64,000 bases of DNA, taken from positions 482,089 to 546,088 of the forward strand of contig CAUYUJ010019893.1 in NCBI GenBank assembly GCA_963575745.1, read 5' to 3'. The translations under genes and the position numbers were made by a program. Positions 1 through 64,000 of this stretch are shown here, piece by piece; position 1 is the first letter of the stretch, and each line of letters starts with the position of its first letter. The DNA comes from Prorocentrum cordatum (Eukaryota; Sar; Dinophyceae; Prorocentrales; Prorocentraceae). Below the pieces are notes generated by a model. That model had not been told where the DNA came from. It worked only from the letters and a program-made list of their open reading frames with translations, and made no database searches.

Positions 1-43
1 GGAAGATCCTCCGCCCGTTCTTCTCCCCTCTTTTCGCCCTCAG

Positions 44-2281
44 CTCGGTCAAGTAGCGCTGGAGGGAGGTAACTTTGAATGGGCCGAGTCGCTGAAGATC
101 GAGCGGGAGTCACGTATGGTGAGAGACTCCAAGAAGGGGCACTGGGCCTCCGCCGACGACCTCTTGGCTATGTTCTCGTGGACCGAGCGGAACAAAGACG
201 CAGCCCACGGGCAAGGGACCTCCGCTTCCGGGGCAGATTAGTGGTGCCTTGCAGGAGCTTTTGCCTGTCAATCGTATGTTTTCCGGCGGCCGTGATAAAC
301 TTACGGCGCTTGCTGCAGCGCCCCATCGAGTAATGAGATGGGAAGGAGCTTCGAGGAGGCATGAGGACTAGGAGGGACAGGTGGATAATTTGATGGGCAG
401 TCGAGCTCTCCAATCTCTCTCGCAATTCATTGTTGCGCCATCGCGGCCCCAGGGCTTGAATGAGGGCTCAGAACGTGATGAAGCACTGCAAAGCGTTGAA
501 GAAGACGCGCATCAAGGTGGGAAAGGGGATTGGGGGAGGAGGGATGAGCATAAAGGAGGAGCGATGGAGAGGGATGGATACTCAAGGTAGGGAGGGGGCG
601 GGAAGGATGGAAAGATGAGGGGAGGGAAGTAGAGCAAGAAGTAAGGGAATACCGATGCAAGCGGTCGGCCTGTCTTAAAGATGGGGCTGGGCAGATCGAC
701 GAGCAGGATGGAGAAACGCTGTGCCGCAGGATCAACTTGGAGGACATCGAGAACGAGGACCTTCGCAGTCTTCGGTAGTGGAAGGGTTATTGCTGCGCCG
801 CTAGCTCCCCCCTCTTGCCCAATGAACTCCTCGGCGTGCGGCGGAACGCATGCCAATTGATGGGCATCGAATCAATCGATGCCAATCGAAAGCATGAGGA
901 GTTGAATGGGACCCCAAGCTGCCAGCGCAGGACACGGAGCAGACGTTGCAGACGACCTTCGGCACATCCAAGAAGGCCCTGGACCCCGAGCTGATTCGAG
1001 CCGCCAAGGCACCTCGTGTCAAGGCTGCGTTAACAGAGGACGGTGGTACGAGGGACGGGGGAGGGGAGAAACGAAGTATACAGGGTGATGGAGGGAGAGA
1101 GGGAAGAGCGGGGAGAAGGAACATGGAGATTGATGAGTCGAGGGATGGCTCCGACAGAGGCGATCGCCATCTAATCGCATCGCATTTGAGGCCGAGGAGT
1201 CCGACTCCAGCTACGAGTACTCGAGCGATGACGGTTCGGAGACTCAGGACCATCAGTCCAAAGTAGATGACGTCACACCCTTGTATCCTAGCTGGCAGGC
1301 ATAGGGCATAGGCGTCGAGGTAGGTTTCGACTCGAGAGTCAAAGTTCTGTCACCTCGATCGAGGGGTCGATCGGCCTCACCCTCATCCACGCTCCTCCTC
1401 TTAACATCCTCCTCCTTCTCCCCTCGTCCTGACCGTCTCTTTTTCCCTTCCTCCTGTTTCTCTTGCCCCTCTCCTCTGTCGCTTCTCGGCGTGAGGGGCG
1501 GACCGCGGCGGCTTCCAGCGATAAGGGCAACCCTGCACTCGCGACCGCGTTGGGGGAAGTGGCGCACTACGACACGCTGCTCTCTGGCCTTGACGTGGGA
1601 GGGGTGGCACCATGGTGCGAGTTAGCTTCCTCGAGGCCGTCGTAACGGATATCCGCGCTAGCTCATCGATGCCGCATGTCCTTTCGACCTCGACCGATCG
1701 ACAGAACGACCGACTGCACCCCTGAAGGCAGGCAAACCACCCCGAGGTGGCGCAAAGCAGGAGGAGGGGGAATAGAGGGAGGAGGCGTCCGGGTGACGAG
1801 GTTGAGTGAGCGAGTGAGTGAGTGATAGGGGCAGGAGCACATGAGGATCGATGGTTTGCGAGAGTATGCGAGGGCAGGTCAAAGCCCACCCCTGGCCGGC
1901 ACCCTTCGCAGCGCAGATCACCACGAGCCTGAACGAGCTCAGGAAGGCTACCGCGACCATCAAGAACGCTATCCAGGGAAAGTCACTGCTGGGCAGATGT
2001 GAGATCAGCTTGTGGTGAACGCACTGGGGGATATCAAGAAATTGATTCAGGATGGATTGTGAAATGGCATGGGGTGTGAGGGAACGGATAAGGAGGAGGA
2101 GGAGGAGGAGGTCAGGAGATGAGGGAGGATATGGTCGTGGAGGGCATGGGGTAGGTCCACGATGAGCCCGACTGAGAAGACTGCAATCGATGGCGTCCTT
2201 AGCGACGCGAAGCGCACGTGGGGTCTCATTTCGCCGATCATGGCATCGGTAGCGCAGGCCCAGGCCGAGCTGGCTGCATAA
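44..2281 (+). CDS. Multi-exon gene of unknown function (3' part)
   Basis: I do not recognise the function. Exon-like segments sit between AG acceptors and GT/GC/GA donors: 44 to about 210 (after CAG at 41-43, containing SKKGHWASADDLLAMFSWTE), 472-516 (encodes NVMKHCKALKKTRIK), 695-774 (starts IDEQDGETLC), 931 to about 1042 (FGTSKKALDPELIRAAKAP), 1191 to about 1260 (acidic, Ser-rich, EESDSSYEYSSDDGSETQ), about 1518-1640 (GNPALATALGEVAHYDTLLS), about 1912-2049 (LNELRKATATIKNAIQG, then a frame change, then NALGDIKKLIQ) and about 2169-2281 (ends ASVAQAQAELAA, stop TAA 2279-2281). The intervening DNA is purine- or pyrimidine-rich and has stops in the relevant frames. The 5' end lies outside the window. 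Helical, charged composition suggests a soluble protein. Exon limits are inferred by eye; the frame change near 2000 may be decay or error. Confidence 0.5.
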
Positions 2282-3428
2282 TGTTGCCGTCGGCAGTTCT
2301 AGATCCAGCCGCCTCTCCTTCTCGTGATTCGTGATGTGTGTGCATGTGCGTTCTGCCTATATCACGGTGGTTGTGAGCAATATTTCGTCTATTGCGTCAT
2401 TTATGTGCTCGGGCAATGCAATCACGGCTGCCGCGCGCACGCATCATGTTTGTCTATGTGTTGAGTGCTCTGGAAATACAAACACGATTTCGGTTCGCAA
2501 TTATTGTTTGGCCACTGTGGTCCTGGAAGCGCGATTTGCGTTATTGCATTGCCAACACGTTCGGTGGAAGTCAGACAGATCGAGCCCGTTCCCTTCACTC
2601 CTGGCCGCGCGGATCTGCGAAATTCAGGGGCCCTCCCGCCAGCGATGCGCAATCGGTTTCAGCTGCTTGCGGGCCCGACCTGTGTCGGGATAGCGCGAAA
2701 GACACTCGAGTGAGAGTGCGATGGCGCTCGGGACAAAGGAAACACGTTGCTGCTCTGCATGTGACACCGTCCCCCTTTCGATTGATGCCCGACTATCGGG
2801 GTTACATTGCTGTTGATGGTGGCGGGGATGGCCTGTGTGCCAGAGCATGTGTTCCAAATGCGTTGGGGTTGCACGCTTGCACTGTTTGCGGGGGAAGGGG
2901 CACTCGGTGTCCGATGTCGTGGGGTGATCGGTGACGGCACCATGTCTGAATGGGCACTCGACCGAAATATTGGACCCCATAACTGTGCATGCAAGCGTCT
3001 TCGAACTTCGACCTTCCAACTGTGCCTCCAAGTTTCCGTCACTACTGCGTGGCGCGCTATCATACCCATACCCCCTGGAGTCTTGATTTGTTTCACGCCG
3101 CTATCGTATATGATATAGATCACATATATATAGATATATGTGTATATATAATGTCGTCCTGATGGGAGGGGTGGTGGTGGAAGTTTAGTTCATCAGAGGG
3201 GGGGGGCAATCGTGCATCCCATTGCCAATGCTGACAATAAGATGCCCGATGCAGGACCGTGGTACTGTGCTGCGTCGTTCTGATGGCGGACGTGCCAATT
3301 GAGCAGGGTGTACTTGAGTGTACTATGAGTTGTGCATTGATGGGGGTGGATGCGCATACACTTGCATTGCAATTTTTGATGTTGCAGCGAGGGGTCGGAT
3401 CCGTAGCACTCACTTCTATCAAGTAGAT
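2282..3428. other. No recognisable gene; short AT palindromic tract
   Basis: Open frames here have no recognisable motifs and look like chance ORFs. An AT-rich, partly self-complementary tract of TATATA and GATATA words lies at about 3108-3152. The interval may hold the 5' region of the following gene. Confidence 0.4.
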
Positions 3429-5760
3429 ATGAAGGTTGCTTTTGTTGTGTTTGTTTGCCACGCACTTCTCATGAGTGCCAGGGCGGGCGTCGCTCGGTCG
3501 ATTATTGAGGAGGATGGCGATGTCACTTGGGATGGTGATCAAGGTGCGGGTCTTCGCAAGTACCTTCTAGAAAGGCACAAGGCAGGCGCGCTCACGGGGG
3601 TCGACGCGGCAACTATCAGTTACCACTGCATGAGAGCGGGGGGGGGGGCAGGGGTTGGAGATCTGGCGTTGGATCCCGCGAGATCGGGGCATGCAGCCGA
3701 GCACGTGCGACAGGTGCTCAACGAACGCCCTGCCGTCCAGTTGTATACAGTGAAGATGCCATCGTGGGACAAAGAATGTGATGCTAGATGCTACATTGAT
3801 TTTCCGTTTGTTTTGCCACGCGATTTGTTTGCTTACCATGTGAATAAAAAATCCAGGGCAATGGGATCCTTTGAGTTACGATGTGGACACGCTGCCAGTA
3901 GGTTGGGCGAACCACGATGTGGTCCGAGAGTGCCCAGAAACAATCGACGCCTTTAGGTTATTTCTCTGGCGCGGTGCCCCATGCAAATCGTGATAGTTTT
4001 TACTGTTATTACATGAGCTCAGGTCTTAGCCAGACACGGTACCTGCTCTGCACCTTGCGCAAGCAGGACTTGTGCAAGTGTGGCTGCGTTGGGAATTGTA
4101 ATTTCGGTTTGACCCAGCGTGTCCTGAAGTGGTCTTTTCAAGCTGTGGCCGAAGGAAAATTCCCAAGACGAGATCACAACAACATGCCTTTTAGCTGTGA
4201 CAGGGCGCTCTGGCGTGGATTTGACCTCGCCCAAGGGTGGAGGGGGGCCCTGACTGAGATCCGGATGGATCTCCTCGAAGTGACAGGCGCGCTGGGTTTC
4301 AAAACCTGGCAAAACCCTCGCAACCCGTGCTTCTGCTGCGACGTGCGCAAGGAAAATTCATGCCAGTATCCAGTGGCTATGCATCAGCTCCCATGGAACC
4401 TGCGAGACAAGGCAAGATACCAACTGATGCTGGATAATTCGGTCAAGGACGTCCATGTAGCAACAGAAGAAGCCCTCAATCGTTTACTCAAGAATTTGAA
4501 GATCGATGAGAAGGCTGGAGGACTGGTCACACAGCGCGCGCTCCCTGAATTCAACTTACCGAAGGGGTGCCGTTTAATTGAGAACGACGACGCGCCTGAC
4601 ATCCATCGCCTGAGCGAGGTCCAAACACCAGCGGCTCTGATCTTCTTTAACGCAGTGAATGATCAAGGTCTGGATCGCGTGTGCGCTCTGTTTCAAATCC
4701 CTGGCGTGTCTATCCATACATTGATGTTGGATGGCATGCACATTATTGGTTTTAGGAGTGACGCAGTATGTGATTGCCAAAGTATTTTATTTATTGATCA
4801 AGAACAATTTTGCTCAGTCTGGCAAGGGCAGAAAAGCGCAAAGGTGGCACGACAACGTGCTTGCACTTCGGCGCAGAATACGGTCGTTCTACGTTTTCAC
4901 TTGAGCAAACAAAAAGAAAGGGGCTAAGAGCATGATCGGCAGATTGACTTTAAAAATGTTCATGCCTGCCACGCAGGGGAAGATTCCACGGCTCAAGGCC
5001 AAAGCGGCCGAGACGAGAACCTTGGTGCCGCTGCCCCCCATGCTTTGTCGTGAATTCCTTGGGTGTCTCGGCCCGCGCAAGGCGTCTCTTGTAGTTGCAT
5101 GCGGGCACCTGGCCACTGTGCACAAGTGCATCAGGGCAGAGGGTCGCCATATGCAGGCCACGGCTGCGCATACCCTTCATAAGCGAGATGGGACCGCGCA
5201 TGGGGCGCATGCCACGTCATGGATGGGACTTCGATCCCTCGTGCGCCACGTTCATATTGGATTCGCCTTGAACCCTCTGTTGCCACGTTCTTGTTGGATT
5301 CACCTTGAACCCTGTTGCCACGTTCTTGTTGGATTCGTCTTGAATCCTCTGTTGCCACGTTCTTGCTGGATTCGTCTTGAACCCTCTGTTGCCACGTTCT
5401 TGCTGGATTCGGTTTTTGTCGGCTTGGGTTTCGCCTCTGTTGCCACGTGTTCGCTGGATTCGGGTCAAGTCGGCTTGGGTTTCGCATGTTGGGCGGGCGC
5501 ACATGCATGTTTCCTTCTCGCTGCAGACGAGTATGCATGCATTTCTGCGCGCATGGAAGGAGCACAGAGGGCGCGAAGTGTTCAAGTTTCACGTCGCTGT
5601 TCACCTTGCCCAGCAAGTCGCCGAGAAGGGCAACCCAAAGGCGTACTGGACATACCCCGACGAAGCAGAGAATCGATTGATGCAGAAAATTGCCAAGTCC
5701 CTCCATGGCGGTTCGACTTTTTATTCTGCGTTTTTCGAGAAGGTCCTCCCTGAGATCTGA
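3429..5760 (+). pseudogene. Member of an unknown multicopy family (copy 1)
   Basis: This is a frameshifted coding stretch whose order of motifs matches the copy at 34.26-36.02 kb. From N to C terminus: a segment around 3745-3850 (VKMPSWDKECDARC, FPFVLPRDLFAYHV); a shift to another frame giving VGWANHDVVRECPETIDAF at about 3900-3955; a shift to the frame read through 4927, with a Cys cluster LCKCGCVGNC near 4072-4100, KFPRRDHNNMPFSCDR near 4160-4203, a CFCC motif near 4330 and TLMLDGMHIIGF near 4721-4755; then a basic segment LKAKAAETRTL near 5000; and a final exon at about 5530-5760 containing GNPKAYWTYPDEAENRLM. The Asp-x-x-His context recalls transposases of CACTA/Plavaka type, but that is a weak inference. 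At least three frame changes and the inserted tandem repeat at 5240-5465 suggest a broken copy. Confidence 0.55.
5240..5465 (+). repeat. ~37-bp tandem repeat inside copy-1 gene
   Basis: About six diverged head-to-tail units begin GTTGCCACGTTCTTG and continue GGATTCG..CTTGAACCC. The last two units are altered, sharing TCGGCTTGGGTTTCGC. The array separates two coding segments of the surrounding family member, so it is probably intronic. Confidence 0.8.
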
Positions 5761-5904
5761 TCTCGGGGGGCCGGATCGGACTACGCACAATAAAATATCG
5801 ACCGCTGGAGAAAAGGGGGGGCTCGGCCGCTTTCTGCGTTGACCGATTCCTGCTTTTTCGGGGTTGTCCAGGCGTCTTGAGGGACATGATGTGATGACGC
5901 TTGT

Positions 5905-5966
5905 TTTGAACTATAGGATGGTGATGAGGATGGTGATGATGATGGTGATGTTGGTGTTTATGATGC

Positions 5967-5997
<31 letters not shown>

Positions 5998-6062
5998 GTT
6001 GATGTTGATGATAATGATGATGGCAGTGCTATTGATGATCATCGATGGTGACGTTAACTGGT
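5905..6062 (+). repeat. GAT/GTGATG imperfect microsatellite
   Basis: This is a degenerate run of GATGATG and GTGATG words. The Met-rich open frame across it is a consequence of the repeat and not a gene. Confidence 0.8.
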
Positions 6063-6395
6063 ACTGAGGACGTTACTTGGACGAGGGTTTCCCTTTTCGA
6101 GCGCCTGCTGCGGCTGAGCGACAGAAACCTTGTCGATCGGCTGCAAAACACGTGAGCGTGGGAGTGGGGTCGGCATGCAGCAGGGCACAAGCACAGGGCG
6201 CAGCTCCGAAGCCAGGTTTCGGGCTCCTCGTCCGCTTGCTCGTCCTCTTCCTCGTCGTCCTCATCCTAGTCCTCTTTCGCCTTCTTGCTCCTTTCCTCTT
6301 TTTCCTCCCCACACCCCGAGGGTTTTGCTTTCCGCCCGCCTGGGGAACGGATTCCGACCAGGAGCAGGGCCCAACAAGCAGGAGCAGGGACAACT

Positions 6396-6925
6396 CCTCC
6401 TCCTCCTCCTCCTCCTGCTCCTCCTCCTCCTGCTCCTCCTCCTCCTGCTCCTCCTCCTCCTCCTCCTCCTCTTCCTCCTCCTCCAACTTATACCCCTCGG
6501 CCCGACATCGATATATCGACGTGCAGTTTGTTCGTTGACAGATGGCCCACATGGGCGTGGCTAGAGGAGCCGAGGATTCACGCGCGATGGCAAGGGCCGC
6601 CGCCGCCGCCGCCGCAACGGCCCCCGCGGGGCCCCATCGCAGAGCCGAGCGGCGATGATCGACCGATCGATTTTCGATATCGCCGCTAGCGGCTCTAACA
6701 CAGAAGCCCCTCGGGAGCAACGACCCCGAAACGATATAGGACAGCGCACCACAGGCGAGACCGTGGCGCCCAAATATCACGACAACTGTATATTGAGGAC
6801 TCCCCATGTTCATGTTCCTGCCCGTCCTCTTTGCCCTGCCCCTCGTCCTCCCCTCCTCCTCCTCCTCCTCCTCCTCCTCCTCCTCCTCCTCTTTCCCCTC
6901 CCTCTCTTCCTCCTCCTCCTCCTCG
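6396..6925 (+). repeat. Two CTC triplet tracts with GC-rich spacer
   Basis: CTC/TCC triplet runs lie at about 6396-6484 and 6843-6925, with a CCG run near 6600-6615. Long Ser-, Leu- or Pro-rich frames (plus) and Glu-rich frames (minus) result from the repeats. I see no gene between 6070 and 7095. Confidence 0.8.
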
Positions 6926-7098
6926 CTGTTGGCTCGGCCTGTAGGCCATGGCGCAGCGCGTGGGCAGTAGGCCTATTCATCAACGTTCGAATTCTCGCTG
7001 AATTGAGCTATTTCCGATTTTCTCGTGTCTTGTTTTTTCTCGCAAAATTGTTTTTTTCCATGACGTCGTGATTTAAAAACAAGACAAGACCAGGCGTC

Positions 7099-9334
7099 GT
7101 GAAAAAAAACAGGACTCCTGGGGGTCTGGGAAACCCGGGGAGCCTGGGCCGAGACCACGTTTGGCAACTCATACGAGAGCTCGGGATCCGAGAAGAAGTC
7201 ACGAGACAGCTCCCTTTCACCCAATGGCTCGCGCCTGAGCCTGACGACACCTACTCAGCCCACCAGCCCTGGCTCGAGGTCCCTGGATCCAGAGGTGCAG
7301 ACGTTGACGCCACCACGGCGCTCCCAGTCCCGGAAGGTGTCTCGAATGCCCTGGACGCCCTGATCAACAGGCTGTCCAAGCTACACTGGGAGGAGCGACA
7401 GCGCCATGACCCCGGGAGAGTCACCCGGGGAAGGAGAGGCACCTCACAGACCCCCAGAACCGCCGGAGCGGGGGACAGACCCATGGACAACCCAGGTACG
7501 AGCCAGCGCAGAAGCCGCAGTCGGGCGAACAATGAGGCGGACGTGGCAGGTATGCAAGCAAGTGACGCCAGACCACCTACTGCGACAGGCCCTAGACCGC
7601 CAGCCGCACCTGCAAGCCCCGGGCTCCCCACGTCGGTGACACCACAGACTTGCGCAAACCCCAGCGGAGGGGCCAACGACAACCCGACACTCACCGCGCA
7701 GGGAACGCAACCTCGACGGCAGATGGCACCACAAGAGCAAAGTACGGCACCACCCTCCGTGGCCAGACCGGTCGGCGAAGGAGGACGAGGCCGCTACCCG
7801 GGCTGGCAGCACCGTCCAACTCCCACCCCGGACGACCTCTGCGATCCCCGCGACACCCAGAGAGGGACCAGCACGTTCACACGCCCCGGTCTGCGCCGCC
7901 ACGCCGAGCCCGGGCGTAGGCGAAGTCCCTTCCACAGCCTGCAGCGGTGCTGAAGCTGTGAGCCGAGATAGTCCTGACCCCGCGGAACCTCCCGAGAGAC
8001 ACATCGGCGTGAACACCCCTGGGAGCCCACGGATCTTTCAGGATGAAACAAACACCAACGCTGAGCTGCGATCGACCGGAGGGTGTGGAGCCGCGACTCT
8101 CGACAGTACAGAGAAGGCTCGGGGTACGGCCCCGGCTGCCAGCGCTACAGACGCGGGGGGCGCGGCGTGCAACGAGGACGCACCTCCACGGGTCCCCGCG
8201 GATCCGGCGACAGTCCAGAGCAGGAGACCGCCGCCGGGCACGGCGCCTAGCACTTGCAACGACCCCCTGGGGCGAGGAGACACACCACGAGCTGGGCCTG
8301 AGCTCCCCCCATGCATGGACGCGGACTGGAGACGGGAATCTGCAGTCATGGCGCGTACGCTCAGACTGGCGCAGGTACATGCCTCAGACGGCGCAGGCAC
8401 CCCCCCCTCCGAAGCCGAATGGAGCCAAGTACTCAGTGTGATCGCATGGGCTGCAGCGATACCCCAGCTGGACAAAACTGTCAGAGACCTTCACCAATAG
8501 CTTGGACTCGCCACGCGAATCCCAGACGCCTTCGGCGCTTACTGGACTACCCACCCACCTCTGGGCACGCGCAACCCCGCCGGCAGGAGGATAAACTCAC
8601 GCCAAGCAGCTCTGACTGCAGACGCGGCCTGCGCTCAGTTGAGGCAACTCGCAGGCGGTCCGGCCTCGCGCTCGGACAGTGCGTCGAGGCCAGACGCCCC
8701 CTTTCAGAGCCTGACGCCAGCCATGCTCCGCACCATCCTGCGCGCGGGTGCGGGCCCCCCTTTCTCGGATGATAGGGACCAGGTCCTGAGCGAGACGGTG
8801 GAGGCCTCTCCTAGGAACCTACGCAGTACCGGTAGCACCGCCCGGCTCGCCGGCACTCCCAGACCTGCACGTGCCCCGGCCAGCACTGCCGTGAGCACAG
8901 CCGACGGCGGGCAAATCAGACGCGCCCGTCATCGAAGCTCGACCGGACCGCGACCGGTAGCGCCCAGCACCCAGCCCCAGACTACCGCCGCTGACAGGGC
9001 CCGTGGGAGTCCGACCCACCGGCCACCCAGAGGCAGAAATGACGGCACGCGCAGGACCACACTACGCGGTGTGACACGACGCAGGGCTACGGGCAACGCA
9101 GACAGGGAAAGGTCCACCTGACCAGACAGCAGACCTCCCCACCCAAGAACTCTGGTCGACCTTTGGGAACGCTCCCGCCCAGGGGAGGGCCCTCCCACCG
9201 GGGTCGCAGGAAGAGGTACCACAAGGCGGGCGTCCAGACCGGCGAGTGCGGAGGGCGCACGGATCCGCAGGCCGCGGCCCCGACCCACTGTCTTCCTACC
9301 AGACGAGCCCACGGCCGCCCCCCAGCCTGCCGAC
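7099..9334 (+). CDS. Low-complexity N-terminal region of composite retroelement
   Basis: Consecutive open stretches in changing frames (7099-7953, 7958-8500, about 8510-9121 and on to 9334) encode a Pro-, Arg-, Thr- and Ala-rich protein with almost no hydrophobic core. Short charged helical pieces occur, such as NALDALINRLSKLHWEERQR at about 7342-7401 and MARTLRLAQVHASDG at about 8349. The base and amino-acid style is the same as in the methyltransferase and LINE segments downstream and there is no gap before them, so I place it as the N-terminal (gag/ORF1-like) part of the same element. No zinc knuckle or RRM was recognised. The start at 7099 is only the first ATG in the longest frame; the true 5' end of the element is unknown. 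Confidence 0.4.
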
Positions 9335-10555
9335 ATGCTTCAGCAGGTTTGGGAGCGACATAGGGACGGGCGAACTGGCCTCTCCCCAGTCACACCTGCT
9401 GACACGACGCTTGCTGCGTACCAGGCCGCGGGCCTGGACACTGCACAGATCATCAACACACTAAGGACCCTCCAGCAGGATGGCCTCTTTTCCAGTGTTT
9501 CCCCCGACGGCACTTGGGACATCGCGGGACACCTCAGGCTCCACCCCATCAGTGATCCCAGACATGGGGAGGACTGGACGCATGACTTCACCCAGCAGAC
9601 GAGGGCGCGCATAGTCAACCCCCGACCTGGCCCGAGTGCCACTGTGGGAGCTAGTCTTCATCTTGTATCACTCTTCGATGAATGGGGCCTGGCGAGACTT
9701 GCGGTAGGCGACCTCCTAGCCAAAGTCGCCGCGACTTCTCGGTTCAGATCTTCCGCGTTCGTCGAGTTCAGCGACGAAGCTGCTGCTCGGGTGGAGAGGC
9801 GTTGGGACCGGGACGCTGCCACGCGCTTTGATGGAGGACCCCCGCACATCGGGTTGGGAGCTAATGTGTGGGACCTCCTGAGGGAGGACGACGGTCGGAG
9901 TCCCTGGACCGACCACCTCAGAACCCTGGACCCTGGAAGCTTACTCGTCATCACAGCGGGGCTCCCAGGTGCCAGCCTTTCTGCAGCCAGCCAGCACGGA
10001 GGGCTAGATGGACTTGCGGGTTCCCAGACAGTGCAGTTCTTCGCCGTGCCTCTCCTGTGGAACGCCGCCCGCAGACTCGGCCCGGACGTCCACGTCATAA
10101 TATGCTGCGAATGTCCAGCCACCATCCTACAGGCACACAAGGAGGCAATGTGCACTGCACTGGGGGAGCTCCCCCCAGACTGGGCGGTCCGCATTGATTA
10201 TGCGGCCACAGTCGCCAGCCCGAGGGACCGATTGTGGGTCAGTAATTGCCCTCCCGCGGAGGACCTAGTTACGCACCCTCGGCTCCCCAGTCCCTGGGAA
10301 AGGCAATGGACTTACAGACCTGACGGGCACGTCCCTCCCTGGACCCAGTCCAAGGCTCCTGCCAACGCCCTGGAGGCAATAGTCCCTTGCAGTTACCAGA
10401 CACATCCCCTCTGCTTGCTATGCAATGGGGACAGCAGCCACAGATGGCTCCTCCGCACCCTCGTCGACACCAGGAATTGCATCATAAACATTCTTCAAGA
10501 GACCGGAGCCGAGCGCAACTTCCTGGGCTGCACGGAAGGACTGACGCTCGTCTGC

Positions 10556-10558
<3 letters not shown>
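9335..10558 (+). CDS. DNMT3-like cytosine methyltransferase domain, catalytic Cys lost
   Basis: The frame reads through to a GA microsatellite. Numbering from the ATG at 9335, it shows the C5-methyltransferase motif series. Motif I is SLFDEWGLA (residues 112-120; DNMT3 has SLFDGIATG). A motif II-like FVEFSDEAA is at 142-150. A motif III-like Asp is in GANVWDLL. Motif IV is ITAGLPGASLS (206-216), where Gly212 replaces the catalytic Cys of the Pro-Cys pair. Motif VI-like VIICCECP (254-261) keeps the Glu but lacks ENV. Motif VIII-like SPRDRLWVSN (295-304) keeps the Arg-x-Arg pair. Spacing follows DNMT3-type enzymes. As it stands it could fold and bind SAM but should not methylate cytosine. It lies immediately upstream of an EEP-RT-RNase H unit, matching what I recall of dinoflagellate retrotransposons carrying DNMT genes. 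Confidence 0.72.

Positions 10559-10615
<57 letters not shown>
10559..10615 (+). repeat. (GA)n microsatellite in coding region
   Basis: A perfect 57-bp GA run interrupts the coding stretch. Upstream sense is in one frame and downstream sense appears to continue in another, so variation in repeat number probably destroyed the ORF here. Confidence 0.95.
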
Positions 10616-10617
<2 letters not shown>

Positions 10618-12780
10618 TCGCCAGCGAAGGAAAAGCGAGGGCCTGGGCGGGATGGCTCCTGGCCCACGGCAGAGAACATGGACTCAGGATCCCATCTCCG
10701 GAGGAGCGGGCCCGAGCAGTGGGACTGGGCTCTTACTATCGGTCCCTGGACGTCAGTGGAAAGAAACTCTACGACGCCGTGGGAGCCCACCTGGACCCGA
10801 GATGCCTACAGCGCAGACTTGCGACCGCCATACTGGATTGGAGTAGGAGCGAGAACATCTCCGGGTGCCAGCACGAAGCTCCGACAGAGGGCCAGATCTG
10901 GGCCGCATGGAGACAGGCACGCAGCTTTGCCGACAGGAACTGCCCTTGGGCGCCGCTCGCCGGGAACCCCTGTCCAGACGACATAGTCCGAGCCAGGCTG
11001 CAGCAACAGCTCCTAGATCAAGGGTTGCCGTTCCCCTAGACTCGCCTGAAGACCCAGGGACGCTTCATCTCGCCCTTGGGTCTCCCCCGCTCGCAACTCT
11101 CGTTCCGGGGGCGAGAACCAGAGCTTGGCAACTAGCCTGCTCCTCCCTGAGCCGCGCCCTCGCCCTGCACAGTAACCGCACCGTCCGGCGACCGCGAGCC
11201 CTTTGGGCTTTCTTACACACTACCCCCTGGAGCAACCCCACCTGGGCGGACCTCTGCGGGGCCCTTTCCCTCCGTTCACTTATCGATGCCATCTCCAACG
11301 CCACGCAAGCCGGTTCACTCAAGGTGGGCTGTTGGAACGTTAGGTACCTCAAAAGCACGACTGCTCACAAGAACATGATTAAGCATGCCTTCTTGACGCA
11401 GATGACCACCAACGGTAGGATCGGACTCATTCAGGAGACCCACTGGACAGAACACGAGGCGGCCGTCTGGTCCACCATGTTTCACGCACGCACACTTGTC
11501 GCCTCTCCAGCCTACATTGGACCAGCCGGGGGTTGCGCCGGCGGAGTGGCGATCATCATTCCTCACGGCACCACGCTCCTCCGGGCGGAAGACCTCGTCC
11601 CCGGATGTGCCGTTGCAGCCACCATTAGCCGAGGTGACAGCACCTACCGCCTGGTCTCGGTTTATCTCCCTCCCTCCAGGAAAGCCGAAACCATTGATGC
11701 CATCAGGCAAGCCATCGAAAGGTGGGACGACACCCCTACATACTGGGGAGGGGACGTCAACATCCAGTTGGACAATCCCAGGGACGGTGAAACAGATGAG
11801 GCAGCGGCCCTGGCTGACCTGCTCTCACTGACTGGTTCAAGCGTCTGCCACTGCGATGGCCCCACAAGAGTGGACGCGGACAATGAATCACAGATCGACA
11901 TCGTTGCCTGCCCCTTTCGTCAGTTCGGTGCTTATGGGGTCAGAAAGGCCTGGAGACCCTCAGTCTCCGACCACGCCATCCTTTACATGGAGCCGCAGGG
12001 CGCCCCCAGAACTCGCCGGGACAACACCATTCGTGCGGGCGACCTCCGCCCTTTCCCAAGCGAGGCGCACGCTGAATTAAGGACTCTGTACTCCTTTCTT
12101 GAGCGCACCTTCGAGTTGCCGGACATCGACCTGACCGGCCTCCTTCAACCCGCCGACTGGGTCCGCCCGGCCACCCCTGGTCAATTCCCAGCCAGTCACT
12201 GCGACAACGACGACGGCGAAGGGGAAAGAGAGCAGGAACCCTCCACTCCTCCCCCGGCCCCTAATCCGGGTGATGACCACACCGTCCCGCTTCTGCCCGC
12301 CCCCCTCACGCTTGGTCGCCACGCTCTGTCAGCCGCAATACAGGACTGGTGGAGGAAGTGGCGCAGAAGCAACACCAACCGCTCGCCAGGGACCCTGCTT
12401 GCGGCCGCGGTAAGAACGGATTCCACGAAAGCTGCCCTCTGGCTGCGAAGGCGGGACCATGACGCAGCGCAGAGACGCGCCACCCGCCTCACGCCCGCGC
12501 AAAGGGGCCCCGGAGTGGAGCGCCCCGCGCTTGCCTCTCACTACCGGACGGGGCGAGAAATCTTCGTCAGGACGCATGCCATCCTTGGAGTGCGCGACGA
12601 AGATGGAAGCTGGAAGGAGCGCACCAGGGAAGTTGACGACGTCCTTTGGCGGAGCCGGAGTCCGATCTGGCAAACCGCCCCTCCTCTCCCCCCTACAGCG
12701 GACGGCATCCTAAACGAGTACTTCAGACAAAAGGATACGGAGCACTTCCCACGCTCTCCCAGCCCACAGTGGGGCAGGAT
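10616..12780 (+). CDS. LINE EEP (APE-like) endonuclease and RT N-terminal region
   Basis: After a linker in another frame (about 10719-11036), the frame running to 12895 encodes an endonuclease/exonuclease/phosphatase domain. Catalytic motifs are present in order: GCWNVRYL with the Asn near 11333, LIQETHWT with Glu at 11435-11437, SVYLPPS, GGDVNIQLDN with Asp 11753-11755 and Asn 11759-11761, SQIDIVA, and the terminal Ser-Asp-His at about 11965-11974. In non-LTR retrotransposons this domain nicks target DNA to prime reverse transcription. All canonical catalytic residues are intact. A basic region (about 12330-12650) joins it to the reverse transcriptase. The frame changes near 12780. Confidence 0.85.
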
Positions 12781-13676
12781 TGCCTCTATAGCGGCAGCGC
12801 CCCCGGTGTTGACGGTGAGCCGTGCGAGCTGTATCGTCCCGGTGCGCGCTTTGTTGCTGGACTCCTCGCCCAAGCCTGGTACGCCGCGGCACTGAACCCA
12901 GGGCTCCTGGACCTGGTCCTTGGCCCCTCCGTCGACCTTCTGGTCTGGATCGGCAAGAAACCGGCCGCAGAACGTCCTAACGACATGCGTCCCTTGCAGC
13001 TCCCCACTTGCCTACGGAGACTGCATGGAGCGACCATTGCCGATTGTCTTGGCCCCGTGATTGAACCCAGGCTTAGCCCCAATCAAGCTGCCAAGCGCGG
13101 GGGACAGTGCGGTCCCAACATCACCGCTGCCACCAACCATCTTGCCCTGGATCCCGTCCCCGACTCCGAACCCGGGCCCTCCTGGACCGCCCTGCTTGGC
13201 GCGCGCCAAGAAGCTGTTGACCGCTATATACTGGACGCCGCTCGGCAACTAGGCCCTGCCCCGAGCACGGCTGTTCTCTTCTGCGATCAAAACAAAGCTT
13301 TCGAGCGCATATCCTTGCAGTGGATTGGCAGCTCCCGACCTGGCTCCTGCACTCCGTGGACTGCCTCGTCGGTAGCAGGAGCGCACGCACCTGCAAGGGT
13401 AGGTGCAAAAGCAGAGTAAGGAAGCTTTTACGGTCTATCGGAATGGGAGGCACCGCCTCCTCGCTCCTCTGGTGCCTAGGATACGACCCTCTCATCAGCG
13501 CCCAGGCCGACATCACCGGGGCGGGCGATCCGACTTACGTGGATGACCTCGTTGCCCTGCTGGGCGCCACCGCCCAATCACTGCGCGCCGGCATCGCCTT
13601 GCCCTGGCTCGCAAGAGCGGCGGGGCTCCTCGTCGAAGCCCACCAGTGCAGGAGCATTGCAGCCCCATCCCGATGA
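12781..13676 (+). CDS. Non-LTR reverse transcriptase fingers and palm
   Basis: Two overlapping frames give the RT core. In the first are SAPGVDGEPCELY (motif 0 type), NDMRPLQLPTCLRRLHG and RLSPNQAAKRGGQ (fingers), then motif A FCDQNKAFERI with the catalytic Asp near 13285-13287. A frameshift at about 13320-13330 leads to motif B GMGGTASSLLWCLGYDPLI and motif C TYVDDLVAL with Tyr-Val-Asp-Asp at 13536-13547. All three catalytic aspartates are present, so catalysis was probably lost through frameshifts and not through motif decay. The order EEP then RT marks a LINE-type element. Confidence 0.85.
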
Positions 13677-15139
13677 TGGCACCACCACAACTGTTACAGG
13701 CCTGCCTGCCGGGCTCCTCCTGGAAATGATCAGGCGCGCTGCTGGCTCCAGTATTGCGGCTCAGTGTTCTCCCTGGACCAGCCCATGCATGTGCAAATTT
13801 AAAACGGCCCTGGTCCCCGCCAGCAGCCACGATTGGTGGAGACGCACCATGGACTTCACCCCTTTCGGCTCATCCGCCGTCCGTCCCCAGTGGCCCTATC
13901 TCGGCGCCTGCATCGTATCTAGGGCCGCCGAAGGGGAAAATCTACCGCCCAGGGGGAGAATGACAAAGGGACAACTCGACGCCCTCGTCGCCGGCACCTG
14001 GGGCAAACCCCTCCCCAAGCTGCGGGACCGGGCCATGGCCCTCCACCTTGCCAGCATGTCTCCCACTAAAACCGCCCTCGCCTGGAACACCTACCTCATC
14101 GCGCTCATCCCGTACCCATCCCACTACTCCCTCCCTGACACCGTGCAAGAAAGGGCACTCAGAGCACACCTGCGGGTAGCCCTTGGTCTTGCCTCTGCCT
14201 CCTGGATCCCAGACAACATCCTCACTGGTCTGGGCATCCGCTTCCAAGTCCCTGGCTGCCCCAAATGCCCGGTTGCTACCTCGCGTGCGATCGCGGCCAG
14301 GGCGCACGCCCTTGACGACCTGTGGGGGCCCCTACAGGCGAGACATAAGGCGGGGAGCAGGTGGAACAAACTCGTGAAATGGGCGCGGGACTTCGCCCCT
14401 CGGGATGAGCCACGTAGGCCCGGCTCCAAGGTGCTGACCGACGCCAGGGCCGCTGACCTTTTCAATCGCGCCTTGAGAGAGCCCCCTAGGCGCCGGGCCC
14501 GCTACTTCGGGCGTTGCGGCCTGGACGCAGCTCCACGGGCACGTGGTGAGCTCCTGGTTCTCCCCAACCAGCCACGAGCGTAGGTGGGCGCAAACAGACG
14601 GTGCGGAATGGCCCCTTCTCGGGCACTGCGCCTCCCTCACCGAGGCGCACCACGTCCTCCGCGTTCTGGCCAACGGACTACCCGGATCCGCGCGTAGACG
14701 AAGCGTCGCTGACAGGATCCCCCACCAATGCGGCTGCGGCAGGATGGCCAATAGAGTCTGGCTCACCGCTGGACAACGGGATCGCGGTCAGGCCCGGTGC
14801 GACTCGCGCCTTGGACCCTGGGCCGGAGAGGCCCCCCTCTGGCCCCCCCTTGGCCACGACGCTTTGCCCGAGGACTTGCGTCCACTTGCTGCGGAGAGAA
14901 GAGGACCACTCGGAGACATCACCGTTCCCATACGGCAAGGACTCTACGGAGCCTGCCCTCTCTGCGGCCTGGGAGAAGCCACTACTGAGCACGTGTGGGG
15001 CTGGTGCCCCGCCGCCGCCCTCGCCCGGGAAAAGACCAAAGGCCCTGACCACCCCAGAGACCTTCCCACCGCGATATGCTCCAGGGGGCAGCACCAGAGA
15101 CTGGTCTGCCGCCTTCTACACCAGATCTCCTTTAGATAC
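13677..15139 (+). CDS. RT thumb/connection and CCHC zinc finger of LINE
   Basis: Coding continues in two frames. 13677-14583 is helical and basic (thumb and connection region, e.g. DTVQERALRAHLRVALGLAS). 14543 to about 15100 carries a zinc knuckle YGACPLCGLGEATTEHVWG followed by WCP (about 14947-15008). This is the C-P-L-C-x-x-x-x-x-T-x-E-H...C pattern typical of the region after RT in LINE ORF2 proteins. At least two frame changes and one in-frame stop near 15142 break it. Confidence 0.7.
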
Positions 15140-16232
15140 TGCGTGAACCTGGACCTGCGCCCCCATCGGAGCCGACGAAGCCGCCAGAATCATTGCCCAG
15201 GGAATCCCCGTGCCAGACACCGACCTCCAGGAAGACAATGAGGAGGAAGAAGACATACAAGAAGGGCAGGCCCCTGCTGCACCGGCGGGCGAAACTGCAG
15301 TCTGGGCCCCCATGCTGCTCCCCTGTCAACTTTGCAATCCCCAAGGCCCGCGCCTGCTGCGCATTCAGGGGGCCGCTGGTCCGCATCTCGACAGACAAGC
15401 TCCACGCGCTGGAGGGGAAATCCGGCGCCTCCCTGTCACGACCAGGATCGTGCGGAGTGGGGATCGGATCGCCGTTCTCCAAACGGGCGACACCAGAGCG
15501 AGTTGGATGCCGCCTGGGTTGGGCTGGTTCCCCTGCCCCAGGACAGACAGGTCCCCCAGTGCCCTCTGGACCAAGAGCTACTGCCGACTCTGCGACCTGC
15601 ATACCCTGGTGCTCAGAGCCAGCAGGGGCATGGAAGCTGGCGAGGAGATCACCGTCAGAGACTCCCCGCTCCCCGCTGCCGATGCGGCCCAATGGCCCTT
15701 TGAGCTCACCTTCGACGGGGGGGCTCGCCGAATTGGGGGAGACGACAAGGTCTCCGGGGCGGCAGCTGTCCTCTGGAAACACGACCCGCACCGCGGCTAC
15801 CCGCGCGTCGTCGCGGTTACCGTTGTTGCCCTCCCGGGCTGCGACAATGCACAGACGGCGGAGGCATCCGGGTGCAGAGCGGGGCTCGCCCTGCTCCCCC
15901 ACCTTGACACCAGCCTCCGAGGTGCCCGGGTGGTCGGCGACAATCTTGCCGCCATCCGGTACGGAGCCGGCACGGGCCGCTATCGCCGGCTCCACCTGGC
16001 ACAGCAGATGGACTTCGCCCTTCGGCAAGCAAGCGAAGCCGGATGGACACTTACATGGCAGGCCGTGCGTCGTCGCCTCAACAAAGCAGCTGACCGTCTT
16101 GCCACACTAGGTGTCTTCTGGGCCGATGCCCTTCGTCGCGCCGGCGATCTAGCCGTCACTTCCTGGGTCGTCTGGGAGGGCTCCCAGCTGCCCACCCCCC
16201 CTGTTTCCTGCCGCGGACATCGACCTCTGTGA
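15140..16232 (+). CDS. RNase H domain of LINE
   Basis: The frame ending at TGA 16230-16232 first shows Cys pairs (LPCQLCNPQG and SYCRLCDLHT) and then an RNase H fold. The four catalytic acidic residues appear in order: Asp in ELTFDGGARR (near 15713), Glu in AQTAEASGCRAG (near 15861), Asp in RVVGDNLAAIRY (near 15939) and Asp in LNKAADRLATLG (near 16091). This would remove the RNA strand after cDNA synthesis. The position C-terminal to RT and the zinc finger agrees with RNase H-bearing LINE clades. The stop is probably caused by a slip in the C run near 16193-16201, because sense continues in another frame (FPAADIDLCDLDQVALFVD). Confidence 0.85.
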
Positions 16233-16919
16233 CTTGGACCAAGTTGCGCTGTTCGTTGATGCCCTCGAAAGTCCCCCCCCCCTCCTCCCCCTCTGATCGC
16301 CCCCCGCCGCGACACGCTAAGGTCCTGACGGGTCGCAGCGTCACTGCCATCACAAGAAGCGCAGCCTTCCGCTGCCATCCTGGACCGGTTCCCACCCTGG
16401 ACAATGCCCAAAAACAACCAGGGCCCTGTCCGCCGTTGGCCCTCCTGCCTACCGTGCAGTGACGAAGGGCCGCCAATGCGCGCGGGAACGCGCGTCTTCC
16501 TGGCCCGCTTCTGTCCCCGGATGCGTTGGGTCTACTTCCACGGCGGTTGGCGACACTGGTGCGAGATCTGCCAGGAGCCCGTCGACGACACAGAACACAT
16601 CCTAAGCGCGAAGCACTACGACATGTCGGTGGCACGGTACCAGGACGGGTGGCCAGACCCGAACACTTTCACCACTCCTGGGAATCTTTGGTGCATGTGC
16701 GGAGGGAACCCCTACGACGCTACCCACCAGGTGTCTGTCACGCGGTTGGCCTGGCGCGGCTGGAAACCAGTCCAGCCCTTGGTTACCCGTGACGGGGTGC
16801 GCTCGCTACCTGGCATCGCGATCCCCGAGGATGCGCTGCGCGTGCCCATTACCTACCCCCTCCTGGGACGATCCGTCGACATACAACTGCCCAGGAGGCA
16901 CCAGGGTGGAGCCGGATAA
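16233..16919 (+). CDS. Cys/His finger tail following RNase H
   Basis: Sense continues after RNase H through C-rich homopolymers into the frame 16404-16919. It encodes RWPSCLPCSDEGPP and a finger WCEICQEPVDDTEHILSAKH at about 16558-16617 (C-x2-C ... H-x5-H), then VWW-type aromatic sequence up to the stop. The finger may bind nucleic acid. I know of no specific family name. It overlaps the next coding frame, so it may have been one polyprotein with the helicase segment. Confidence 0.5.
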
Positions 16920-16931
16920 GGTTCGTTCGCA

Positions 16932-18406
16932 CATGATGGACAGGCGGGGCGCCGCAAGGGAGGGCCTCAGACAGCCCGAGGACGGCGACGGGAACAGGAC
17001 GCGGGCGAAATCATCCATCTGGCTACCCCCCTCACCTGAACAGGCCGCAGGCTCCTCTGGGGTACCTCCCCCTCCGCCCCCGCCGTCTCACCCTCCTCCT
17101 GCCTGGGGACCACCCTGCCAGCAGCGAACAGTCCAGCTGGCCGAGGGCAGTGAGACGGAGATTGAAGCTCTCTCTCCGACAAGTCCAGCTGCCTTGGAAG
17201 ATTCACTGGCCACGCAGGCAGCCTCAGACGTCGCCAACCTTTACTCGGTTCCGCTGGACTCCCCGCACTCTAGAGTCCACCCCAAGGCAGCGCTCGGGGA
17301 ACTAATCAATGCCGCCCGACTCCCCTCACAATGGCCCTACTCCTTCCAGGACCGAGGGCAAACGTTAAGGAGGATCGCCCGGGTCGAAAGCCAGGCCTCG
17401 GTCGAGACAGTAGACGACGGCAGAGGCTCCACGCGAGAGGATTTAGCCAGAAGGGGTAATTGTGCCCTCGGAGTTCGCGTCACCAGGATCGATGCCAATG
17501 CGCGCATGGAGGACCTGGACACCTTTCGGCTGCGGAACGCCATGCACCTACCCGTCGGCAAGGAATCTCTGTTGTTGGAGTGGCCCTCAATGTGCAAGGT
17601 CGCGACCAGGCCCCTGGAACGTGACAAAGAGAGCAGGTGGCTTTACATGTCAGTCACGGGCCCGACGGTAGACAAGATCGCTGACGTCTCAGTTTGGTGG
17701 CCTCCCGCCCTGGGCGGTCAGATCCATCCCAGGGATGCTCAAGCGCTAGGTCTCAGCCCTTCCGACAGGTACCCCTCAAACTGGTGCATCGTCGTCTACA
17801 ACCACGGGAAGAGCAGGCAGTTTCACGAAGACGAAACCAAGGCGAGACGCCCCCCTAGCGACGATCTCCCCTGGCATCGTGTGGATGAAGCCCCTTCTGA
17901 CATCCAGTTTTGGCGGCAATGCTCGGCGCTGGCCAGCTTTCACCTCTGACGTACCTTCTTGCCTTTGTTCACGCCCCTCGGTCGGATCGAACCTTGGCCA
18001 GCGACTTGGGACACATGCGTTCCCTGGGGCTGAGCCTTAGAGCCAGGGCGGAGGCCACCCTTGAGCGGGACGTCCCAGACGCCGACCACTTGCAAGCAGT
18101 CGAAGACGGCACGCTGCTGCAGGCACCGCCTCTCCCCCCAAGGCTTAAAGGCGTTCTCTGACGACCAAATCTCAGATACGACAGGCTCCGTCTTTCAGAG
18201 AGTGCGTCCAACTCCCAGCGTGGACAAGCTCCACAGGATTATCGGCAAGCACAGGCCGAACGGCGACGCGACCAGCGCCCTGCGTGCCACCCTGAACCGC
18301 CATGCTGTTCTAATGCACGGACCCCCTGGAACTGGCAAGACCACCTTCTCAGTTGCCTGCTTGGACACCCGCACACTCCTTGCGGGCCCCTGGGGGGCTC
18401 AAGCAA
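16932..18406 (+). CDS. SF1 helicase, N-terminal exon ending after Walker A
   Basis: A Pro-rich leader (16932-17250) is followed by a globular region (17250-17950), a frame change, a short segment to about 18130, a second change at a C run, and then HGPPGTGKTTFSVACLD with the Walker A lysine near 18334-18336. Sense stops at TAA 18409-18411. If the GT at 18407-18408 is a splice donor, joining 18406 to 37565 or 39075 keeps frame and gives GAQARGYKEFAGMW, followed about 20 residues on by the motif GSNTAVDQ. This is the usual Walker A to motif Ib spacing of UPF1-like SF1 helicases. The segment follows the LINE tail directly and has the same codon style. Confidence 0.7.
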
Positions 18407-18560
18407 GTTAACATAGCACGTCGGCAGTTTAGCTTACATGCAACGTCATGTATGTTACAACAACTTCAACTTGAAAGGGCACCTTGTATGTTGGAAAAAC
18501 GTCAACGTGCAAGGGTACTTTGCATGCTTAAACATGTTCAACATGATGCAATGCCGGCGC
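18390..18560. repeat. Left terminal inverted repeat of the 19-kb interval
   Basis: Reading inward from CTGGGGGGC at 18390, the sequence matches the reverse complement of 37405-37563. In the section TAGCACGT..TTTAGCT.ACATGCAA I count about 31 of 37 positions identical, and similarity continues more weakly through TACTTTGCATG. The splice donor GTTAAC at 18407 lies inside this repeat. Confidence 0.7.
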
Positions 18561-18616
18561 ACACAATATGCCCGCGCACAAATGCCCCAACCAGTTTCGG
18601 GGGAAACCGCCTATAG

Positions 18617-18765
18617 GTGGGGTCGGCGAACTATTGTTCCTTTTTTCCCAACCATCCTGTGGTGTTGGGTCCTCGTTTTGAAGACACAGCGCCCCGCGTC
18701 CACTCCTCCCGCTGCCCCCTTCCTCCTCTTCATCCCTGCGTTTCACCCACCGCTTCGTGGCCCCA
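18617..18765. repeat. Conserved left flank of satellite array A
   Basis: About 150 bp starting GGGGTCGGCG, including CCCAACC.TCCTGTGGTG and CTCGTTTTGAAGA.AC. It recurs with few changes before array B at 22007-22130 and 22205-22245, where an ATC microsatellite has expanded inside it. Confidence 0.75.
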
Positions 18766-20644
18766 TAGGGAGCTCCACCGAAGGCCCCACTGGCAGGGTT
18801 CGCATGGCGGCCTCGGGCCATTTCGGCACACCCTTTCCACCGAAGGCTCCAGTGGCACAGGGTTCGCACGAAGATCGTGGCCCCATAGGGAGCTCCACCG
18901 AAGGCTCCAGTGGCATAGCATGGCGGCCTCGGGCCATTTCGGCACACCCCTCACGAGGATCGTGGCCCCATAGGGAGCTCCACCGAAGGCTGCAGTGGCA
19001 GGGTTCGCATGGCGGCCTCGGGTCCATTTCGGCACACCCCTCACGAGGATCGTGGCCCCATAGGGAGCCCCGCCGAAGGCGCCAGTGGCAGGGTTCGCAT
19101 GGCGGCCTCGGGCCATTTCGGCACACCCCTCACGAGGATCGTGGCCACATAGGGAGCTCCACCGAAGGCCCCCAATGGCAGGGTTCGCATGGCGGCCTCG
19201 GGCCATTTCGGCACACCCCTCACGAGGATCGTGGCCCCATAGGGAGCTCCACCGAAGGCGCCCAGTGGCTGCGTTCGCATGGCGGCCTCGGGCCATTTCG
19301 GCACCCCTCACGAGGATCGTGGCCCCATAGGGAGCTCCACCGAAGGCCCCAGTGGCAGGGTTCGCATGGCGGCCTCGGGCCATTTCGGCACACCCCTCAC
19401 GAGGATCGTGGCCCCATAGGGAGCTCCACCGAAGGCGCCAGTGGCAGGGTTCGCATGGCGGCCTCGGGCCATTTCGGCACACCCCTCACGAGGATCGTGG
19501 CCCCATAGGGAGCTCCACCGAAGGCGCCAGTGGCAGGGTTCGCATGGCGGCCTCGGGCCATTTCGGCACACCCCTCACGAGGATCGTGGCCCCATAGGGA
19601 GCTCCACCGAAGGCCCCAGTGGCAGGGTTCGCATGGCGGCCTCGGGCCATTTCGGCACACCCCTCACGAGGATCGTGGCCCCATAGGGAGCTCCACCGAA
19701 GGCGCCAGTGGCAGGGTTCGCATGGCGGCCTCGGGCCATTTCGGCCGGATGGCCCCATAGGGAGCTCCACCGAAGGCGCCAGTGGCAGGGTTCGCATGGC
19801 GGCCTCGGGCCATTTCGGCACACCCCTCACGAGGATCGTGGCCCCATAGGGAGCTCCACCGAAGGCGCCAGTGGCAGGGTTCGCATGGCGGCCTCGGGCC
19901 ATTTCGGCACACCCCTCACGAGGATCGTGGCCCCATAGGGAGCTCCACCGAAGGCCCCAGTGGCAGGGTTCGCATGGCGGCCTCGGGCCATTTCGGCACA
20001 CCCCTCACGAGGATCGTGGCCCCATAGGGAGCTCCACCGAAGGCGCCAGTGGCAGGGTTCGCATGGCGGCCTCGGGCCATTTCGGCACACCCCTCACGAG
20101 GATCGTGGCCACATAGGGAGCTCCACCGAAGGCCCCAGAGGCAGGGTTCGCATGGCGGCCTCGGGCCATTTCGGCACACCCCTCACGAGGATCGTGGCCC
20201 CATAGGGAGCTCCACCGAAGGCGCCAGTGGCAGGGTTCGCATGGCGGCCTCGGGCCATTTCGGCACACCCCTCTCGAGGATTGTGGCCCCATAGGGAGCT
20301 CCACCGAAGGCCCCCAGTGGCAGGGTTCGCATGGCGGCCTCGGGCCATTTCGGCACACCCCTCACGAGGATCGTGGCCCCATAGGGAGCTCCACCGAAGG
20401 CGCCAGTGGCAGGGTTCGCATGGCGGCCTCGGGCCATTTCGGCACACCCCTCACGAGGATCGTGGCCCTATGGGGAGCTCCACCGAAGGCCCCAGTGGCA
20501 GGGTTCGCATGGCGGCCTCGGGCCATTTCGGCTCACGAGGACCGTGGCCCCACTGGAGCTCCACCGAAGGCGCCAGTGGCAGGGTTCGCATGGCGGCCCC
20601 GGGCCATAGCGGCACATCCCTCACGAGGATCGTGGCCCCATAGT
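18766..20644. repeat. Satellite array A, 89-bp unit
   Basis: About 21 head-to-tail units contain ATAGGGAGCTCCACCGAAGG, then GGTTCGCATGGCGGCC, then CATTTCGGCACACCCCTCAC. Internal units are nearly identical; edge units are more diverged, and some are shortened (near 18840-18940, 19745 and 20535). Because 89 is not a multiple of three, all frames on both strands stay open, giving long spurious proteins. Confidence 0.95.
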
Positions 20645-20850
20645 TGCGCTGCTTCAACAACCGCGCATGGGCGTCGTACTCCGCCTTGTCGACGTGCAAC
20701 GCCACCTCCTCCCTCATGGCTCTCAAGGCCTTCTCCTGCTTCTGCTCCTCGGTGAGAGGGACGCCGTCCTTGTCGTCGTCGGCGCCCGCGAAGACGGCCA
20801 CGAACGTGTCCCTGAGCATGTCGGGCTCCGGCGGGAAGCCGTGGCCACAT
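20645..20850 (-). pseudogene. EF-hand-like exon fragment inside array A
   Basis: On the minus strand, one frame (20819 down to about 20642) encodes MLRDTFVAVFAGADDDKDG followed by an acidic helix (EEQKQEKALRAMREEVALHV). The 12-residue loop DDDKDGVPLTEE has Asp at positions 1, 3 and 5, Gly at 6 and Glu at 12, as in an EF-hand calcium loop. Pieces of the array unit (GTGGCCCCATAG and GTGGCCACATAGGGAGCGC) flank it on both sides, so it looks like a captured exon. No start or stop context makes it a stand-alone gene. Confidence 0.4.
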
Positions 20851-20865
20851 AGGGAGCGCAGGCGA

Positions 20866-20932
20866 AGATGGCATTCACAATTGCGGCATTCACAACTGCA
20901 TATGGTTGGGTCCTTCGCCAGGATAATTTAAA
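20866..20932. repeat. Conserved right flank of array A
   Basis: The sequence ATTCACAATTGC, ATTCACAACTGCATATGG, TTGGGTCCTTCGCCAGGATA and ATTT is matched almost base for base after array B at 23893-23955. Confidence 0.85.
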
Positions 20933-20939
20933 AAGGAGG

Positions 20940-22006
20940 TGGGGGAATCGGAGGGCGAGGATGAGGGGCTTTCCTGTCGCCGCTCAGGCGCGAGCGGTGT
21001 CCGCCCCATGCCCCGTCCTCATACGTCCACGCAGCATTTCTTATTCTCATTCCGAAACGCATATCTCACAAACCATGGGCCAGGCATGCGCGAAGGGTTC
21101 CGTTTTGAACAGCAATTGCCCCCCATCCATGTAGCCGCTGTGCGCCACTGACTCCTGCGGCTTCTCGATGATGGCTCATGTCATGCGCATTATGCGTCCT
21201 TTTTTCTTGTTTGCTGTTGTGGTCGCGCGGGGATTGTTCGCTGCCACGGCTGGACGAAGCGGCTCGAAAATCTTGTCGCGGAGGTCCGTTCCTTCGGGGC
21301 GGGGCCCGTTGAAGAGGGGAAACGCGTTTCGGACGCATGCGGGCTCTTGCCCTGCAGCAGCAATTTGGCCCGAGATGTCGATCCGCGCCCCAACGGGCGA
21401 CCATGAGCATGAGGCCCAGTGTAGGATTGCTGTCGCATGTCTTCGTGTGTGCTCTCGGTACCATGCCACCAGCCATGCGGTGGAACGCGTGTGCAATTCC
21501 CTTCAGCCCTTCACGTCCTGCTATATCAGTGCGATGTGGACGTTTTTGGCCCTGCAGCCGCCGAGCCCGATGGACGCGGCCATCGCGTTGGAGCGCAAAC
21601 GCGAGCGTCAAGAGCAGCGCAAGCGAGAGCGTGAAGCGCGGGGACTCCACTGAGGACCCCCATGAAAAGGATAATGGGGCGAGAGGCAGCGGCATGAGCA
21701 AGGAGGGGGGGAGGGGGGAAGAGGGGAGGGAGGGATACGAGGGGGATGGGGGAGGCGAGGAGGAGGAGAGGGAGGAGGAGGGAGAGGAGGAGGAGGAGAA
21801 GGCGGAAGAAGAGGGGGAAAGGAACTCCAGGCCCTCCCGAGCCCTCCCCCCCGGGGGGGGGGGGGGGGGGGAACATCGGCCCCCGCAGAAAAAAAAAATC
21901 CCTCGGCCCTCGGCCTCCCCGAGCCCCCCCCCCTCAATCAAAACAAACAAAATATTGGCCCGTCTGCAGAGTCAACAATATGAATGGGGGTCAGGGTCAA
22001 AGTCCT
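20940..22006. other. Spacer with purine tract; no firm gene
   Basis: An open plus frame (21168-21653) ends in a basic helix (MDAAIALERKRERQEQRKRE) that might be one exon, but nothing else supports it. A GGAGGA-rich purine tract lies at about 21700-21830, followed by a C run and G run at 21848-21870. Confidence 0.4.
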
Positions 22007-22154
22007 GGGTCGGTGACGCGGCCGAGGTAGTCTATTTTTTCCCAACCGCCCTGTGGTGTTGGGTTCTCGTTTTGAAGAGACGGTGCCCCGCGTTCCCTCC
22101 TCCTCCCGCTGCCTCCTCCCTCCTGCCACCACCATCATCATCATCAGCATCATC

Positions 22155-22185
<31 letters not shown>

Positions 22186-22247
22186 GCATCATCATCATCA
22201 TCATCACCCCCCCTCTTCCCTGCGTTTCACCCACCCAGTACAGCGTT
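22007..22247. repeat. Left flank of array B with ATC microsatellite
   Basis: This matches the left flank of array A (CCCAACCGCCCTGTGGTG, then GGTTCTCGTTTTGAAGAGAC), interrupted by an (ATC)n run at about 22133-22206. Confidence 0.75.
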
Positions 22248-23890
22248 TCGTAGCCCCATAGGAGCTCCACCGAAGGCCCCAGTACCCGCGCCCGCATGCG
22301 TCACGCACACCCAATTCGGCACACCCCTCACACGTTTCGTGGCTCCATAGGGAGCTCCACCGAAGGCCCCATTGCCCCGCGCCCGCAGCGTCCGCGCAGC
22401 ACACCAATTGCGGGCTTCGGCGCACGCCCTCCCACACGCTTCGTGGCTCCATAGGGAGCTCCACCGAAGGCCCCAGCGCTCCGCGGCCCGCTGCGTCACG
22501 CACCCCGATCTCGGACACAACCCCTCCACTTTTTCCGTGGCACCATAGGGAAAGCTCCACCGAAGCCCTGCCGCCCGCCCCGCATGCGTCCACGCACACC
22601 CCATCGGCACACCCCTCACACGCTTCGTGGCCCCATAGGGAGCTCCGCCGAAGGCCCCAGTGCCCGCGCCCGCATGCGTCACCCACACCCATTTCGGCAC
22701 ACCCCTCACACGGTTCGTGGCTCCATAGGGAGCTCCACCGAAGGCCCCAGTGCCCGCGCCCGCATGCGGCACCCACACCCATTTCGGCACACCCCTCACA
22801 CGTTTCGTGGCTCCATAGGGAGCTCCACCGAAGGCCCCAGTGCCCGCGCCCGCATGCGTCACCCACACCCAATTCGGCACACCCCTCACACGTTTCGTGG
22901 CTCCATAGGGATCTCCACCGAAGGCCCCAGTGCCCGCGCCCGCATGCGTCACCCACACCCATTTCGGCACACCCCTCAACACGTTTCGTGGCACCATAGT
23001 GAGCTCCACCGAAAGGGCCCCAGTGCCCGAGCCCGCATGCGTCACCCACACCCATTTCGGCACAACCCCTCACACGTTTCGTGGCTCCATAGGGAACTCC
23101 ACCGAAGGCCCCAGTGCTGCCGCCCGCATGCGTCACGCACACCCATTTCGGCACACCCCCCACACGCTTCGTGGCCCCATAGGAGCTCCGCCGAAGGCCC
23201 CAGTGCTGCCGCCGGCATGCGTCACCCACGCACAATTCGGCACACCCCTCACACGTTTCGTGGCCCCATAGTAGAAGCTCCGCCGAAGGCCCCAGTGCTG
23301 CCGCCCGCATGCGTCACGCACACCCAATTCGGCACACCCTGCACACGTTTCGTGGCTCCATATGGAGCTCCACCGAAGGCTCCAGTGCCCGCGCCCGCGT
23401 GCGTCACCCACACCCATTTCGGCACACCCTGCACACGTTTCGCGGCTCCATAGGGAGCTGCACCGAAGGCCCCAGTGCCCGCGCCCGCATGCGTCAGCCA
23501 CGCCCATTTCGGCCCACCCCTCACACGTTTCGCGGCTCCATAGGGAGCTCCACCGAAGGCCCCAGTGCCCGCGCCCGCATGCGTCAGCCACACCCATTTC
23601 GGCACACCCCTCACACGTTTCGTGGCCCCATAGGGAGGCCCCATGCCCGCCCGCATGCGCACGTTCGGCACACCCCTCACACGTTTTGGCCCCATAGGGA
23701 GCTCCGCCGAAGGTCCCAGTGGGTGTGCCCGCATGCGTCCCGCACACCCATTTCGGCACACCCCTCGCACGTTTCGTGGCCCCATAGGGAGCTCCACCGA
23801 AGGCCCCAGTGGGTGCGCCCGCACGCGTCCCGCACACCCATTTCGGCACACCCCTCGTACGTTTCGTGGCCCCGTGGGGGGCTCCACCGA
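22248..23890. repeat. Satellite array B, 90-bp unit
   Basis: About 18 units share AGGGAGCTCCACCGAAGGCC and CATTTCGGCACACCCCTCAC with array A but have a different middle (GCGCCCGCATGCGTCACCCA). Units are more diverged than in array A. With the shared flanks this is a paralogous, independently amplified copy. Confidence 0.95.
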
Positions 23891-23892
23891 GA

Positions 23893-23955
23893 AGATATTC
23901 ACAATTGCAGTATTCACAATTGCATATGGTTGGGTCCTTCGCCAGGATAATTTGT
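23893..23955. repeat. Conserved right flank of array B
   Basis: This is nearly identical to 20869-20931. It ends CCTTCGCCAGGATAATTT and then passes directly into a CTC microsatellite. Confidence 0.85.
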
Positions 23956-24240
23956 TCCCCTCCCCCCTCCTCCTCCTCCTCCTCCTCCTTTTCCTCCTCC
24001 TCCTCCTTTTCCTCGTCCTCCTCCTCCTCCACCTCCTCCTCCTCCTCCTCATCCTCCTCATCCTGCTCATCCCCCCCCTTCTCCTCCCCCCCCTCCTCGT
24101 CGTCGTCGTCGTCGTCGTCCTCCTCCTCCTCCTCCTGCTCCTCCTCCGCCACCTCCTCCTCCTCCTCTTCCTCCTCCTCCTCCTCCTCCTCCCCCTCCTC
24201 TTCCTCATCCTCCTCCTCCTCCTCCTCCTCCTCCTCCCCT
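23956..24240 (+). repeat. CTC microsatellite
   Basis: A 285-bp imperfect CTC/TCC tract with a short GTC run at 24096-24118. Leu- and Ser-rich frames across it are artefacts. Confidence 0.9.
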
Positions 24241-24337
24241 CCCCATTGCCCCTCGTCTTCCCGCAGCCGGTTTTTTTCTGTCGGCGGCGTTTGCCGACGC
24301 GGGCGGCAGCCGCAGAGCCGCGCGCGGCTCTGGCCCG

Positions 24338-26723
24338 ATGGCCTCGCCCGCGATTCCCGAGCCTCCCGCCAAGGAGGAGGCTGTGAAGGTCGCCGTCGGC
24401 GCCTTCGTGACTGGCATGTGGAGGGAGCGGCAGAGCTCCTGGAGAGCAGGGTCGGGCATCGTCGAGCTGGACTCGGACGAGGACCATCCCGATTACGAGA
24501 AGATCGGCCTGAGCAGTTTCGATAAGCAAGCCAATTTCGCGCTCATCAAGGATATCATGAGCGCGGCGCCTGGCCCGTGCGTTGCGCCAGCTGTCATCGT
24601 GGACGGCCTGCGCCAGGCCGACAAGATGCTCGAGTGGAAGCTCTCAGGCTCTCAGAAGCTGTCGGTCCCTTGGTGCAAAGACGAGGCCGAGAGAATTCAC
24701 ATGCTGTGGTCGTTCGCGTGGTCGCGTTTCTGCCGTAACCCGCACAGGAGCAAGAGTGTGAACATGCAGCGCCTGAAATACATCCTAGAGAACGCTGGAT
24801 GCGAGCCCCCGGCCAAGCGAGCCCGCAGCTGCGAGTCGCAGGACGCGCGTGCTCAACCGCCTCGCCTCTTCAACTCCTCGCCTCCTCGCCCCTCACCTCC
24901 TCGCCTCATCACCTCACCTCCCCATCTCTTCAACTCGCCTCTTCACCTCCTCACCTATCCTCCTTCTCCTCCTCCTCCTCCTCCTCGCATCCTTACCTCC
25001 TCGTCCTCTCCTTGCCTCCTCGCTCACCTCGCCTCCTCGCCTCCCCGCCTCGCCTCCCCATCTCTTCAACTCGCCTCTTCGCCTCCTCACCTCACCTCCT
25101 CCTCCTCCTCCTCGTCCTCCTGCTCCTCCTCCTCCTCGCCCCCCCCCCCCCCCCCCCCCCCTCCTCCTCCACCCCCTCCCCCCCCCCCCCCTCCTCCTGA
25201 CCACGACTCCCCCCCGAGGAGTGGGCGCCCGAGGACTCGTCCGAGCTCCACCCGAGGCGCAGCGAGCTCGACGACATGGCGGCGTCGGGCGCCACCTACC
25301 CAGCGAACTCCGACGACGTCGCCGAGGCCGAGGGCTGCGAGGACAAGGGCGACCACGGCGACGGCGTCTCCCAAGATGCGTTGCTCGACGGCAGCGACGG
25401 CAGCCAATATCCCGCCCGCGATGAAGAGTGGCCAGCAGGGGCGCTCACGGACGCGAGCGTCGACGGCGGTGGAGCCGCAGCGCTCGGTGCGCCCATGGCG
25501 CCGGCAATCAAGAGCATGGCGCCAGCGTCGCCAGGGTCGGCGAGCAGTGGGACAGCGACGCCGAAGGTCATCGACAAGTCCCTCAAGCGCGTGCCGATCG
25601 CGGCCAAGACCCATCCGAACAAGTCGCTGGTGGCGCTCGAGCCCGACGACGTGAAGGACGACCAGAAGATCGAGAGCTCCAGTAGGTTCTTCGAGCACTG
25701 CATTCGTAACAAGGTGGCCGCCATGGCCAACCTCGTTGCCATGGAGGAGGCTTCGAAGGCTGGCCACTCCATCGAGATCGAGGGTCGCGCCCGGGGGAGG
25801 AGGAATGATGATAAGGAGAAGGAGTGGGGGAGGAGTTCAGGGGATGAGGAGCTGATCATAAGACGACGATTCAGATTCGGATTCGGTCGTGGACCCCATC
25901 GCGGAACCACCGTTCGGGAGCTTCTTGAACCCCTTGGGCAATTTTATCTACGGCCTCGCGCAGAGGCTGACCGAGGAAGCGGAGGATCGGAGAGCGAGAG
26001 GAGGGTGGAGAATCGAAGGGAAGCGGAGGATGGAGGACCGACATACCCCCTCCTCCACCCCATCCCAGGACTCCGGCGAGGAGCTTGCCCAGGAGACGAT
26101 GCGCGAGCATGAGCTCGAGGAGGATGAGGAGCTGCCGCCGCTCGAGGATGAGCAGCTCGCGCCGCCCGAGGACGAGGGGGCGGCGGGGTGCCCGCTGGAC
26201 CCCGCGGAGGCGGAGAGCGCCCTGGCGGCGGCGGGGGAGCCGACCACCCAGGAGGCGAGGGCTAAGAAGGTAGCCAAGCCCAAGGACACGGCTGGCCCCC
26301 CCGTGGCCAAAGCGGCGAAGGCGGGCGGCGCGGTGGCCAAGTGCCCTGTGAAGGAGGGCAACGACGGCATGAACGGGCCCCCGTTCAACCAGCCGCCGTG
26401 CGCCGTGGTCAGCAAGAGCGAGCGTCAGCAGAAGTTTTTCCAAGTGGCATTCCTCTGGCGCAACAACAAGAGGACCGCGCTCACGCAGATGACTCCTGGG
26501 AACACGCAGCTCGACCTCGATGCGATCAGGGACATCGGCCGAGGCATCGGCTGACTTCATCAACGAGAACGCCTACCAGTCCATCGAGGAGGCCAGGGCG
26601 GCCGCCAAAGCGAAGCAGGACGAGCTCCTCGGCGCCATCGACATCGACGCCGACGACGCCGACGGCGACGAGGCCGAGAAGGGCCAGGACGAGGTCGCGG
26701 GGGACGACGAGTTGGACCACTAG
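24338..26723 (+). CDS. Multi-exon gene of unknown function
   Basis: ATG at 24338 begins MASPAIPEPPAKEEAVKVAV and the frame stays open with normal composition to about 24850 (SVPWCKDEAERIHMLWSFAW, SRFCRNPHRSKSVNMQRLKY). A pyrimidine-only stretch (24870-25200) looks like an intron. A second exon, about 25255-25795, is acidic then basic (MAASGATYPANSDDVAEAEG; later SRFFEHCIRNKVAAMANLVA). A short purine-rich intron leads to an exon beginning near 25862 with DDDSDSDSVVDPIAEPPF and GNFIYGLAQRLTEEAED. After another purine-rich gap come an acidic Pro/Ala region, then SERQQKFFQVAFLWRNNKRT. One frame change near 26530 leads to ADFINENAYQSIEEARAAAK and the stop TAG 26721-26723. No known domain was recognised. 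It lies wholly inside the 19-kb helicase intron, on the same strand. Confidence 0.5.
24870..25200 (+). repeat. CTC/CCT tract and C runs, probably intronic
   Basis: Pyrimidine-only sequence with CACCTCCTCGCCT words, then CTC triplets and long C homopolymers (25139-25196) before the next exon. It would serve as an extended polypyrimidine tract. Confidence 0.8.
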
Positions 26724-28031
26724 GATGCGGTGTTGGCGAAATGGGCCCTCCTGCCATGACTCGCCTTTGCAAGGCGGCGCGCGCCGTCTGAGGACGGCCT
26801 GGGGCCCTCGCAGCCCAGCAGGATAGAGTCTAGAGGAGAGGAGCGGGATGAGGAGCAGGATGAGGAGACGGAGGAGGAGGAGGAGGAGGGGGAGGAGGAG
26901 GAGGAGGAGGAGAGGAAGAGGAGGAAAGAAAGATGGGTGAGTCGTTCGACTCAGGAGTCCACTTTTTTCTCGGGTGCCGTTTCGACCCCCTGGTTCAAAG
27001 GGGGCCTGCCGAACGGCTCGCCCGTCGCTCCCACCTCCTTCTCCCTCATCTCCTTCTCCTCCTCCCTTTTCCCTGCCCCTCTTCCACCTCCGCCTTCGCC
27101 CCCCCCCCTCCTCTTCCTCATCCCCCTCCTGCTCCTCCCCCCTCCTCCTCCCCCATCCGTCGCTCGTCTCCTTCAGACCTCCGGGATCGGCCGCGGCGTG
27201 GCACCGCGCAAGCTTAGGCCGCGCAGGCCAAACTCTCGACCTGATGCGTAGGGAGTCTGGACTCTCAACCCTCTCCAATTTCCCCCCTCCCCTCGCGCTG
27301 CACCGCCCTGTTTCTCTGGTCCGTTGAGAGCTCCGGGCGCGTCAGGCGCACCATGTCCGCGCAGGGTGAAACATGCCCCCCTCTGCCCTTGACCCTCGGC
27401 CTTCTGAAACGCAACGGTAAACGGCCCCTCTAATTTTGTTGGACCCTCGGTAAACAGCCCCTCCAAACGGCAACGCAACGGTAAACAGACCCTCGTCGTC
27501 GTCGTCGTCGTCGTCGCGAGGATCCCTAGGTCCCTGGGCCCTCGTCTCCTGGATCCCTGGGTCCCTGGATCGTCGTCGTAGTCGTCGTCGCCCCCTCCGG
27601 CATTCCTGGGCCGCCAGTGGCCCTCCCGCCCGCCCACTCCAGCACCTCCGGGCCGCCAGCGGCCCCCCCGCCCGCTCCCTCTGGCACGACTGGGTCGCCA
27701 TCGGCTCGAGCTGGGCCCTCGACCGCGAGTGCGACGGCGAGCACGGCGTCGGCCAAACATGGGCCGCCCGCCCCCATACGCGGATTCTGCTCTCTGAGGG
27801 GCGGGGGTGACGGGGAGAGCTGTCAACGCCAGGTGCAGAGCGCGCGAACAGACAGTTGCCGCGGCTAGCGGGGGGAGATGTTTGGAAAGGGGGACGCTAG
27901 ATGAGGGAGAAACTGGAAGGGATGTCAGAGTGATCAGAGGACGGAGAGGTTAGCGAAGCGAGGGTGGAGGCTAGAGGAGGGGGATGGGAGGCGGAAGGCA
28001 AGGGAGAGTGGGCCTGCGCTGGCACTGGCCC
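26724..28031. other. Low-complexity spacer, no firm gene
   Basis: GAG-rich purine DNA at about 26830-26935 is followed by a C/T-rich stretch (27030-27165). A repeated word GGTAAAC.G.CCCTC occurs at 27415-27500, then a (GTC)n run at 27499-27518. A Pro/Ala/Ser-rich plus frame at 27617-27860 could be an exon but has no independent support. Confidence 0.4.
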
Positions 28032-29924
28032 TTAGAGCGTCAGTGCGCGCATGACCTCGGGCAACGTGGCCGTCTCGCAAGCCTCGTTCGCGGGCTCGGA
28101 GTAGGACTCGTCGTGAGAGAGGGCATCCTGCTCGCCTCTGTCAGTGGCGGAAGCCGCACGGAAGGTGAGGAAGCACTCGAACAACTTCTCGGCAAATTCG
28201 GTAATGTACTCTTGAGTTCTTCTGAGCTCTTTGGACCCGCAAACCCCCACCTTCCCATTATAGACCTCATACATCACGGTATCGTTGTTGGAAGGTTTGA
28301 ATCCAGGTGGCCGCCGTCTAATTTCGTCAAGAACGTATCACGCCGCGTGTTTGTTTCGTTGTTCCCTACCTAGGCTCTGCCTAGAAGGGTTCTCACTCTC
28401 TTAGCTTAAGGGGCCGGGCAGTGTAAAGCGCCCCGGGCGGCCCCCCCAGTCCCCGCCCCGCGGTTCCCCCAGTTGCGCCCCCTGGGTTCACCCAGCTTAG
28501 CTTAGCTTCAGCTTAACTTTAGCTTAGCTTGAGCTTAGCTTTAGCTTAGTTTTAGCTTAGTTTTAGCTTAGCCTTAGCTTAGCTTTAGCTTAGCTTCAGC
28601 TTAGCTCTAGCTTAGCTTCAGCTTAGTTTCAGCTTAGCTCTAGCTTACCTTTGCTTAGCTCTAGCTTAGCTCTAGCTTAGCTCTAGCTTAGCTTTCGCTT
28701 AGCTCTAGCTTAGCTTTAGCTTAGCTCTAGCTTAGCTTCAGCTTAGCTTTAGCTTTAGCTTAGCTTTAGCTTAGCTCTAGCTAAGCGTTACTTTAGCTGC
28801 TGCTTAGCTCTAGCTTAGCTCTAGCTTAGCTTTAGCTTAGCTCTAGCTTAGCTTTAGCTTAGCTCTAGCTTAGCTTAGCTTAGCTTTAGCTTAGCTTTAG
28901 CTTAGCTTTAGCTTTAGCTTAGCTTCAGCTTAGCTTCAGCTTAGCTTTAGCTTAGCTCTAGCTTAGCGTCAGCTTAGCTTCAGCTTAGCTTTAGCTTAGC
29001 GTTAGCTTAGCCTCAGCTTAGTTTTAGCTTGGTTTCAGCTTAGCTTCAGCTTAGCTTTAGCTTAGCTTCAGCTTAGCTCTAGCTTAGCTTCAGCTTAGCT
29101 TCAGCTGAGCTCTAGCTTAGTGTTAGCTTAGCTTTAGCTTAGCTTTAGGTTTAGCGTAGCTTTAACTTAGCTTTAGCTCAGCTTTAGCTTAGCCGTATAG
29201 GCCTCGCACCCACCGAGCATTCGCATACAGAGAACTTGGCTTCAAAGAGCAGGCGCCGAACGCGCCCATCACAGTGGACACTTCAACCCAATCGACATGC
29301 TCGGCAACCCACTTCATCGCAGGATGGTGCACCATGAGTGATTTGAGGGGCTGTTCGAGGCCCCACCAAGCACGTTTCGCATGGATGGCACAGCGCAAGC
29401 AACATCGCACTCCGAGCAACTTGTACATTCCCTTGCCTGGCTGATGCGCTGCTTGGCGATCCCAATGGCTGGGATCGCGATCTCCCCGTCGAGTTCGAAG
29501 AACGCCATATCCAAGAACTGCATACTGTAGCAAACCATGCAAGACCTTCGGGCGACAATCTCATCATAATTATTAGTGCATATAGGAACCCTTGCGAGGA
29601 GCACAAATCATGATTGACCGAATCGTTGAGGATGTCGTAACCCAGCGACGGGAAGCCAGCCTCATGAAACATCGCAGACATCCGACCGACGCCGCTGAAA
29701 TATTCCACGCACTCGAGGGTCCCAACAACCATGGAAAACCCTGAGCTTCGAACCACTTCAAACATAATGGAGTAGACGAGCGTCGGCATACCAATCCGTC
29801 TCATGGCTTTGTAAGTGCACGTGGTCACACCCAAACCAGCGGCTACCATATTTTGAGACAGAGAACGAGGCACACGCAAATCATCGTCACGCGTCTTGGA
29901 TCGGAGCCTGCGTTTGGGAGGCAT
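28032..29924 (-). CDS. DNMT-fold-like methyltransferase-related gene, broken
   Basis: Reading down from ATG 29924: a basic N-terminus (MPPKRRLRSKTRDDD), then CVEYFSGVGRMSAMF (residues 72-86, resembling SAM-binding motif I FSGxG), GYDILNDSVNHDL, and GLAWFATVCSSWIW (resembling motif IV PPC..S, but without Pro-Pro-Cys). A frame change near 29460 then gives RAWWGLEQPLKSLM (about 29371-29330, resembling the Glu-x-Pro of motif VI) and SSLYANARWVRGL. The last coding piece, 28277-28032 (VYNGKVGVCGSKELRRTQEY), lies beyond an AGCTTAG array and probably belongs to the same gene, with the array in an intron. Activity cannot be judged. The family assignment is by motif pattern only. The opposite strand to neighbouring genes argues for an independent insertion. 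Confidence 0.5.
28494..29193. repeat. AGCTTAG/AGCTCTAGCTT tandem array
   Basis: Seven hundred bp are built almost entirely from 6-bp words AGCTTA, AGCTTT, AGCTCT and AGCTTC in irregular order. On the minus strand it sits between two coding pieces of the methyltransferase-like gene. Confidence 0.95.
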
Positions 29925-30480
29925 GGTCGCCCTGCGACCCGACAAGAAAAAACAGCTCTGACGGACGGGGGAAGGGATGCCATGCCCCACCAGGGCGTGG
30001 CTGGGCCCTTCTTGGGGGTCTTGGACCCTTGTTGGGGGCCTCATTGGTGGCCCTCGTGGGGCCTTTCTTGGAGGTCCCACGAATCTTCCGTTATTTGGAT
30101 GTGAGGTACGGGTCTTCTTCCAGGGACTGGACGATGTCTCGGTGTCGCATTGGGCTCCGCTTGGGGGGCCTCTTGGGGCCCTTGGAGCCCCATTGTGAAG
30201 AAGGCAGGCACCCGCACTATGTGTGACTCTAACACTTTTTATAGTCTCGCAACTTTCCCTTCCCCTTCCCTCCCCTCCACTTCCACTTCCCGATCCCTAC
30301 CCCTCCCGACCCCCCACCTCCCCCCACCTCCCTCCCCTCCCTTTTGCGTGACTCTCTCCCTTCCCCCCCCTCCCTTTCCCTCCCCCCCTCCCCCTCCCTC
30401 CTCCCCCTCCCTCCCTCTCCCCCCCCCGCCCCTCCCCCCCCCTCCCGTGCCCCCGCCCCTCCCCGTCTCGCCCCGCCTCG
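29925..30480. other. G/T-rich CTTGGGG repeats and C/T tract; no gene
   Basis: 29990-30200 is dominated by GGGCCTTTCTTGGAGG/CTTGGGGGC words, like those at 49.15-49.28 and 51.16-51.98 kb. 30240-30480 is almost pure C/T with CCCTCCCC runs. Confidence 0.6.
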
Positions 30481-30487
30481 CCGCTGT

Positions 30488-30573
30488 CGTGAGCTACCGT
30501 GAGTTACCGTGAGTTAGCGTGAGTTACCGTGAGTTACCGTGAGTTGCCGTGAGTTACCGTGTGGTTCCGTGAT
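30488..30573 (+). repeat. 10-bp tandem repeat
   Basis: About eight copies of CCGTGAGTTA with single-base variants (TAGCGTGAGT, TGCCGTGAGT) end at CCGTGTGGTTCCGTG. Confidence 0.9.
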
Positions 30574-30939
30574 GCTGCAGGGGCGAACTCCGACTCATGC
30601 CGGGGTTGGGCGGCGGGCGGCCGATGGCAATTCTGCATCGGCCTCGAGGGTTCCGCATGGGCCCCGCGAGGGCCTCGCGCTGACCACTGGGGGGGGGGGG
30701 GGCTAATCCGCCCTTCGTTTGAACGGGCGCCGAGAAAGCCCGGTGGGGCCTGGAGTTCCTCCTTCTCCTACACCCCCTCCATCCCCATGCCCCGCCCGCA
30801 CCCCCCCCTTCGCTCGGCGCGCCCTGCCAGGACCGTGCCCTCGGTGAGGGCGCGGCGAGAAGTGACTCCGAGATGGCGGGCCGACGAACGTGCCCAAGGC
30901 CGCCCGGCGCTGCCCCGACCACAGGATGAGGAAGGCGAG

Positions 30940-31150
30940 GATGATAAGGAGGAGGGGGAGGAGGAGGAGGAGGAGGAGGAGGAGGAGGAGGAGGAGGAGA
31001 GCGCGGAGGATGAGGAGGAGGAGGAGGAGGAGGGGATGAGCCAAGCGATGATGAGGAGGAGAGGAGGAGTAGAGGAGGAGGAGGAGGAGGAGGAGGAGGA
31101 GGAGGAGGAGGAGCCAGGCGATGATGACGATGACCTGGAGGATGAGCGGA
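30940..31150 (+). repeat. GAG microsatellite
   Basis: Imperfect GAG/GGA tracts at 30950-31045 and 31062-31118 create Glu-rich frames on plus and Ser/Leu-rich frames on minus. 30574-30940 holds no supported gene. Confidence 0.9.
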
Positions 31151-31329
31151 GAGGAGGCGGATGGGATCGTGGACTGAACACATGGCCATTGCGCACAGGA
31201 GCCGTTTGAGAAAAGGAGCCGCCGCCCATCCCCGTGACTGTTGCATTGTGCTGAGCTTCTGGTCATGCAATCTGAAGACGTCTCAAGCGAGAGCCCCGCT
31301 TGGAGGAGGAACCAGCCTCCATTCGTGCG

Positions 31330-31545
31330 ACTGCATCCGCGTAACTGCTGCATACCTTTAAGACGAGCGTGCGCGGCACTAAAGCGAGACCTTCGCTCTG
31401 AACCACGCATGCCCTCCATCCGTGTAACTGCCGCAAACTTGTAGGACGAGTGCGCGCTGCGCTAAAGCGAGAGCTTCATTTTGATCAACGCATGCCCTCT
31501 ATCCGAGCAACTGCTGCAAACTGTTGGGACGAACGTGCGTGCAGA
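31330..31545. repeat. ~80-bp repeat family, locus 1
   Basis: Three diverged units share ACGAGCGTGCGCGGC.CTAAA, GCGAGA.C and CATGCCCTCCATCCG.GTAAC. The same family forms the array at 48.49-48.98 kb. A weaker half-unit may begin near 31200. Confidence 0.7.
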
Positions 31546-31672
31546 AGTCGAGCACGACAGCTGCAGGCAAGCTGCGGGTCCCCACGATGAGCCCCATCTA
31601 CCTGGGGACCTCCTCCTCCTCGTTATCCTCCATCCTCCTCCTCATCATCCTCTATCCTCCTGCGCTTCCGTT

Positions 31673-31693
31673 CCGTGGCCGTTTAGGCTCAAG
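31673..31693 (+). other. Relict dinoflagellate spliced-leader sequence
   Basis: The 21 bases CCGTGGCC plus GTTTAGGCTCAAG match the conserved dinoflagellate spliced leader at 18 of 21 positions by my alignment, differing at bases 5, 9 and 13, and are preceded by T. It lies 41 bp upstream of ATG 31735. Such genomic relics arise when a trans-spliced mRNA is reverse-transcribed and reinserted, so the downstream gene has passed through an mRNA stage. Confidence 0.75.
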
Positions 31694-31734
31694 CTTGAGT
31701 GCTAGTTTGGCGGGGATACACACCGACGCTTCGA

Positions 31735-34700
31735 ATGTCTGACACTGTCAAATCCGAACAACCGAAGTTGCTCGGGACCCGCGCTTTCCTGAGCATGGAG
31801 CCTGGCATTGCGGCCCCAGTGGGCAACGGCGCCGAGGCGGCTGCGGGGCCGAGCCCAGGCGCAGGCCCAAGCTCAGGCTCCCCCGCGCCGCGCGGGCGCA
31901 GGGGCGGCAAGGGCGGCAAGGGCGGCGAGGGCGGCGGGGCACGGGGCGGCGCGGCGCCGAGGCCCCCGCCGCAGAAGGCGGGCGGCGCCGCGCCTGCGCC
32001 TCCACCGCAGAGGAAGGGTTGCGCCCCGCCGCCCGCCTCCCCGGCGCCAGGTGGGACACCGAAGACGCCCGCTGCCAAGAAGAGCCACCCCCCGCCTTCG
32101 CCGCCGCCACCGCCTCCTGCAAAGAAGGCGGCTGGCGCGCCGCCGCCAGCGACGCCGCTCGCCGAGGCAATGAGGGCAGCAACATCGGACATCGCCAATG
32201 CCTCCATGGACGCGGTCGAGCGGCACAAGAAGTGGGCCGCCTTCATGAGGGGCCGTGCTCAGGCCAAGGCGGGGTCCACAGCTCGGTCGGAGAAAGTTCC
32301 AGACTCCCTGCGGGCGAGGGTGGATGCGAATCCGCAGCAGCGGTTCGACCTCTGGTGCGGCGGCCAGATGTCGTGGGCAAAGGTCGAGCTTGAGGAGATT
32401 CGCAAGGCCGCGAAGTCCATGGAGACCGAGTCCAAGGGCGACTGGTACTGGGGCCACGAGGTCGACGCGACGATGCCCGAGCCAGTCGCCCACGCGCTGA
32501 AGAAGACCCTGCGAGGCACCGACCAGCACCGCGCGTATCCTGGCGCCGAGAACGCCTCAGCTGAGGACCTCCCCTGCCTTGAGCAGTTCGTCATCATGAA
32601 GGACTCGTGGGCCGAGAAGGCCTCGCAGGTGGATATTTCGAGCAAGAAGCTCACGGCGGACGCGGCCAATGTCCCAGCCGATGTCCTGGCGAGCTTGGGC
32701 AACCCATCCTCGGTGCAGGGCGCGGCCGCCGCAGATGCGCCCTCGGAGAAGACGCCCGAGGAGATCGCGAAGGAGGCAGAGGAGAAGGAGCGGAAAAAAG
32801 CAGGGGCGCAAGCAGAAGCAGGCCGAGCCCGCGAACGCGGTCCAGATCTGGCTGAACAATCTCCCCAAGGACATCAGGGAGGCCAAGAAGATCAAGGGCG
32901 AGGTCGCGGGGAGCAATGCGCCCGATAACCAGAAGCAGGAGTACCAGGCCAAATTCGACCAGCACATCGTGCAGCTGGAGACGCTCCGGGCGAGGCTCGA
33001 GGACGCACAGGCCAACAGCGCGGAGAAGGACGTGGATCTGAAGACGCCGAGGGCCGCCATCATCAAGCTCAGGAAGGACACCTCCGAGTGGAATCAGGTG
33101 AACGAGCTGTGCAGCAGCGCGCGAGGCGCTCGAGCCAAGGCTGGGCTCGCTATAGGGGCGGGCATTTTATCTCCAGCTCATCCCCTTTCTTTTCCTGCTC
33201 ATCCACCCCGCCCTGACACCTCCTCATCCGCGTCCTCGTTCACCCTCGTCCTCATCCTTCTCTATGTTCTTCCTCTTCTCCGACCCTGTCGTCGTCGGGG
33301 TCGCCATCCTCCTCCTCCGCCGCTCCCACTCTTTCGCGTCGGCCAGACGCTGAAGCCCTGGGGCTGGGCCCGACTGCACAAAGCGAATCGACTTCAGACG
33401 TAGTGAAAATCCGCGGGCACATGCAGTCTGGCCCAGTCGGAGGTCGACATATCGAGGATCGAATGCCAAGAGAGCGAGGGGGAAGAGGGGGAAGAGGGGG
33501 ATGAGGATGAGGAAGAGGAAGGCGCCCCCGTTCCAGGTCGGCCCCGCCGCGCCACGTCGGCACCTCTGGCTGGGCCGATAGCCCTTGCATTCCCGAAAGT
33601 GCCCATGGCCCCCTGGTGTACTTCCTTATTCCAAGGACATGCGTTTTCCTCCAGGCTCTGCGGTGCACCAGAGGATCAGAGATCAGAACTCGGCATCGAT
33701 GCAGATTCAGTCAGTAAGTCAGTCTCCCCCTCCTCTCCTCCTCCTCCTCCTCCTCCTCCTCCTCCTCTTCCTCCTCCTTCTCCTCCTCCTCCTCCTCCGT
33801 CTCCCCCTCCTGCTCCTCATCCCGCTCCTCCCCCGCTTCCAGGGCCAGAAGAAGGTGCCCTACATCGGCTGCTGATCAAGCAAGTGGCCACCGGGGACAC
33901 GCGCCATCCTGCCCCTCCTTCTCGACATGCTCCTCCTCCTACTCGACATTCTGCCGATGTCATACCCCTCCTCCTACTCGACATCCTCCTCCTCGACATC
34001 CTCCTACTCCTTGTTTCCCGATGAGCCTCACTGAGCCCTCTTTCCTCCATCAGTCATCCTCTTCTCTGGGCCCTCGGTCCTCGATTCTCACTCTCCGATG
34101 CTCCTTTGCTTTCTTCCATCCCCTCATCTGTCTCATCTATCCCCCCTCGCCCACTTCATTCCTGCCCCTCCTTCCTCCCCCTCCCCCTCCTCCAACCCTC
34201 CGCCTCCTCGCCCTCCTCGCCTGCCGCCTCCACGTCTTCCCCGACCCCCTCCTCCGCGCCAGGACAAGTACTGCGTGGGCGCGATCAGGGAGGCTGCCGC
34301 TGCCTGCAAGGAGGGCCAGATGTCGGCCGCCACCACGCACTTAGGGTCGGCATCGGCCCACAATTCAGAATGGAATCTCATCGCCCCTTGCAAGAGGTAC
34401 TGCAATAATATTCCAGATCTGGAGCCATATTTGTTTAAGATGCCGTTTCTAAAGAAGGATGATACTGGATCCGACATCAGAACGGTCGCTGTGATGTTGC
34501 CCCACGATATGTTTGCCAGATTGTATTTAGAGAATCCAGGCGAGTTCTCGAAGGCGTTCGGCACCGACCAGAGGCGGATGGAGAATTGGTCTACTGTTGC
34601 TTACCGTGAACCTTGGTTCGCTCGTCACCCGAATGTCCAAGAGTTTCTTCACCGACCGCAGTGGTGCTGCCCTCTCACGCTTCACGGCGATGACGCATGT

Positions 34701-36018
34701 TGCAAAAGGGGCCTATCACCACTTTCGGCGTTGGTGCAATCGCTGTCGTCACCGGTCGCTTGGGCAGAGTTCGATGCGTTGTATCTCTTATCGTGCATTG
34801 TGCTGAAGCGCCTTCAAGGTGATTCCTCAGATTCCTTTACGATGTCATCAAATGGTCTATGAACTGCCTCGCCGACGGTCGCTGGCCTGAGCGAGATCAT
34901 CTAGACATGCCGTTTGCAGGTGATCGGACTTATCGGGCGAGATATGCAGGGCAATGGCTCGCCCCCGTCGGCGATGACAATGGCCTCAAAGGTTTTCTCG
35001 CGAATTTCCTGGCAGATCAGAAGTATGCAAAGGAAGCTTTCGAGATGCCGTTTCACTATGGAAAAATACTCTTTGTTATTTCTGCACGGCGCCCAAACAG
35101 AGGGGCGCTCAATACTTCGGAGATTTCAGGCAGGGCGCTTGGGAGATGCGAGGCCGTAGATCCACTTCGGAATACTTGGCCACGCTCGGGGGCTCGTCGG
35201 CCCCGCCGCTGACAAAGATCAAGGGTTTCAATTTAGAAATGTTGTCTGTCGATTTTCTTTATTGGGACCACCTTGGATTTGCGTCTTGGCTTGCTGGGAA
35301 CGGGCTCTACCGCGCTGCCGAAGTGCGGTCGGGTGGTCAGGCGGGGTCGTTTGAGGTTCGGATCAATGCGGCTCTGCGTTTGATTTTCCCTGATTTTGCG
35401 CAGTGGGCTGCCGCCTACAACGTTGCGCATTCGGAGCGGGACTTCACGTTGAATCGATTGTCGGTAAGCTCTCGCAACTCCAAGTGGCCAGATTTTAAGG
35501 GGAAAGCTCACAACACCGCCGTGGTTTGCAAGTTTTTAACGATGTTTTTGCAATCTCAGCCAGGTTTCGTTTCTGAGGAGGATTTGCTTCTCAAGCATGC
35601 ATTTGTGGGCTGGGCGAGGGTCCAAGATGCTCTGCACGATGCCCTAGATACTTTAAGCATCGAGCAGGCCCGGGCACTCCTGCACCATGGAACTCAATGC
35701 CTGAAGACATGGTGTGTTTTAGCTCAGGTGAATGCCCGCAAACATCTGCGGCGTTTCCAAACTATGCCCAAACACCATAATTGGGAAGAGGGCATCAGAC
35801 AAGCTGCCAGAACTAGGGCGAATCCTCGCACGACGCGGGTGTATAAGCATGAAAGTTTCGTGGGAATTATTTATAGGATCGCTGGGAAAACGCATCCAGC
35901 GACCAGCAGCCGAACCGCGTTGAAGCGATGGCTCCTTGGGCTGACCAGTTCGAAGGGCAAGGGATTTGCGTGCAGATCGAAGCGTGGGCTTCGAGCACGG
36001 CGGCGAATTCGCAAGTAA
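31735..36018 (+). CDS. Unknown multicopy family gene (copy 2), with intron(s)
   Basis: ATG 31735 (MSDTVKSEQPKLLG) is chosen because it follows the spliced-leader relic and begins normal-composition sequence. The N-terminus is a Pro/Ala/Gly/Lys-rich linker, then a globular part (PQQRFDLWCGGQMSWAKVEL, DWYWGHEVDATMPEPVAHAL) and, after a frame change at an A run near 32795, a coiled-coil-like segment to about 33138. Pyrimidine-rich DNA to 34262 looks like intron. An exon from 34263 (DKYCVGAIREAAAACKEGQ) leads to YLFKMPFLKKDD, LPHDMFARLYL, RDHLDMPFAGDR (about 34889), CYFC, LEMLSVDFLYWDHLGF (about 35234-35281), DFKGKAHNTAVV and a basic tail ending KRGLRARRRIRK, stop 36016-36018. The part from 34.26 kb matches the 3.4-5.2 kb gene motif for motif. 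Frame changes near 34860 and 35080 indicate damage. Function unknown; a transposase relationship is possible. Confidence 0.55.
33722..33840 (+). repeat. CTC tract in intron of copy-2 gene
   Basis: Imperfect CTC/CCT run ending at a potential acceptor (GCTTCCAG near 33842). More pyrimidine-rich DNA with CTACTCGACAT words follows to 34262. Confidence 0.8.
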
Positions 36019-36770
36019 CGCGGTGTTGTCAGGATAAGGGGGCTTGGCCAAACAAATTTCTAGCTCATCAACCCTCCCATGTTATCCCCTGTCCTCCAGC
36101 CCTTCCCTTCTCCAAATGCTTCCCCCGCCCTCCGCGAGGGGCCCCGAAAAGAACCCGCGAGGAACCCGCGAAGGCCACAGAGACCCGCAAGGAACCAACA
36201 CCTCGAGGAGTAAACGAAGCAAGGGCCAGAAGGCGAGGGGAGCCCCCGGACCCCGCCTAGGGTCTAAACGACCGAAGTTTTCGAGGCCCTCCTGGGCCCC
36301 TCCCGGTGACCAAACAAACCAAGAGCCCCTGGGCTTCCCCTGGGATCCAAACGTTTCGCGCGAGACGCCCTGGTAAATATTGGGCAATTAGTAACGATAG
36401 TGGCCAGAGCATTGAGGCAGCGGCGCAGCCACGCCGCACGCGATCATGGAAAGACGCGAAAACGCGCTGATGGGGAGGGGGGGGGGGAGAAGGGAGGGGA
36501 GGAGGGGCGAGGGAGGAGGGAGGGAGAGAGGACGGAGGGAGGGAGGAAGGTGGGAGAGGGGAGGAAGGAGGAAGAGGAGGAGGTTTGGATATTCAAAGCG
36601 CTACGCGCTTGGCAACCTGGATATTCAGGGCGCCACGCGCGCGGCACTCTGGACTGGCTCCTGCCCGCCGCTGTTCCCCTCGCCCGCGCCCCCGAGCGGC
36701 CGCGCCCCCGAGCGGGCCCCAGGGGGGAACCTGAGTCCGCGCGCAGGGCGCGAATGGTCAGTATGCCAGA
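36019..36770. other. No gene seen; purine-rich spacer
   Basis: 36120-36330 repeats AACCCGCGAGG-like words. 36470-36585 is GGGAGG-rich. Two copies of GGATATTCA...GCGC.ACGCGC lie at about 36588-36645. Confidence 0.5.
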
Positions 36771-36785
36771 CGCAAAAAGCAGACA

Positions 36786-37045
36786 TGCGCGCGCGCACGC
36801 ACGCACGCACGCACGCACGCACACACACACCCACGCACGCATGCACGCACGCACACACACACACACACACGCACGCACGCACACACACACACATTCACAC
36901 ACACGCACACATTCACACACACACGCACACACACGCACACACACACGCACATATATATATATACATATATATATATATGTATATATATACATGCACATAT
37001 ATATATAGAGAGAGATGCGTGTATATATATATATACACACACGTG
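36786..37045. repeat. CACG/CACA and TA microsatellites
   Basis: ACGC/ACAC alternating repeats (about 36786-36948) pass into ATATAT runs (36949-37036) ending ACACACACGTG. The last ~25 bp are reproduced at the duplication junction at 38455-38480. Confidence 0.9.
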
Positions 37046-37404
37046 AAAACAAAACCGTTTTTGATACCGACTTCTGCGACATTTTTGGCGGCCATAGCGC
37101 GCGCCTGACTGCGCCATAGATTGCGCCATGAGCTGCGCCCGAAAATGCGGCATACATTGAGCCAATCGTTGCACGGGCGCAAACTTAGGGCGGCGTGCCC
37201 CGCTCGGGCGCGCGCGCCGCGCCATGCACCCAGCGGCGCCGCTATGGCCGCGGCGCGGGCGCGAATGACACCGCAAGTTGCCGCATTGATCGCGTCGATG
37301 TTGGTTCGGCCGCAAACTAGAGCGGCGCGCCCCGCTCGGGCGCGCCGCGCACCCAGCAGCGTCGACCTCGTCGCGGCGCGCGCGCGACATCACTTGCATG
37401 ATCA

Positions 37405-37563
37405 ATCATAACCAATGTACAATCTATAAGACACCGAACTTACCATGTCAAGCTTTTTGTGCACATGCAAAGATACTTTGCTTGCGCTAAAAAACGGCGC
37501 CTGCACGACCTTGCATGTTAGCTAAAATGCGAACGTGCTAAGGCATCTTGCATGTGCCCCCCA
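37405..37563. repeat. Right terminal inverted repeat of the 19-kb interval
   Basis: The reverse complement matches 18390-18560 (CTGGGGGGC at the end, then TTAGCACGTTCGC, TTTTAGCTAACATGCAAGG). A second, near-identical copy lies at 38915-39073 because of the tandem duplication. Confidence 0.7.
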
Positions 37564-37564
37564 G

Positions 37565-38448
37565 GGGGCTACAAGGAGTTTGCGGGCATGTGGGGTTCCT
37601 GCCTACGCCCTGGACACGCTGTCGCTCTGGCAGCAGGGTCCAACACGGCGGTCGACCAACCAGCTCTGGCAATGATCGAGGCACAACGTCAGCGGCGCCT
37701 CGACCAAGACACGGGCTTCCCCGACAAGTTCGTGCGCCTGGCAAGGAAGGACCGTGTCAACGAGGCACTTGTTGACCTTACTCCCGAAGGTCACTACAGA
37801 AACGCCCACGGCGAGTTCCCCTTCCGGGACGGGGACAAGAACCAGGGCTTCAAGCCCTACAAGGCGAGCTTACTACGTCAGGCCGGGATAATCATGTCCA
37901 CGCACGAGGCGTCAGAGGCACTTGGTCAAAAGGACAGCCCCCAAATCGTCCTCCTAGTCATCGACGAGGCCGGACAAGCCACTGAGCTCCACGCGCTCAT
38001 GTCCATGGCAAATCTGATCAACAGCGGAGGGACCGTGGTCCTCGTCGGAGACCCCGACAAGCTGCCCCCCACAGTGCTCTCCAAACTGGCGAACGAACTA
38101 GGGCTCTGCGTCAGCATCTTCGACAGGATGTTCCACGCACTCCGCGGCCAGGAGTCTTCAGTAGTTCACCTTTCAATTTGCTATCGGATGCATCCGCAGC
38201 TATTCGTTTTCCCGAACGCAGCCTACTACGGGAAAGGCATGAAGTCTGGCATCCTGGATCCGCTCAGAGAGCGGCCAATAGTTGAGGGCATTCCCTGGAG
38301 AAACATTCGCGCGTGGGAACCTGAACGACTGGCGAAGCTGGCTACGCTCACCGGTTGCGACGAAAGCGACTTCCGCGCCACCCTTGAGCCCCTGGACCCG
38401 CCGCTGGGCCCAGACAAGCACCGTTTCCTAATGGTGCACACACCCTCC
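37565..38448 (+). pseudogene. Helicase exon, truncated duplicate
   Basis: After the CCCCCCAG acceptor the frame encodes GYKEFAGMWGSC, the motif GSNTAVDQ, Walker B VLLVIDEAGQATE, motif III VVLVGDPDKLPP and ICYRMHPQLF. It then runs into the palindromic junction (VHTPS followed by VCVYIYTHT and a stop). Motifs V and VI are missing, so it cannot make a complete helicase. It has GDPDK where copy 2 has GDPNK. Confidence 0.85.
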
Positions 38449-38449
38449 T

Positions 38450-38480
38450 ACGTGTGTGTATATATATATACACACACGTG
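38450..38480. repeat. 30-bp perfect palindrome at duplication junction
   Basis: ACGTGTGTGTATATA followed by its reverse complement. It joins helicase coding sequence (left) to the TA/CA microsatellite that begins copy 2 (right). Confidence 0.9.
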
Positions 38481-39074
38481 AAAACAAAACCGTTTTTGAT
38501 ACCGACTTCTGCGACATTTTTGGCGGCCATAGCGCGCGCCTGACAACGTCCACCACCGAATCGCGAATTACCCCGCTACCCCGCGCCATGGGGCCGCGCG
38601 CGCGATTCCCCCCGCCCCCTGCGCCATAGATTGCGCCATGAGCTGCGCCCGAAAATGCGGCATACATTGAGCCAATCGTTGCACGGGCGCAAACTTAGGG
38701 CGGCGTGCCCCGCTCGGGCGCGCGCGCCGCGCCATGCACCCAGCGGCGCCGCTATGGCCGCGGCGCGGGCGCGAATGACACCGCAAGTTGCCGCATTGAT
38801 CGCGTCGATGTTGGTTCGGCCGCAAACTAGAGCGGCGCGCCCCGCTCGGGCGCGCCGCGTACCCAGCAGCGTCGACCTCGTCGCGGCGCGCGCGCGACAT
38901 CACTTGCATGATCAATCATAACCAATGTACAATCTATAAGACACCGAACTTACCATGTCAAGCTTTTTGTGCACATGCAAAGATACTTTGCTTGCGCTAA
39001 AAAGCGGCGCCTGCACGACCTTGCATGTTAGCTAAAATGCGAACGTGCTAAGGCATCTTGCATGTGCCCCCCAG

Positions 39075-40570
39075 GGGGCTACAAGGAGTTTGCGGGCATG
39101 TGGGGTTCCTGCCTACGCCCTGGACACGCTGTCGCTCTGGCAGCAGGGTCCAACACGGCGGTCGACCAACCAGCTCTGGCAATGATCGAGGCACAACGTC
39201 AGCGGCGCCTCGACCAAGACACGGGCTTCCCCGACAAGTTCGTGCGCCTGGCAAGGAAGGACCGTGTCAACGAGGCACTTGTTGACCTTACTCCCGAAGG
39301 TCACTACAGAAACGCCCACGGCGAGTTCCCCTTCCGGGACGGGGACAAGAACCAGGGCTTCAAGCCCTACAAGGCGAGCTTACTACGTCAGGCCGGGATA
39401 ATCATGTCCACGCACGAGGCGTCAGAGGCACTTGGTCAAAAGGACAGCCCCCAAATCGTCCTCCTAGTCATCGACGAGGCCGGACAAGCCACTGAGCTCC
39501 ACGCGCTCATGTCCATGGCAAATCTGATCAACAGCGGAGGGACCGTGGTCCTCGTCGGAGACCCCAACAAGCTGCCCCCCACAGTGCTCTCCAAACTGGC
39601 GAACGAACTAGGGCTCTGCGTCAGCATCTTCGACAGGATGTTCCACGCACTCCGCGGCCAGGAGTCTTCAGTAGTTCACCTTTCAATTTGCTATCGGATG
39701 CATCCGCAGCTATTCGTTTTCCCGAACGCAGCCTACTACGGGAAAGGCATGAAGTCTGGCATCCTGGATCCGCTCAGAGAGCGGCCAATAGTTGAGGGCA
39801 TTCCCTGGAGAAACATTCGCGCGTGGGAACCTGAACGACTGGCGAAGCTGGCTACGCTCACCGGTTGCGACGAAAGCGACTTCCGCGCCACCCTTGAGCC
39901 CCTGGACCCGCCGCTGGGCCCAGACAAGCACCGTTTCCTAATGGTGCACACACCCTCCTGGGAGGTCACTTCCGAGCTACAAACAGGCTTTGCCAATCTT
40001 CCGGAGGCGGCCCAAGCCGTGGATATTGCGCGCGCCCTGCTACCGGAGCTCCACAAGGGCACCACTGTCAGAATCGTGGTCGGCCACCAACTCCAGACGG
40101 CCATTCTCATGGACGGATGGCCGCAGGGTCCTCGTCACCTCACCGGCGTTCTGCGTAACACCAGAGGTGGCGCCAAAGGGCAGCCCGGCAAGGGGAAAGA
40201 CGGTCCTGGACGCGGCGGCCGGGATATTCTTGGCCCTGGACAACCCCCCCAAGGCCACAGGGTGGACATTCACCGCTGGCAACAGGTGTTCCGGGAAGAC
40301 GACAACGCTAACACTGCCATCAGCTCTAACTTCCCTGGACTACGTCAGGTGGCGGGCGAGCACATGAGCACTGGGGCTCTCAAACTCACGACAATCGACT
40401 CCAGCCAGGGAGGCGAGGTGGACATCGTAATAGTGTTAACTACCCGGAGCAACGGCAGCTACAACTGGGGTTTCGTCGACGACGCCAAGCTCCTGAACGT
40501 GGCAATCACCAGGGCCAAGCGGAATATCCTGATCTTCGGAGACGGTCGCATGTTCGCCAGCGCCACATGA
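39075..40570 (+). CDS. UPF1-like superfamily 1 helicase, main exon
   Basis: The exon follows CCCCCCAG at 39067-39074 and carries the rest of the helicase motifs in order: GSNTAVDQ (Ib type), LLVIDEAGQATE (Walker B, Asp-Glu at 39473-39478), LVGDPNKLPP (III, about 39554-39583), SICYRMHPQLF (IV, Tyr-Arg at 39692), TIDSSQGGEVDIVIV (V, about 40391-40435) and LLNVAITRAKRNIL (VI, about 40488-40529). Together with the Walker A exon ending at 18406 this is a complete SF1B set of UPF1/DNA2-like type. An N-terminal accessory domain typical of cellular UPF1 was not recognised. The TGA at 40568-40570 is in the same frame as the next ORF, and the protein probably continued through it. Role in a retroelement is unknown; unwinding of template or target nucleic acid is a guess. 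Confidence 0.85.
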
Positions 40571-42241
40571 TCGCAGCTTCGCGTGCTCTCAGAGCACGGG
40601 AGACTGACTCGCCTCTGGGTCCAGTTTCGTGGCAGCGCCCCCGTGGGCCGCAGGCTCTCCCTGGACATTGACGACAGCTTCGACCCACTCCAGGACCTTG
40701 CCGCATGGATCCCCTCGCCCCCTGCCTGGGGCAGCGTCGCAAAGGGGGAGAACGGACAGAACGAGCTGGACGTCGCCAAGCAGAAAGCGCGCGATGCCCA
40801 GGCCACCTGCTTCGCCGAGCGGTTCAATGCACCCCTGGAAGAGAGCTTCGACTGGGACGCCCTGGGCAAGCTAATCTCGGGAGGGCTCCACGATATCCTC
40901 TCGACGCCGGCCTTCCACGTGCTCATCTACCTTATGTCCAGGCTGCATCCTCACGAGTTCACGTTGGCCAACACGCCGCGGCAGCCGGGCGTGCTCGACC
41001 GCAAGGCTTGGTCGCACCTGGGGTTCTTGTTTGACATGTCTCTCGGGCTCGACGCGACCAATCTAGTCTACAACACGCTGTGGGCAGCAATGGTCTGGTC
41101 GCTCGGCCTAGGCACTCCCTGGAGGGATGCGAGCTACGCCATTCCCGACGACTCCCTTCCCCCGTTGCTTCACGCCAGCGGCAGGCGTGCAACGCTGTGG
41201 AAGCGCCGCCAGTGCACCCCCAAAGGGCTCTTCCATCAGGTCCCCAAGGCTTGGAGTTCCGTTACCAAGGACTGCTGCAGACACCGGAAGCACCCTGGAA
41301 TGACCGGGTTGGGAGACATCATCCGGGGGTGCGGCTCCTCGATGGAAGATTTCCGTCAGGGGCTCTTAGACACCGACGGCCAGCCCATGGATTCCTGCAA
41401 GGCCCGCTCGCTTCTGGTGGTCATGATACTGATGCTCCGTGAGCCGCGAGTGTTTCTATGGCCTTTCTCTCATGCAGAGCAGGCCGGGGACGTCATCGAA
41501 GCCATTCTGCGATTCTGCGTACCCTGGCAAAAGGTCCACCAGGATTTCCGAAGCCGGTTCGCCAGCACCTGGAGCCTCACCCTGGAAGAGTTGGCCGACC
41601 TGCACAGTCGCATCGAGGCAGTGCTACACCACATCTCCAAGCTCGTGGCTTTGGCCCATCACCACCCGGCTGCGCAGAAAACCGGCTGCCCGCAGACCTG
41701 GAGCGAGATGGACAGGCAGGACTTCCAGCTGCAAGCGCCGATGATCGTTCTCGAACGGATCGTCCCGGCAGCAACTCTGACCTGCCTGGACACGGGCGAC
41801 TGCTCAGTGTGTGCACTACACGTCGCACCGGCTGGTTCCGACGCCTCCCTCGGTCCCGACGACAGGGTTGCGGGCCTTTCCTACATCGGCGGCGGACTTG
41901 CCTTGTCCCAGACCGACCTCAATGCCCCTCCACCACCGGCTCCGGCCCCGGGCACCAGACTGGACCCTCCGTTCTTCCCCGGCGAAAGGCTCGCGCTCGA
42001 AAAGAAGAACAACATATACACGTGCGACAGTTGCGGGAAGGACCACCTGACTGCCGCTGAAGGTACCTGGATCTCCGACAGCACGCGCCAGATGGTCGCT
42101 CAGAATAGACCTCAGGCGTACATCAACGGCGCCAACATGGGCTGGTACTGCGCTGGCTGCTGGATACGGAACCTCGAGGACAATGGCTTCCCTACGCCTG
42201 CCGGAACGAAGCTCACCGACAGAATCAACGAACATGCATGA
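40571..42241 (+). CDS. Helicase C-terminal extension, unknown, with zinc finger
   Basis: The same reading frame as the helicase continues past TGA 40568-40570 (LRVLSEHGRLTRLWVQFRG) to TGA 42239-42241. It is Trp- and His-rich, mostly helical (LIYLMSRLHPHEFTLANTP; AEQAGDVIEAILRFCVPWQK). Near the end it has two Cys pairs, YTCDSCGKDHLTA and GWYCAGCWIRN (about 42020-42175), suggesting a zinc-binding unit. I recognise no family. The close fit to the helicase frame suggests one polypeptide before the stop arose. Confidence 0.6.
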   Translation, partial: SQLRVLSEHGRLTRLWVQFRGSAPVGRRLSLDIDDSFDPLQDLAAWIPSPPAWGSVAKGENGQNELDVAKQKARDAQATCFAERFNAPLEESFDWDALGKLISGGLHDILSTPAFHVLIYLMSRLHPHEFTLANTPRQPGVLDRKAWSHLGFLFDMSLGLDATNLVYNTLWAAMVWSLGLGTPWRDASYAIPDDSLPPLLHASGRRATLWKRRQCTPKGLFHQVPKAWSSVTKDCCRHRKHPGMTGLGDIIRGCGSSMEDFRQGLLDTDGQPMDSCKARSLLVVMILMLREPRVFLWPFSHAEQAGDVIEAILRFCVPWQKVHQDFRSRFASTWSLTLEELADLHSRIEAVLHHISKLVALAHHHPAAQKTGCPQTWSEMDRQDFQLQAPMIVLERIVPAATLTCLDTGDCSVCALHVAPAGSDASLGPDDRVAGLSYIGGGLALSQTDLNAPPPPAPAPGTRLDPPFFPGERLALEKKNNIYTCDSCGKDHLTAAEGTWISDSTRQMVAQNRPQAYINGANMGWYCAGCWIRNLEDNGFPTPAGTKLTDRINEHA

Positions 42242-44513
42242 GCAGCAGATATCGGGGACCGGCAACGACAGGGCGAGTGCCCTCCCTTCCCTGGGACTCC
42301 TTCCGCTCGGCTACGGCTGCAGCCCCCTGGCGGACACGAGGCAGTTAGATGACCTCCTCATGGAACCGACGGGCATGAAGATCCCCGAGTGTGCCAATAC
42401 CACCATTCCGGTCCTCCGGACCCGGGACGACCGCTTCGGCATCAAAGCCGCTCAGACGCGGACCTACTCCGCGCGGTGCGACACCTGCCCCCAGGGGGCC
42501 CCGATCCTGGTCTGGGACCCAGGCTCCCCGCCGCTGGGGTGCTTCATATGGAAGCCGGCTGAAGACATAGGAGTTCCCGAGCAACATGGGCTGCCCCCCA
42601 TCGATAAGCGTGCCCTGGCCTGGTGGGGGCGCCAATTGAACGCTACTTGGTGCTGCCGGCGCTGTCTGGTCCCGATCTGGAACATAGGCCCGGCCACCCT
42701 GGACCACATCCTGGATCGCGACTTCAGGCCGCTGTATCCAGATGAACCTCCGGCCCTTCCCCCGCTCAGCAGCCAGATTGGGTTCGAGGCACCTGTGGAC
42801 ATCGTGGATTCCCTCCCGTGGCTTGGCGAGGACGCCAAGGCCCAGGACCAATTCGCCAAGGTCGGAGCAAGCAATCCCCCTGGACCCAGCCCTACAGGCA
42901 GCTCTGGCGCGGCGCCAGAGATCACCTCCCTGGCAGGGTCCCCGCCATCTGGCGCGTGTTCTGGTGGCGACGACAGGCCAGATACTCCCATGGCGGCCGA
43001 CACAGAAAGGTCTCAGGGTTCAGCGGACAACGACTCACGCATGGGCCACCATGACCCGCCCGACGACGACAACGGTGAAGGCGCGGAAGACGGGCTCCCC
43101 CTTCACAAGATGGAGCCCGACTACGAAGAGGATGGGCCCGCCCGTCCTCCCACGCCTTCCGAGTCGGCCCAGGAGGGTGATAATGATCGCTCAGGCGGCG
43201 ATGGCCCACAGCGAAGCCCGTCGGCGGGCAGCTCTGACACCAGCCGCGAGGATACCGCGACTTCAGTCGCAGAAGATACGCCCTACGCCGATCGCAGGAG
43301 GGCTCCAGCCCGAGACCCCGCGAGGCACGAGAGGACCAGCGACGGTGGCGGCTCGCGGCACGAGCGCTTTCCCGCGCCCACCCCGACGCCCCCTGAGCGG
43401 AGGCCCCATTACTCTCGCCATACTGGCTCTTCGGAGCAGGGCGCACTCAACATGCTGTCCTGCCCTGAAGGAGGCGGCCCAATGTACAAAGTCAGGCTGG
43501 GCACCGTCGAACTCGAACGTCCCGACGAGACACCAGCCAGTCGCATATCCAGGCAACAGTCGCAGCTGGGAGCAGTCTTTCGCGCACTGTGGACAGCGAA
43601 CACGCAGCGTACCCTGCTCCCTGGATGGAGGGCGCCCAAGTCCGACCCGAAACTACACATGCCCTCGGATATCATCAACTTCCTAGAGGCCTGGAAGGAC
43701 TGCGGGTACGACGCCTACGAGATGAACAGGAGGCTGGGCTACGATGTCGACTGGAACAAGATGCGAGCCAACTACCTGCGTCACTCCCAGACAGACGACA
43801 GGAGCAAAGGCGGCTATCGCGCCACACGGGCTGGCGCGACCGTGCGACAAGTTCCTGGGACACCTGGAGCAGTTGGCAGGGCGAGTGGCGCGACGGATGG
43901 CGTGAGGATCACCGGCAGACGGGTGGCAAGCGCGGCGGAGGTTACCCTGATGATCGGGATGATCGAGAGGAAAAGAGACTCCGCTGGAGAGACTGAACTC
44001 CCTCTCTGCCCTCGCCGCCCCCCGGTGCCCGCGCCACCGCCTGCGCTTCGCAACGCGCCACCTCGGCCCTCTGCCGCCCTTTCCCTCAGCCTGGGGCAGC
44101 TCTGCCCCCCCTCCCCTGAGCGGCACCCTCTCTCACCCTTGGCCTTGGGGTGCCGTTCGGTAATGCCGTCTGCTCCGCGCGTGACACCGCGCATCCTGCA
44201 GACCAACTTGCCACTGGCAGCGCTGCCTTTCTCAACCGGTGGCCGACGCCCTCTTGTCACTCGGCTCTTCTTCCCCCGCCTTGTTTCACTTCCTGAATTC
44301 CAGCGGACGCTGCCCAGGCCGCGCCGCGGGCCCCTAATCGCGGCGCTCTGCCGCCCTCCACCCGACGCGCGCACCTCCTGCCTTTGGATCCAGGCGCGCG
44401 CTTCGGCAATGCCGCCCACCGCCTCTCCGCAGTGGACTCGCGGCCTCAGGCCCTACTGTAGTTGTCTCACCGCCAGGCCTTCCTGGCCTGTCAGTGGGCC
44501 ACGGCTCGCCTGA
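42234..44513 (+). CDS. Downstream ORF of composite element, unknown
   Basis: ATG 42234 overlaps the previous stop in the string ATGCATGA, so I prefer it to upstream in-frame ATGs. The N-terminal third has two Cys pairs (RCDTCPQGAPILVW at about 42477; WCCRRCLVPIWN at about 42651), possibly one zinc site. The middle (about 42860-43400) is acidic, Ser/Pro-rich and likely disordered. A compact helical part follows (DIINFLEAWKDCGYDAYEMN, about 43669). After about 43800 a second frame, ending at 43996 in a basic/acidic tail (DDRDDREEKRLRWRD), looks more natural than the Pro-rich frame running to 44513, so the true end may be 43996. Composition matches the LINE and helicase segments. Confidence 0.5.
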   Translation: MHEQQISGTGNDRASALPSLGLLPLGYGCSPLADTRQLDDLLMEPTGMKIPECANTTIPVLRTRDDRFGIKAAQTRTYSARCDTCPQGAPILVWDPGSPPLGCFIWKPAEDIGVPEQHGLPPIDKRALAWWGRQLNATWCCRRCLVPIWNIGPATLDHILDRDFRPLYPDEPPALPPLSSQIGFEAPVDIVDSLPWLGEDAKAQDQFAKVGASNPPGPSPTGSSGAAPEITSLAGSPPSGACSGGDDRPDTPMAADTERSQGSADNDSRMGHHDPPDDDNGEGAEDGLPLHKMEPDYEEDGPARPPTPSESAQEGDNDRSGGDGPQRSPSAGSSDTSREDTATSVAEDTPYADRRRAPARDPARHERTSDGGGSRHERFPAPTPTPPERRPHYSRHTGSSEQGALNMLSCPEGGGPMYKVRLGTVELERPDETPASRISRQQSQLGAVFRALWTANTQRTLLPGWRAPKSDPKLHMPSDIINFLEAWKDCGYDAYEMNRRLGYDVDWNKMRANYLRHSQTDDRSKGGYRATRAGATVRQVPGTPGAVGRASGATDGVRITGRRVASAAEVTLMIGMIERKRDSAGETELPLCPRRPPVPAPPPALRNAPPRPSAALSLSLGQLCPPSPERHPLSPLALGCRSVMPSAPRVTPRILQTNLPLAALPFSTGGRRPLVTRLFFPRLVSLPEFQRTLPRPRRGPLIAALCRPPPDARTSCLWIQARASAMPPTASPQWTRGLRPYCSCLTARPSWPVSGPRLA

Positions 44514-45640
44514 CCACTGGCTTCCCCCTGGATTTTCTAACCGAACGAACGGCCTTCCGCCGTCACCCTGGACCTTTCAAACAACAAGCACGGCGTTCCG
44601 CCGTCACCCTGGATCCAATGGCTCTGAGGGACACGTCTCGGGTACAAGGCGTCCTCGCCCCTCTGTGCTAGACTCGGTTGGGTATCGCTGGGCCACCTTA
44701 GATGTGCATACTCCTCGGGGTCTGCCGAGTATCGTGCTCTTCTACGCCCTTCCACTCGTCGGATCTGGGTTGTCGCATCTCAGTTGTGGAAGTTTCTCTT
44801 GCCATCATGCTCCACGCCCTGGATGCGCTTCTTGCGTCGCGACTGGCTCGCCGTCAGCTTTTTCCGTTGATCATTGTTCCCAGTCAGCCTGTGGTACCCT
44901 TCAGGCTCCATGGATCGGTGCCCTCTGGTACTCCCATTGCTGGACGGCTTCCTACCGCGACCCTGGATCAGTGGCTTTGTGGGATTTGCCTGGGTATACA
45001 CGGTCTCGTTCCGCGTGTGCTCTCCGTCTCTTTCTGGACTGCACTGTGACACTGTGGTGTGCACACGCCGCGTTTCGACGGGTAGCGTGCATCAGTGCCC
45101 TTCCACCCGCTGGGTCTGGGCCGAAACATCTCGGCGTGGTAGTCTTCTCGGAACATGTATACACCATGATGTCGTTCTGGCGCCGCGGCTCGCTGCCGCC
45201 GTCGGGACCCTCGTTGGACTTACCACCCCGTCTTCTGTGCTACCCGACAGGCTGGGGCTGACGTCCTCGGGTCGTTCCCTTGTCCGCACCTGGACGTTGG
45301 AACGTTATCGCGCCATTTTGGCTGCGCTAGGTCGTCTCGGTGCCTACCTCAGGCCTGGTTGGACGCACCTGCATGCCCGTTCAGGGGCTGTCATGGCACC
45401 TGGATTGCATCGGCTTCGCCCTCCTGGACGCTGTCGTGAGCCGCCTGATCCGCGGCCCTGCGCGCGTTAGGTAATTTAGTCGCGCCCGCGGCCCGTTCGC
45501 GACCTTCCGCCGCTGGCGCTTCCGCCTGCGGCTGTAAAAAAGAAATTCTCTTTTCGGAACAACAGGGTGCGAACCCCATGAGAAGCACTGCATCAGAGCA
45601 GTACAGTGGTTACTGGAGAGAGGCATCAACAACAGTTATT
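44000..45640. other. Probable 3' untranslated region or spacer; no gene
   Basis: Open frames exist but show no motif. CCTTCCGCCGTCACCCTGGA occurs with small changes at about 44551 and 44595. A short A run (GTAAAAAAGAAA) at 45533-45545 could mark an element tail, but no target-site duplication was found. Confidence 0.35.
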
Positions 45641-45649
45641 GTTTACATA

Positions 45650-47780
45650 TGAAATGTTTACACTTGTTTCTGCCTGATGCTTTCTTGTTTCCTTTCACAT
45701 TCGCGCCTTCGTGCGGGACATCCCCCAGACATTATCCACGGACTGCGCTCTTGCGCGGGGTGGCTTCGCAATTTGCTCAGATGCTGCGGCCTCGACAGTC
45801 AGGAATCACGTTTTCGCTATCGTTCGCTGTCAGTTTGGGCCCGCCCGCCCGACCCGTCCGTCAGGGTCAATGTGTCCGGCACGCCAGACTGGTTATGCCG
45901 CCTGCGTTGTGGCCCCTAACCCTCCTCCTGCATATTTCTCTCGTGTCCCATCTTTGTTCCTTCCTTTGTCTCTTCATTCATCCCCTCCTTCCCCTGTTAT
46001 AAGGGTTGCGCCAACTACACGCGGCATGTAGGGAAACTCTACTTCAAAGAAGGGGTACGATCGAAAACGAAGTGGTCGGGTACCGAGGGCTGGGGATATA
46101 CATGTTGAGTGGCCCGCGATCAGCTAAGAGCGGAACGTCTTCAAAGTATTGTTATTGTTGGCGTTGATGATTTTTCACAATTATTGTTGACCCTCACTGG
46201 TGACCATTGCATGCTTCAACTAAAATCTTCCTGCCGGGGCTCGCACCCTGATTTTGCATCAGGGGCAGCCTGTGGTCACCAAGCTCCGCCCCTGGCCCCC
46301 GACTTACGCCAACAATTGCTCCTTTTTGATATTCGCTCGTTTTGAAAGTGTTTCACAGTCGCGCTCCCGTGCGGGAGTTCTTCACAGCTTGAGCAGGGAT
46401 CGCGCTTTCGCGTGGGACGTCCCAATGTATTCAAACGCCCCGCCCCAGACGTTCGGGAATCGTGTTCTCGTTTTTTTTCGCCGTTTACGCAGAAGTTGTG
46501 TTATCGTTCGAGACCTCCTCGCGATTCATGCAGGACTCACGCTTCAGCTATCCGCCTGCTCGACCTGGCCGCCTGGGCCCGCCTTTCCGACCCGCCCATT
46601 CGGGTCTACCCGCCCGATCTGCCCGTCTGGTTCTGGCACGCGTTTTCTGCTCCTAGCTCCCCTCCTGCTAATCTCTCCCGCGTTCCGTTCTAGCCCCTCC
46701 TCATTCCATCCGTCCTCTCTTCCCTTAATTTCAGGGGCTGCACCAATTACACGTGGCAGGTAAGGAAGAGATACTCCCAAGGTGGTCGGGTCGGAGAAGA
46801 CGAAGAGGGCGGGCATCGAGGATGTAGTATATACAGGTTGAGCGGCACGCGAGCAGGTAAGAGTGAGCAGTCTTAACGTGTTTGTTGTTGCTGCAGTTGT
46901 CGTTGCGGTTGTTGATTTCGCTGTTGTGTTGTTGATTTTTCCTTTCAACAGAATAATTGTTGTGAATAACCCCTGCCCGGTAACCATTGTATATTTCAAA
47001 TAAAGTGTTTCTCCTTGGGTTCGCACTTGTTTTACTGGGGAAGCTGCGTGTCACCAAACTGCGCCTGTGGCCACCGGTTAACAACAACAGCGTCTCCCGC
47101 CGTATACTTCTTGGCAGGGTATTTTCAAGTCGCGCTCTCGCGCGGGACGTCTTCACAATTTACACAGGAGTCGTGCTTTCGAGTGGGACGTCCTTGCCAT
47201 GTATTCAGACGCCGCGTCCTCGACACTCAGGAATCACGCTCTGCATGTAGACTTCTGACGGTTTATTTGGGAACCGCGCTATCATTAGAAACTTCCTCGC
47301 GTTCCATGCAGGACACATGCTTCAGCAACCCGCCTACTCGACCTGGCCGACTGGGCCCGCTTTCCCGACACGCCTTTTAAGGTCTACCCGTCCGATCAGA
47401 TGCCGGGTTATGCCACGTATGTTATGTTCCTTGTCTCCTTCCTGCTATTATTTGTCGTGCTCCACCCTCCCTCCCCCTTTGCCCCTTCCACCCATCCGTC
47501 CTCTCTTCCCCTGCCTTCAGGGTTTTCTGCCTTCAGGTTTTTTCCCGAAATTCACATTGGAGGTGAGAAAGATATACCCCGAATGGGGGTACGACTCAAG
47601 ACGAAGAGGGTGGTTATCCAGGTTTCGGGGAACACGTAATGAATGGCACGTGGGCAGACGAGAGCGAACAGTGTTCAAGTGAGGGTTTTTGTTGTTGGTG
47701 GCGTTGTTGGTGTTGCTGCTGTTGTTGGTTGTAGTGTTAGTGGTCTTGTTGCTAAGTGAGTTAATATAGACCGTAATAAG
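45650..47780. repeat. Diverged 730-780-bp tandem units
   Basis: Three units are recognisable by common landmarks: CACCCATCCGTCC.CTTCCC, GGGGCTGCACCAATTACACG (46001 and 46734, third near 47518), a TTGTTGTTG stretch, GGTTCGCAC, and CGCGCTCTCGCGCGGGACGT. Units are well diverged. No coding sequence was recognised. Confidence 0.65.
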
Positions 47781-48485
47781 GCCTCTTATCTACAGGTTCC
47801 ATAAGAAGGATCCCGTGGTTAAGGTGCTCCCTAATGGATCCCCATCGCGGAATATTTGTCGTGGGTGCGTTTGTCCAGATTATTGGTGGCCATTGCGGCA
47901 GAATTGTTCGGCAAGGTTTCTTCAGCTATTGTGGAGCATTATGTTTGAGCCGTTGTTTTATTGCAGTATGCTTTTTTGTATACATAGCTATGGAGCCTGC
48001 GGTGTCGAGTTCGTATGAAAACGTCCTGGCTAAAAACATCCAGTCGCAATTCTTTATTCAGGATTCCGACGCAAGGATGTTTCAGTACGAATTATTGATT
48101 GCGTTTTCCGTAGCAAGGGTGTTGTAGTGATTATGATTCGGTAGCGGTTCTGCCGACGACAATTTGTTCGAAGGAATGTGTGCTAAGGGTTCTCTGCCGC
48201 AAATTCGGTCGTGAGGTTGCTGCAGTACGGATTATTTGATAAGGGTTCCGAGGAGGATGAAATGTGGTTTACGCAGAATTGGCGCGTAAGGTTTCTTCAC
48301 GACGGAGTAGTTCAGAACGAATCCTGAGTACGCGTTATCATGTATAGGCGTGCCGACGATCCTGGATTATGCCAGAACGCCCTTCTTGGGACCTGGCAAC
48401 CGCGAGCCAACATAACTTGTGCCGCCCTATCAGCCTGAATCTTTCTACAGCAACATGTTTGGTACGCTGACCATGGGAAGCAATG
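47781..48485. other. Spacer with irregular ~70-bp repetition
   Basis: Words such as CAAGGTTTCTTCA and AAGGATGTTTCAGTACG recur at irregular spacing between 47900 and 48320. No gene was recognised. Confidence 0.35.
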
Positions 48486-48489
48486 GAAC

Positions 48490-48985
48490 TCTTGCATGTT
48501 GTTAAGACGAGCGTGCGCGGCGCTATTGCGAGAGCCACATATTGAAAAGGAACCGCCCTCAACAAAGCGAGTGTACGCGGCCCTCAGGCGAGAGCCACAT
48601 TTGAAAAGGAACCGCCTTCAATGTGTGAAACTCTTGAACATATTTAAGACGACTGTGCGCGGCGCTAAGGCGAGAGCCACATTTTGAAAAGAACCGCCCT
48701 CAATCTGTGAGTCTCTTGCGATTTTTGTTAAACGAGTGTGCGCGGCGCTACGGCAAGAGCCACATTTTGAAACAGAGTCGTCCTCAATCCGCGAAGCGTC
48801 TCTGCATTTTGTTAAGTCGACTGTGCGCGGCGCTAAGTTGTGAGCCACCGTTTTGAAAAGGATTGGCCCTCAATCCGCTAAGTTCTTGCAAGTTGTTAAG
48901 ACGAATGTGGGCAGCGCTGAGGCAAGAGCCACATTTTGAAAACCACCCGCCCTCCATTTGCGAAGCTGCTGTCAGCTTTTAAGAT
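48490..48985. repeat. ~80-bp repeat family, locus 2
   Basis: About six units share GTGTGCGCGGCGCTAAGGCG, AGAGCCACATTTTGAAAAGG and AACCGCCCTCAATC. Spacing is 80-85 bp apart from one ~60-bp unit. The family is shared with 31.33-31.55 kb. Confidence 0.85.
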
Positions 48986-49134
48986 TCAAAGTCATAAGTG
49001 GTGAGGAAATCTCAGGCGAAACGCCCGGCCTGTGCTAAAAACTGGCCTCGGGGTGCGACAGGGAAAAGTTATCTAAATGGAGAAAGAGGGGGACGACGAC
49101 GAGCAGGAGGTCAAGCAGAAAAACCATAACCATC

Positions 49135-50268
49135 TTGGATGCTCCTGTGGCGTCATGCGTGTTGCTTGGGTGTTTGTTTGTGCCGTTTGGGGGCCGTTTG
49201 GGAGGCTTTGAAGGCACTTGGGGGGCCTCGTCGGGGCCTCTTGGGAGCCTCTTGGGGCTTGCAAGTTTTTCAGCTTCCGGGGCGCACCTTGACCCGTGCA
49301 AATCTTGTAAGTTCCAAGCATTTTGTGCTTATGCCCGGCTGGAACCTCGTCGCGCGAAGGGCGCGCGTGCTTCTAGCACAGAGTGGCGAGCAACAGTCCA
49401 CAGCCAATTCGATTCAAGGTTGTTGTATGCCATTCTAGCGCACAAGCGGCAATGCTCTCGAGGCTTTTTCTATCCTTCCTTCAGGTGCGGGGGCAGTTGC
49501 CGCAATGGTCGGTCGGCAAAGCAGCTCTCACACGCGATGCTTGTTTTTTGTTGTATGGTCCGAGGGAAGCACTTGTTCAAGTCACACTTTACCGATTCGG
49601 GTTGCCGTGGAAACGTTTCGAGGATCACGGGGGAAAAGGTCGGCGTCGGTCTTCTCTGTTCTCAATTGGTTGCGGGCATCGATGGGTCGTTTTTGGTGGC
49701 TCTTCCTTCTTCGGTGCCTTCTTGTCTTATTGGCAACGGCAGATCGGCGCCCAGTCTTTGTCGCGTTCACGATCGAGGGTTCTTGCGTTCTTGCGTTGCG
49801 GCCAGTCATGCAAATCATATGGGTTTCTTCCGCGCGAAGTCTGCGGATGCGACCGACCATCCCTTCGCAATGGTGTTGGTGGTCGCCGTCACCGTCGCTG
49901 CTATCTTGGGTATGGTTTGTCTAGCCTTTGCACGTGGAGGCAAGGCAGCAAGGCCAAGCCAGAGTAGCGAGTCCCAAGCTGGCCCATGCCGATTTCGTCG
50001 TGTGTCTTGGGCTGCAGGCCCAGTGCATGCCACTTGCCACAATTTGGTTCAAGTGTCAGTGTCTGAGGCTCGTTTGGGGCCTGCGAAGTGCGCGTGCGCT
50101 TTGGGTTTGGATACTATGATATTCCATTTTAGTGACGAGTCTTGGAGCGACACGAACCGTGCAGCACACATGAGCGCGGTCTGTGAGATTGAGAAGCTGA
50201 AAGAAGGCCATGCGAACAGGGCCGGTGTTGGATCCCATGTCAGGAAGGATGTACATATTTTCCGATAG
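49135..50268 (+). CDS. Uncertain ORF with one hydrophobic segment
   Basis: A 377-codon open frame. The first ~45 codons lie in G/T-rich CTTGGGG repeats and are doubtful. Later sequence has ordinary composition, including one apolar stretch FAMVLVVAVTVAAILGMVCL (about 49868-49927) that could span a membrane, followed by a basic loop. No family, start context or homologous copy in the window supports it; it may be chance. Confidence 0.25.
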   Translation: MDAPVASCVLLGCLFVPFGGRLGGFEGTWGASSGPLGSLLGLASFSASGAHLDPCKSCKFQAFCAYARLEPRRAKGARASSTEWRATVHSQFDSRLLYAILAHKRQCSRGFFYPSFRCGGSCRNGRSAKQLSHAMLVFCCMVRGKHLFKSHFTDSGCRGNVSRITGEKVGVGLLCSQLVAGIDGSFLVALPSSVPSCLIGNGRSAPSLCRVHDRGFLRSCVAASHANHMGFFRAKSADATDHPFAMVLVVAVTVAAILGMVCLAFARGGKAARPSQSSESQAGPCRFRRVSWAAGPVHATCHNLVQVSVSEARLGPAKCACALGLDTMIFHFSDESWSDTNRAAHMSAVCEIEKLKEGHANRAGVGSHVRKDVHIFR

Positions 50269-50269
50269 A

Positions 50270-51159
50270 AGGATTGCTCGTGTGAGTGCTGTGCGGAGGC
50301 CTTGTGGGGGGGACCTTGCCGCGGGGCTCTTGCGGTTGCCCTTCGGCTTGGACCTCTGTTGGCCAAGTACCGGTTTGCACAAGATCGCTTGTTTGCACTG
50401 TGTGCCAGTTCTCTTCGCCCCGGAACTCTTTCTACCAAGAAGTGTACGTGGGTCATGAGAGCCGGGAAGCGAAAGGACGGAGGAGTGGAGCAGGCAGGAT
50501 GTGCAGAACGAGGAGTCAGGAGGAAGGTGCAAAACGGGGCGGAGGGGAACCGGGAGGGGAGAACCGAAGGGCAGGGATAGGGAAGGAGGGCGGAGATGAG
50601 AAACGGGGAGGAGGCAGGATGCATGGAAAGATGGGATGATTTGGGAGAGGGAGAAGGCAGAACGGCAGGAAGCAGGAAGTGCACACATGAGGTTTAAAGA
50701 CAGCGTTCGGCTCTTCCAGGTGCAATTTGCAACTCTCTCGGAGGGCGCCTGGGGCGATAGTGAGGGCTTCTTGAGGTCACGCTCGGCTCCTGCGGCACTG
50801 GACGTCATGTTGACGATTGTGGACGACGATCCATGGAGAGGAAGCATGTCACCAAATAACTTCCATGTTTCCACATGTATAGACATGTCTAAGATGCGTT
50901 TAGAACAGTTCCAAACATTTGAAGCACATATTTAAGTCTATACCCTTCGCGTAACCCCACCGGATTGACCTTTCAACTCGGCGCCTGCGCTTTCGCTTGA
51001 TCCCGCGAGGAAAAAAGTAATCCCACCGGCACGACACGCCGTGTGCGCTTTCGCCCGCGGCCGCGACAAAAAAAAAGTAACCCCACCGGCCCATCCAGAA
51101 ACGATGCCCAGAGGAATTGCCTCGAACAGGGAAGTGGGCAGCCCGCAGAGGAAGGGCCT
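50270..51159. other. No recognisable gene
   Basis: A purine-rich stretch (50455-50680) and AT-richer DNA follow the uncertain ORF. Two short words with AAAAAAAGTAA.CCCACCGG lie at 51011-51030 and 51068-51090. Confidence 0.35.
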
Positions 51160-51985
51160 CCCAGTGGAGGCCTCTTGGAGCGTCTTGGGGGCCTCTTGGC
51201 GGTCCCAGACGCCTCTTAGAGTGTCTTGGGTGCCTCGGAGAGCTTCTTGGGGCCTCTTGGGGGTCTCTTGGGAGCCTCTTGGAGGCCTCTTGGGCGCCTG
51301 TTGGGGCCGCCAGGGGCCTCCTGGGCGCCTCTTGGGGCCCTCTTGAAGCGCTCTTGGGAGCCTTGGGAGCGCTCTTAGGGCCATCTTGGAGAACATCGAT
51401 CAAACAAGAAGCGAACATGAATTAGCGTTGCCCCTCGGGAGCCCAAAAAAGTCGCCTCTTGGGGCGCTCTTGGGGCGCTCTTGGGCGCTCTAGGAGCCGT
51501 CTTGGGGCTCTCTTGAGCCTATTCGGGAGCCCTCCTGGGCCCTTGAGGCCTCGGATGGCCAACGGAAGCAAACAGGCGTGAAAGCCAATCACATTGATTT
51601 CCTAAGGTTTTGTAAGGATGTTGGCCTCTTCGGGGCCTCCTGGGGGAGCTATTTGGCCACTTGGGGCCGACTTGGAACGGTCTTGAGGCATATTGGGGCA
51701 TCGTGGGAGCTATTTTGAGGCAGCTTGGGGTATCTTGAGCCATCTTGGAGGTCATCTTGGGCTCTCCCAGGCGCTCTTTAAGTCATCTTAGGCAGTGCCC
51801 CCCCCCTCCAGGAGGCCAACATGTAGCCACAACCTTAGTACAATCAATGATTTTGGCACCCCTGGGGGGCCTCTTGGGCCCCTTGGGCCTCTTGGGGGCA
51901 TCCTGGGGGCCTCTGGGGGCCTCCTGGCCACCTCTTGGGGCCCTCTTGGGGCACCCTTGTGAGCCTTGGAGACCATATTTGGGCC
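51160..51985. repeat. CTTGGGG-type short repeats
   Basis: Irregular tandem words CTCTTGGGGCC, CTCTTGGGAGCC and GCCTCTTGGAGG. The phrase AGGAGGCCAACATG with ATGATTTTGGC about 30 bp later recurs at about 51812-51856 and 52049-52100. Proline/glycine frames are artefacts. Confidence 0.75.
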
Positions 51986-52744
51986 ATCTTGGGTGAGATC
52001 GATCAGAGGAGGGGGGCTCCCCAATTAGCCTCCCCCCACAGAGGCCCCAGGAGGCCAACATGGGACCAAAACCTTTTGTGAAACCGACGATTTTGGCTTC
52101 CTCGCCGAGGCCGTGTTGGACGCTCGAATTACCCGCGGACCCCCCCGTCCAGGTCCAGGGGAAGGGGGTAGGGGGAGGGGTAAGCCCCTCCCCGAAGGGG
52201 GAGAAGGGGTTGGAATACCTAGACCACCTACGCCCTGAAGGGCTGGTGGGATTCGATGATAGGATTGTTAGGGTGTCCATTGTCATGGCATCCACAAGCT
52301 GACGGCACCTTGGCACCTCGAGGTCGCGAGAGTTTTGCAGCAGCTCCCACCAAGGCGTCACGGCGTACACGGCCCTCGCGGCGCGGCGCCCCTTCCAGGC
52401 GGAGACCGCGGCGCAGGCGTGTGCCGACGCTGCTCGGGGGCAAAGTTGTGTGGATTGGCTCGTAGGGGCCAAGGGCCGCCCACTTGGCAGATCTATCTAA
52501 CCCCCAAAACTACCCATACCGCTACCCTTCGGCCGGTTCCCCTTATAGGGCCTCCAGGGGGCCTTCGTCGCCCACCGCTGGATTCGCGTCGAAATTCTGG
52601 TCAGAATGCGCCCGGGCAGAGGTCCGGGGTATCGGTACCCGGTTGGTTTTCCCAAAGGTCCGCCCATTTGGCAGGTCTATCTAATGCCCAAAGCCTTAAG
52701 CCAAATGAAATACGTATTTATATTCCGCTCATAAGTTAGACCGA
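51986..52744. other. Spacer with a repeated 35-bp phrase; no gene
   Basis: GCCCACTTGGCAGATCTATC followed by TAACCCCCAAA (about 52475-52510) recurs as GCCCATTTGGCAGGTCTATC (about 52661-52692). No coding sequence was recognised. Confidence 0.4.
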
Positions 52745-53090
52745 GCCACACAGATGTCACGGTGGATGTGTATGCTAGATGGTGCAATTTATGTGGTGCA
52801 AGTTTTGTTGATTATTTTATGTGGTGCAATCTGCGCGGAGCCAGCTACGTGGTGTGAGCTAGGTGGTGTCAGCAATGTGGTGTAAGTTATGTGGAGTACG
52901 CAATGTTGTGTATGTGATTTGATGTACGACATGTGGTGTAAGCTATGTGGTAAAACTATGCGGTGTAAGATATGTGGGCTTGTATACGTGGTGCAGGCTA
53001 TGTGGAGTACAATGCGTGGTGCAAGCTATGCTGTGTAAGCTGTGCTATGTAAGCTTTGTGGTGCAACCTATGTGGTGCAACTAATTTCTG
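52745..53090. repeat. TGTGGTG-based degenerate tandem repeat
   Basis: Short units such as GCTATGTGGTGCAA and GTTATGTGGTGTAA are repeated about 15-20 times with substitutions. Confidence 0.8.
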
Positions 53091-53096
53091 TTCGCA

Positions 53097-54605
53097 GTGA
53101 GTTGTCCACTCCACTGCTCGCGCAAACATCCCACCCAGCCACCCGCAACTTGGTTTGCAAAATCTCTTAAGACCGTGACGGTGGGTACCAAATGGCACTT
53201 GGCAACGACAGCGACAACGACGACGACGACGCCGACAACGAGTACGACGACACCGACGACGTCTCCAAAGACTTCGACGACGCCGACAACGACGACGACG
53301 ACGACGACGACACCGACGACGACGACGACGACGACGCCGACGCCGACGACGACGATGACGACGACGACGACGACGATGACGACGCCGACGACGACGACAA
53401 CGACGACACCGACGACCACGACGACGACGTCAACGACGCCGACGACGACGACGACGACGGCGGCGACGACGACGACGCCGACGTCGACGACGAGGACGAC
53501 GACGACGCCGACGCCGACGACGACGAAGACGACGACGACGTCGCCAACGAAGACGACGACGAGGGAGGAGGAGGACGACGACGGCGACAACGACGACACG
53601 ACGACGAGAGAGGAGGGAGGACGGCGACGACGCCAACGACGAAGAAGGAGGAAGGACGGCGACGCCGACGACGACAACGACGAGGGAGGAGGGAAACGAC
53701 GACGACGACACGACGACGACGACGACGACGACGGCGACGAAATAGAAGGGACGACGACGAGACGCCGACGACGGACGACGACGACGACGAGGGAGGAGGA
53801 GGAAGGACGACCACGGCGACAACGACGACGGAAACGACCACGACGCCAAAGAGGACGACGACGACGAACACGAGGAAAGACAGAGGACGACGTAGGCGAC
53901 GACGACGACGACAACGACGCGGGAGGAGGGAGGACGGCGACGACGACGACGACGCAAGAGCGCGCGCGCACGCTTTTGTTGAAACCCCGTGTTGCGAAAC
54001 CTTGTGTTTTTTGTAGGTTTTTTGGACACACGATTTTGAAATCCTTCCGAAACCGATGGGTTTTGAAGGTTTTCGGCATACGCGCGCGACGACGCGCGCG
54101 TCTGCACTGCGTCCCATTTTGTGCAGGGGATTCTCGCGACGGTACACGCGCAAGGGCGTTCGACAGATTTCGACATGAGCGCGCGCGAAGCCCGTTTGGT
54201 AGCATGTTGCGAAAATCTTGAAAACACTATGGTTTTTGTATAAAAAAGATTTCGCAAGAGCTTTCGCGGAAGTTTTTTTTAGCAACTCTGTGCTGCGAAA
54301 CCTTGTGTTTTAGTATGTTTGTTTTGGGAAGCGCGATTGCGAAATCCTTCCCGCACCGAAGGTTTTTGAAGGATTTCGGCATGCGCGCGCGACGACGCGC
54401 GCGTGCGCACTTCGTCTCGTTTTTTCTGTTGCAAGGGATTCGCGAAAAAAGTGTTATGTTAGAACAACAAATGTCACCGCATAGTGTTTTACAAGGGAAC
54501 CTCAGGGGGGTGAAACCGGCCTAGCTGGGATGGTGTGGTTTCATTTTTAGGATGGACGAGCGTGCAGCATACATATATATATATATATATATGTGTGTGA
54601 AATCA
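53097..54605. repeat. Duplicated 1.4-kb module, copy 1
   Basis: Order: GCTCGCGCAAACATCCCACC leader; GACCGTGACGGTGGGTACCA; ~770-bp GAC/ACG microsatellite (53190-53960); two ~280-bp units with CCTTGTGTTTT..GTAGGTTTT and the palindrome CGCGCGACGACGCGCGCG; ACCTCAGGGGGG; then an inverted-repeat hairpin with TA loop (54525-54605). Asp-rich and Ser/Val-rich frames through the GAC tract are artefacts. Confidence 0.85.
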
Positions 54606-54676
54606 TAGTATCTCTGGGTGAACCGATAAGTCCGGGGGGGTAGAGTCTATTCTCTTTTAGCCATTCTGACCGTCTT

Positions 54677-56068
54677 GAAGCTGTCCTCTCTTCTGCTCGT
54701 GCAAACATCCCACCCTCCCACCTGCAATTTGGTCGCAAGACTTCTTAAGACAAGACCGTGACGGTAGGTACCACATGGCATTTGGCCACGACACCGACGC
54801 CGACGACGACAGCGACAACGACGACAACGGCGCCGCAGACACCGACTACGACGACACCGCCGACGTCGACGTCGACGAAGACGACGACGCCGACGACGAC
54901 GACGACGACGAAGACGATGTCGCCAACGGGGACGACGACGAGGGAGGAGAAAAAACGACGACGGCGACAGCAACGACAACGACGATGGAGGAGGGAAGAC
55001 GGCGACGACGCAAACGACGAAGAAGGAGGAAGGACGGCGACGCCGACGACGACAACGACGAGGGAGGAGGGAAGACGACGACGACAACGACGACGAAGAC
55101 GACGACGACGGCGACGAAATAGGAGGGACGACGACGAGACGCCGACGACGGAAGACGACGACGACGAGGGAGGAGGATAACGACGAGGGAGGAGTGAAGA
55201 CCACGATGACGACGACGACGACGACGGCGACGAAATAGGAGGGACAACGACGAGACGCCGACGAAGACGACGAGGGAGGAAGGACGACCACGGCGACAAC
55301 GACGACGGAAGCGACGACGACGCCAAGACGACGACGACGACGAGGTAAGACAGAAGACGACGACGGCGACGACGACGACGACGTAGAGGGAGGAGGGAGG
55401 ACGGCGACGACGACGACGACGCAAGAGCGCGCGCGCACGGTTTTGTTGAAAACCCGTGTTGTGAAACCTTGTGTTTTTGTAGGTTTTTGGGGCACGCGAT
55501 TTTGAAATCCTTCCGAAACCGATGGGTTTTGAAGGTTTTCGGCATACGCGCGCGACGACGCGCGCGTCTGCTTTTCGTTTTATTTTTTGCATGGGATTCT
55601 CGCGACGGCACACGCGCAAGGGCGTTCGACAGATTTCGACATGAGCGCGCGCGAAGCCCGTTTGGTAGCGTTTTGTGAAAATCTTGAACAACCTATGTTT
55701 TTCTTCAGATTTCGCAAGTGCTTTCGCGGAAGTTTTTTTAGCAAATCAGTGTTGCGAAGCCCTGTGTTTTTATATATTTTTGGGGGGAACTCGATTGCGA
55801 AATCCTTCCCGCACCGCAGGTTTTTGAAGGATTCCGGCATGCGCGCGCGACGACGCGCGCGTGTGCACTTCGTTTCATTTTGTGCAAGGGATTCGCGAAA
55901 AAGTGTTATGTTAGAACCAAACATGTCACCGCATAGTGTTTTTTGTCACAATGGAACCTCAGGGGGGGGAAACCGGCCTAGCTGGGATGGTATGATTTCA
56001 TATTAAGGATGGACGAGTGTGCAGAATATACATATATATATATATATATGAAATCATATTATCCCAGG
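54677..56068. repeat. Duplicated 1.4-kb module, copy 2
   Basis: Same order as copy 1: GCTCGTGCAAACATCCCACC leader, ~650-bp GAC tract (54780-55430), two ~280-bp units, and the hairpin GCTGGGATGGTATGATTTCA (55981-56000) against TGAAATCATATTATCCCAGG (56049-56068), 17 of 20 positions pairing. Copies differ by many substitutions, so the duplication is not very recent. Confidence 0.85.
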
Positions 56069-57007
56069 GGGGAACCGATGAGTTCTCCTTCGTTCTCTTT
56101 CTTGAAAGGAGAATAAAGGAGAATCTAGGTGGTGCGGCGACCGACGGAAACAGGGCCGGTGGGCCCAGAGAGGGGCTTCTCTACTTGATCGAGGCCGCCG
56201 GGCCCGCATACGGGCGCAGTTCATGAGAAGAGAAGCAAGCACACCTAAGTTTAAGCACTGGTTGTGGAATATTACCCCACATCCGCTCGTAAACAAACGT
56301 GCTCCCTCAGCAACCTCCGCGCCACAGAGGGGGATACAGTAGGTTAGTGTCGCGTGGACGCGGCGGCGGCCCCTGCGTGGCTGTTCAAGCTTGAATTCGG
56401 GGCCCACAGAAATACACCACCGCGGGCTGTACTTTTGCCATGTAGGTTTACTGGGTTACTGTTTCGACGGTGTGCCGCGAGATGTGTCACATCACGCGGT
56501 GCTGGCATGCCGTCTGCGCAGCTTCATTTTGGCGCGCAGTTCTCTGAGCAGGAAGCCACACGTTTGTCAGAGAGAGGGGGCCGAACATGCGTTCATTGTC
56601 ATTGGGTGCGTTGCTGAAGTGGGATTGCGTGGCCAGAATTGTTGTCCTTGTTGTGATGGAGATTGGACTTGGGGCTTCATCCCTCCCCCACATTAACATG
56701 ACCCCCACCGCCCCACCCCACACCCCCGGCCTCCGCGCCCGTAGGGCGGAGGGGGCTGCCAGCGGGGGAGGAGTTGGTGGGTTGGTGCTGATGTTGGAAG
56801 AACATCCTGGCATGCATGAGGGTCGATGATGTTCCCCGAGGGAAGAGTTCCTTGAAATCCTAAGCCTCCTCCTGCTCGACCGAAGGCTTTGGGTTCGTTT
56901 CAGCACACCCCTCACTGGTTTCATGAGACTCCATGGGGATCCTCACGAAAGCCTCTGAGAATGCTTGAAAACACCCTGGGGACTAGGAGGAGGACGAGGA
57001 GGAGGAG
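56069..57007. other. Spacer; no firm gene
   Basis: Open frames at 56354-56700 overlap in two phases without a recognised motif. A GAG-rich tract lies at 56988-57020. Confidence 0.35.
56877..56962. repeat. Orphan diverged unit of the 89/90-bp satellite
   Basis: CGACCGAAGGCTTTGGGTTC, TTTCAGCACACCCCTCACTG, GTTTCATGAGACTCCATGGG and GATCCTCACGAAAGCCTC follow, in order, the satellite phrases ACCGAAGGCC, TTTCGGCACACCCCTCACAC, GTTTCGTGGCTCCATAGGGA and GCTCCACCGAAGGCC. Confidence 0.65.
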
Positions 57008-57694
57008 GAGGAGGAGGAGCAAGGATGATCCACGACTGGGCCGTGGAGAAGGCAGCAGCGGACGGCGAGATGGGGCACGTGCCCACGGAGTTGAGGCACG
57101 CGTGTTTGCGAAAGGCCCCACTACCGCACGGCATCGGTGGGCTTCGTCGCCACAAGCCGCGGTCTTGGCGATATGTGTCGCGGTGGCTGTCCTCAGGATG
57201 CAACTCGTGGGAGGTTACATTCGGCATGCATGCTGGTATAGCTGTGGTCGGAATCCTGGATAATGCGGCACCGTCTCGCCAAATCCCGCTGAATCGGGTC
57301 TACTTCGGCGCATCACCGGATTCATCCGAGGCTTCATTTGGCCAGATCCAGCATGGTGGCCCATTAGAAGACCTCCCAGGAGTTGCTCCATTTTCCCGAT
57401 CAATGGATCTAGCGGGTCCGTACTCCTTGTCGGTGAGTGCCTGGGGCAAATCGGGAATCTCTGAGCGGGAGTTTGGAGGATGTGTCGAGGCGCCGCGGCC
57501 GTTCCAGAGCGCCCTGGACGCTCTGGGAGCGTTCCCGCCAGTGTCATCCCCTCATTGCGTCCCTCCCCCTCCAGGTGCTCAAGCTTGTGGCCGCTGCCAG
57601 AAGGCATGTCACCTTTGACTGCTGCGTCGAGAAGGCCATCTCGGTCACTGGGCGCGACTTCGTAGGCGCGAGGGCGCAAACCAATACATCCTGA
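57008..57694 (+). CDS. Possible exons of an unknown gene
   Basis: An exon-like piece from about 57021 (RMIHDWAVEKAAADGEMGHV, TELRHACLRKAP) precedes less convincing sequence. A final exon after CTCCAG at 57565-57570 reads VLKLVAAARRHVTFDCCVEK to TGA 57692-57694. No domain was recognised. The intervening frame is open but may include intron. Confidence 0.3.
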
Positions 57695-58172
57695 AGTATC
57701 ATTCCTCGATCTTTTCCTCCTCGTAGGAGGAGCAGGATGGAGTGGGTGGAGCAGGGGGCAGGAGAAAGAGGAGTCACCTGTGGCGTCGGACATTGGATGG
57801 GTGCTAGTTGGGGCCACTTCAGGGAATTATAGAATGTCCTGGGGCTGTTCGGAGGCCCTCTTGGGGGCCTTCCATGCTTTCCTGCGGCAGCCATGGGGGC
57901 AATCGACAAGCCTAGGGCGCCTCGATTCACGTGGCCCATTCGGATGCTGAACCAAGGCCTTTTGTGGCCACGCTGTGCCATCCTTGGGCTGTGGTCCGTT
58001 TTCAGAGCCCGTGTTCGCGGCATGAAGCGAAGTTCCAAACGCGCAGAGGTAGCGAAACAGCCACGATACCAAGGTACTTTTTTTTTTTTGCGTCGGCGGC
58101 TGGGCAGAGTCACTGCGCCGGCGAAAGAGGCGTCGGTGGGGCGCACGGAGCTCGAATTAGGCCACCATTTGG

Positions 58173-58327
58173 GTCGGGCATGCCCCCCTACTGGCGGGTT
58201 TTTGGGGCGAAAAGTCAAGAATACGCAAACAACCATTCAAATGTATTCCAAAACTGCCCGTAAAATGTTTCCCAGGTTATGTTTGGATTATTTTTGAATA
58301 TTCTTCCTGTAGAGGGACAGGCCCGAC
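58173..58327. mobile_element. Short inverted-repeat element alpha, copy 1
   Basis: Starts GTCGGGCATGCCCCCCTACT and ends CCTGTAGAGGGACAGGCCCG followed by AC, which is an imperfect inverted repeat of the start. The ~100-bp interior is AT-rich and non-coding. A run of T at 58078-58090 precedes it. Confidence 0.75.
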
Positions 58328-58392
58328 TTAAGCCACCATGCAGGACGAGGAGGAGGAGGAGGAAGAGGCGCCACCACATAGGGTAGATTTAA

Positions 58393-58551
58393 GTCGGGCC
58401 TATCCCGCTGCACGAGGAATCTTCAAACATAGTCAAAAGAATAGTCTTGGGATTATTTCTGAGCATTTTCCGATTCTGTTTTGTTAGTTGTTATGTAGTT
58501 TGGACTTTTCGCTCAAAATCCGCCTGTAGGGGGACATGGGACATGCCCGAC
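58393..58551. mobile_element. Short inverted-repeat element alpha, copy 2
   Basis: Starts GTCGGGCCTATCCCGCTGCA and ends CCTGTAGGGGGACATGGGAC then ATGCCCGAC. The interior shares TTCAAA.ATAGTC words with copies 4 and 1. A GAGGAGGAG spacer separates it from copy 1. Confidence 0.75.
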
Positions 58552-58869
58552 CTGGCGGGAGGTTCGAGTCGTGTCGACCGGAGGCTACCCCGCCAGCGGC
58601 GTTCAACTTTGAGCGCCGCGGGCGTTCCAGAATCGTTCGACGTGGAACGATTTGGACGTTTCGGAAACGGCCGATCGTTCACGGCCTGTCGCACCAAGAC
58701 GTTCACGCAACGTCGGGTCTGTGACCCATCTGGGACTTGCGGGGGCGGCCCTCCGCGGCCCACACTCGCCGCCTCCATGTCCCTGCGTTCGACCGTCGAG
58801 CCCGAGGCAGCACGGTGACGTCGAGGAGCTGCACAAACTTCCATAGGTATCCAGCCCTTGGTGACTTCT
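58552..58869. other. Spacer; no gene seen
   Basis: GC-rich sequence with GTTCGACGTGGAACGA-type self-complementary words near 58636-58655. No supported coding. Confidence 0.35.
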
Positions 58870-58990
58870 TCCTCCTCCTCCTCCTCCTCCTCCTCCTCCT
58901 CCTCCTCCTCCTCCTCCTCCTCCTCCTCCTCCTCCTCCCCCTCCTCCTCCTCCTCCTCCTCCTCCTCCTCCTCCTCCTCCTCCTCCTCCC
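58870..58990 (+). repeat. (CTC)n microsatellite
   Basis: A nearly pure 120-bp CTC run with one CCC interruption at 58936-58939. It is followed by CCCTCTCTTCCCCTCGCAG, which could be an acceptor for a small downstream exon. Confidence 0.95.
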
Positions 58991-59007
58991 TCTCTTCCCC
59001 TCGCAGG

Positions 59008-60215
59008 AAGGCGGCCCGCTCAAACGCATGTACGGTGCAGACCCATGCCAAGAAACACCCTGCTTGCCTCCAGGGTGCCCTGGGTCTCTTGGGCTTCGAT
59101 GGTGTTGCAATGGAGAGCGCGACGCCTCTCCGCCCAGAATCGATGGACGCCCTGGGGTCTCAGGGTTGGGTTTCTTGCGGAAGGTTTTTTTTCAGGCTTC
59201 CCTCCAGCCGCATACATACGTCTTGGGCAGATGCAGAAGTCTCGGGCGTCTCGGGCAGATGCAGAAGTCTTGGGCAGATGCAGAAGTCTGGGTGGAAGGT
59301 CTCTTGTGGTCTGGCCCCCAGCGAACTTTGACTGCGCGGGTGGCGATGGCGAGCGCGAAGGGGGGCGTTTGGCGCGTGTTGCTTCTCTCATTGGTCCCCT
59401 GGCAGTTGGCCGTCGTGCTTCGTTCTTACACGAGCACGACAGCGCGGACACAATGTTGTGCTGGCGTCGAGGAGCAGCGCAGAGTTGGGGAAACCGCCGG
59501 GGGGCTGAGGTGGCGCAGCATCGGTTCCGGCGAGCAAGAAGGGAGGGATCAGGCTCGAGGTTCTGGGTTCGAGCAGGGCGTTTTTTCTTTGCTCGGTCTC
59601 GGAGGGCCGTGTTCGGGACCCCGGGCCGTCCGAAACGGATCTGGGTGAGAACTGCCCCACATGGACCCCGGGAGGGGGTCCGTGGATACATGTTTAGCGG
59701 AGTTGGTTCCATCCCCCCCTCTTGACCTGTCTTCCCTCCCTGCGCCCTGTCCTCCCTCTCCCGCGAGCCTGTCGGAGCGCTTGAGCGTGCACAAGCTGTG
59801 CTCCGTCGCCGCCGCGCCGTTGCCGCCGCCGTCGCCGACGGGCGAGGAGGGAGCAGGGATATACAGTCAGCCCGCATAGTAAGGATGGGCAGCCTTCCCA
59901 AGGATGCCCTCGCATCCCTGCCTCCTCGGTCCATCCTCGGCCACCTTCGCTGGCCGCGCCCTGCTCGGAAAAAGCTTCGGAGAGCTTCGAGGAGGCCCTT
60001 ACACCCTCATCACGCGACTTTGCGATACGGGTCGACTGCAGCTGGGGCGGGGAGGGAGGGAGGAGGAACGAGGATACAGTGCCGTTTTTTATACATGCTC
60101 CGCGTGCGGATCACGTATTAAACAATGCAGGGATTTCGCATTAAAATCAACGATGAGTTCATGCATAAATTTATTCATCTATTAATCATGTAGTAAGAAT
60201 CCTATAAGCTTAAAA
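59008..60215. other. Open frames without recognised genes
   Basis: Overlapping plus and minus frames (to 59934) are GC-driven. CTTGGGCAGATGCAGAAGTC recurs three times with variation at 59222-59290. 60120-60215 is AT-rich. Confidence 0.35.
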
Positions 60216-60276
60216 TCCAATGTATCAAAAGCTGCCCTGTATGGGGAGCAGACAGCGACGCAACCAGAGGCTCTGG

Positions 60277-60350
60277 GAGGTCCGCGCGCACTTCTGGGAA
60301 TCGAGGGTGGGCCCCCCCCTGGCGGCGCCTCCGGCTTCGCCAGCGGCGCG
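60277..60350. mobile_element. Foldback family beta, partial copy in reverse orientation
   Basis: GGAGGTCCGCGCGCACTTCT ... CTGGCGGCGCCTCCGGC matches the reverse complement of the core of the 62219-62341 element. Confidence 0.55.
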
Positions 60351-60439
60351 CTCCGCCCTCGCCAGTGGAGGGGGGGGGGGGTCCGGCGCCGATCCGACGA
60401 GGATCCGTCTCGTTTCACCGATGCCCATTCCCATCCCCA

Positions 60440-60605
60440 TCCCTCCCCATCCCCATCCCGAGCCCCAACATCTCACCCCCCCAGTTGGGCATATACCCCT
60501 CGAAGCCCCAGCATCTCACCCCCCCAGTTGGGCATAGACCCCATCCCTTCCCATCCCTATCCCGAGCCCCACCATCTCACCCCCCCAGTTGGGCATATAT
60601 CCGTG
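60440..60605 (+). repeat. ~50-60-bp tandem repeat
   Basis: Three units share CCCCA.CATCTCACCCCCCC and AGTTGGGCATA. The first and third are preceded by CATCCC.ATCCCGAG. Confidence 0.85.
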
Positions 60606-61080
60606 GAAACCCGAAGAGAGCAGCCGAAGCCGATATCCCCATCCAGGGGGTAAGTCGGCCAGTGTTGCCCAGCCCACGCTGGTGGGGATGGGGATCGGTT
60701 AAACGATGCTCAGAGAAATCCGCGCGGTCCTCTGAAAGTTCGGTAGCAGATCATGGGGACCTTGCGTACCCTCGTAACGCTGTCCTTAGAGAGTGCACTC
60801 GCGTCGATGAGCGTCTGGTAATCGATGAGATCGTGCCGATTTAGCGTCGATTTAAAGTCGGGTTGCGTCGACTAGCGTCGATCAACGTCGGTTCGCAAGG
60901 GCCGACAAGATGGTATGGGAGGCTCTCGGGAGTTGCCACCAGATGGAAGTTTATGTTTACGGCGTTGGATTGCCCCCCGAGGGGCGAGGCACAGCGAGGG
61001 CGGGCGCACCACGCGCTCGATTGGCCAGCGGCGCCGCGCCGAGGCTGCGGGATCACACGTGCGGCTGGGAGAAGGACCAA
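60606..61080. other. Spacer with GCGTCGA words; no gene
   Basis: GCGTCGA recurs at irregular short spacing between 60800 and 60895. A third trace of the beta core (GAAATCCGCGCGGTCCTC) lies at about 60716-60734. Confidence 0.4.
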
Positions 61081-61229
61081 GTCGGGCACGTCCTTCTACA
61101 GGAGGAACGCATCCAAGAATCATAAAACATGCTATGGTGACGGTTTCCCGTGCTTTTCTTTGTTTTCTCGATGTTGCTGGCTATGTCTTGTTCTTCTCCA
61201 CAGGCCGCCTGTAGGAGGACATGCCCGAC
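61081..61229. mobile_element. Short inverted-repeat element alpha, copy 3
   Basis: Starts GTCGGGCACGTCCTTCTACA and ends CCTGTAGGAGGACATGCCCG then AC, the best-preserved inverted repeat pair of the family. Confidence 0.8.
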
Positions 61230-62218
61230 CTCAGGGCATAGGAGGGCGGCCCCGGAGACGGAGAGCGGGGGGAGGCCGCTGGCGGTGACGGTTTTTTTCT
61301 CCACGAGGCGTGCGCAGGCGGCTCTTCAGACCCGGGAGGCTGGTGTGTCCACGGGTGTGCGGCCAGTCCAGCTCGCAATCTGCACGAGCGGCATGGGCGT
61401 GGAAAGAGAAGGGGGGTACGATGCCGAACAGCAGTGCTGGCTCACTTCGAGCAGCGCTCGCTGCCGGCGCCGCCGCGGGCGATGTCCACTTGAGACAGGA
61501 GGCCGCCTGCCCAATTGCGGCCGATGATTCGCCCGCACCGTACCTCGGTGGTTCAAGGATGGGGTCCTGAGGGATGGGAGCCCAAGGGCGAAGTGCCTCA
61601 AACAACGTACATCCACCCTTGGATCCCTGCCTGCCCTCGCGCCCCCAGCTCTGAGGACCCGATCTCTGACGGGGTCAGCCAGAGGGCCAGATCCTGCAGG
61701 ATCCTGCAGGGCCGGGGTGTCGGATCCTGCAGGGCCCTGCAGGATCTCGCAGGATCCTGCAGCGCCGGACTGACCCGGGTCAGCAGTTCACGAAAGACTG
61801 TTCGCCCCTGGCGCCGTCCCTGGCGCGCTCCACGCGGCGGGGGAAGGCGCGGTCCCGCGCCCGCCGAAGGGCTCCGCGCGGACCTCCGGAAGCCCACGTT
61901 TGGGCAGCTGTTTCTTCCAGGGGAGGATCAGAGGAGGAGAGTGCACCCAGATTGCCACCCTCCGCCCAGTTTCCCTTTTTGTTGGGCCTCCTGGGATGCC
62001 TTCGCCATCACAGCTGGATGCGCCTCGAAGTCCTGGCCAGGACGCGATATCGGTACTCTCTGGTGGCTCCAGAGGGGGCACAGTCAAGACCACAGGGCCT
62101 TCCTTGGCGAGGTGTGTCTTTTTTTGGGGGGGGATCCCTGGTGGCGTCCGTCGCCAGGTCTGGATCCGCTTGGAAGGAGAGGTATCGTTTGTTTGGGTGT
62201 TATGTTTGAGCAAGTGCG
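61230..62218. other. Spacer with GGATCCTGCA cluster; no firm gene
   Basis: Five or more copies of CCTGCAGGATCC/GGATCCTGCAGG words lie at 61693-61762. Open frames (for example 61515-62363) have no motif. A trace of the beta core (CTCCGCGCGGACCTCCGG) is at about 61868. Confidence 0.45.
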
Positions 62219-62341
62219 AACGAAGACTGACATAAACATAACAACTCGGGGCGGCGCCGGAGGCGCCGCCAGGAGGGTCCAGCGCGGATCTGAGAAATCC
62301 GCGCGGACCTCCGAGTTGTTATGTTTATGCCATTCTTCGCT
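62219..62341. mobile_element. Foldback family beta, complete copy
   Basis: Left ACTGACATAAACATAACAAC then TCGG (to 62249) pairs with right CCGAGTTGTTATGTTTATGC (62311-62330) onward to 62341. About 27 of 31 positions pair. The interior holds two further palindromes (GGCGCCGGAGGCGCC and GCGCGGAT..ATCCGCGC). Confidence 0.75.
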
Positions 62342-62521
62342 CCCGTATGGAATGCCTGACTGACCCGGGCTTGCATTAGACTTATGACGAATGAGGCCTC
62401 TTGCCGGCATCCTGCGCGTACGGCACAATTGCAGCTGTAGTGCAGAATGATTCGTGTACTGTTGATGTTCATTTTCCATATTCTTCCACGTCCGTGTCCT
62501 ACGCACCTCCGGGAGCATGAC

Positions 62522-62557
<36 letters not shown>
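62522..62557 (+). repeat. (CTG)n microsatellite
   Basis: About 12 CTG/TGC triplets directly upstream of the kinase-like exon. Confidence 0.95.
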
Positions 62558-62558
<1 letters not shown>

Positions 62559-62562
62559 GTCA

Positions 62563-62970
62563 GTGCGCTCCCGACGCAGGCCGCCTCCTGCAGCCCGACG
62601 CCCAGCAGCGGCCCAGCGCCTTGGAGGCGCTGCGGCACCCCTGGGTGTGCGGGAGCGCCCTGCGCGGGCTCGCCCCCGCTGCGTGTCGCCGCTGGTCGTC
62701 GCCGTCGCCGCCGCTGGGCGTCGTTTGGTCGCCGCCGCTGGCCGTCGCCGGCGCGCCTCCACCCGATGGGGGCCCGCGGCCTGCACTCGCGACGCGCCCT
62801 CCTGGCCTCCCCGTGAGGCCCCGGGCTCCCCAGTTGGGCCTCGGTGGGCCCCGGAAGCTCCGAGCCACGCCGAGAGAGCGCACGCGTCCGAGCGATGCCC
62901 TGAAGCTCTTGAGCTTCAGTCGCGCTGACGACGACGAGCGCCGGGGGCAGACTGACCCGGGTCACTCCAA
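62563..62970 (+). CDS. Protein kinase C-terminal exon (CAMK/CDPK-like), fragment
   Basis: One frame reads DAGRLLQPDAQQRPSALEAL then RHPWVCGSALRG (about 62575-62670). This matches subdomain XI of Ser/Thr kinases: hydrophobic LL, the invariant Arg in QQRPSA, and the HPW that ends CAMK-type kinase domains. No N-terminal kinase motifs (Gly loop, VAIK, HRD, DFG) were found in the window, so it is an isolated last kinase exon or a fragment. The frame stays open downstream, Pro-rich, with a charged end (SDALKLLSFSRADDDERRGQ) to about 62970. No EF-hands were seen. The CTG tract upstream may be intronic. Confidence 0.5.
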
Positions 62971-63031
62971 ACCAGGGCCAGTCGGGCGTGGCAGGATCCT
63001 GCAGGATCCTGAAGGATCTCAGTGGGCTTAA

Positions 63032-63172
63032 GTCGGGCCTGTCTCTCTACAGGAGGGATATTCAAAAATAGTCAAACAATAGTCGTGGGACGATTGTTTG
63101 ATTATTGGTTCTTCTTTAAAACAATATTTTTTTTCCGTTTAAAAAGTCAGCCTGCAGGGGGACACGCCCGGC
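63032..63172. mobile_element. Short inverted-repeat element alpha, copy 4
   Basis: Starts GTCGGGCCTGTCTCTCTACA and ends CCTGCAGGGGGACACGCCCG then GC. GGATCCTGCA words flank it on both sides (62993-63010 and 63179-63190). Confidence 0.75.
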
Positions 63173-63642
63173 TTAATGCAGGATCCTGCAAGATCTCAGT
63201 GGGCCCTGAAAACAGCAGGGCCGCTTTTCGCACCCTCTCCGAAAACAGTGTATCTTGAAAATGGAAGCGGTAAAAAATCTGCGAGCAGAAACGGCAGCAA
63301 AAGGGCTCCGGGAATGGAACCGGAGCCGGGGCCGGAAAGAAAACGTCGGGAGTGGCCAAGAAGGGGGCGATGATTAGGGTGGGGGATATCATTGACGGGG
63401 ACCAGTCTATCTCCGCATATTTTATGGCGCCTATTCTTATTTCAATACGTCTCCTGCCCCCCCTGTGCCGCGCTCGTGCCTCGGGTCATGATTTGCGCAC
63501 CCTCCTCTTGGACGCACCCCCCCGTTGGACACCCCCGAAGACGGCGAAGGAACCGGGAACAACAACGGCGACGGAACTGGCAAGAAAACGGCCAAGCGGA
63601 AACGGTAACAAAGAAGGCTTTGTTTGGTCTAGGACCACTGAA
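63173..63642. other. Spacer; no gene seen
   Basis: The words GAAACGGCAGCAAA and ACGGCAAGCGGAAACGG recur loosely. No supported coding. Confidence 0.35.
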
Positions 63643-64000
63643 GTCGGGCATGTCCCTCTACAGGAGGAATATGCAAAGGTAAACCGGCAATGGTTTGGCG
63701 ATGATTGTTTTCGTTTTTTTTCGGGGGTGGACAGACCTCCTACCCTGACACGTCGATTAGTGAATTGTCCGTTTTCGGTTCTCGAGAGGGCGCCGCGGCC
63801 GTTATTTCCCAGGCGTGCGCCCGCCAGGTTTGGGCCCGAGGTCGTTTTCACTAAACCACGTTTTGCTAAAGGGAGGTCTGTCCACCCCCGAAATTTAATG
63901 TATGTTTCGATGTGTTCCCATTGTTCTTGGCTGTTTTCGAATACGCTTTGATTATTTGTTCTCTCGTGCAAGATGCGCCTGTAGAGGAGGACATGCCCGA
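63643..64000. mobile_element. Short inverted-repeat element alpha, copy 5, interrupted
   Basis: Starts GTCGGGCATGTCCCTCTACA. The matching right end CCTGTAGAGGAGGACATGCC runs off the window edge. The extra length compared with other copies is due to the nested element at 63719-63893. Confidence 0.75.
63719..63893. mobile_element. Nested element with perfect 22-bp terminal inverted repeats
   Basis: 63719-63740 (TTTCGGGGGTGGACAGACCT then CC) is the exact reverse complement of 63872-63893. The 175-bp element is GC-rich inside and lies within alpha copy 5, so it inserted later. Confidence 0.85.

Follow-up and report, generated by a model that had tools for sequence, protein, structure and literature searches.

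A decayed LINE-type coding tract in Prorocentrum cordatum followed by a UPF1-like helicase ORF that may belong to the same retrotransposon

Dinoflagellate retrotransposons carrying DNA methyltransferase (DNMT) genes, which the sequence-only reading of this locus had mentioned, are on record in the literature as SymbioLINE-Dnmt of Symbiodinium, with DNMTs that have conserved key residues, target-site duplications (TSDs) and conserved UTRs (PMC5890265). The TRAS and Jockey LINEs of insects have acquired an SF1 helicase of the RNA-virus type, which is encoded inside ORF2 or ORF1 (PMC5563155, PMC6338049). Our literature search found no LINE in which a separate ORF further downstream encodes a UPF1-like helicase.

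The window analyzed here, 64,000 nucleotides of P. cordatum contig CAUYUJ010019893.1, contains one decayed coding tract on the + strand, at 7.07-18.37 kb plus 39.10-44.0 kb. The tract runs from ORF1 to ORF2, with an EEP endonuclease, a YVDD reverse transcriptase (RT), a zinc knuckle and RNase H, and on to ORF3, with a C2H2-like finger, a UPF1-like SF1 helicase and a Cys-rich tail; its frames are frameshifted, yet the catalytic motifs are kept. The one-strand succession of coding segments, already seen in the sequence-only reading, was called by a codon Viterbi whose training set contained these same segments, and was confirmed by an independent check with a second model trained on ORF2 only. 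Coding content had been placed as far as 44,513 and is indeed present in that span, but in both models the signal weakens short of that position, near 44.0 kb. On balance, we favor reading the tract as a LINE-type (non-LTR) retrotransposon of ~16 kb, now decayed, with three ORFs, the downstream one (ORF3) encoding a UPF1-like SF1 helicase that has zinc fingers of its own. Set against the window by description rather than by sequence, SymbioLINE-Dnmt likewise has an ORF upstream of an ORF with Exo_endo_phos, RVT_1 and RNase_H (PMC5890265). It differs in that the window ORF1 has no supported C5-DNMT and reads PG at the PC position, in that no ends or TSDs were found for the window element, and in that a helicase ORF follows in the window while the word "helicase" occurs 0 times in the main text of the Symbiodinium paper (PMC5890265).

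ORF2 (11,003-16,296, +) is delimited by alignment to two relatives from a protein search with 26 matches, P0001 (62% identity; a cluster of 12 member sequences) and P0002 (50% identity), its start being an extrapolation from P0001 residue 1. In tblastn these align to the window at 11,027-16,269 and 11,063-16,205, respectively, and ORF2 has six frame changes relative to P0001. Within it lie the EEP endonuclease core (11,327-11,983, +; motifs GCWNVRYL, QETHW, GGDVNIQ, SQID and SDH), the RT (12,793-13,673, +; motif A at 13,279, B at 13,440 and C, TYVDDL, at 13,533), a CX2CX8HX4C zinc knuckle (14,954-15,007, +) present too in P0001 and P0002, and RNase H with its D-E-D-D residues (15,702-16,115, +). 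The alignment to P0001 and P0002 and the motifs thereby bear out the endonuclease, RT, CCHC finger and RNase H of the earlier reading, with the EEP endonuclease followed by the RT within one ORF as in a LINE. The corresponding Pfam profiles are found in part: Exo_endo_phos_2 (1e-4) and RVT_3 (4e-4) match window ORF2 weakly, below their curated cut-offs, and RVT_1 is seen solely in the relatives (P0001 4e-5, P0002 1e-6), also below the curated cut-off. Because ORF2 stops at 16,294-16,296, where the P0001 and P0002 proteins also end (blastp to the same last residue; tblastn), the tract is not one polyprotein; the alignments show ORF2 as a predicted protein of its own with a separate end at 16,296. 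The single giant polyprotein first proposed is contradicted, while the decaying EEP-RT-RNase H LINE, the helicase and their order survive from that proposal.

ORF1 (7,072-11,036, +) is broken, with three reading frames and two in-frame stops, and one of its frame changes falls at an uninterrupted (GA)n repeat (10,559-10,615). Its methyltransferase-like strings, at 9,659-9,688, 9,950-9,982, 10,217-10,246 and 10,698-10,739, were recognized by eye only. ORF1 gave no match to DNMT families in Pfam (E up to 10) and no methyltransferase match in PHROGs (E up to 1) or the PDB (E up to 10); the sole Pfam match of the methyltransferase-like open frame, DUF3915 (1e-4), is under cut-off and falls on the repeat-like end of the frame. 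Pairwise comparison of the segment with DNMT3A and M.HhaI sequences gave z of 0.1 and 0.5, with 120/300 and 86/300 shuffles scoring as high. The best local DNMT3A alignment does favor the label, in that the PG/PC site and the motif strings after it fall in register, but it is without statistical weight. With a profile from four sequences the segment ranked 13 of 456 frames, and its predicted fold (pLDDT 36) is unusable. The methyltransferase is accordingly the one member of the segment order and orientation read earlier that is left without support; the EEP, RT, zinc knuckle, RNase H, Cys/His finger, helicase and Cys-rich tail stand as placed. DNMT identity of ORF1 is unproven, and ORF1 could still be a divergent dead DNMT copy.

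The 5' part of ORF3 (16,404-18,367, +) has a C2H2-like finger (16,560-16,616, +), a linker and helicase motif I (18,319-18,345, +), with frame changes near 16.9, 17.94 and 18.10 kb. The 3' part (39,098-42,238, +) has the rest of the helicase, with motif VI ending at 40,531 and one in-frame stop at 40,568, then an uncharacterized domain and a Cys-rich tail (42,023-42,163, +). ORF3 continues in another frame at 42,231-44,004 (+), with more Cys pairs at 42,477-42,680; this continuation is not covered by the helicase relative P0027, one protein of 1,314 aa. The Cys/His finger and Cys-rich C-terminal region claimed before are both recovered by motif. Pfam AAA_11 and AAA_12 match above cut-off, the best PDB relatives are SEN1 and UPF1, and the motifs include GPPGTGKT, DEAGQ, GDPNKLPP and NVAITRA; these show ORF3 to be, by family assignment, the UPF1-like SF1 helicase that had been read there. 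Viral_helicase1 also passes its cut-off (23.4 vs 21 bits, E 6e-5), far below AAA_12 (90 bits). Like ORF3, TRAS has a zinc-binding domain upstream of its SF1 helicase (PMC5563155, PMC6338049). Unlike the helicases of TRAS and Jockey, that of the window is nearest SEN1/UPF1 and is encoded after ORF2, in an ORF distinct from it; an RNA-virus-type helicase fused inside ORF1 or ORF2 was not found, ORF2 stopping at 16,296 and the best relatives of the helicase being cellular. About 600 residues past the helicase are common to the window and P0027 and have no Pfam match, and the predicted structure of the ORF3 tail (pLDDT 34) was not used.

From spacing, strand and codon use we infer that ORF3 moves with ORF1-ORF2. 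The ORF3 ATG follows the ORF2 stop by 107 nt, and spacing this tight favors one unit. In keeping with this, ORF3 had no intron where the insertion now sits, and its relative P0027 is a single protein. It is possible, if doubtful, that the tract is instead two neighbors, a two-ORF LINE (about 7.07-16.4 kb) that inserted by chance just upstream of a distinct mobile element, or an intronless gene, that carries the helicase. The ends of P0001 and P0002 at the window ORF2 stop fit such a LINE, as do the two ORFs of SymbioLINE-Dnmt, with no "helicase" in the main text describing them (PMC5890265). Scans of viral and GTDB contigs with short patterns turned up no relative, and hence no second copy with linked ORF2 and ORF3, and 0 of the 26 protein matches join the two in one protein, which separate ORFs would not require. 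The longest contigs for P0001 (26,613 bp), P0002 (19,751 bp) and P0027 (11,804 bp) all differ in length, which also speaks against one element. Damage is unequal as well, with 2 stops and 11 frame changes per 11.3 kb at 7.07-18.37 kb (ORF boundaries not counted) and a lighter 1 stop and 1 frame change per 4.9 kb at 39.1-44.0 kb, and the two parts could have different ages.

Against two neighbors, however, 107 nt scarcely fits a 3' UTR plus a 5' UTR, and neither a tail nor a duplication is seen near the ORF2 end. By reading, the gap has no A-tail. A LINE ending after ORF2 might show a repeat common to 5.8-7.2 kb and 16.25-17.0 kb, and none was found above the null. On the other side, and counting against one element, none was found above the null for 5.8-7.2 kb and 43.9-46.0 kb either; in all, the search for element ends or a TSD gave no shared repeat above the null for three pairs of candidate ends. 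ORF2 and ORF3 also share a strand and are alike in codon style: in the model trained on ORF2, with segments picked in open frames, the expected frame ranks above the other five in 8 of the 9 ORF3 segments. The failing segment, 16,900-17,250, has no coding signal, and segment 43,200-44,004 scores 0.03, inside the range of non-element controls (best 0.06). Similar codon use may reflect merely a shared genome.

Processed mRNAs get reinserted in dinoflagellate genomes, and ORF3 might be a host UPF1/SEN1-type helicase gene, perhaps such an mRNA copy, adjoining the LINE by chance. We consider this improbable. Its Pfam and PDB relatives do place ORF3 in the UPF1-like family, and one spliced-leader-like relict occurs in the window, but a spliced-leader-like match looked for near 16.3 kb was not found. 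Although ORF3 shares helicase motifs and AAA_11/AAA_12 with UPF1, SEN1, SMUBP2, MOV10 and DNA2, in the tree it joins P0027 (100/100) on a separate long branch, 3.1 from the sampled cellular families and outside the sampled UPF1 (one row), SEN1, SMUBP2, MOV10 and DNA2 rows. Unlike UPF1 proper, ORF3 lacks the CH zinc domain (PF09416), which Pfam did not find in the scanned ORF3 pieces or P0027. The helicase search scored proteins of about 720-2,300 aa among the 7,995 candidates with the most words in common, and named eukaryotes are present among the 120 matches listed (169 total); because only P0027, among those listed, covers >31% of the query, no conserved host orthologue is evident. A protein search with all of ORF3 found nothing reaching E 0.001 in 7,985 candidates, probably because the list was crowded by low-complexity words.

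The 19-kb interval had been set apart from the coding content, and its position is amended: it is a TIR-flanked insertion (19,219 bp, 18,368-37,586, no strand assigned) inside the helicase ORF, whose motif I (18,319) and GSNT motif (37,630) it separates. Repeats occur in some dinoflagellate introns and the interval sits cleanly within the ORF, but on this separate question a helicase intron is unlikely given the 76-bp terminal inverted repeats (82% identity; local alignment score 110 vs a maximum of 48 among 300 single-base shuffles), ends of CCCGCA...TGCGGG instead of GT-AG, CA on both sides (1 in 16 by chance alone) and joined flanks that match the helicase motif spacing of P0027, as other joins would too. 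The insertion holds 89/90-bp satellites and the spliced-leader-like relict; no transposase was found by Pfam in 10 open frames scanned (FAM76, at 0.027 and under cut-off, was the one match below E 0.1). A tandem duplication with an offset of 1,510 bp repeats the insertion 3' end and helicase motifs Ia-IV (first copy 37,109-38,449, +, aligned to 38,619-39,959 over 1,341 bp with 3 mismatches and no gaps), and part of the helicase is therefore present twice. Beyond the insertion, Pfam gave no match in 10 open frames, 9 of them wholly outside the span of the finding.

If the three ORFs form one retrotransposon, one polycistronic RNA would span ORF1-ORF3. Judging from their families, the ORF2 protein would nick the target, prime cDNA there and strip RNA from the hybrid, and the ORF3 helicase might unwind or strip the template RNA, which is unusually long, or the hybrid, yielding full-length copies; alternatively, it may protect the polycistronic RNA against UPF1-dependent decay. 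Once inserted, the copy would have decayed as frameshifts built up; a TIR element of 19.2 kb would then have entered ORF3, and the 1.5-kb tandem duplication would have come after that element.

The chances seem even that this is a giant LINE of three ORFs whose dedicated ORF3 helicase gives it a factor of its own for remodelling RNA or evading NMD and represents a helicase family of mobile origin, apart from the UPF1-like branches known so far. Should ORF3 move with the LINE, the locus would be a retrotransposon carrying its own UPF1-like motor, offering a direct handle on how very long LINE RNAs get fully reverse transcribed and on whether polycistronic retroelement RNAs escape NMD via an encoded decoy UPF1.

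Scanning the window on both strands with a codon-usage Viterbi model gave a long forward-strand coding chain at 7.07-17.94 kb (a CTC repeat stretches its start to 6.37 kb). The chain resumes across a 19-kb interval at 37.57-38.45 and 39.08-44.0 kb. This agrees with the one-strand succession of coding segments proposed in the sequence-only reading, although the training set included segments from the same tract and the scan thus shows continuity rather than independent proof. An open frame with helicase motif I at 18.03-18.40 kb was missed by the scan. Other forward-strand signals were two chains inside the 19-kb interval (23.9-26.7 and 32.0-34.7 kb) and shorter stretches near 22.1, 53-55 and 58.9 kb, with triplet repeats underlying many of these signals; reverse-strand signal in the window was confined to six short pieces. 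Frameshifts and a few stops interrupt the chain; therefore, this copy has decayed. A perfect 57-bp (GA)n tract (10559-10615) lies at a frame change within ORF1, and direct repeats were seen just downstream of the tract (about 1.2 kb, 65% identity, 45800-47738) and at 53100-56083 (1.5 kb, 79% identity, rich in CGA triplets).

The EEP endonuclease, RT and RNase H of the sequence-only reading were borne out and fall in ORF2 (11,003-16,296). Its protein relatives P0001 (1,811 aa, 62% identity) and P0002 (1,791 aa, 50% identity), both encoded on ENA contigs, match it through the EEP, RT, zinc knuckle and RNase H regions, and the catalytic motifs of all three enzymes are present in the window, with weak Pfam support below curated cut-offs. 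A query reading through from RT to helicase matched 26 proteins; the remaining 24 are helicases whose matches never exceed 14% of the query length, and none of the 26 combines ORF2 and helicase in one protein. By blastp, P0001 and P0002 both align up to one shared last window residue, about 16,269, beyond which 4 residues are left in P0001, 3 in P0002 and 8 in the window before its stop at 16,294-16,296. The P0001 match is split into seven pieces by six frame changes, and as runs of at least five C occur at three of the six, some ORF2 frame changes could be sequence errors. The putative separation of ORF1 (7,072-11,036) from ORF2 is taken from where P0001 and P0002 are predicted to start.

ORF3 opens 107 nt past the ORF2 stop, at the earliest ATG of the coding frame that follows (16,404); in it, a C2H2-like finger (16,560-16,616, forward strand) is followed by a linker and then the helicase. 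The joined helicase matches Pfam AAA_11 (1.8e-24) and AAA_12 (1.9e-25) and has SEN1 (9e-26) and UPF1 (2e-19) as PDB relatives, confirming the predicted UPF1-like SF1 helicase. The helicase query matched 169 proteins; among the best 120 of 169, P0027 (1,314 aa, E 9e-181) covers 78% of the query and the other 119 at most 31%. The P0027 alignment continues about 600 residues past the helicase, Cys-rich tail included, a stretch of the window without a Pfam match. In a tree of 22 hand-picked rows, lacking HELZ, ZNFX1 and other branches and rooted for drawing only, the window helicase joins P0027 with 100/100 support, and the two are separated from the UPF1, SEN1, SMUBP2, MOV10 and DNA2 rows by a branch of 3.1; P0075, P0035, P0087 and P0044, missed by the motif filter, were left out beforehand. 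As branches are long, the placement of the pair is unsure.

A 19,219-bp insertion (18,368-37,586) splits the helicase after motif I (18,319-18,345) and before the GSNT motif (37,630), parting ORF3 into 16,404-18,367 and 39,098-44,004. Its ends are 76-bp inverted repeats of 82% identity (18,368-18,443 and 37,511-37,586), with a local alignment score of 110, against 48 at most among 300 single-base shuffles, and CA borders it at either end. When the two flanks are merged and a single CA is kept, the frame is open and motif I and GSNT lie 24 residues apart, the same as in P0027, a spacing that by itself leaves the breakpoint position unfixed. A direct duplication (37109-39959, offset 1,510 bp; 1,341 bp aligned, 3 mismatches, no gaps) takes in the insertion's 3' end together with some of the helicase. 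Judged from sequence, this may be either a recent true tandem duplication or an assembly artefact; the duplication would have arisen after the insertion. Related 89/90-bp satellites form two arrays in the insertion (18755-20643 and 22244-23890). Ten of its open frames had no Pfam match above cut-off, among them those at 23886-26718 and 31953-34692, where the codon scan gave coding-like, partly repeat-driven forward-strand chains.

Also inside this insertion, 31,673-31,693 (forward strand) resembles the dinoflagellate spliced-leader pattern with 3 mismatches in 21 positions, a match found in 0 of 100 shuffles; this relict favours, short of proof, a dinoflagellate source. A shorter pattern has 3 matches in the window, as many as in 3 of 100 shuffles. 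The relict sits just upstream of an open frame (31,699-32,928) with no Pfam match, and together they look like a reinserted processed mRNA. Rfam families had no match in the window.

The methyltransferase-like segment proposed for ORF1 fared less well. Its motif-like strings follow the order expected of C5-methyltransferases, with PG at the PC position. No DNMT match was found in Pfam, PHROGs or PDB, pairwise comparison with DNMT3A and M.HhaI gave z of 0.1 and 0.5, the score against a methyltransferase profile was within noise, and the predicted fold of the segment was unusable. Given this lack of family support throughout, ORF1 is not accepted as a DNMT; the segment may be a divergent, dead DNMT relative.

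We lean slightly toward ORF1, ORF2 and ORF3 being one LINE-type element, the alternative being a LINE that ends after ORF2 beside a separate helicase. ORF2 and ORF3 share a strand, only the 107-nt spacer parts them, and no boundary signal was seen between them. In addition, for 8 of 9 ORF3 segments, a codon model trained on ORF2 alone gives its top rank to the expected frame (the miss being 16,900-17,250), with 43,200-44,004 scoring no better than control segments. However, protein matches and scans of viral and GTDB contigs gave no second copy linking ORF2 and ORF3, no repeat shared between candidate element ends rose above the null, and the 3' half is less damaged, with 2 breaks in 4.9 kb versus 13 in 11.3 kb of the 5' part.

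By title and abstract start, open-access literature with few subscription papers and no bioRxiv preprints showed no LINE bearing a UPF1-like helicase and no helicase-carrying LINE from a dinoflagellate. In SymbioLINE-Dnmt (PMC5890265, where the word helicase does not occur in the main text), the RT ORF is preceded by an ORF for a DNMT. That RT ORF carries EEP and RNase H, as does ORF2, whereas ORF1 is without the DNMT support of its counterpart. In insect LINEs, as described in PMC5563155 and PMC6338049, viral-type SF1 helicases lie inside ORF2 or ORF1, while the helicase here is in ORF3, downstream of the ORF2 stop.
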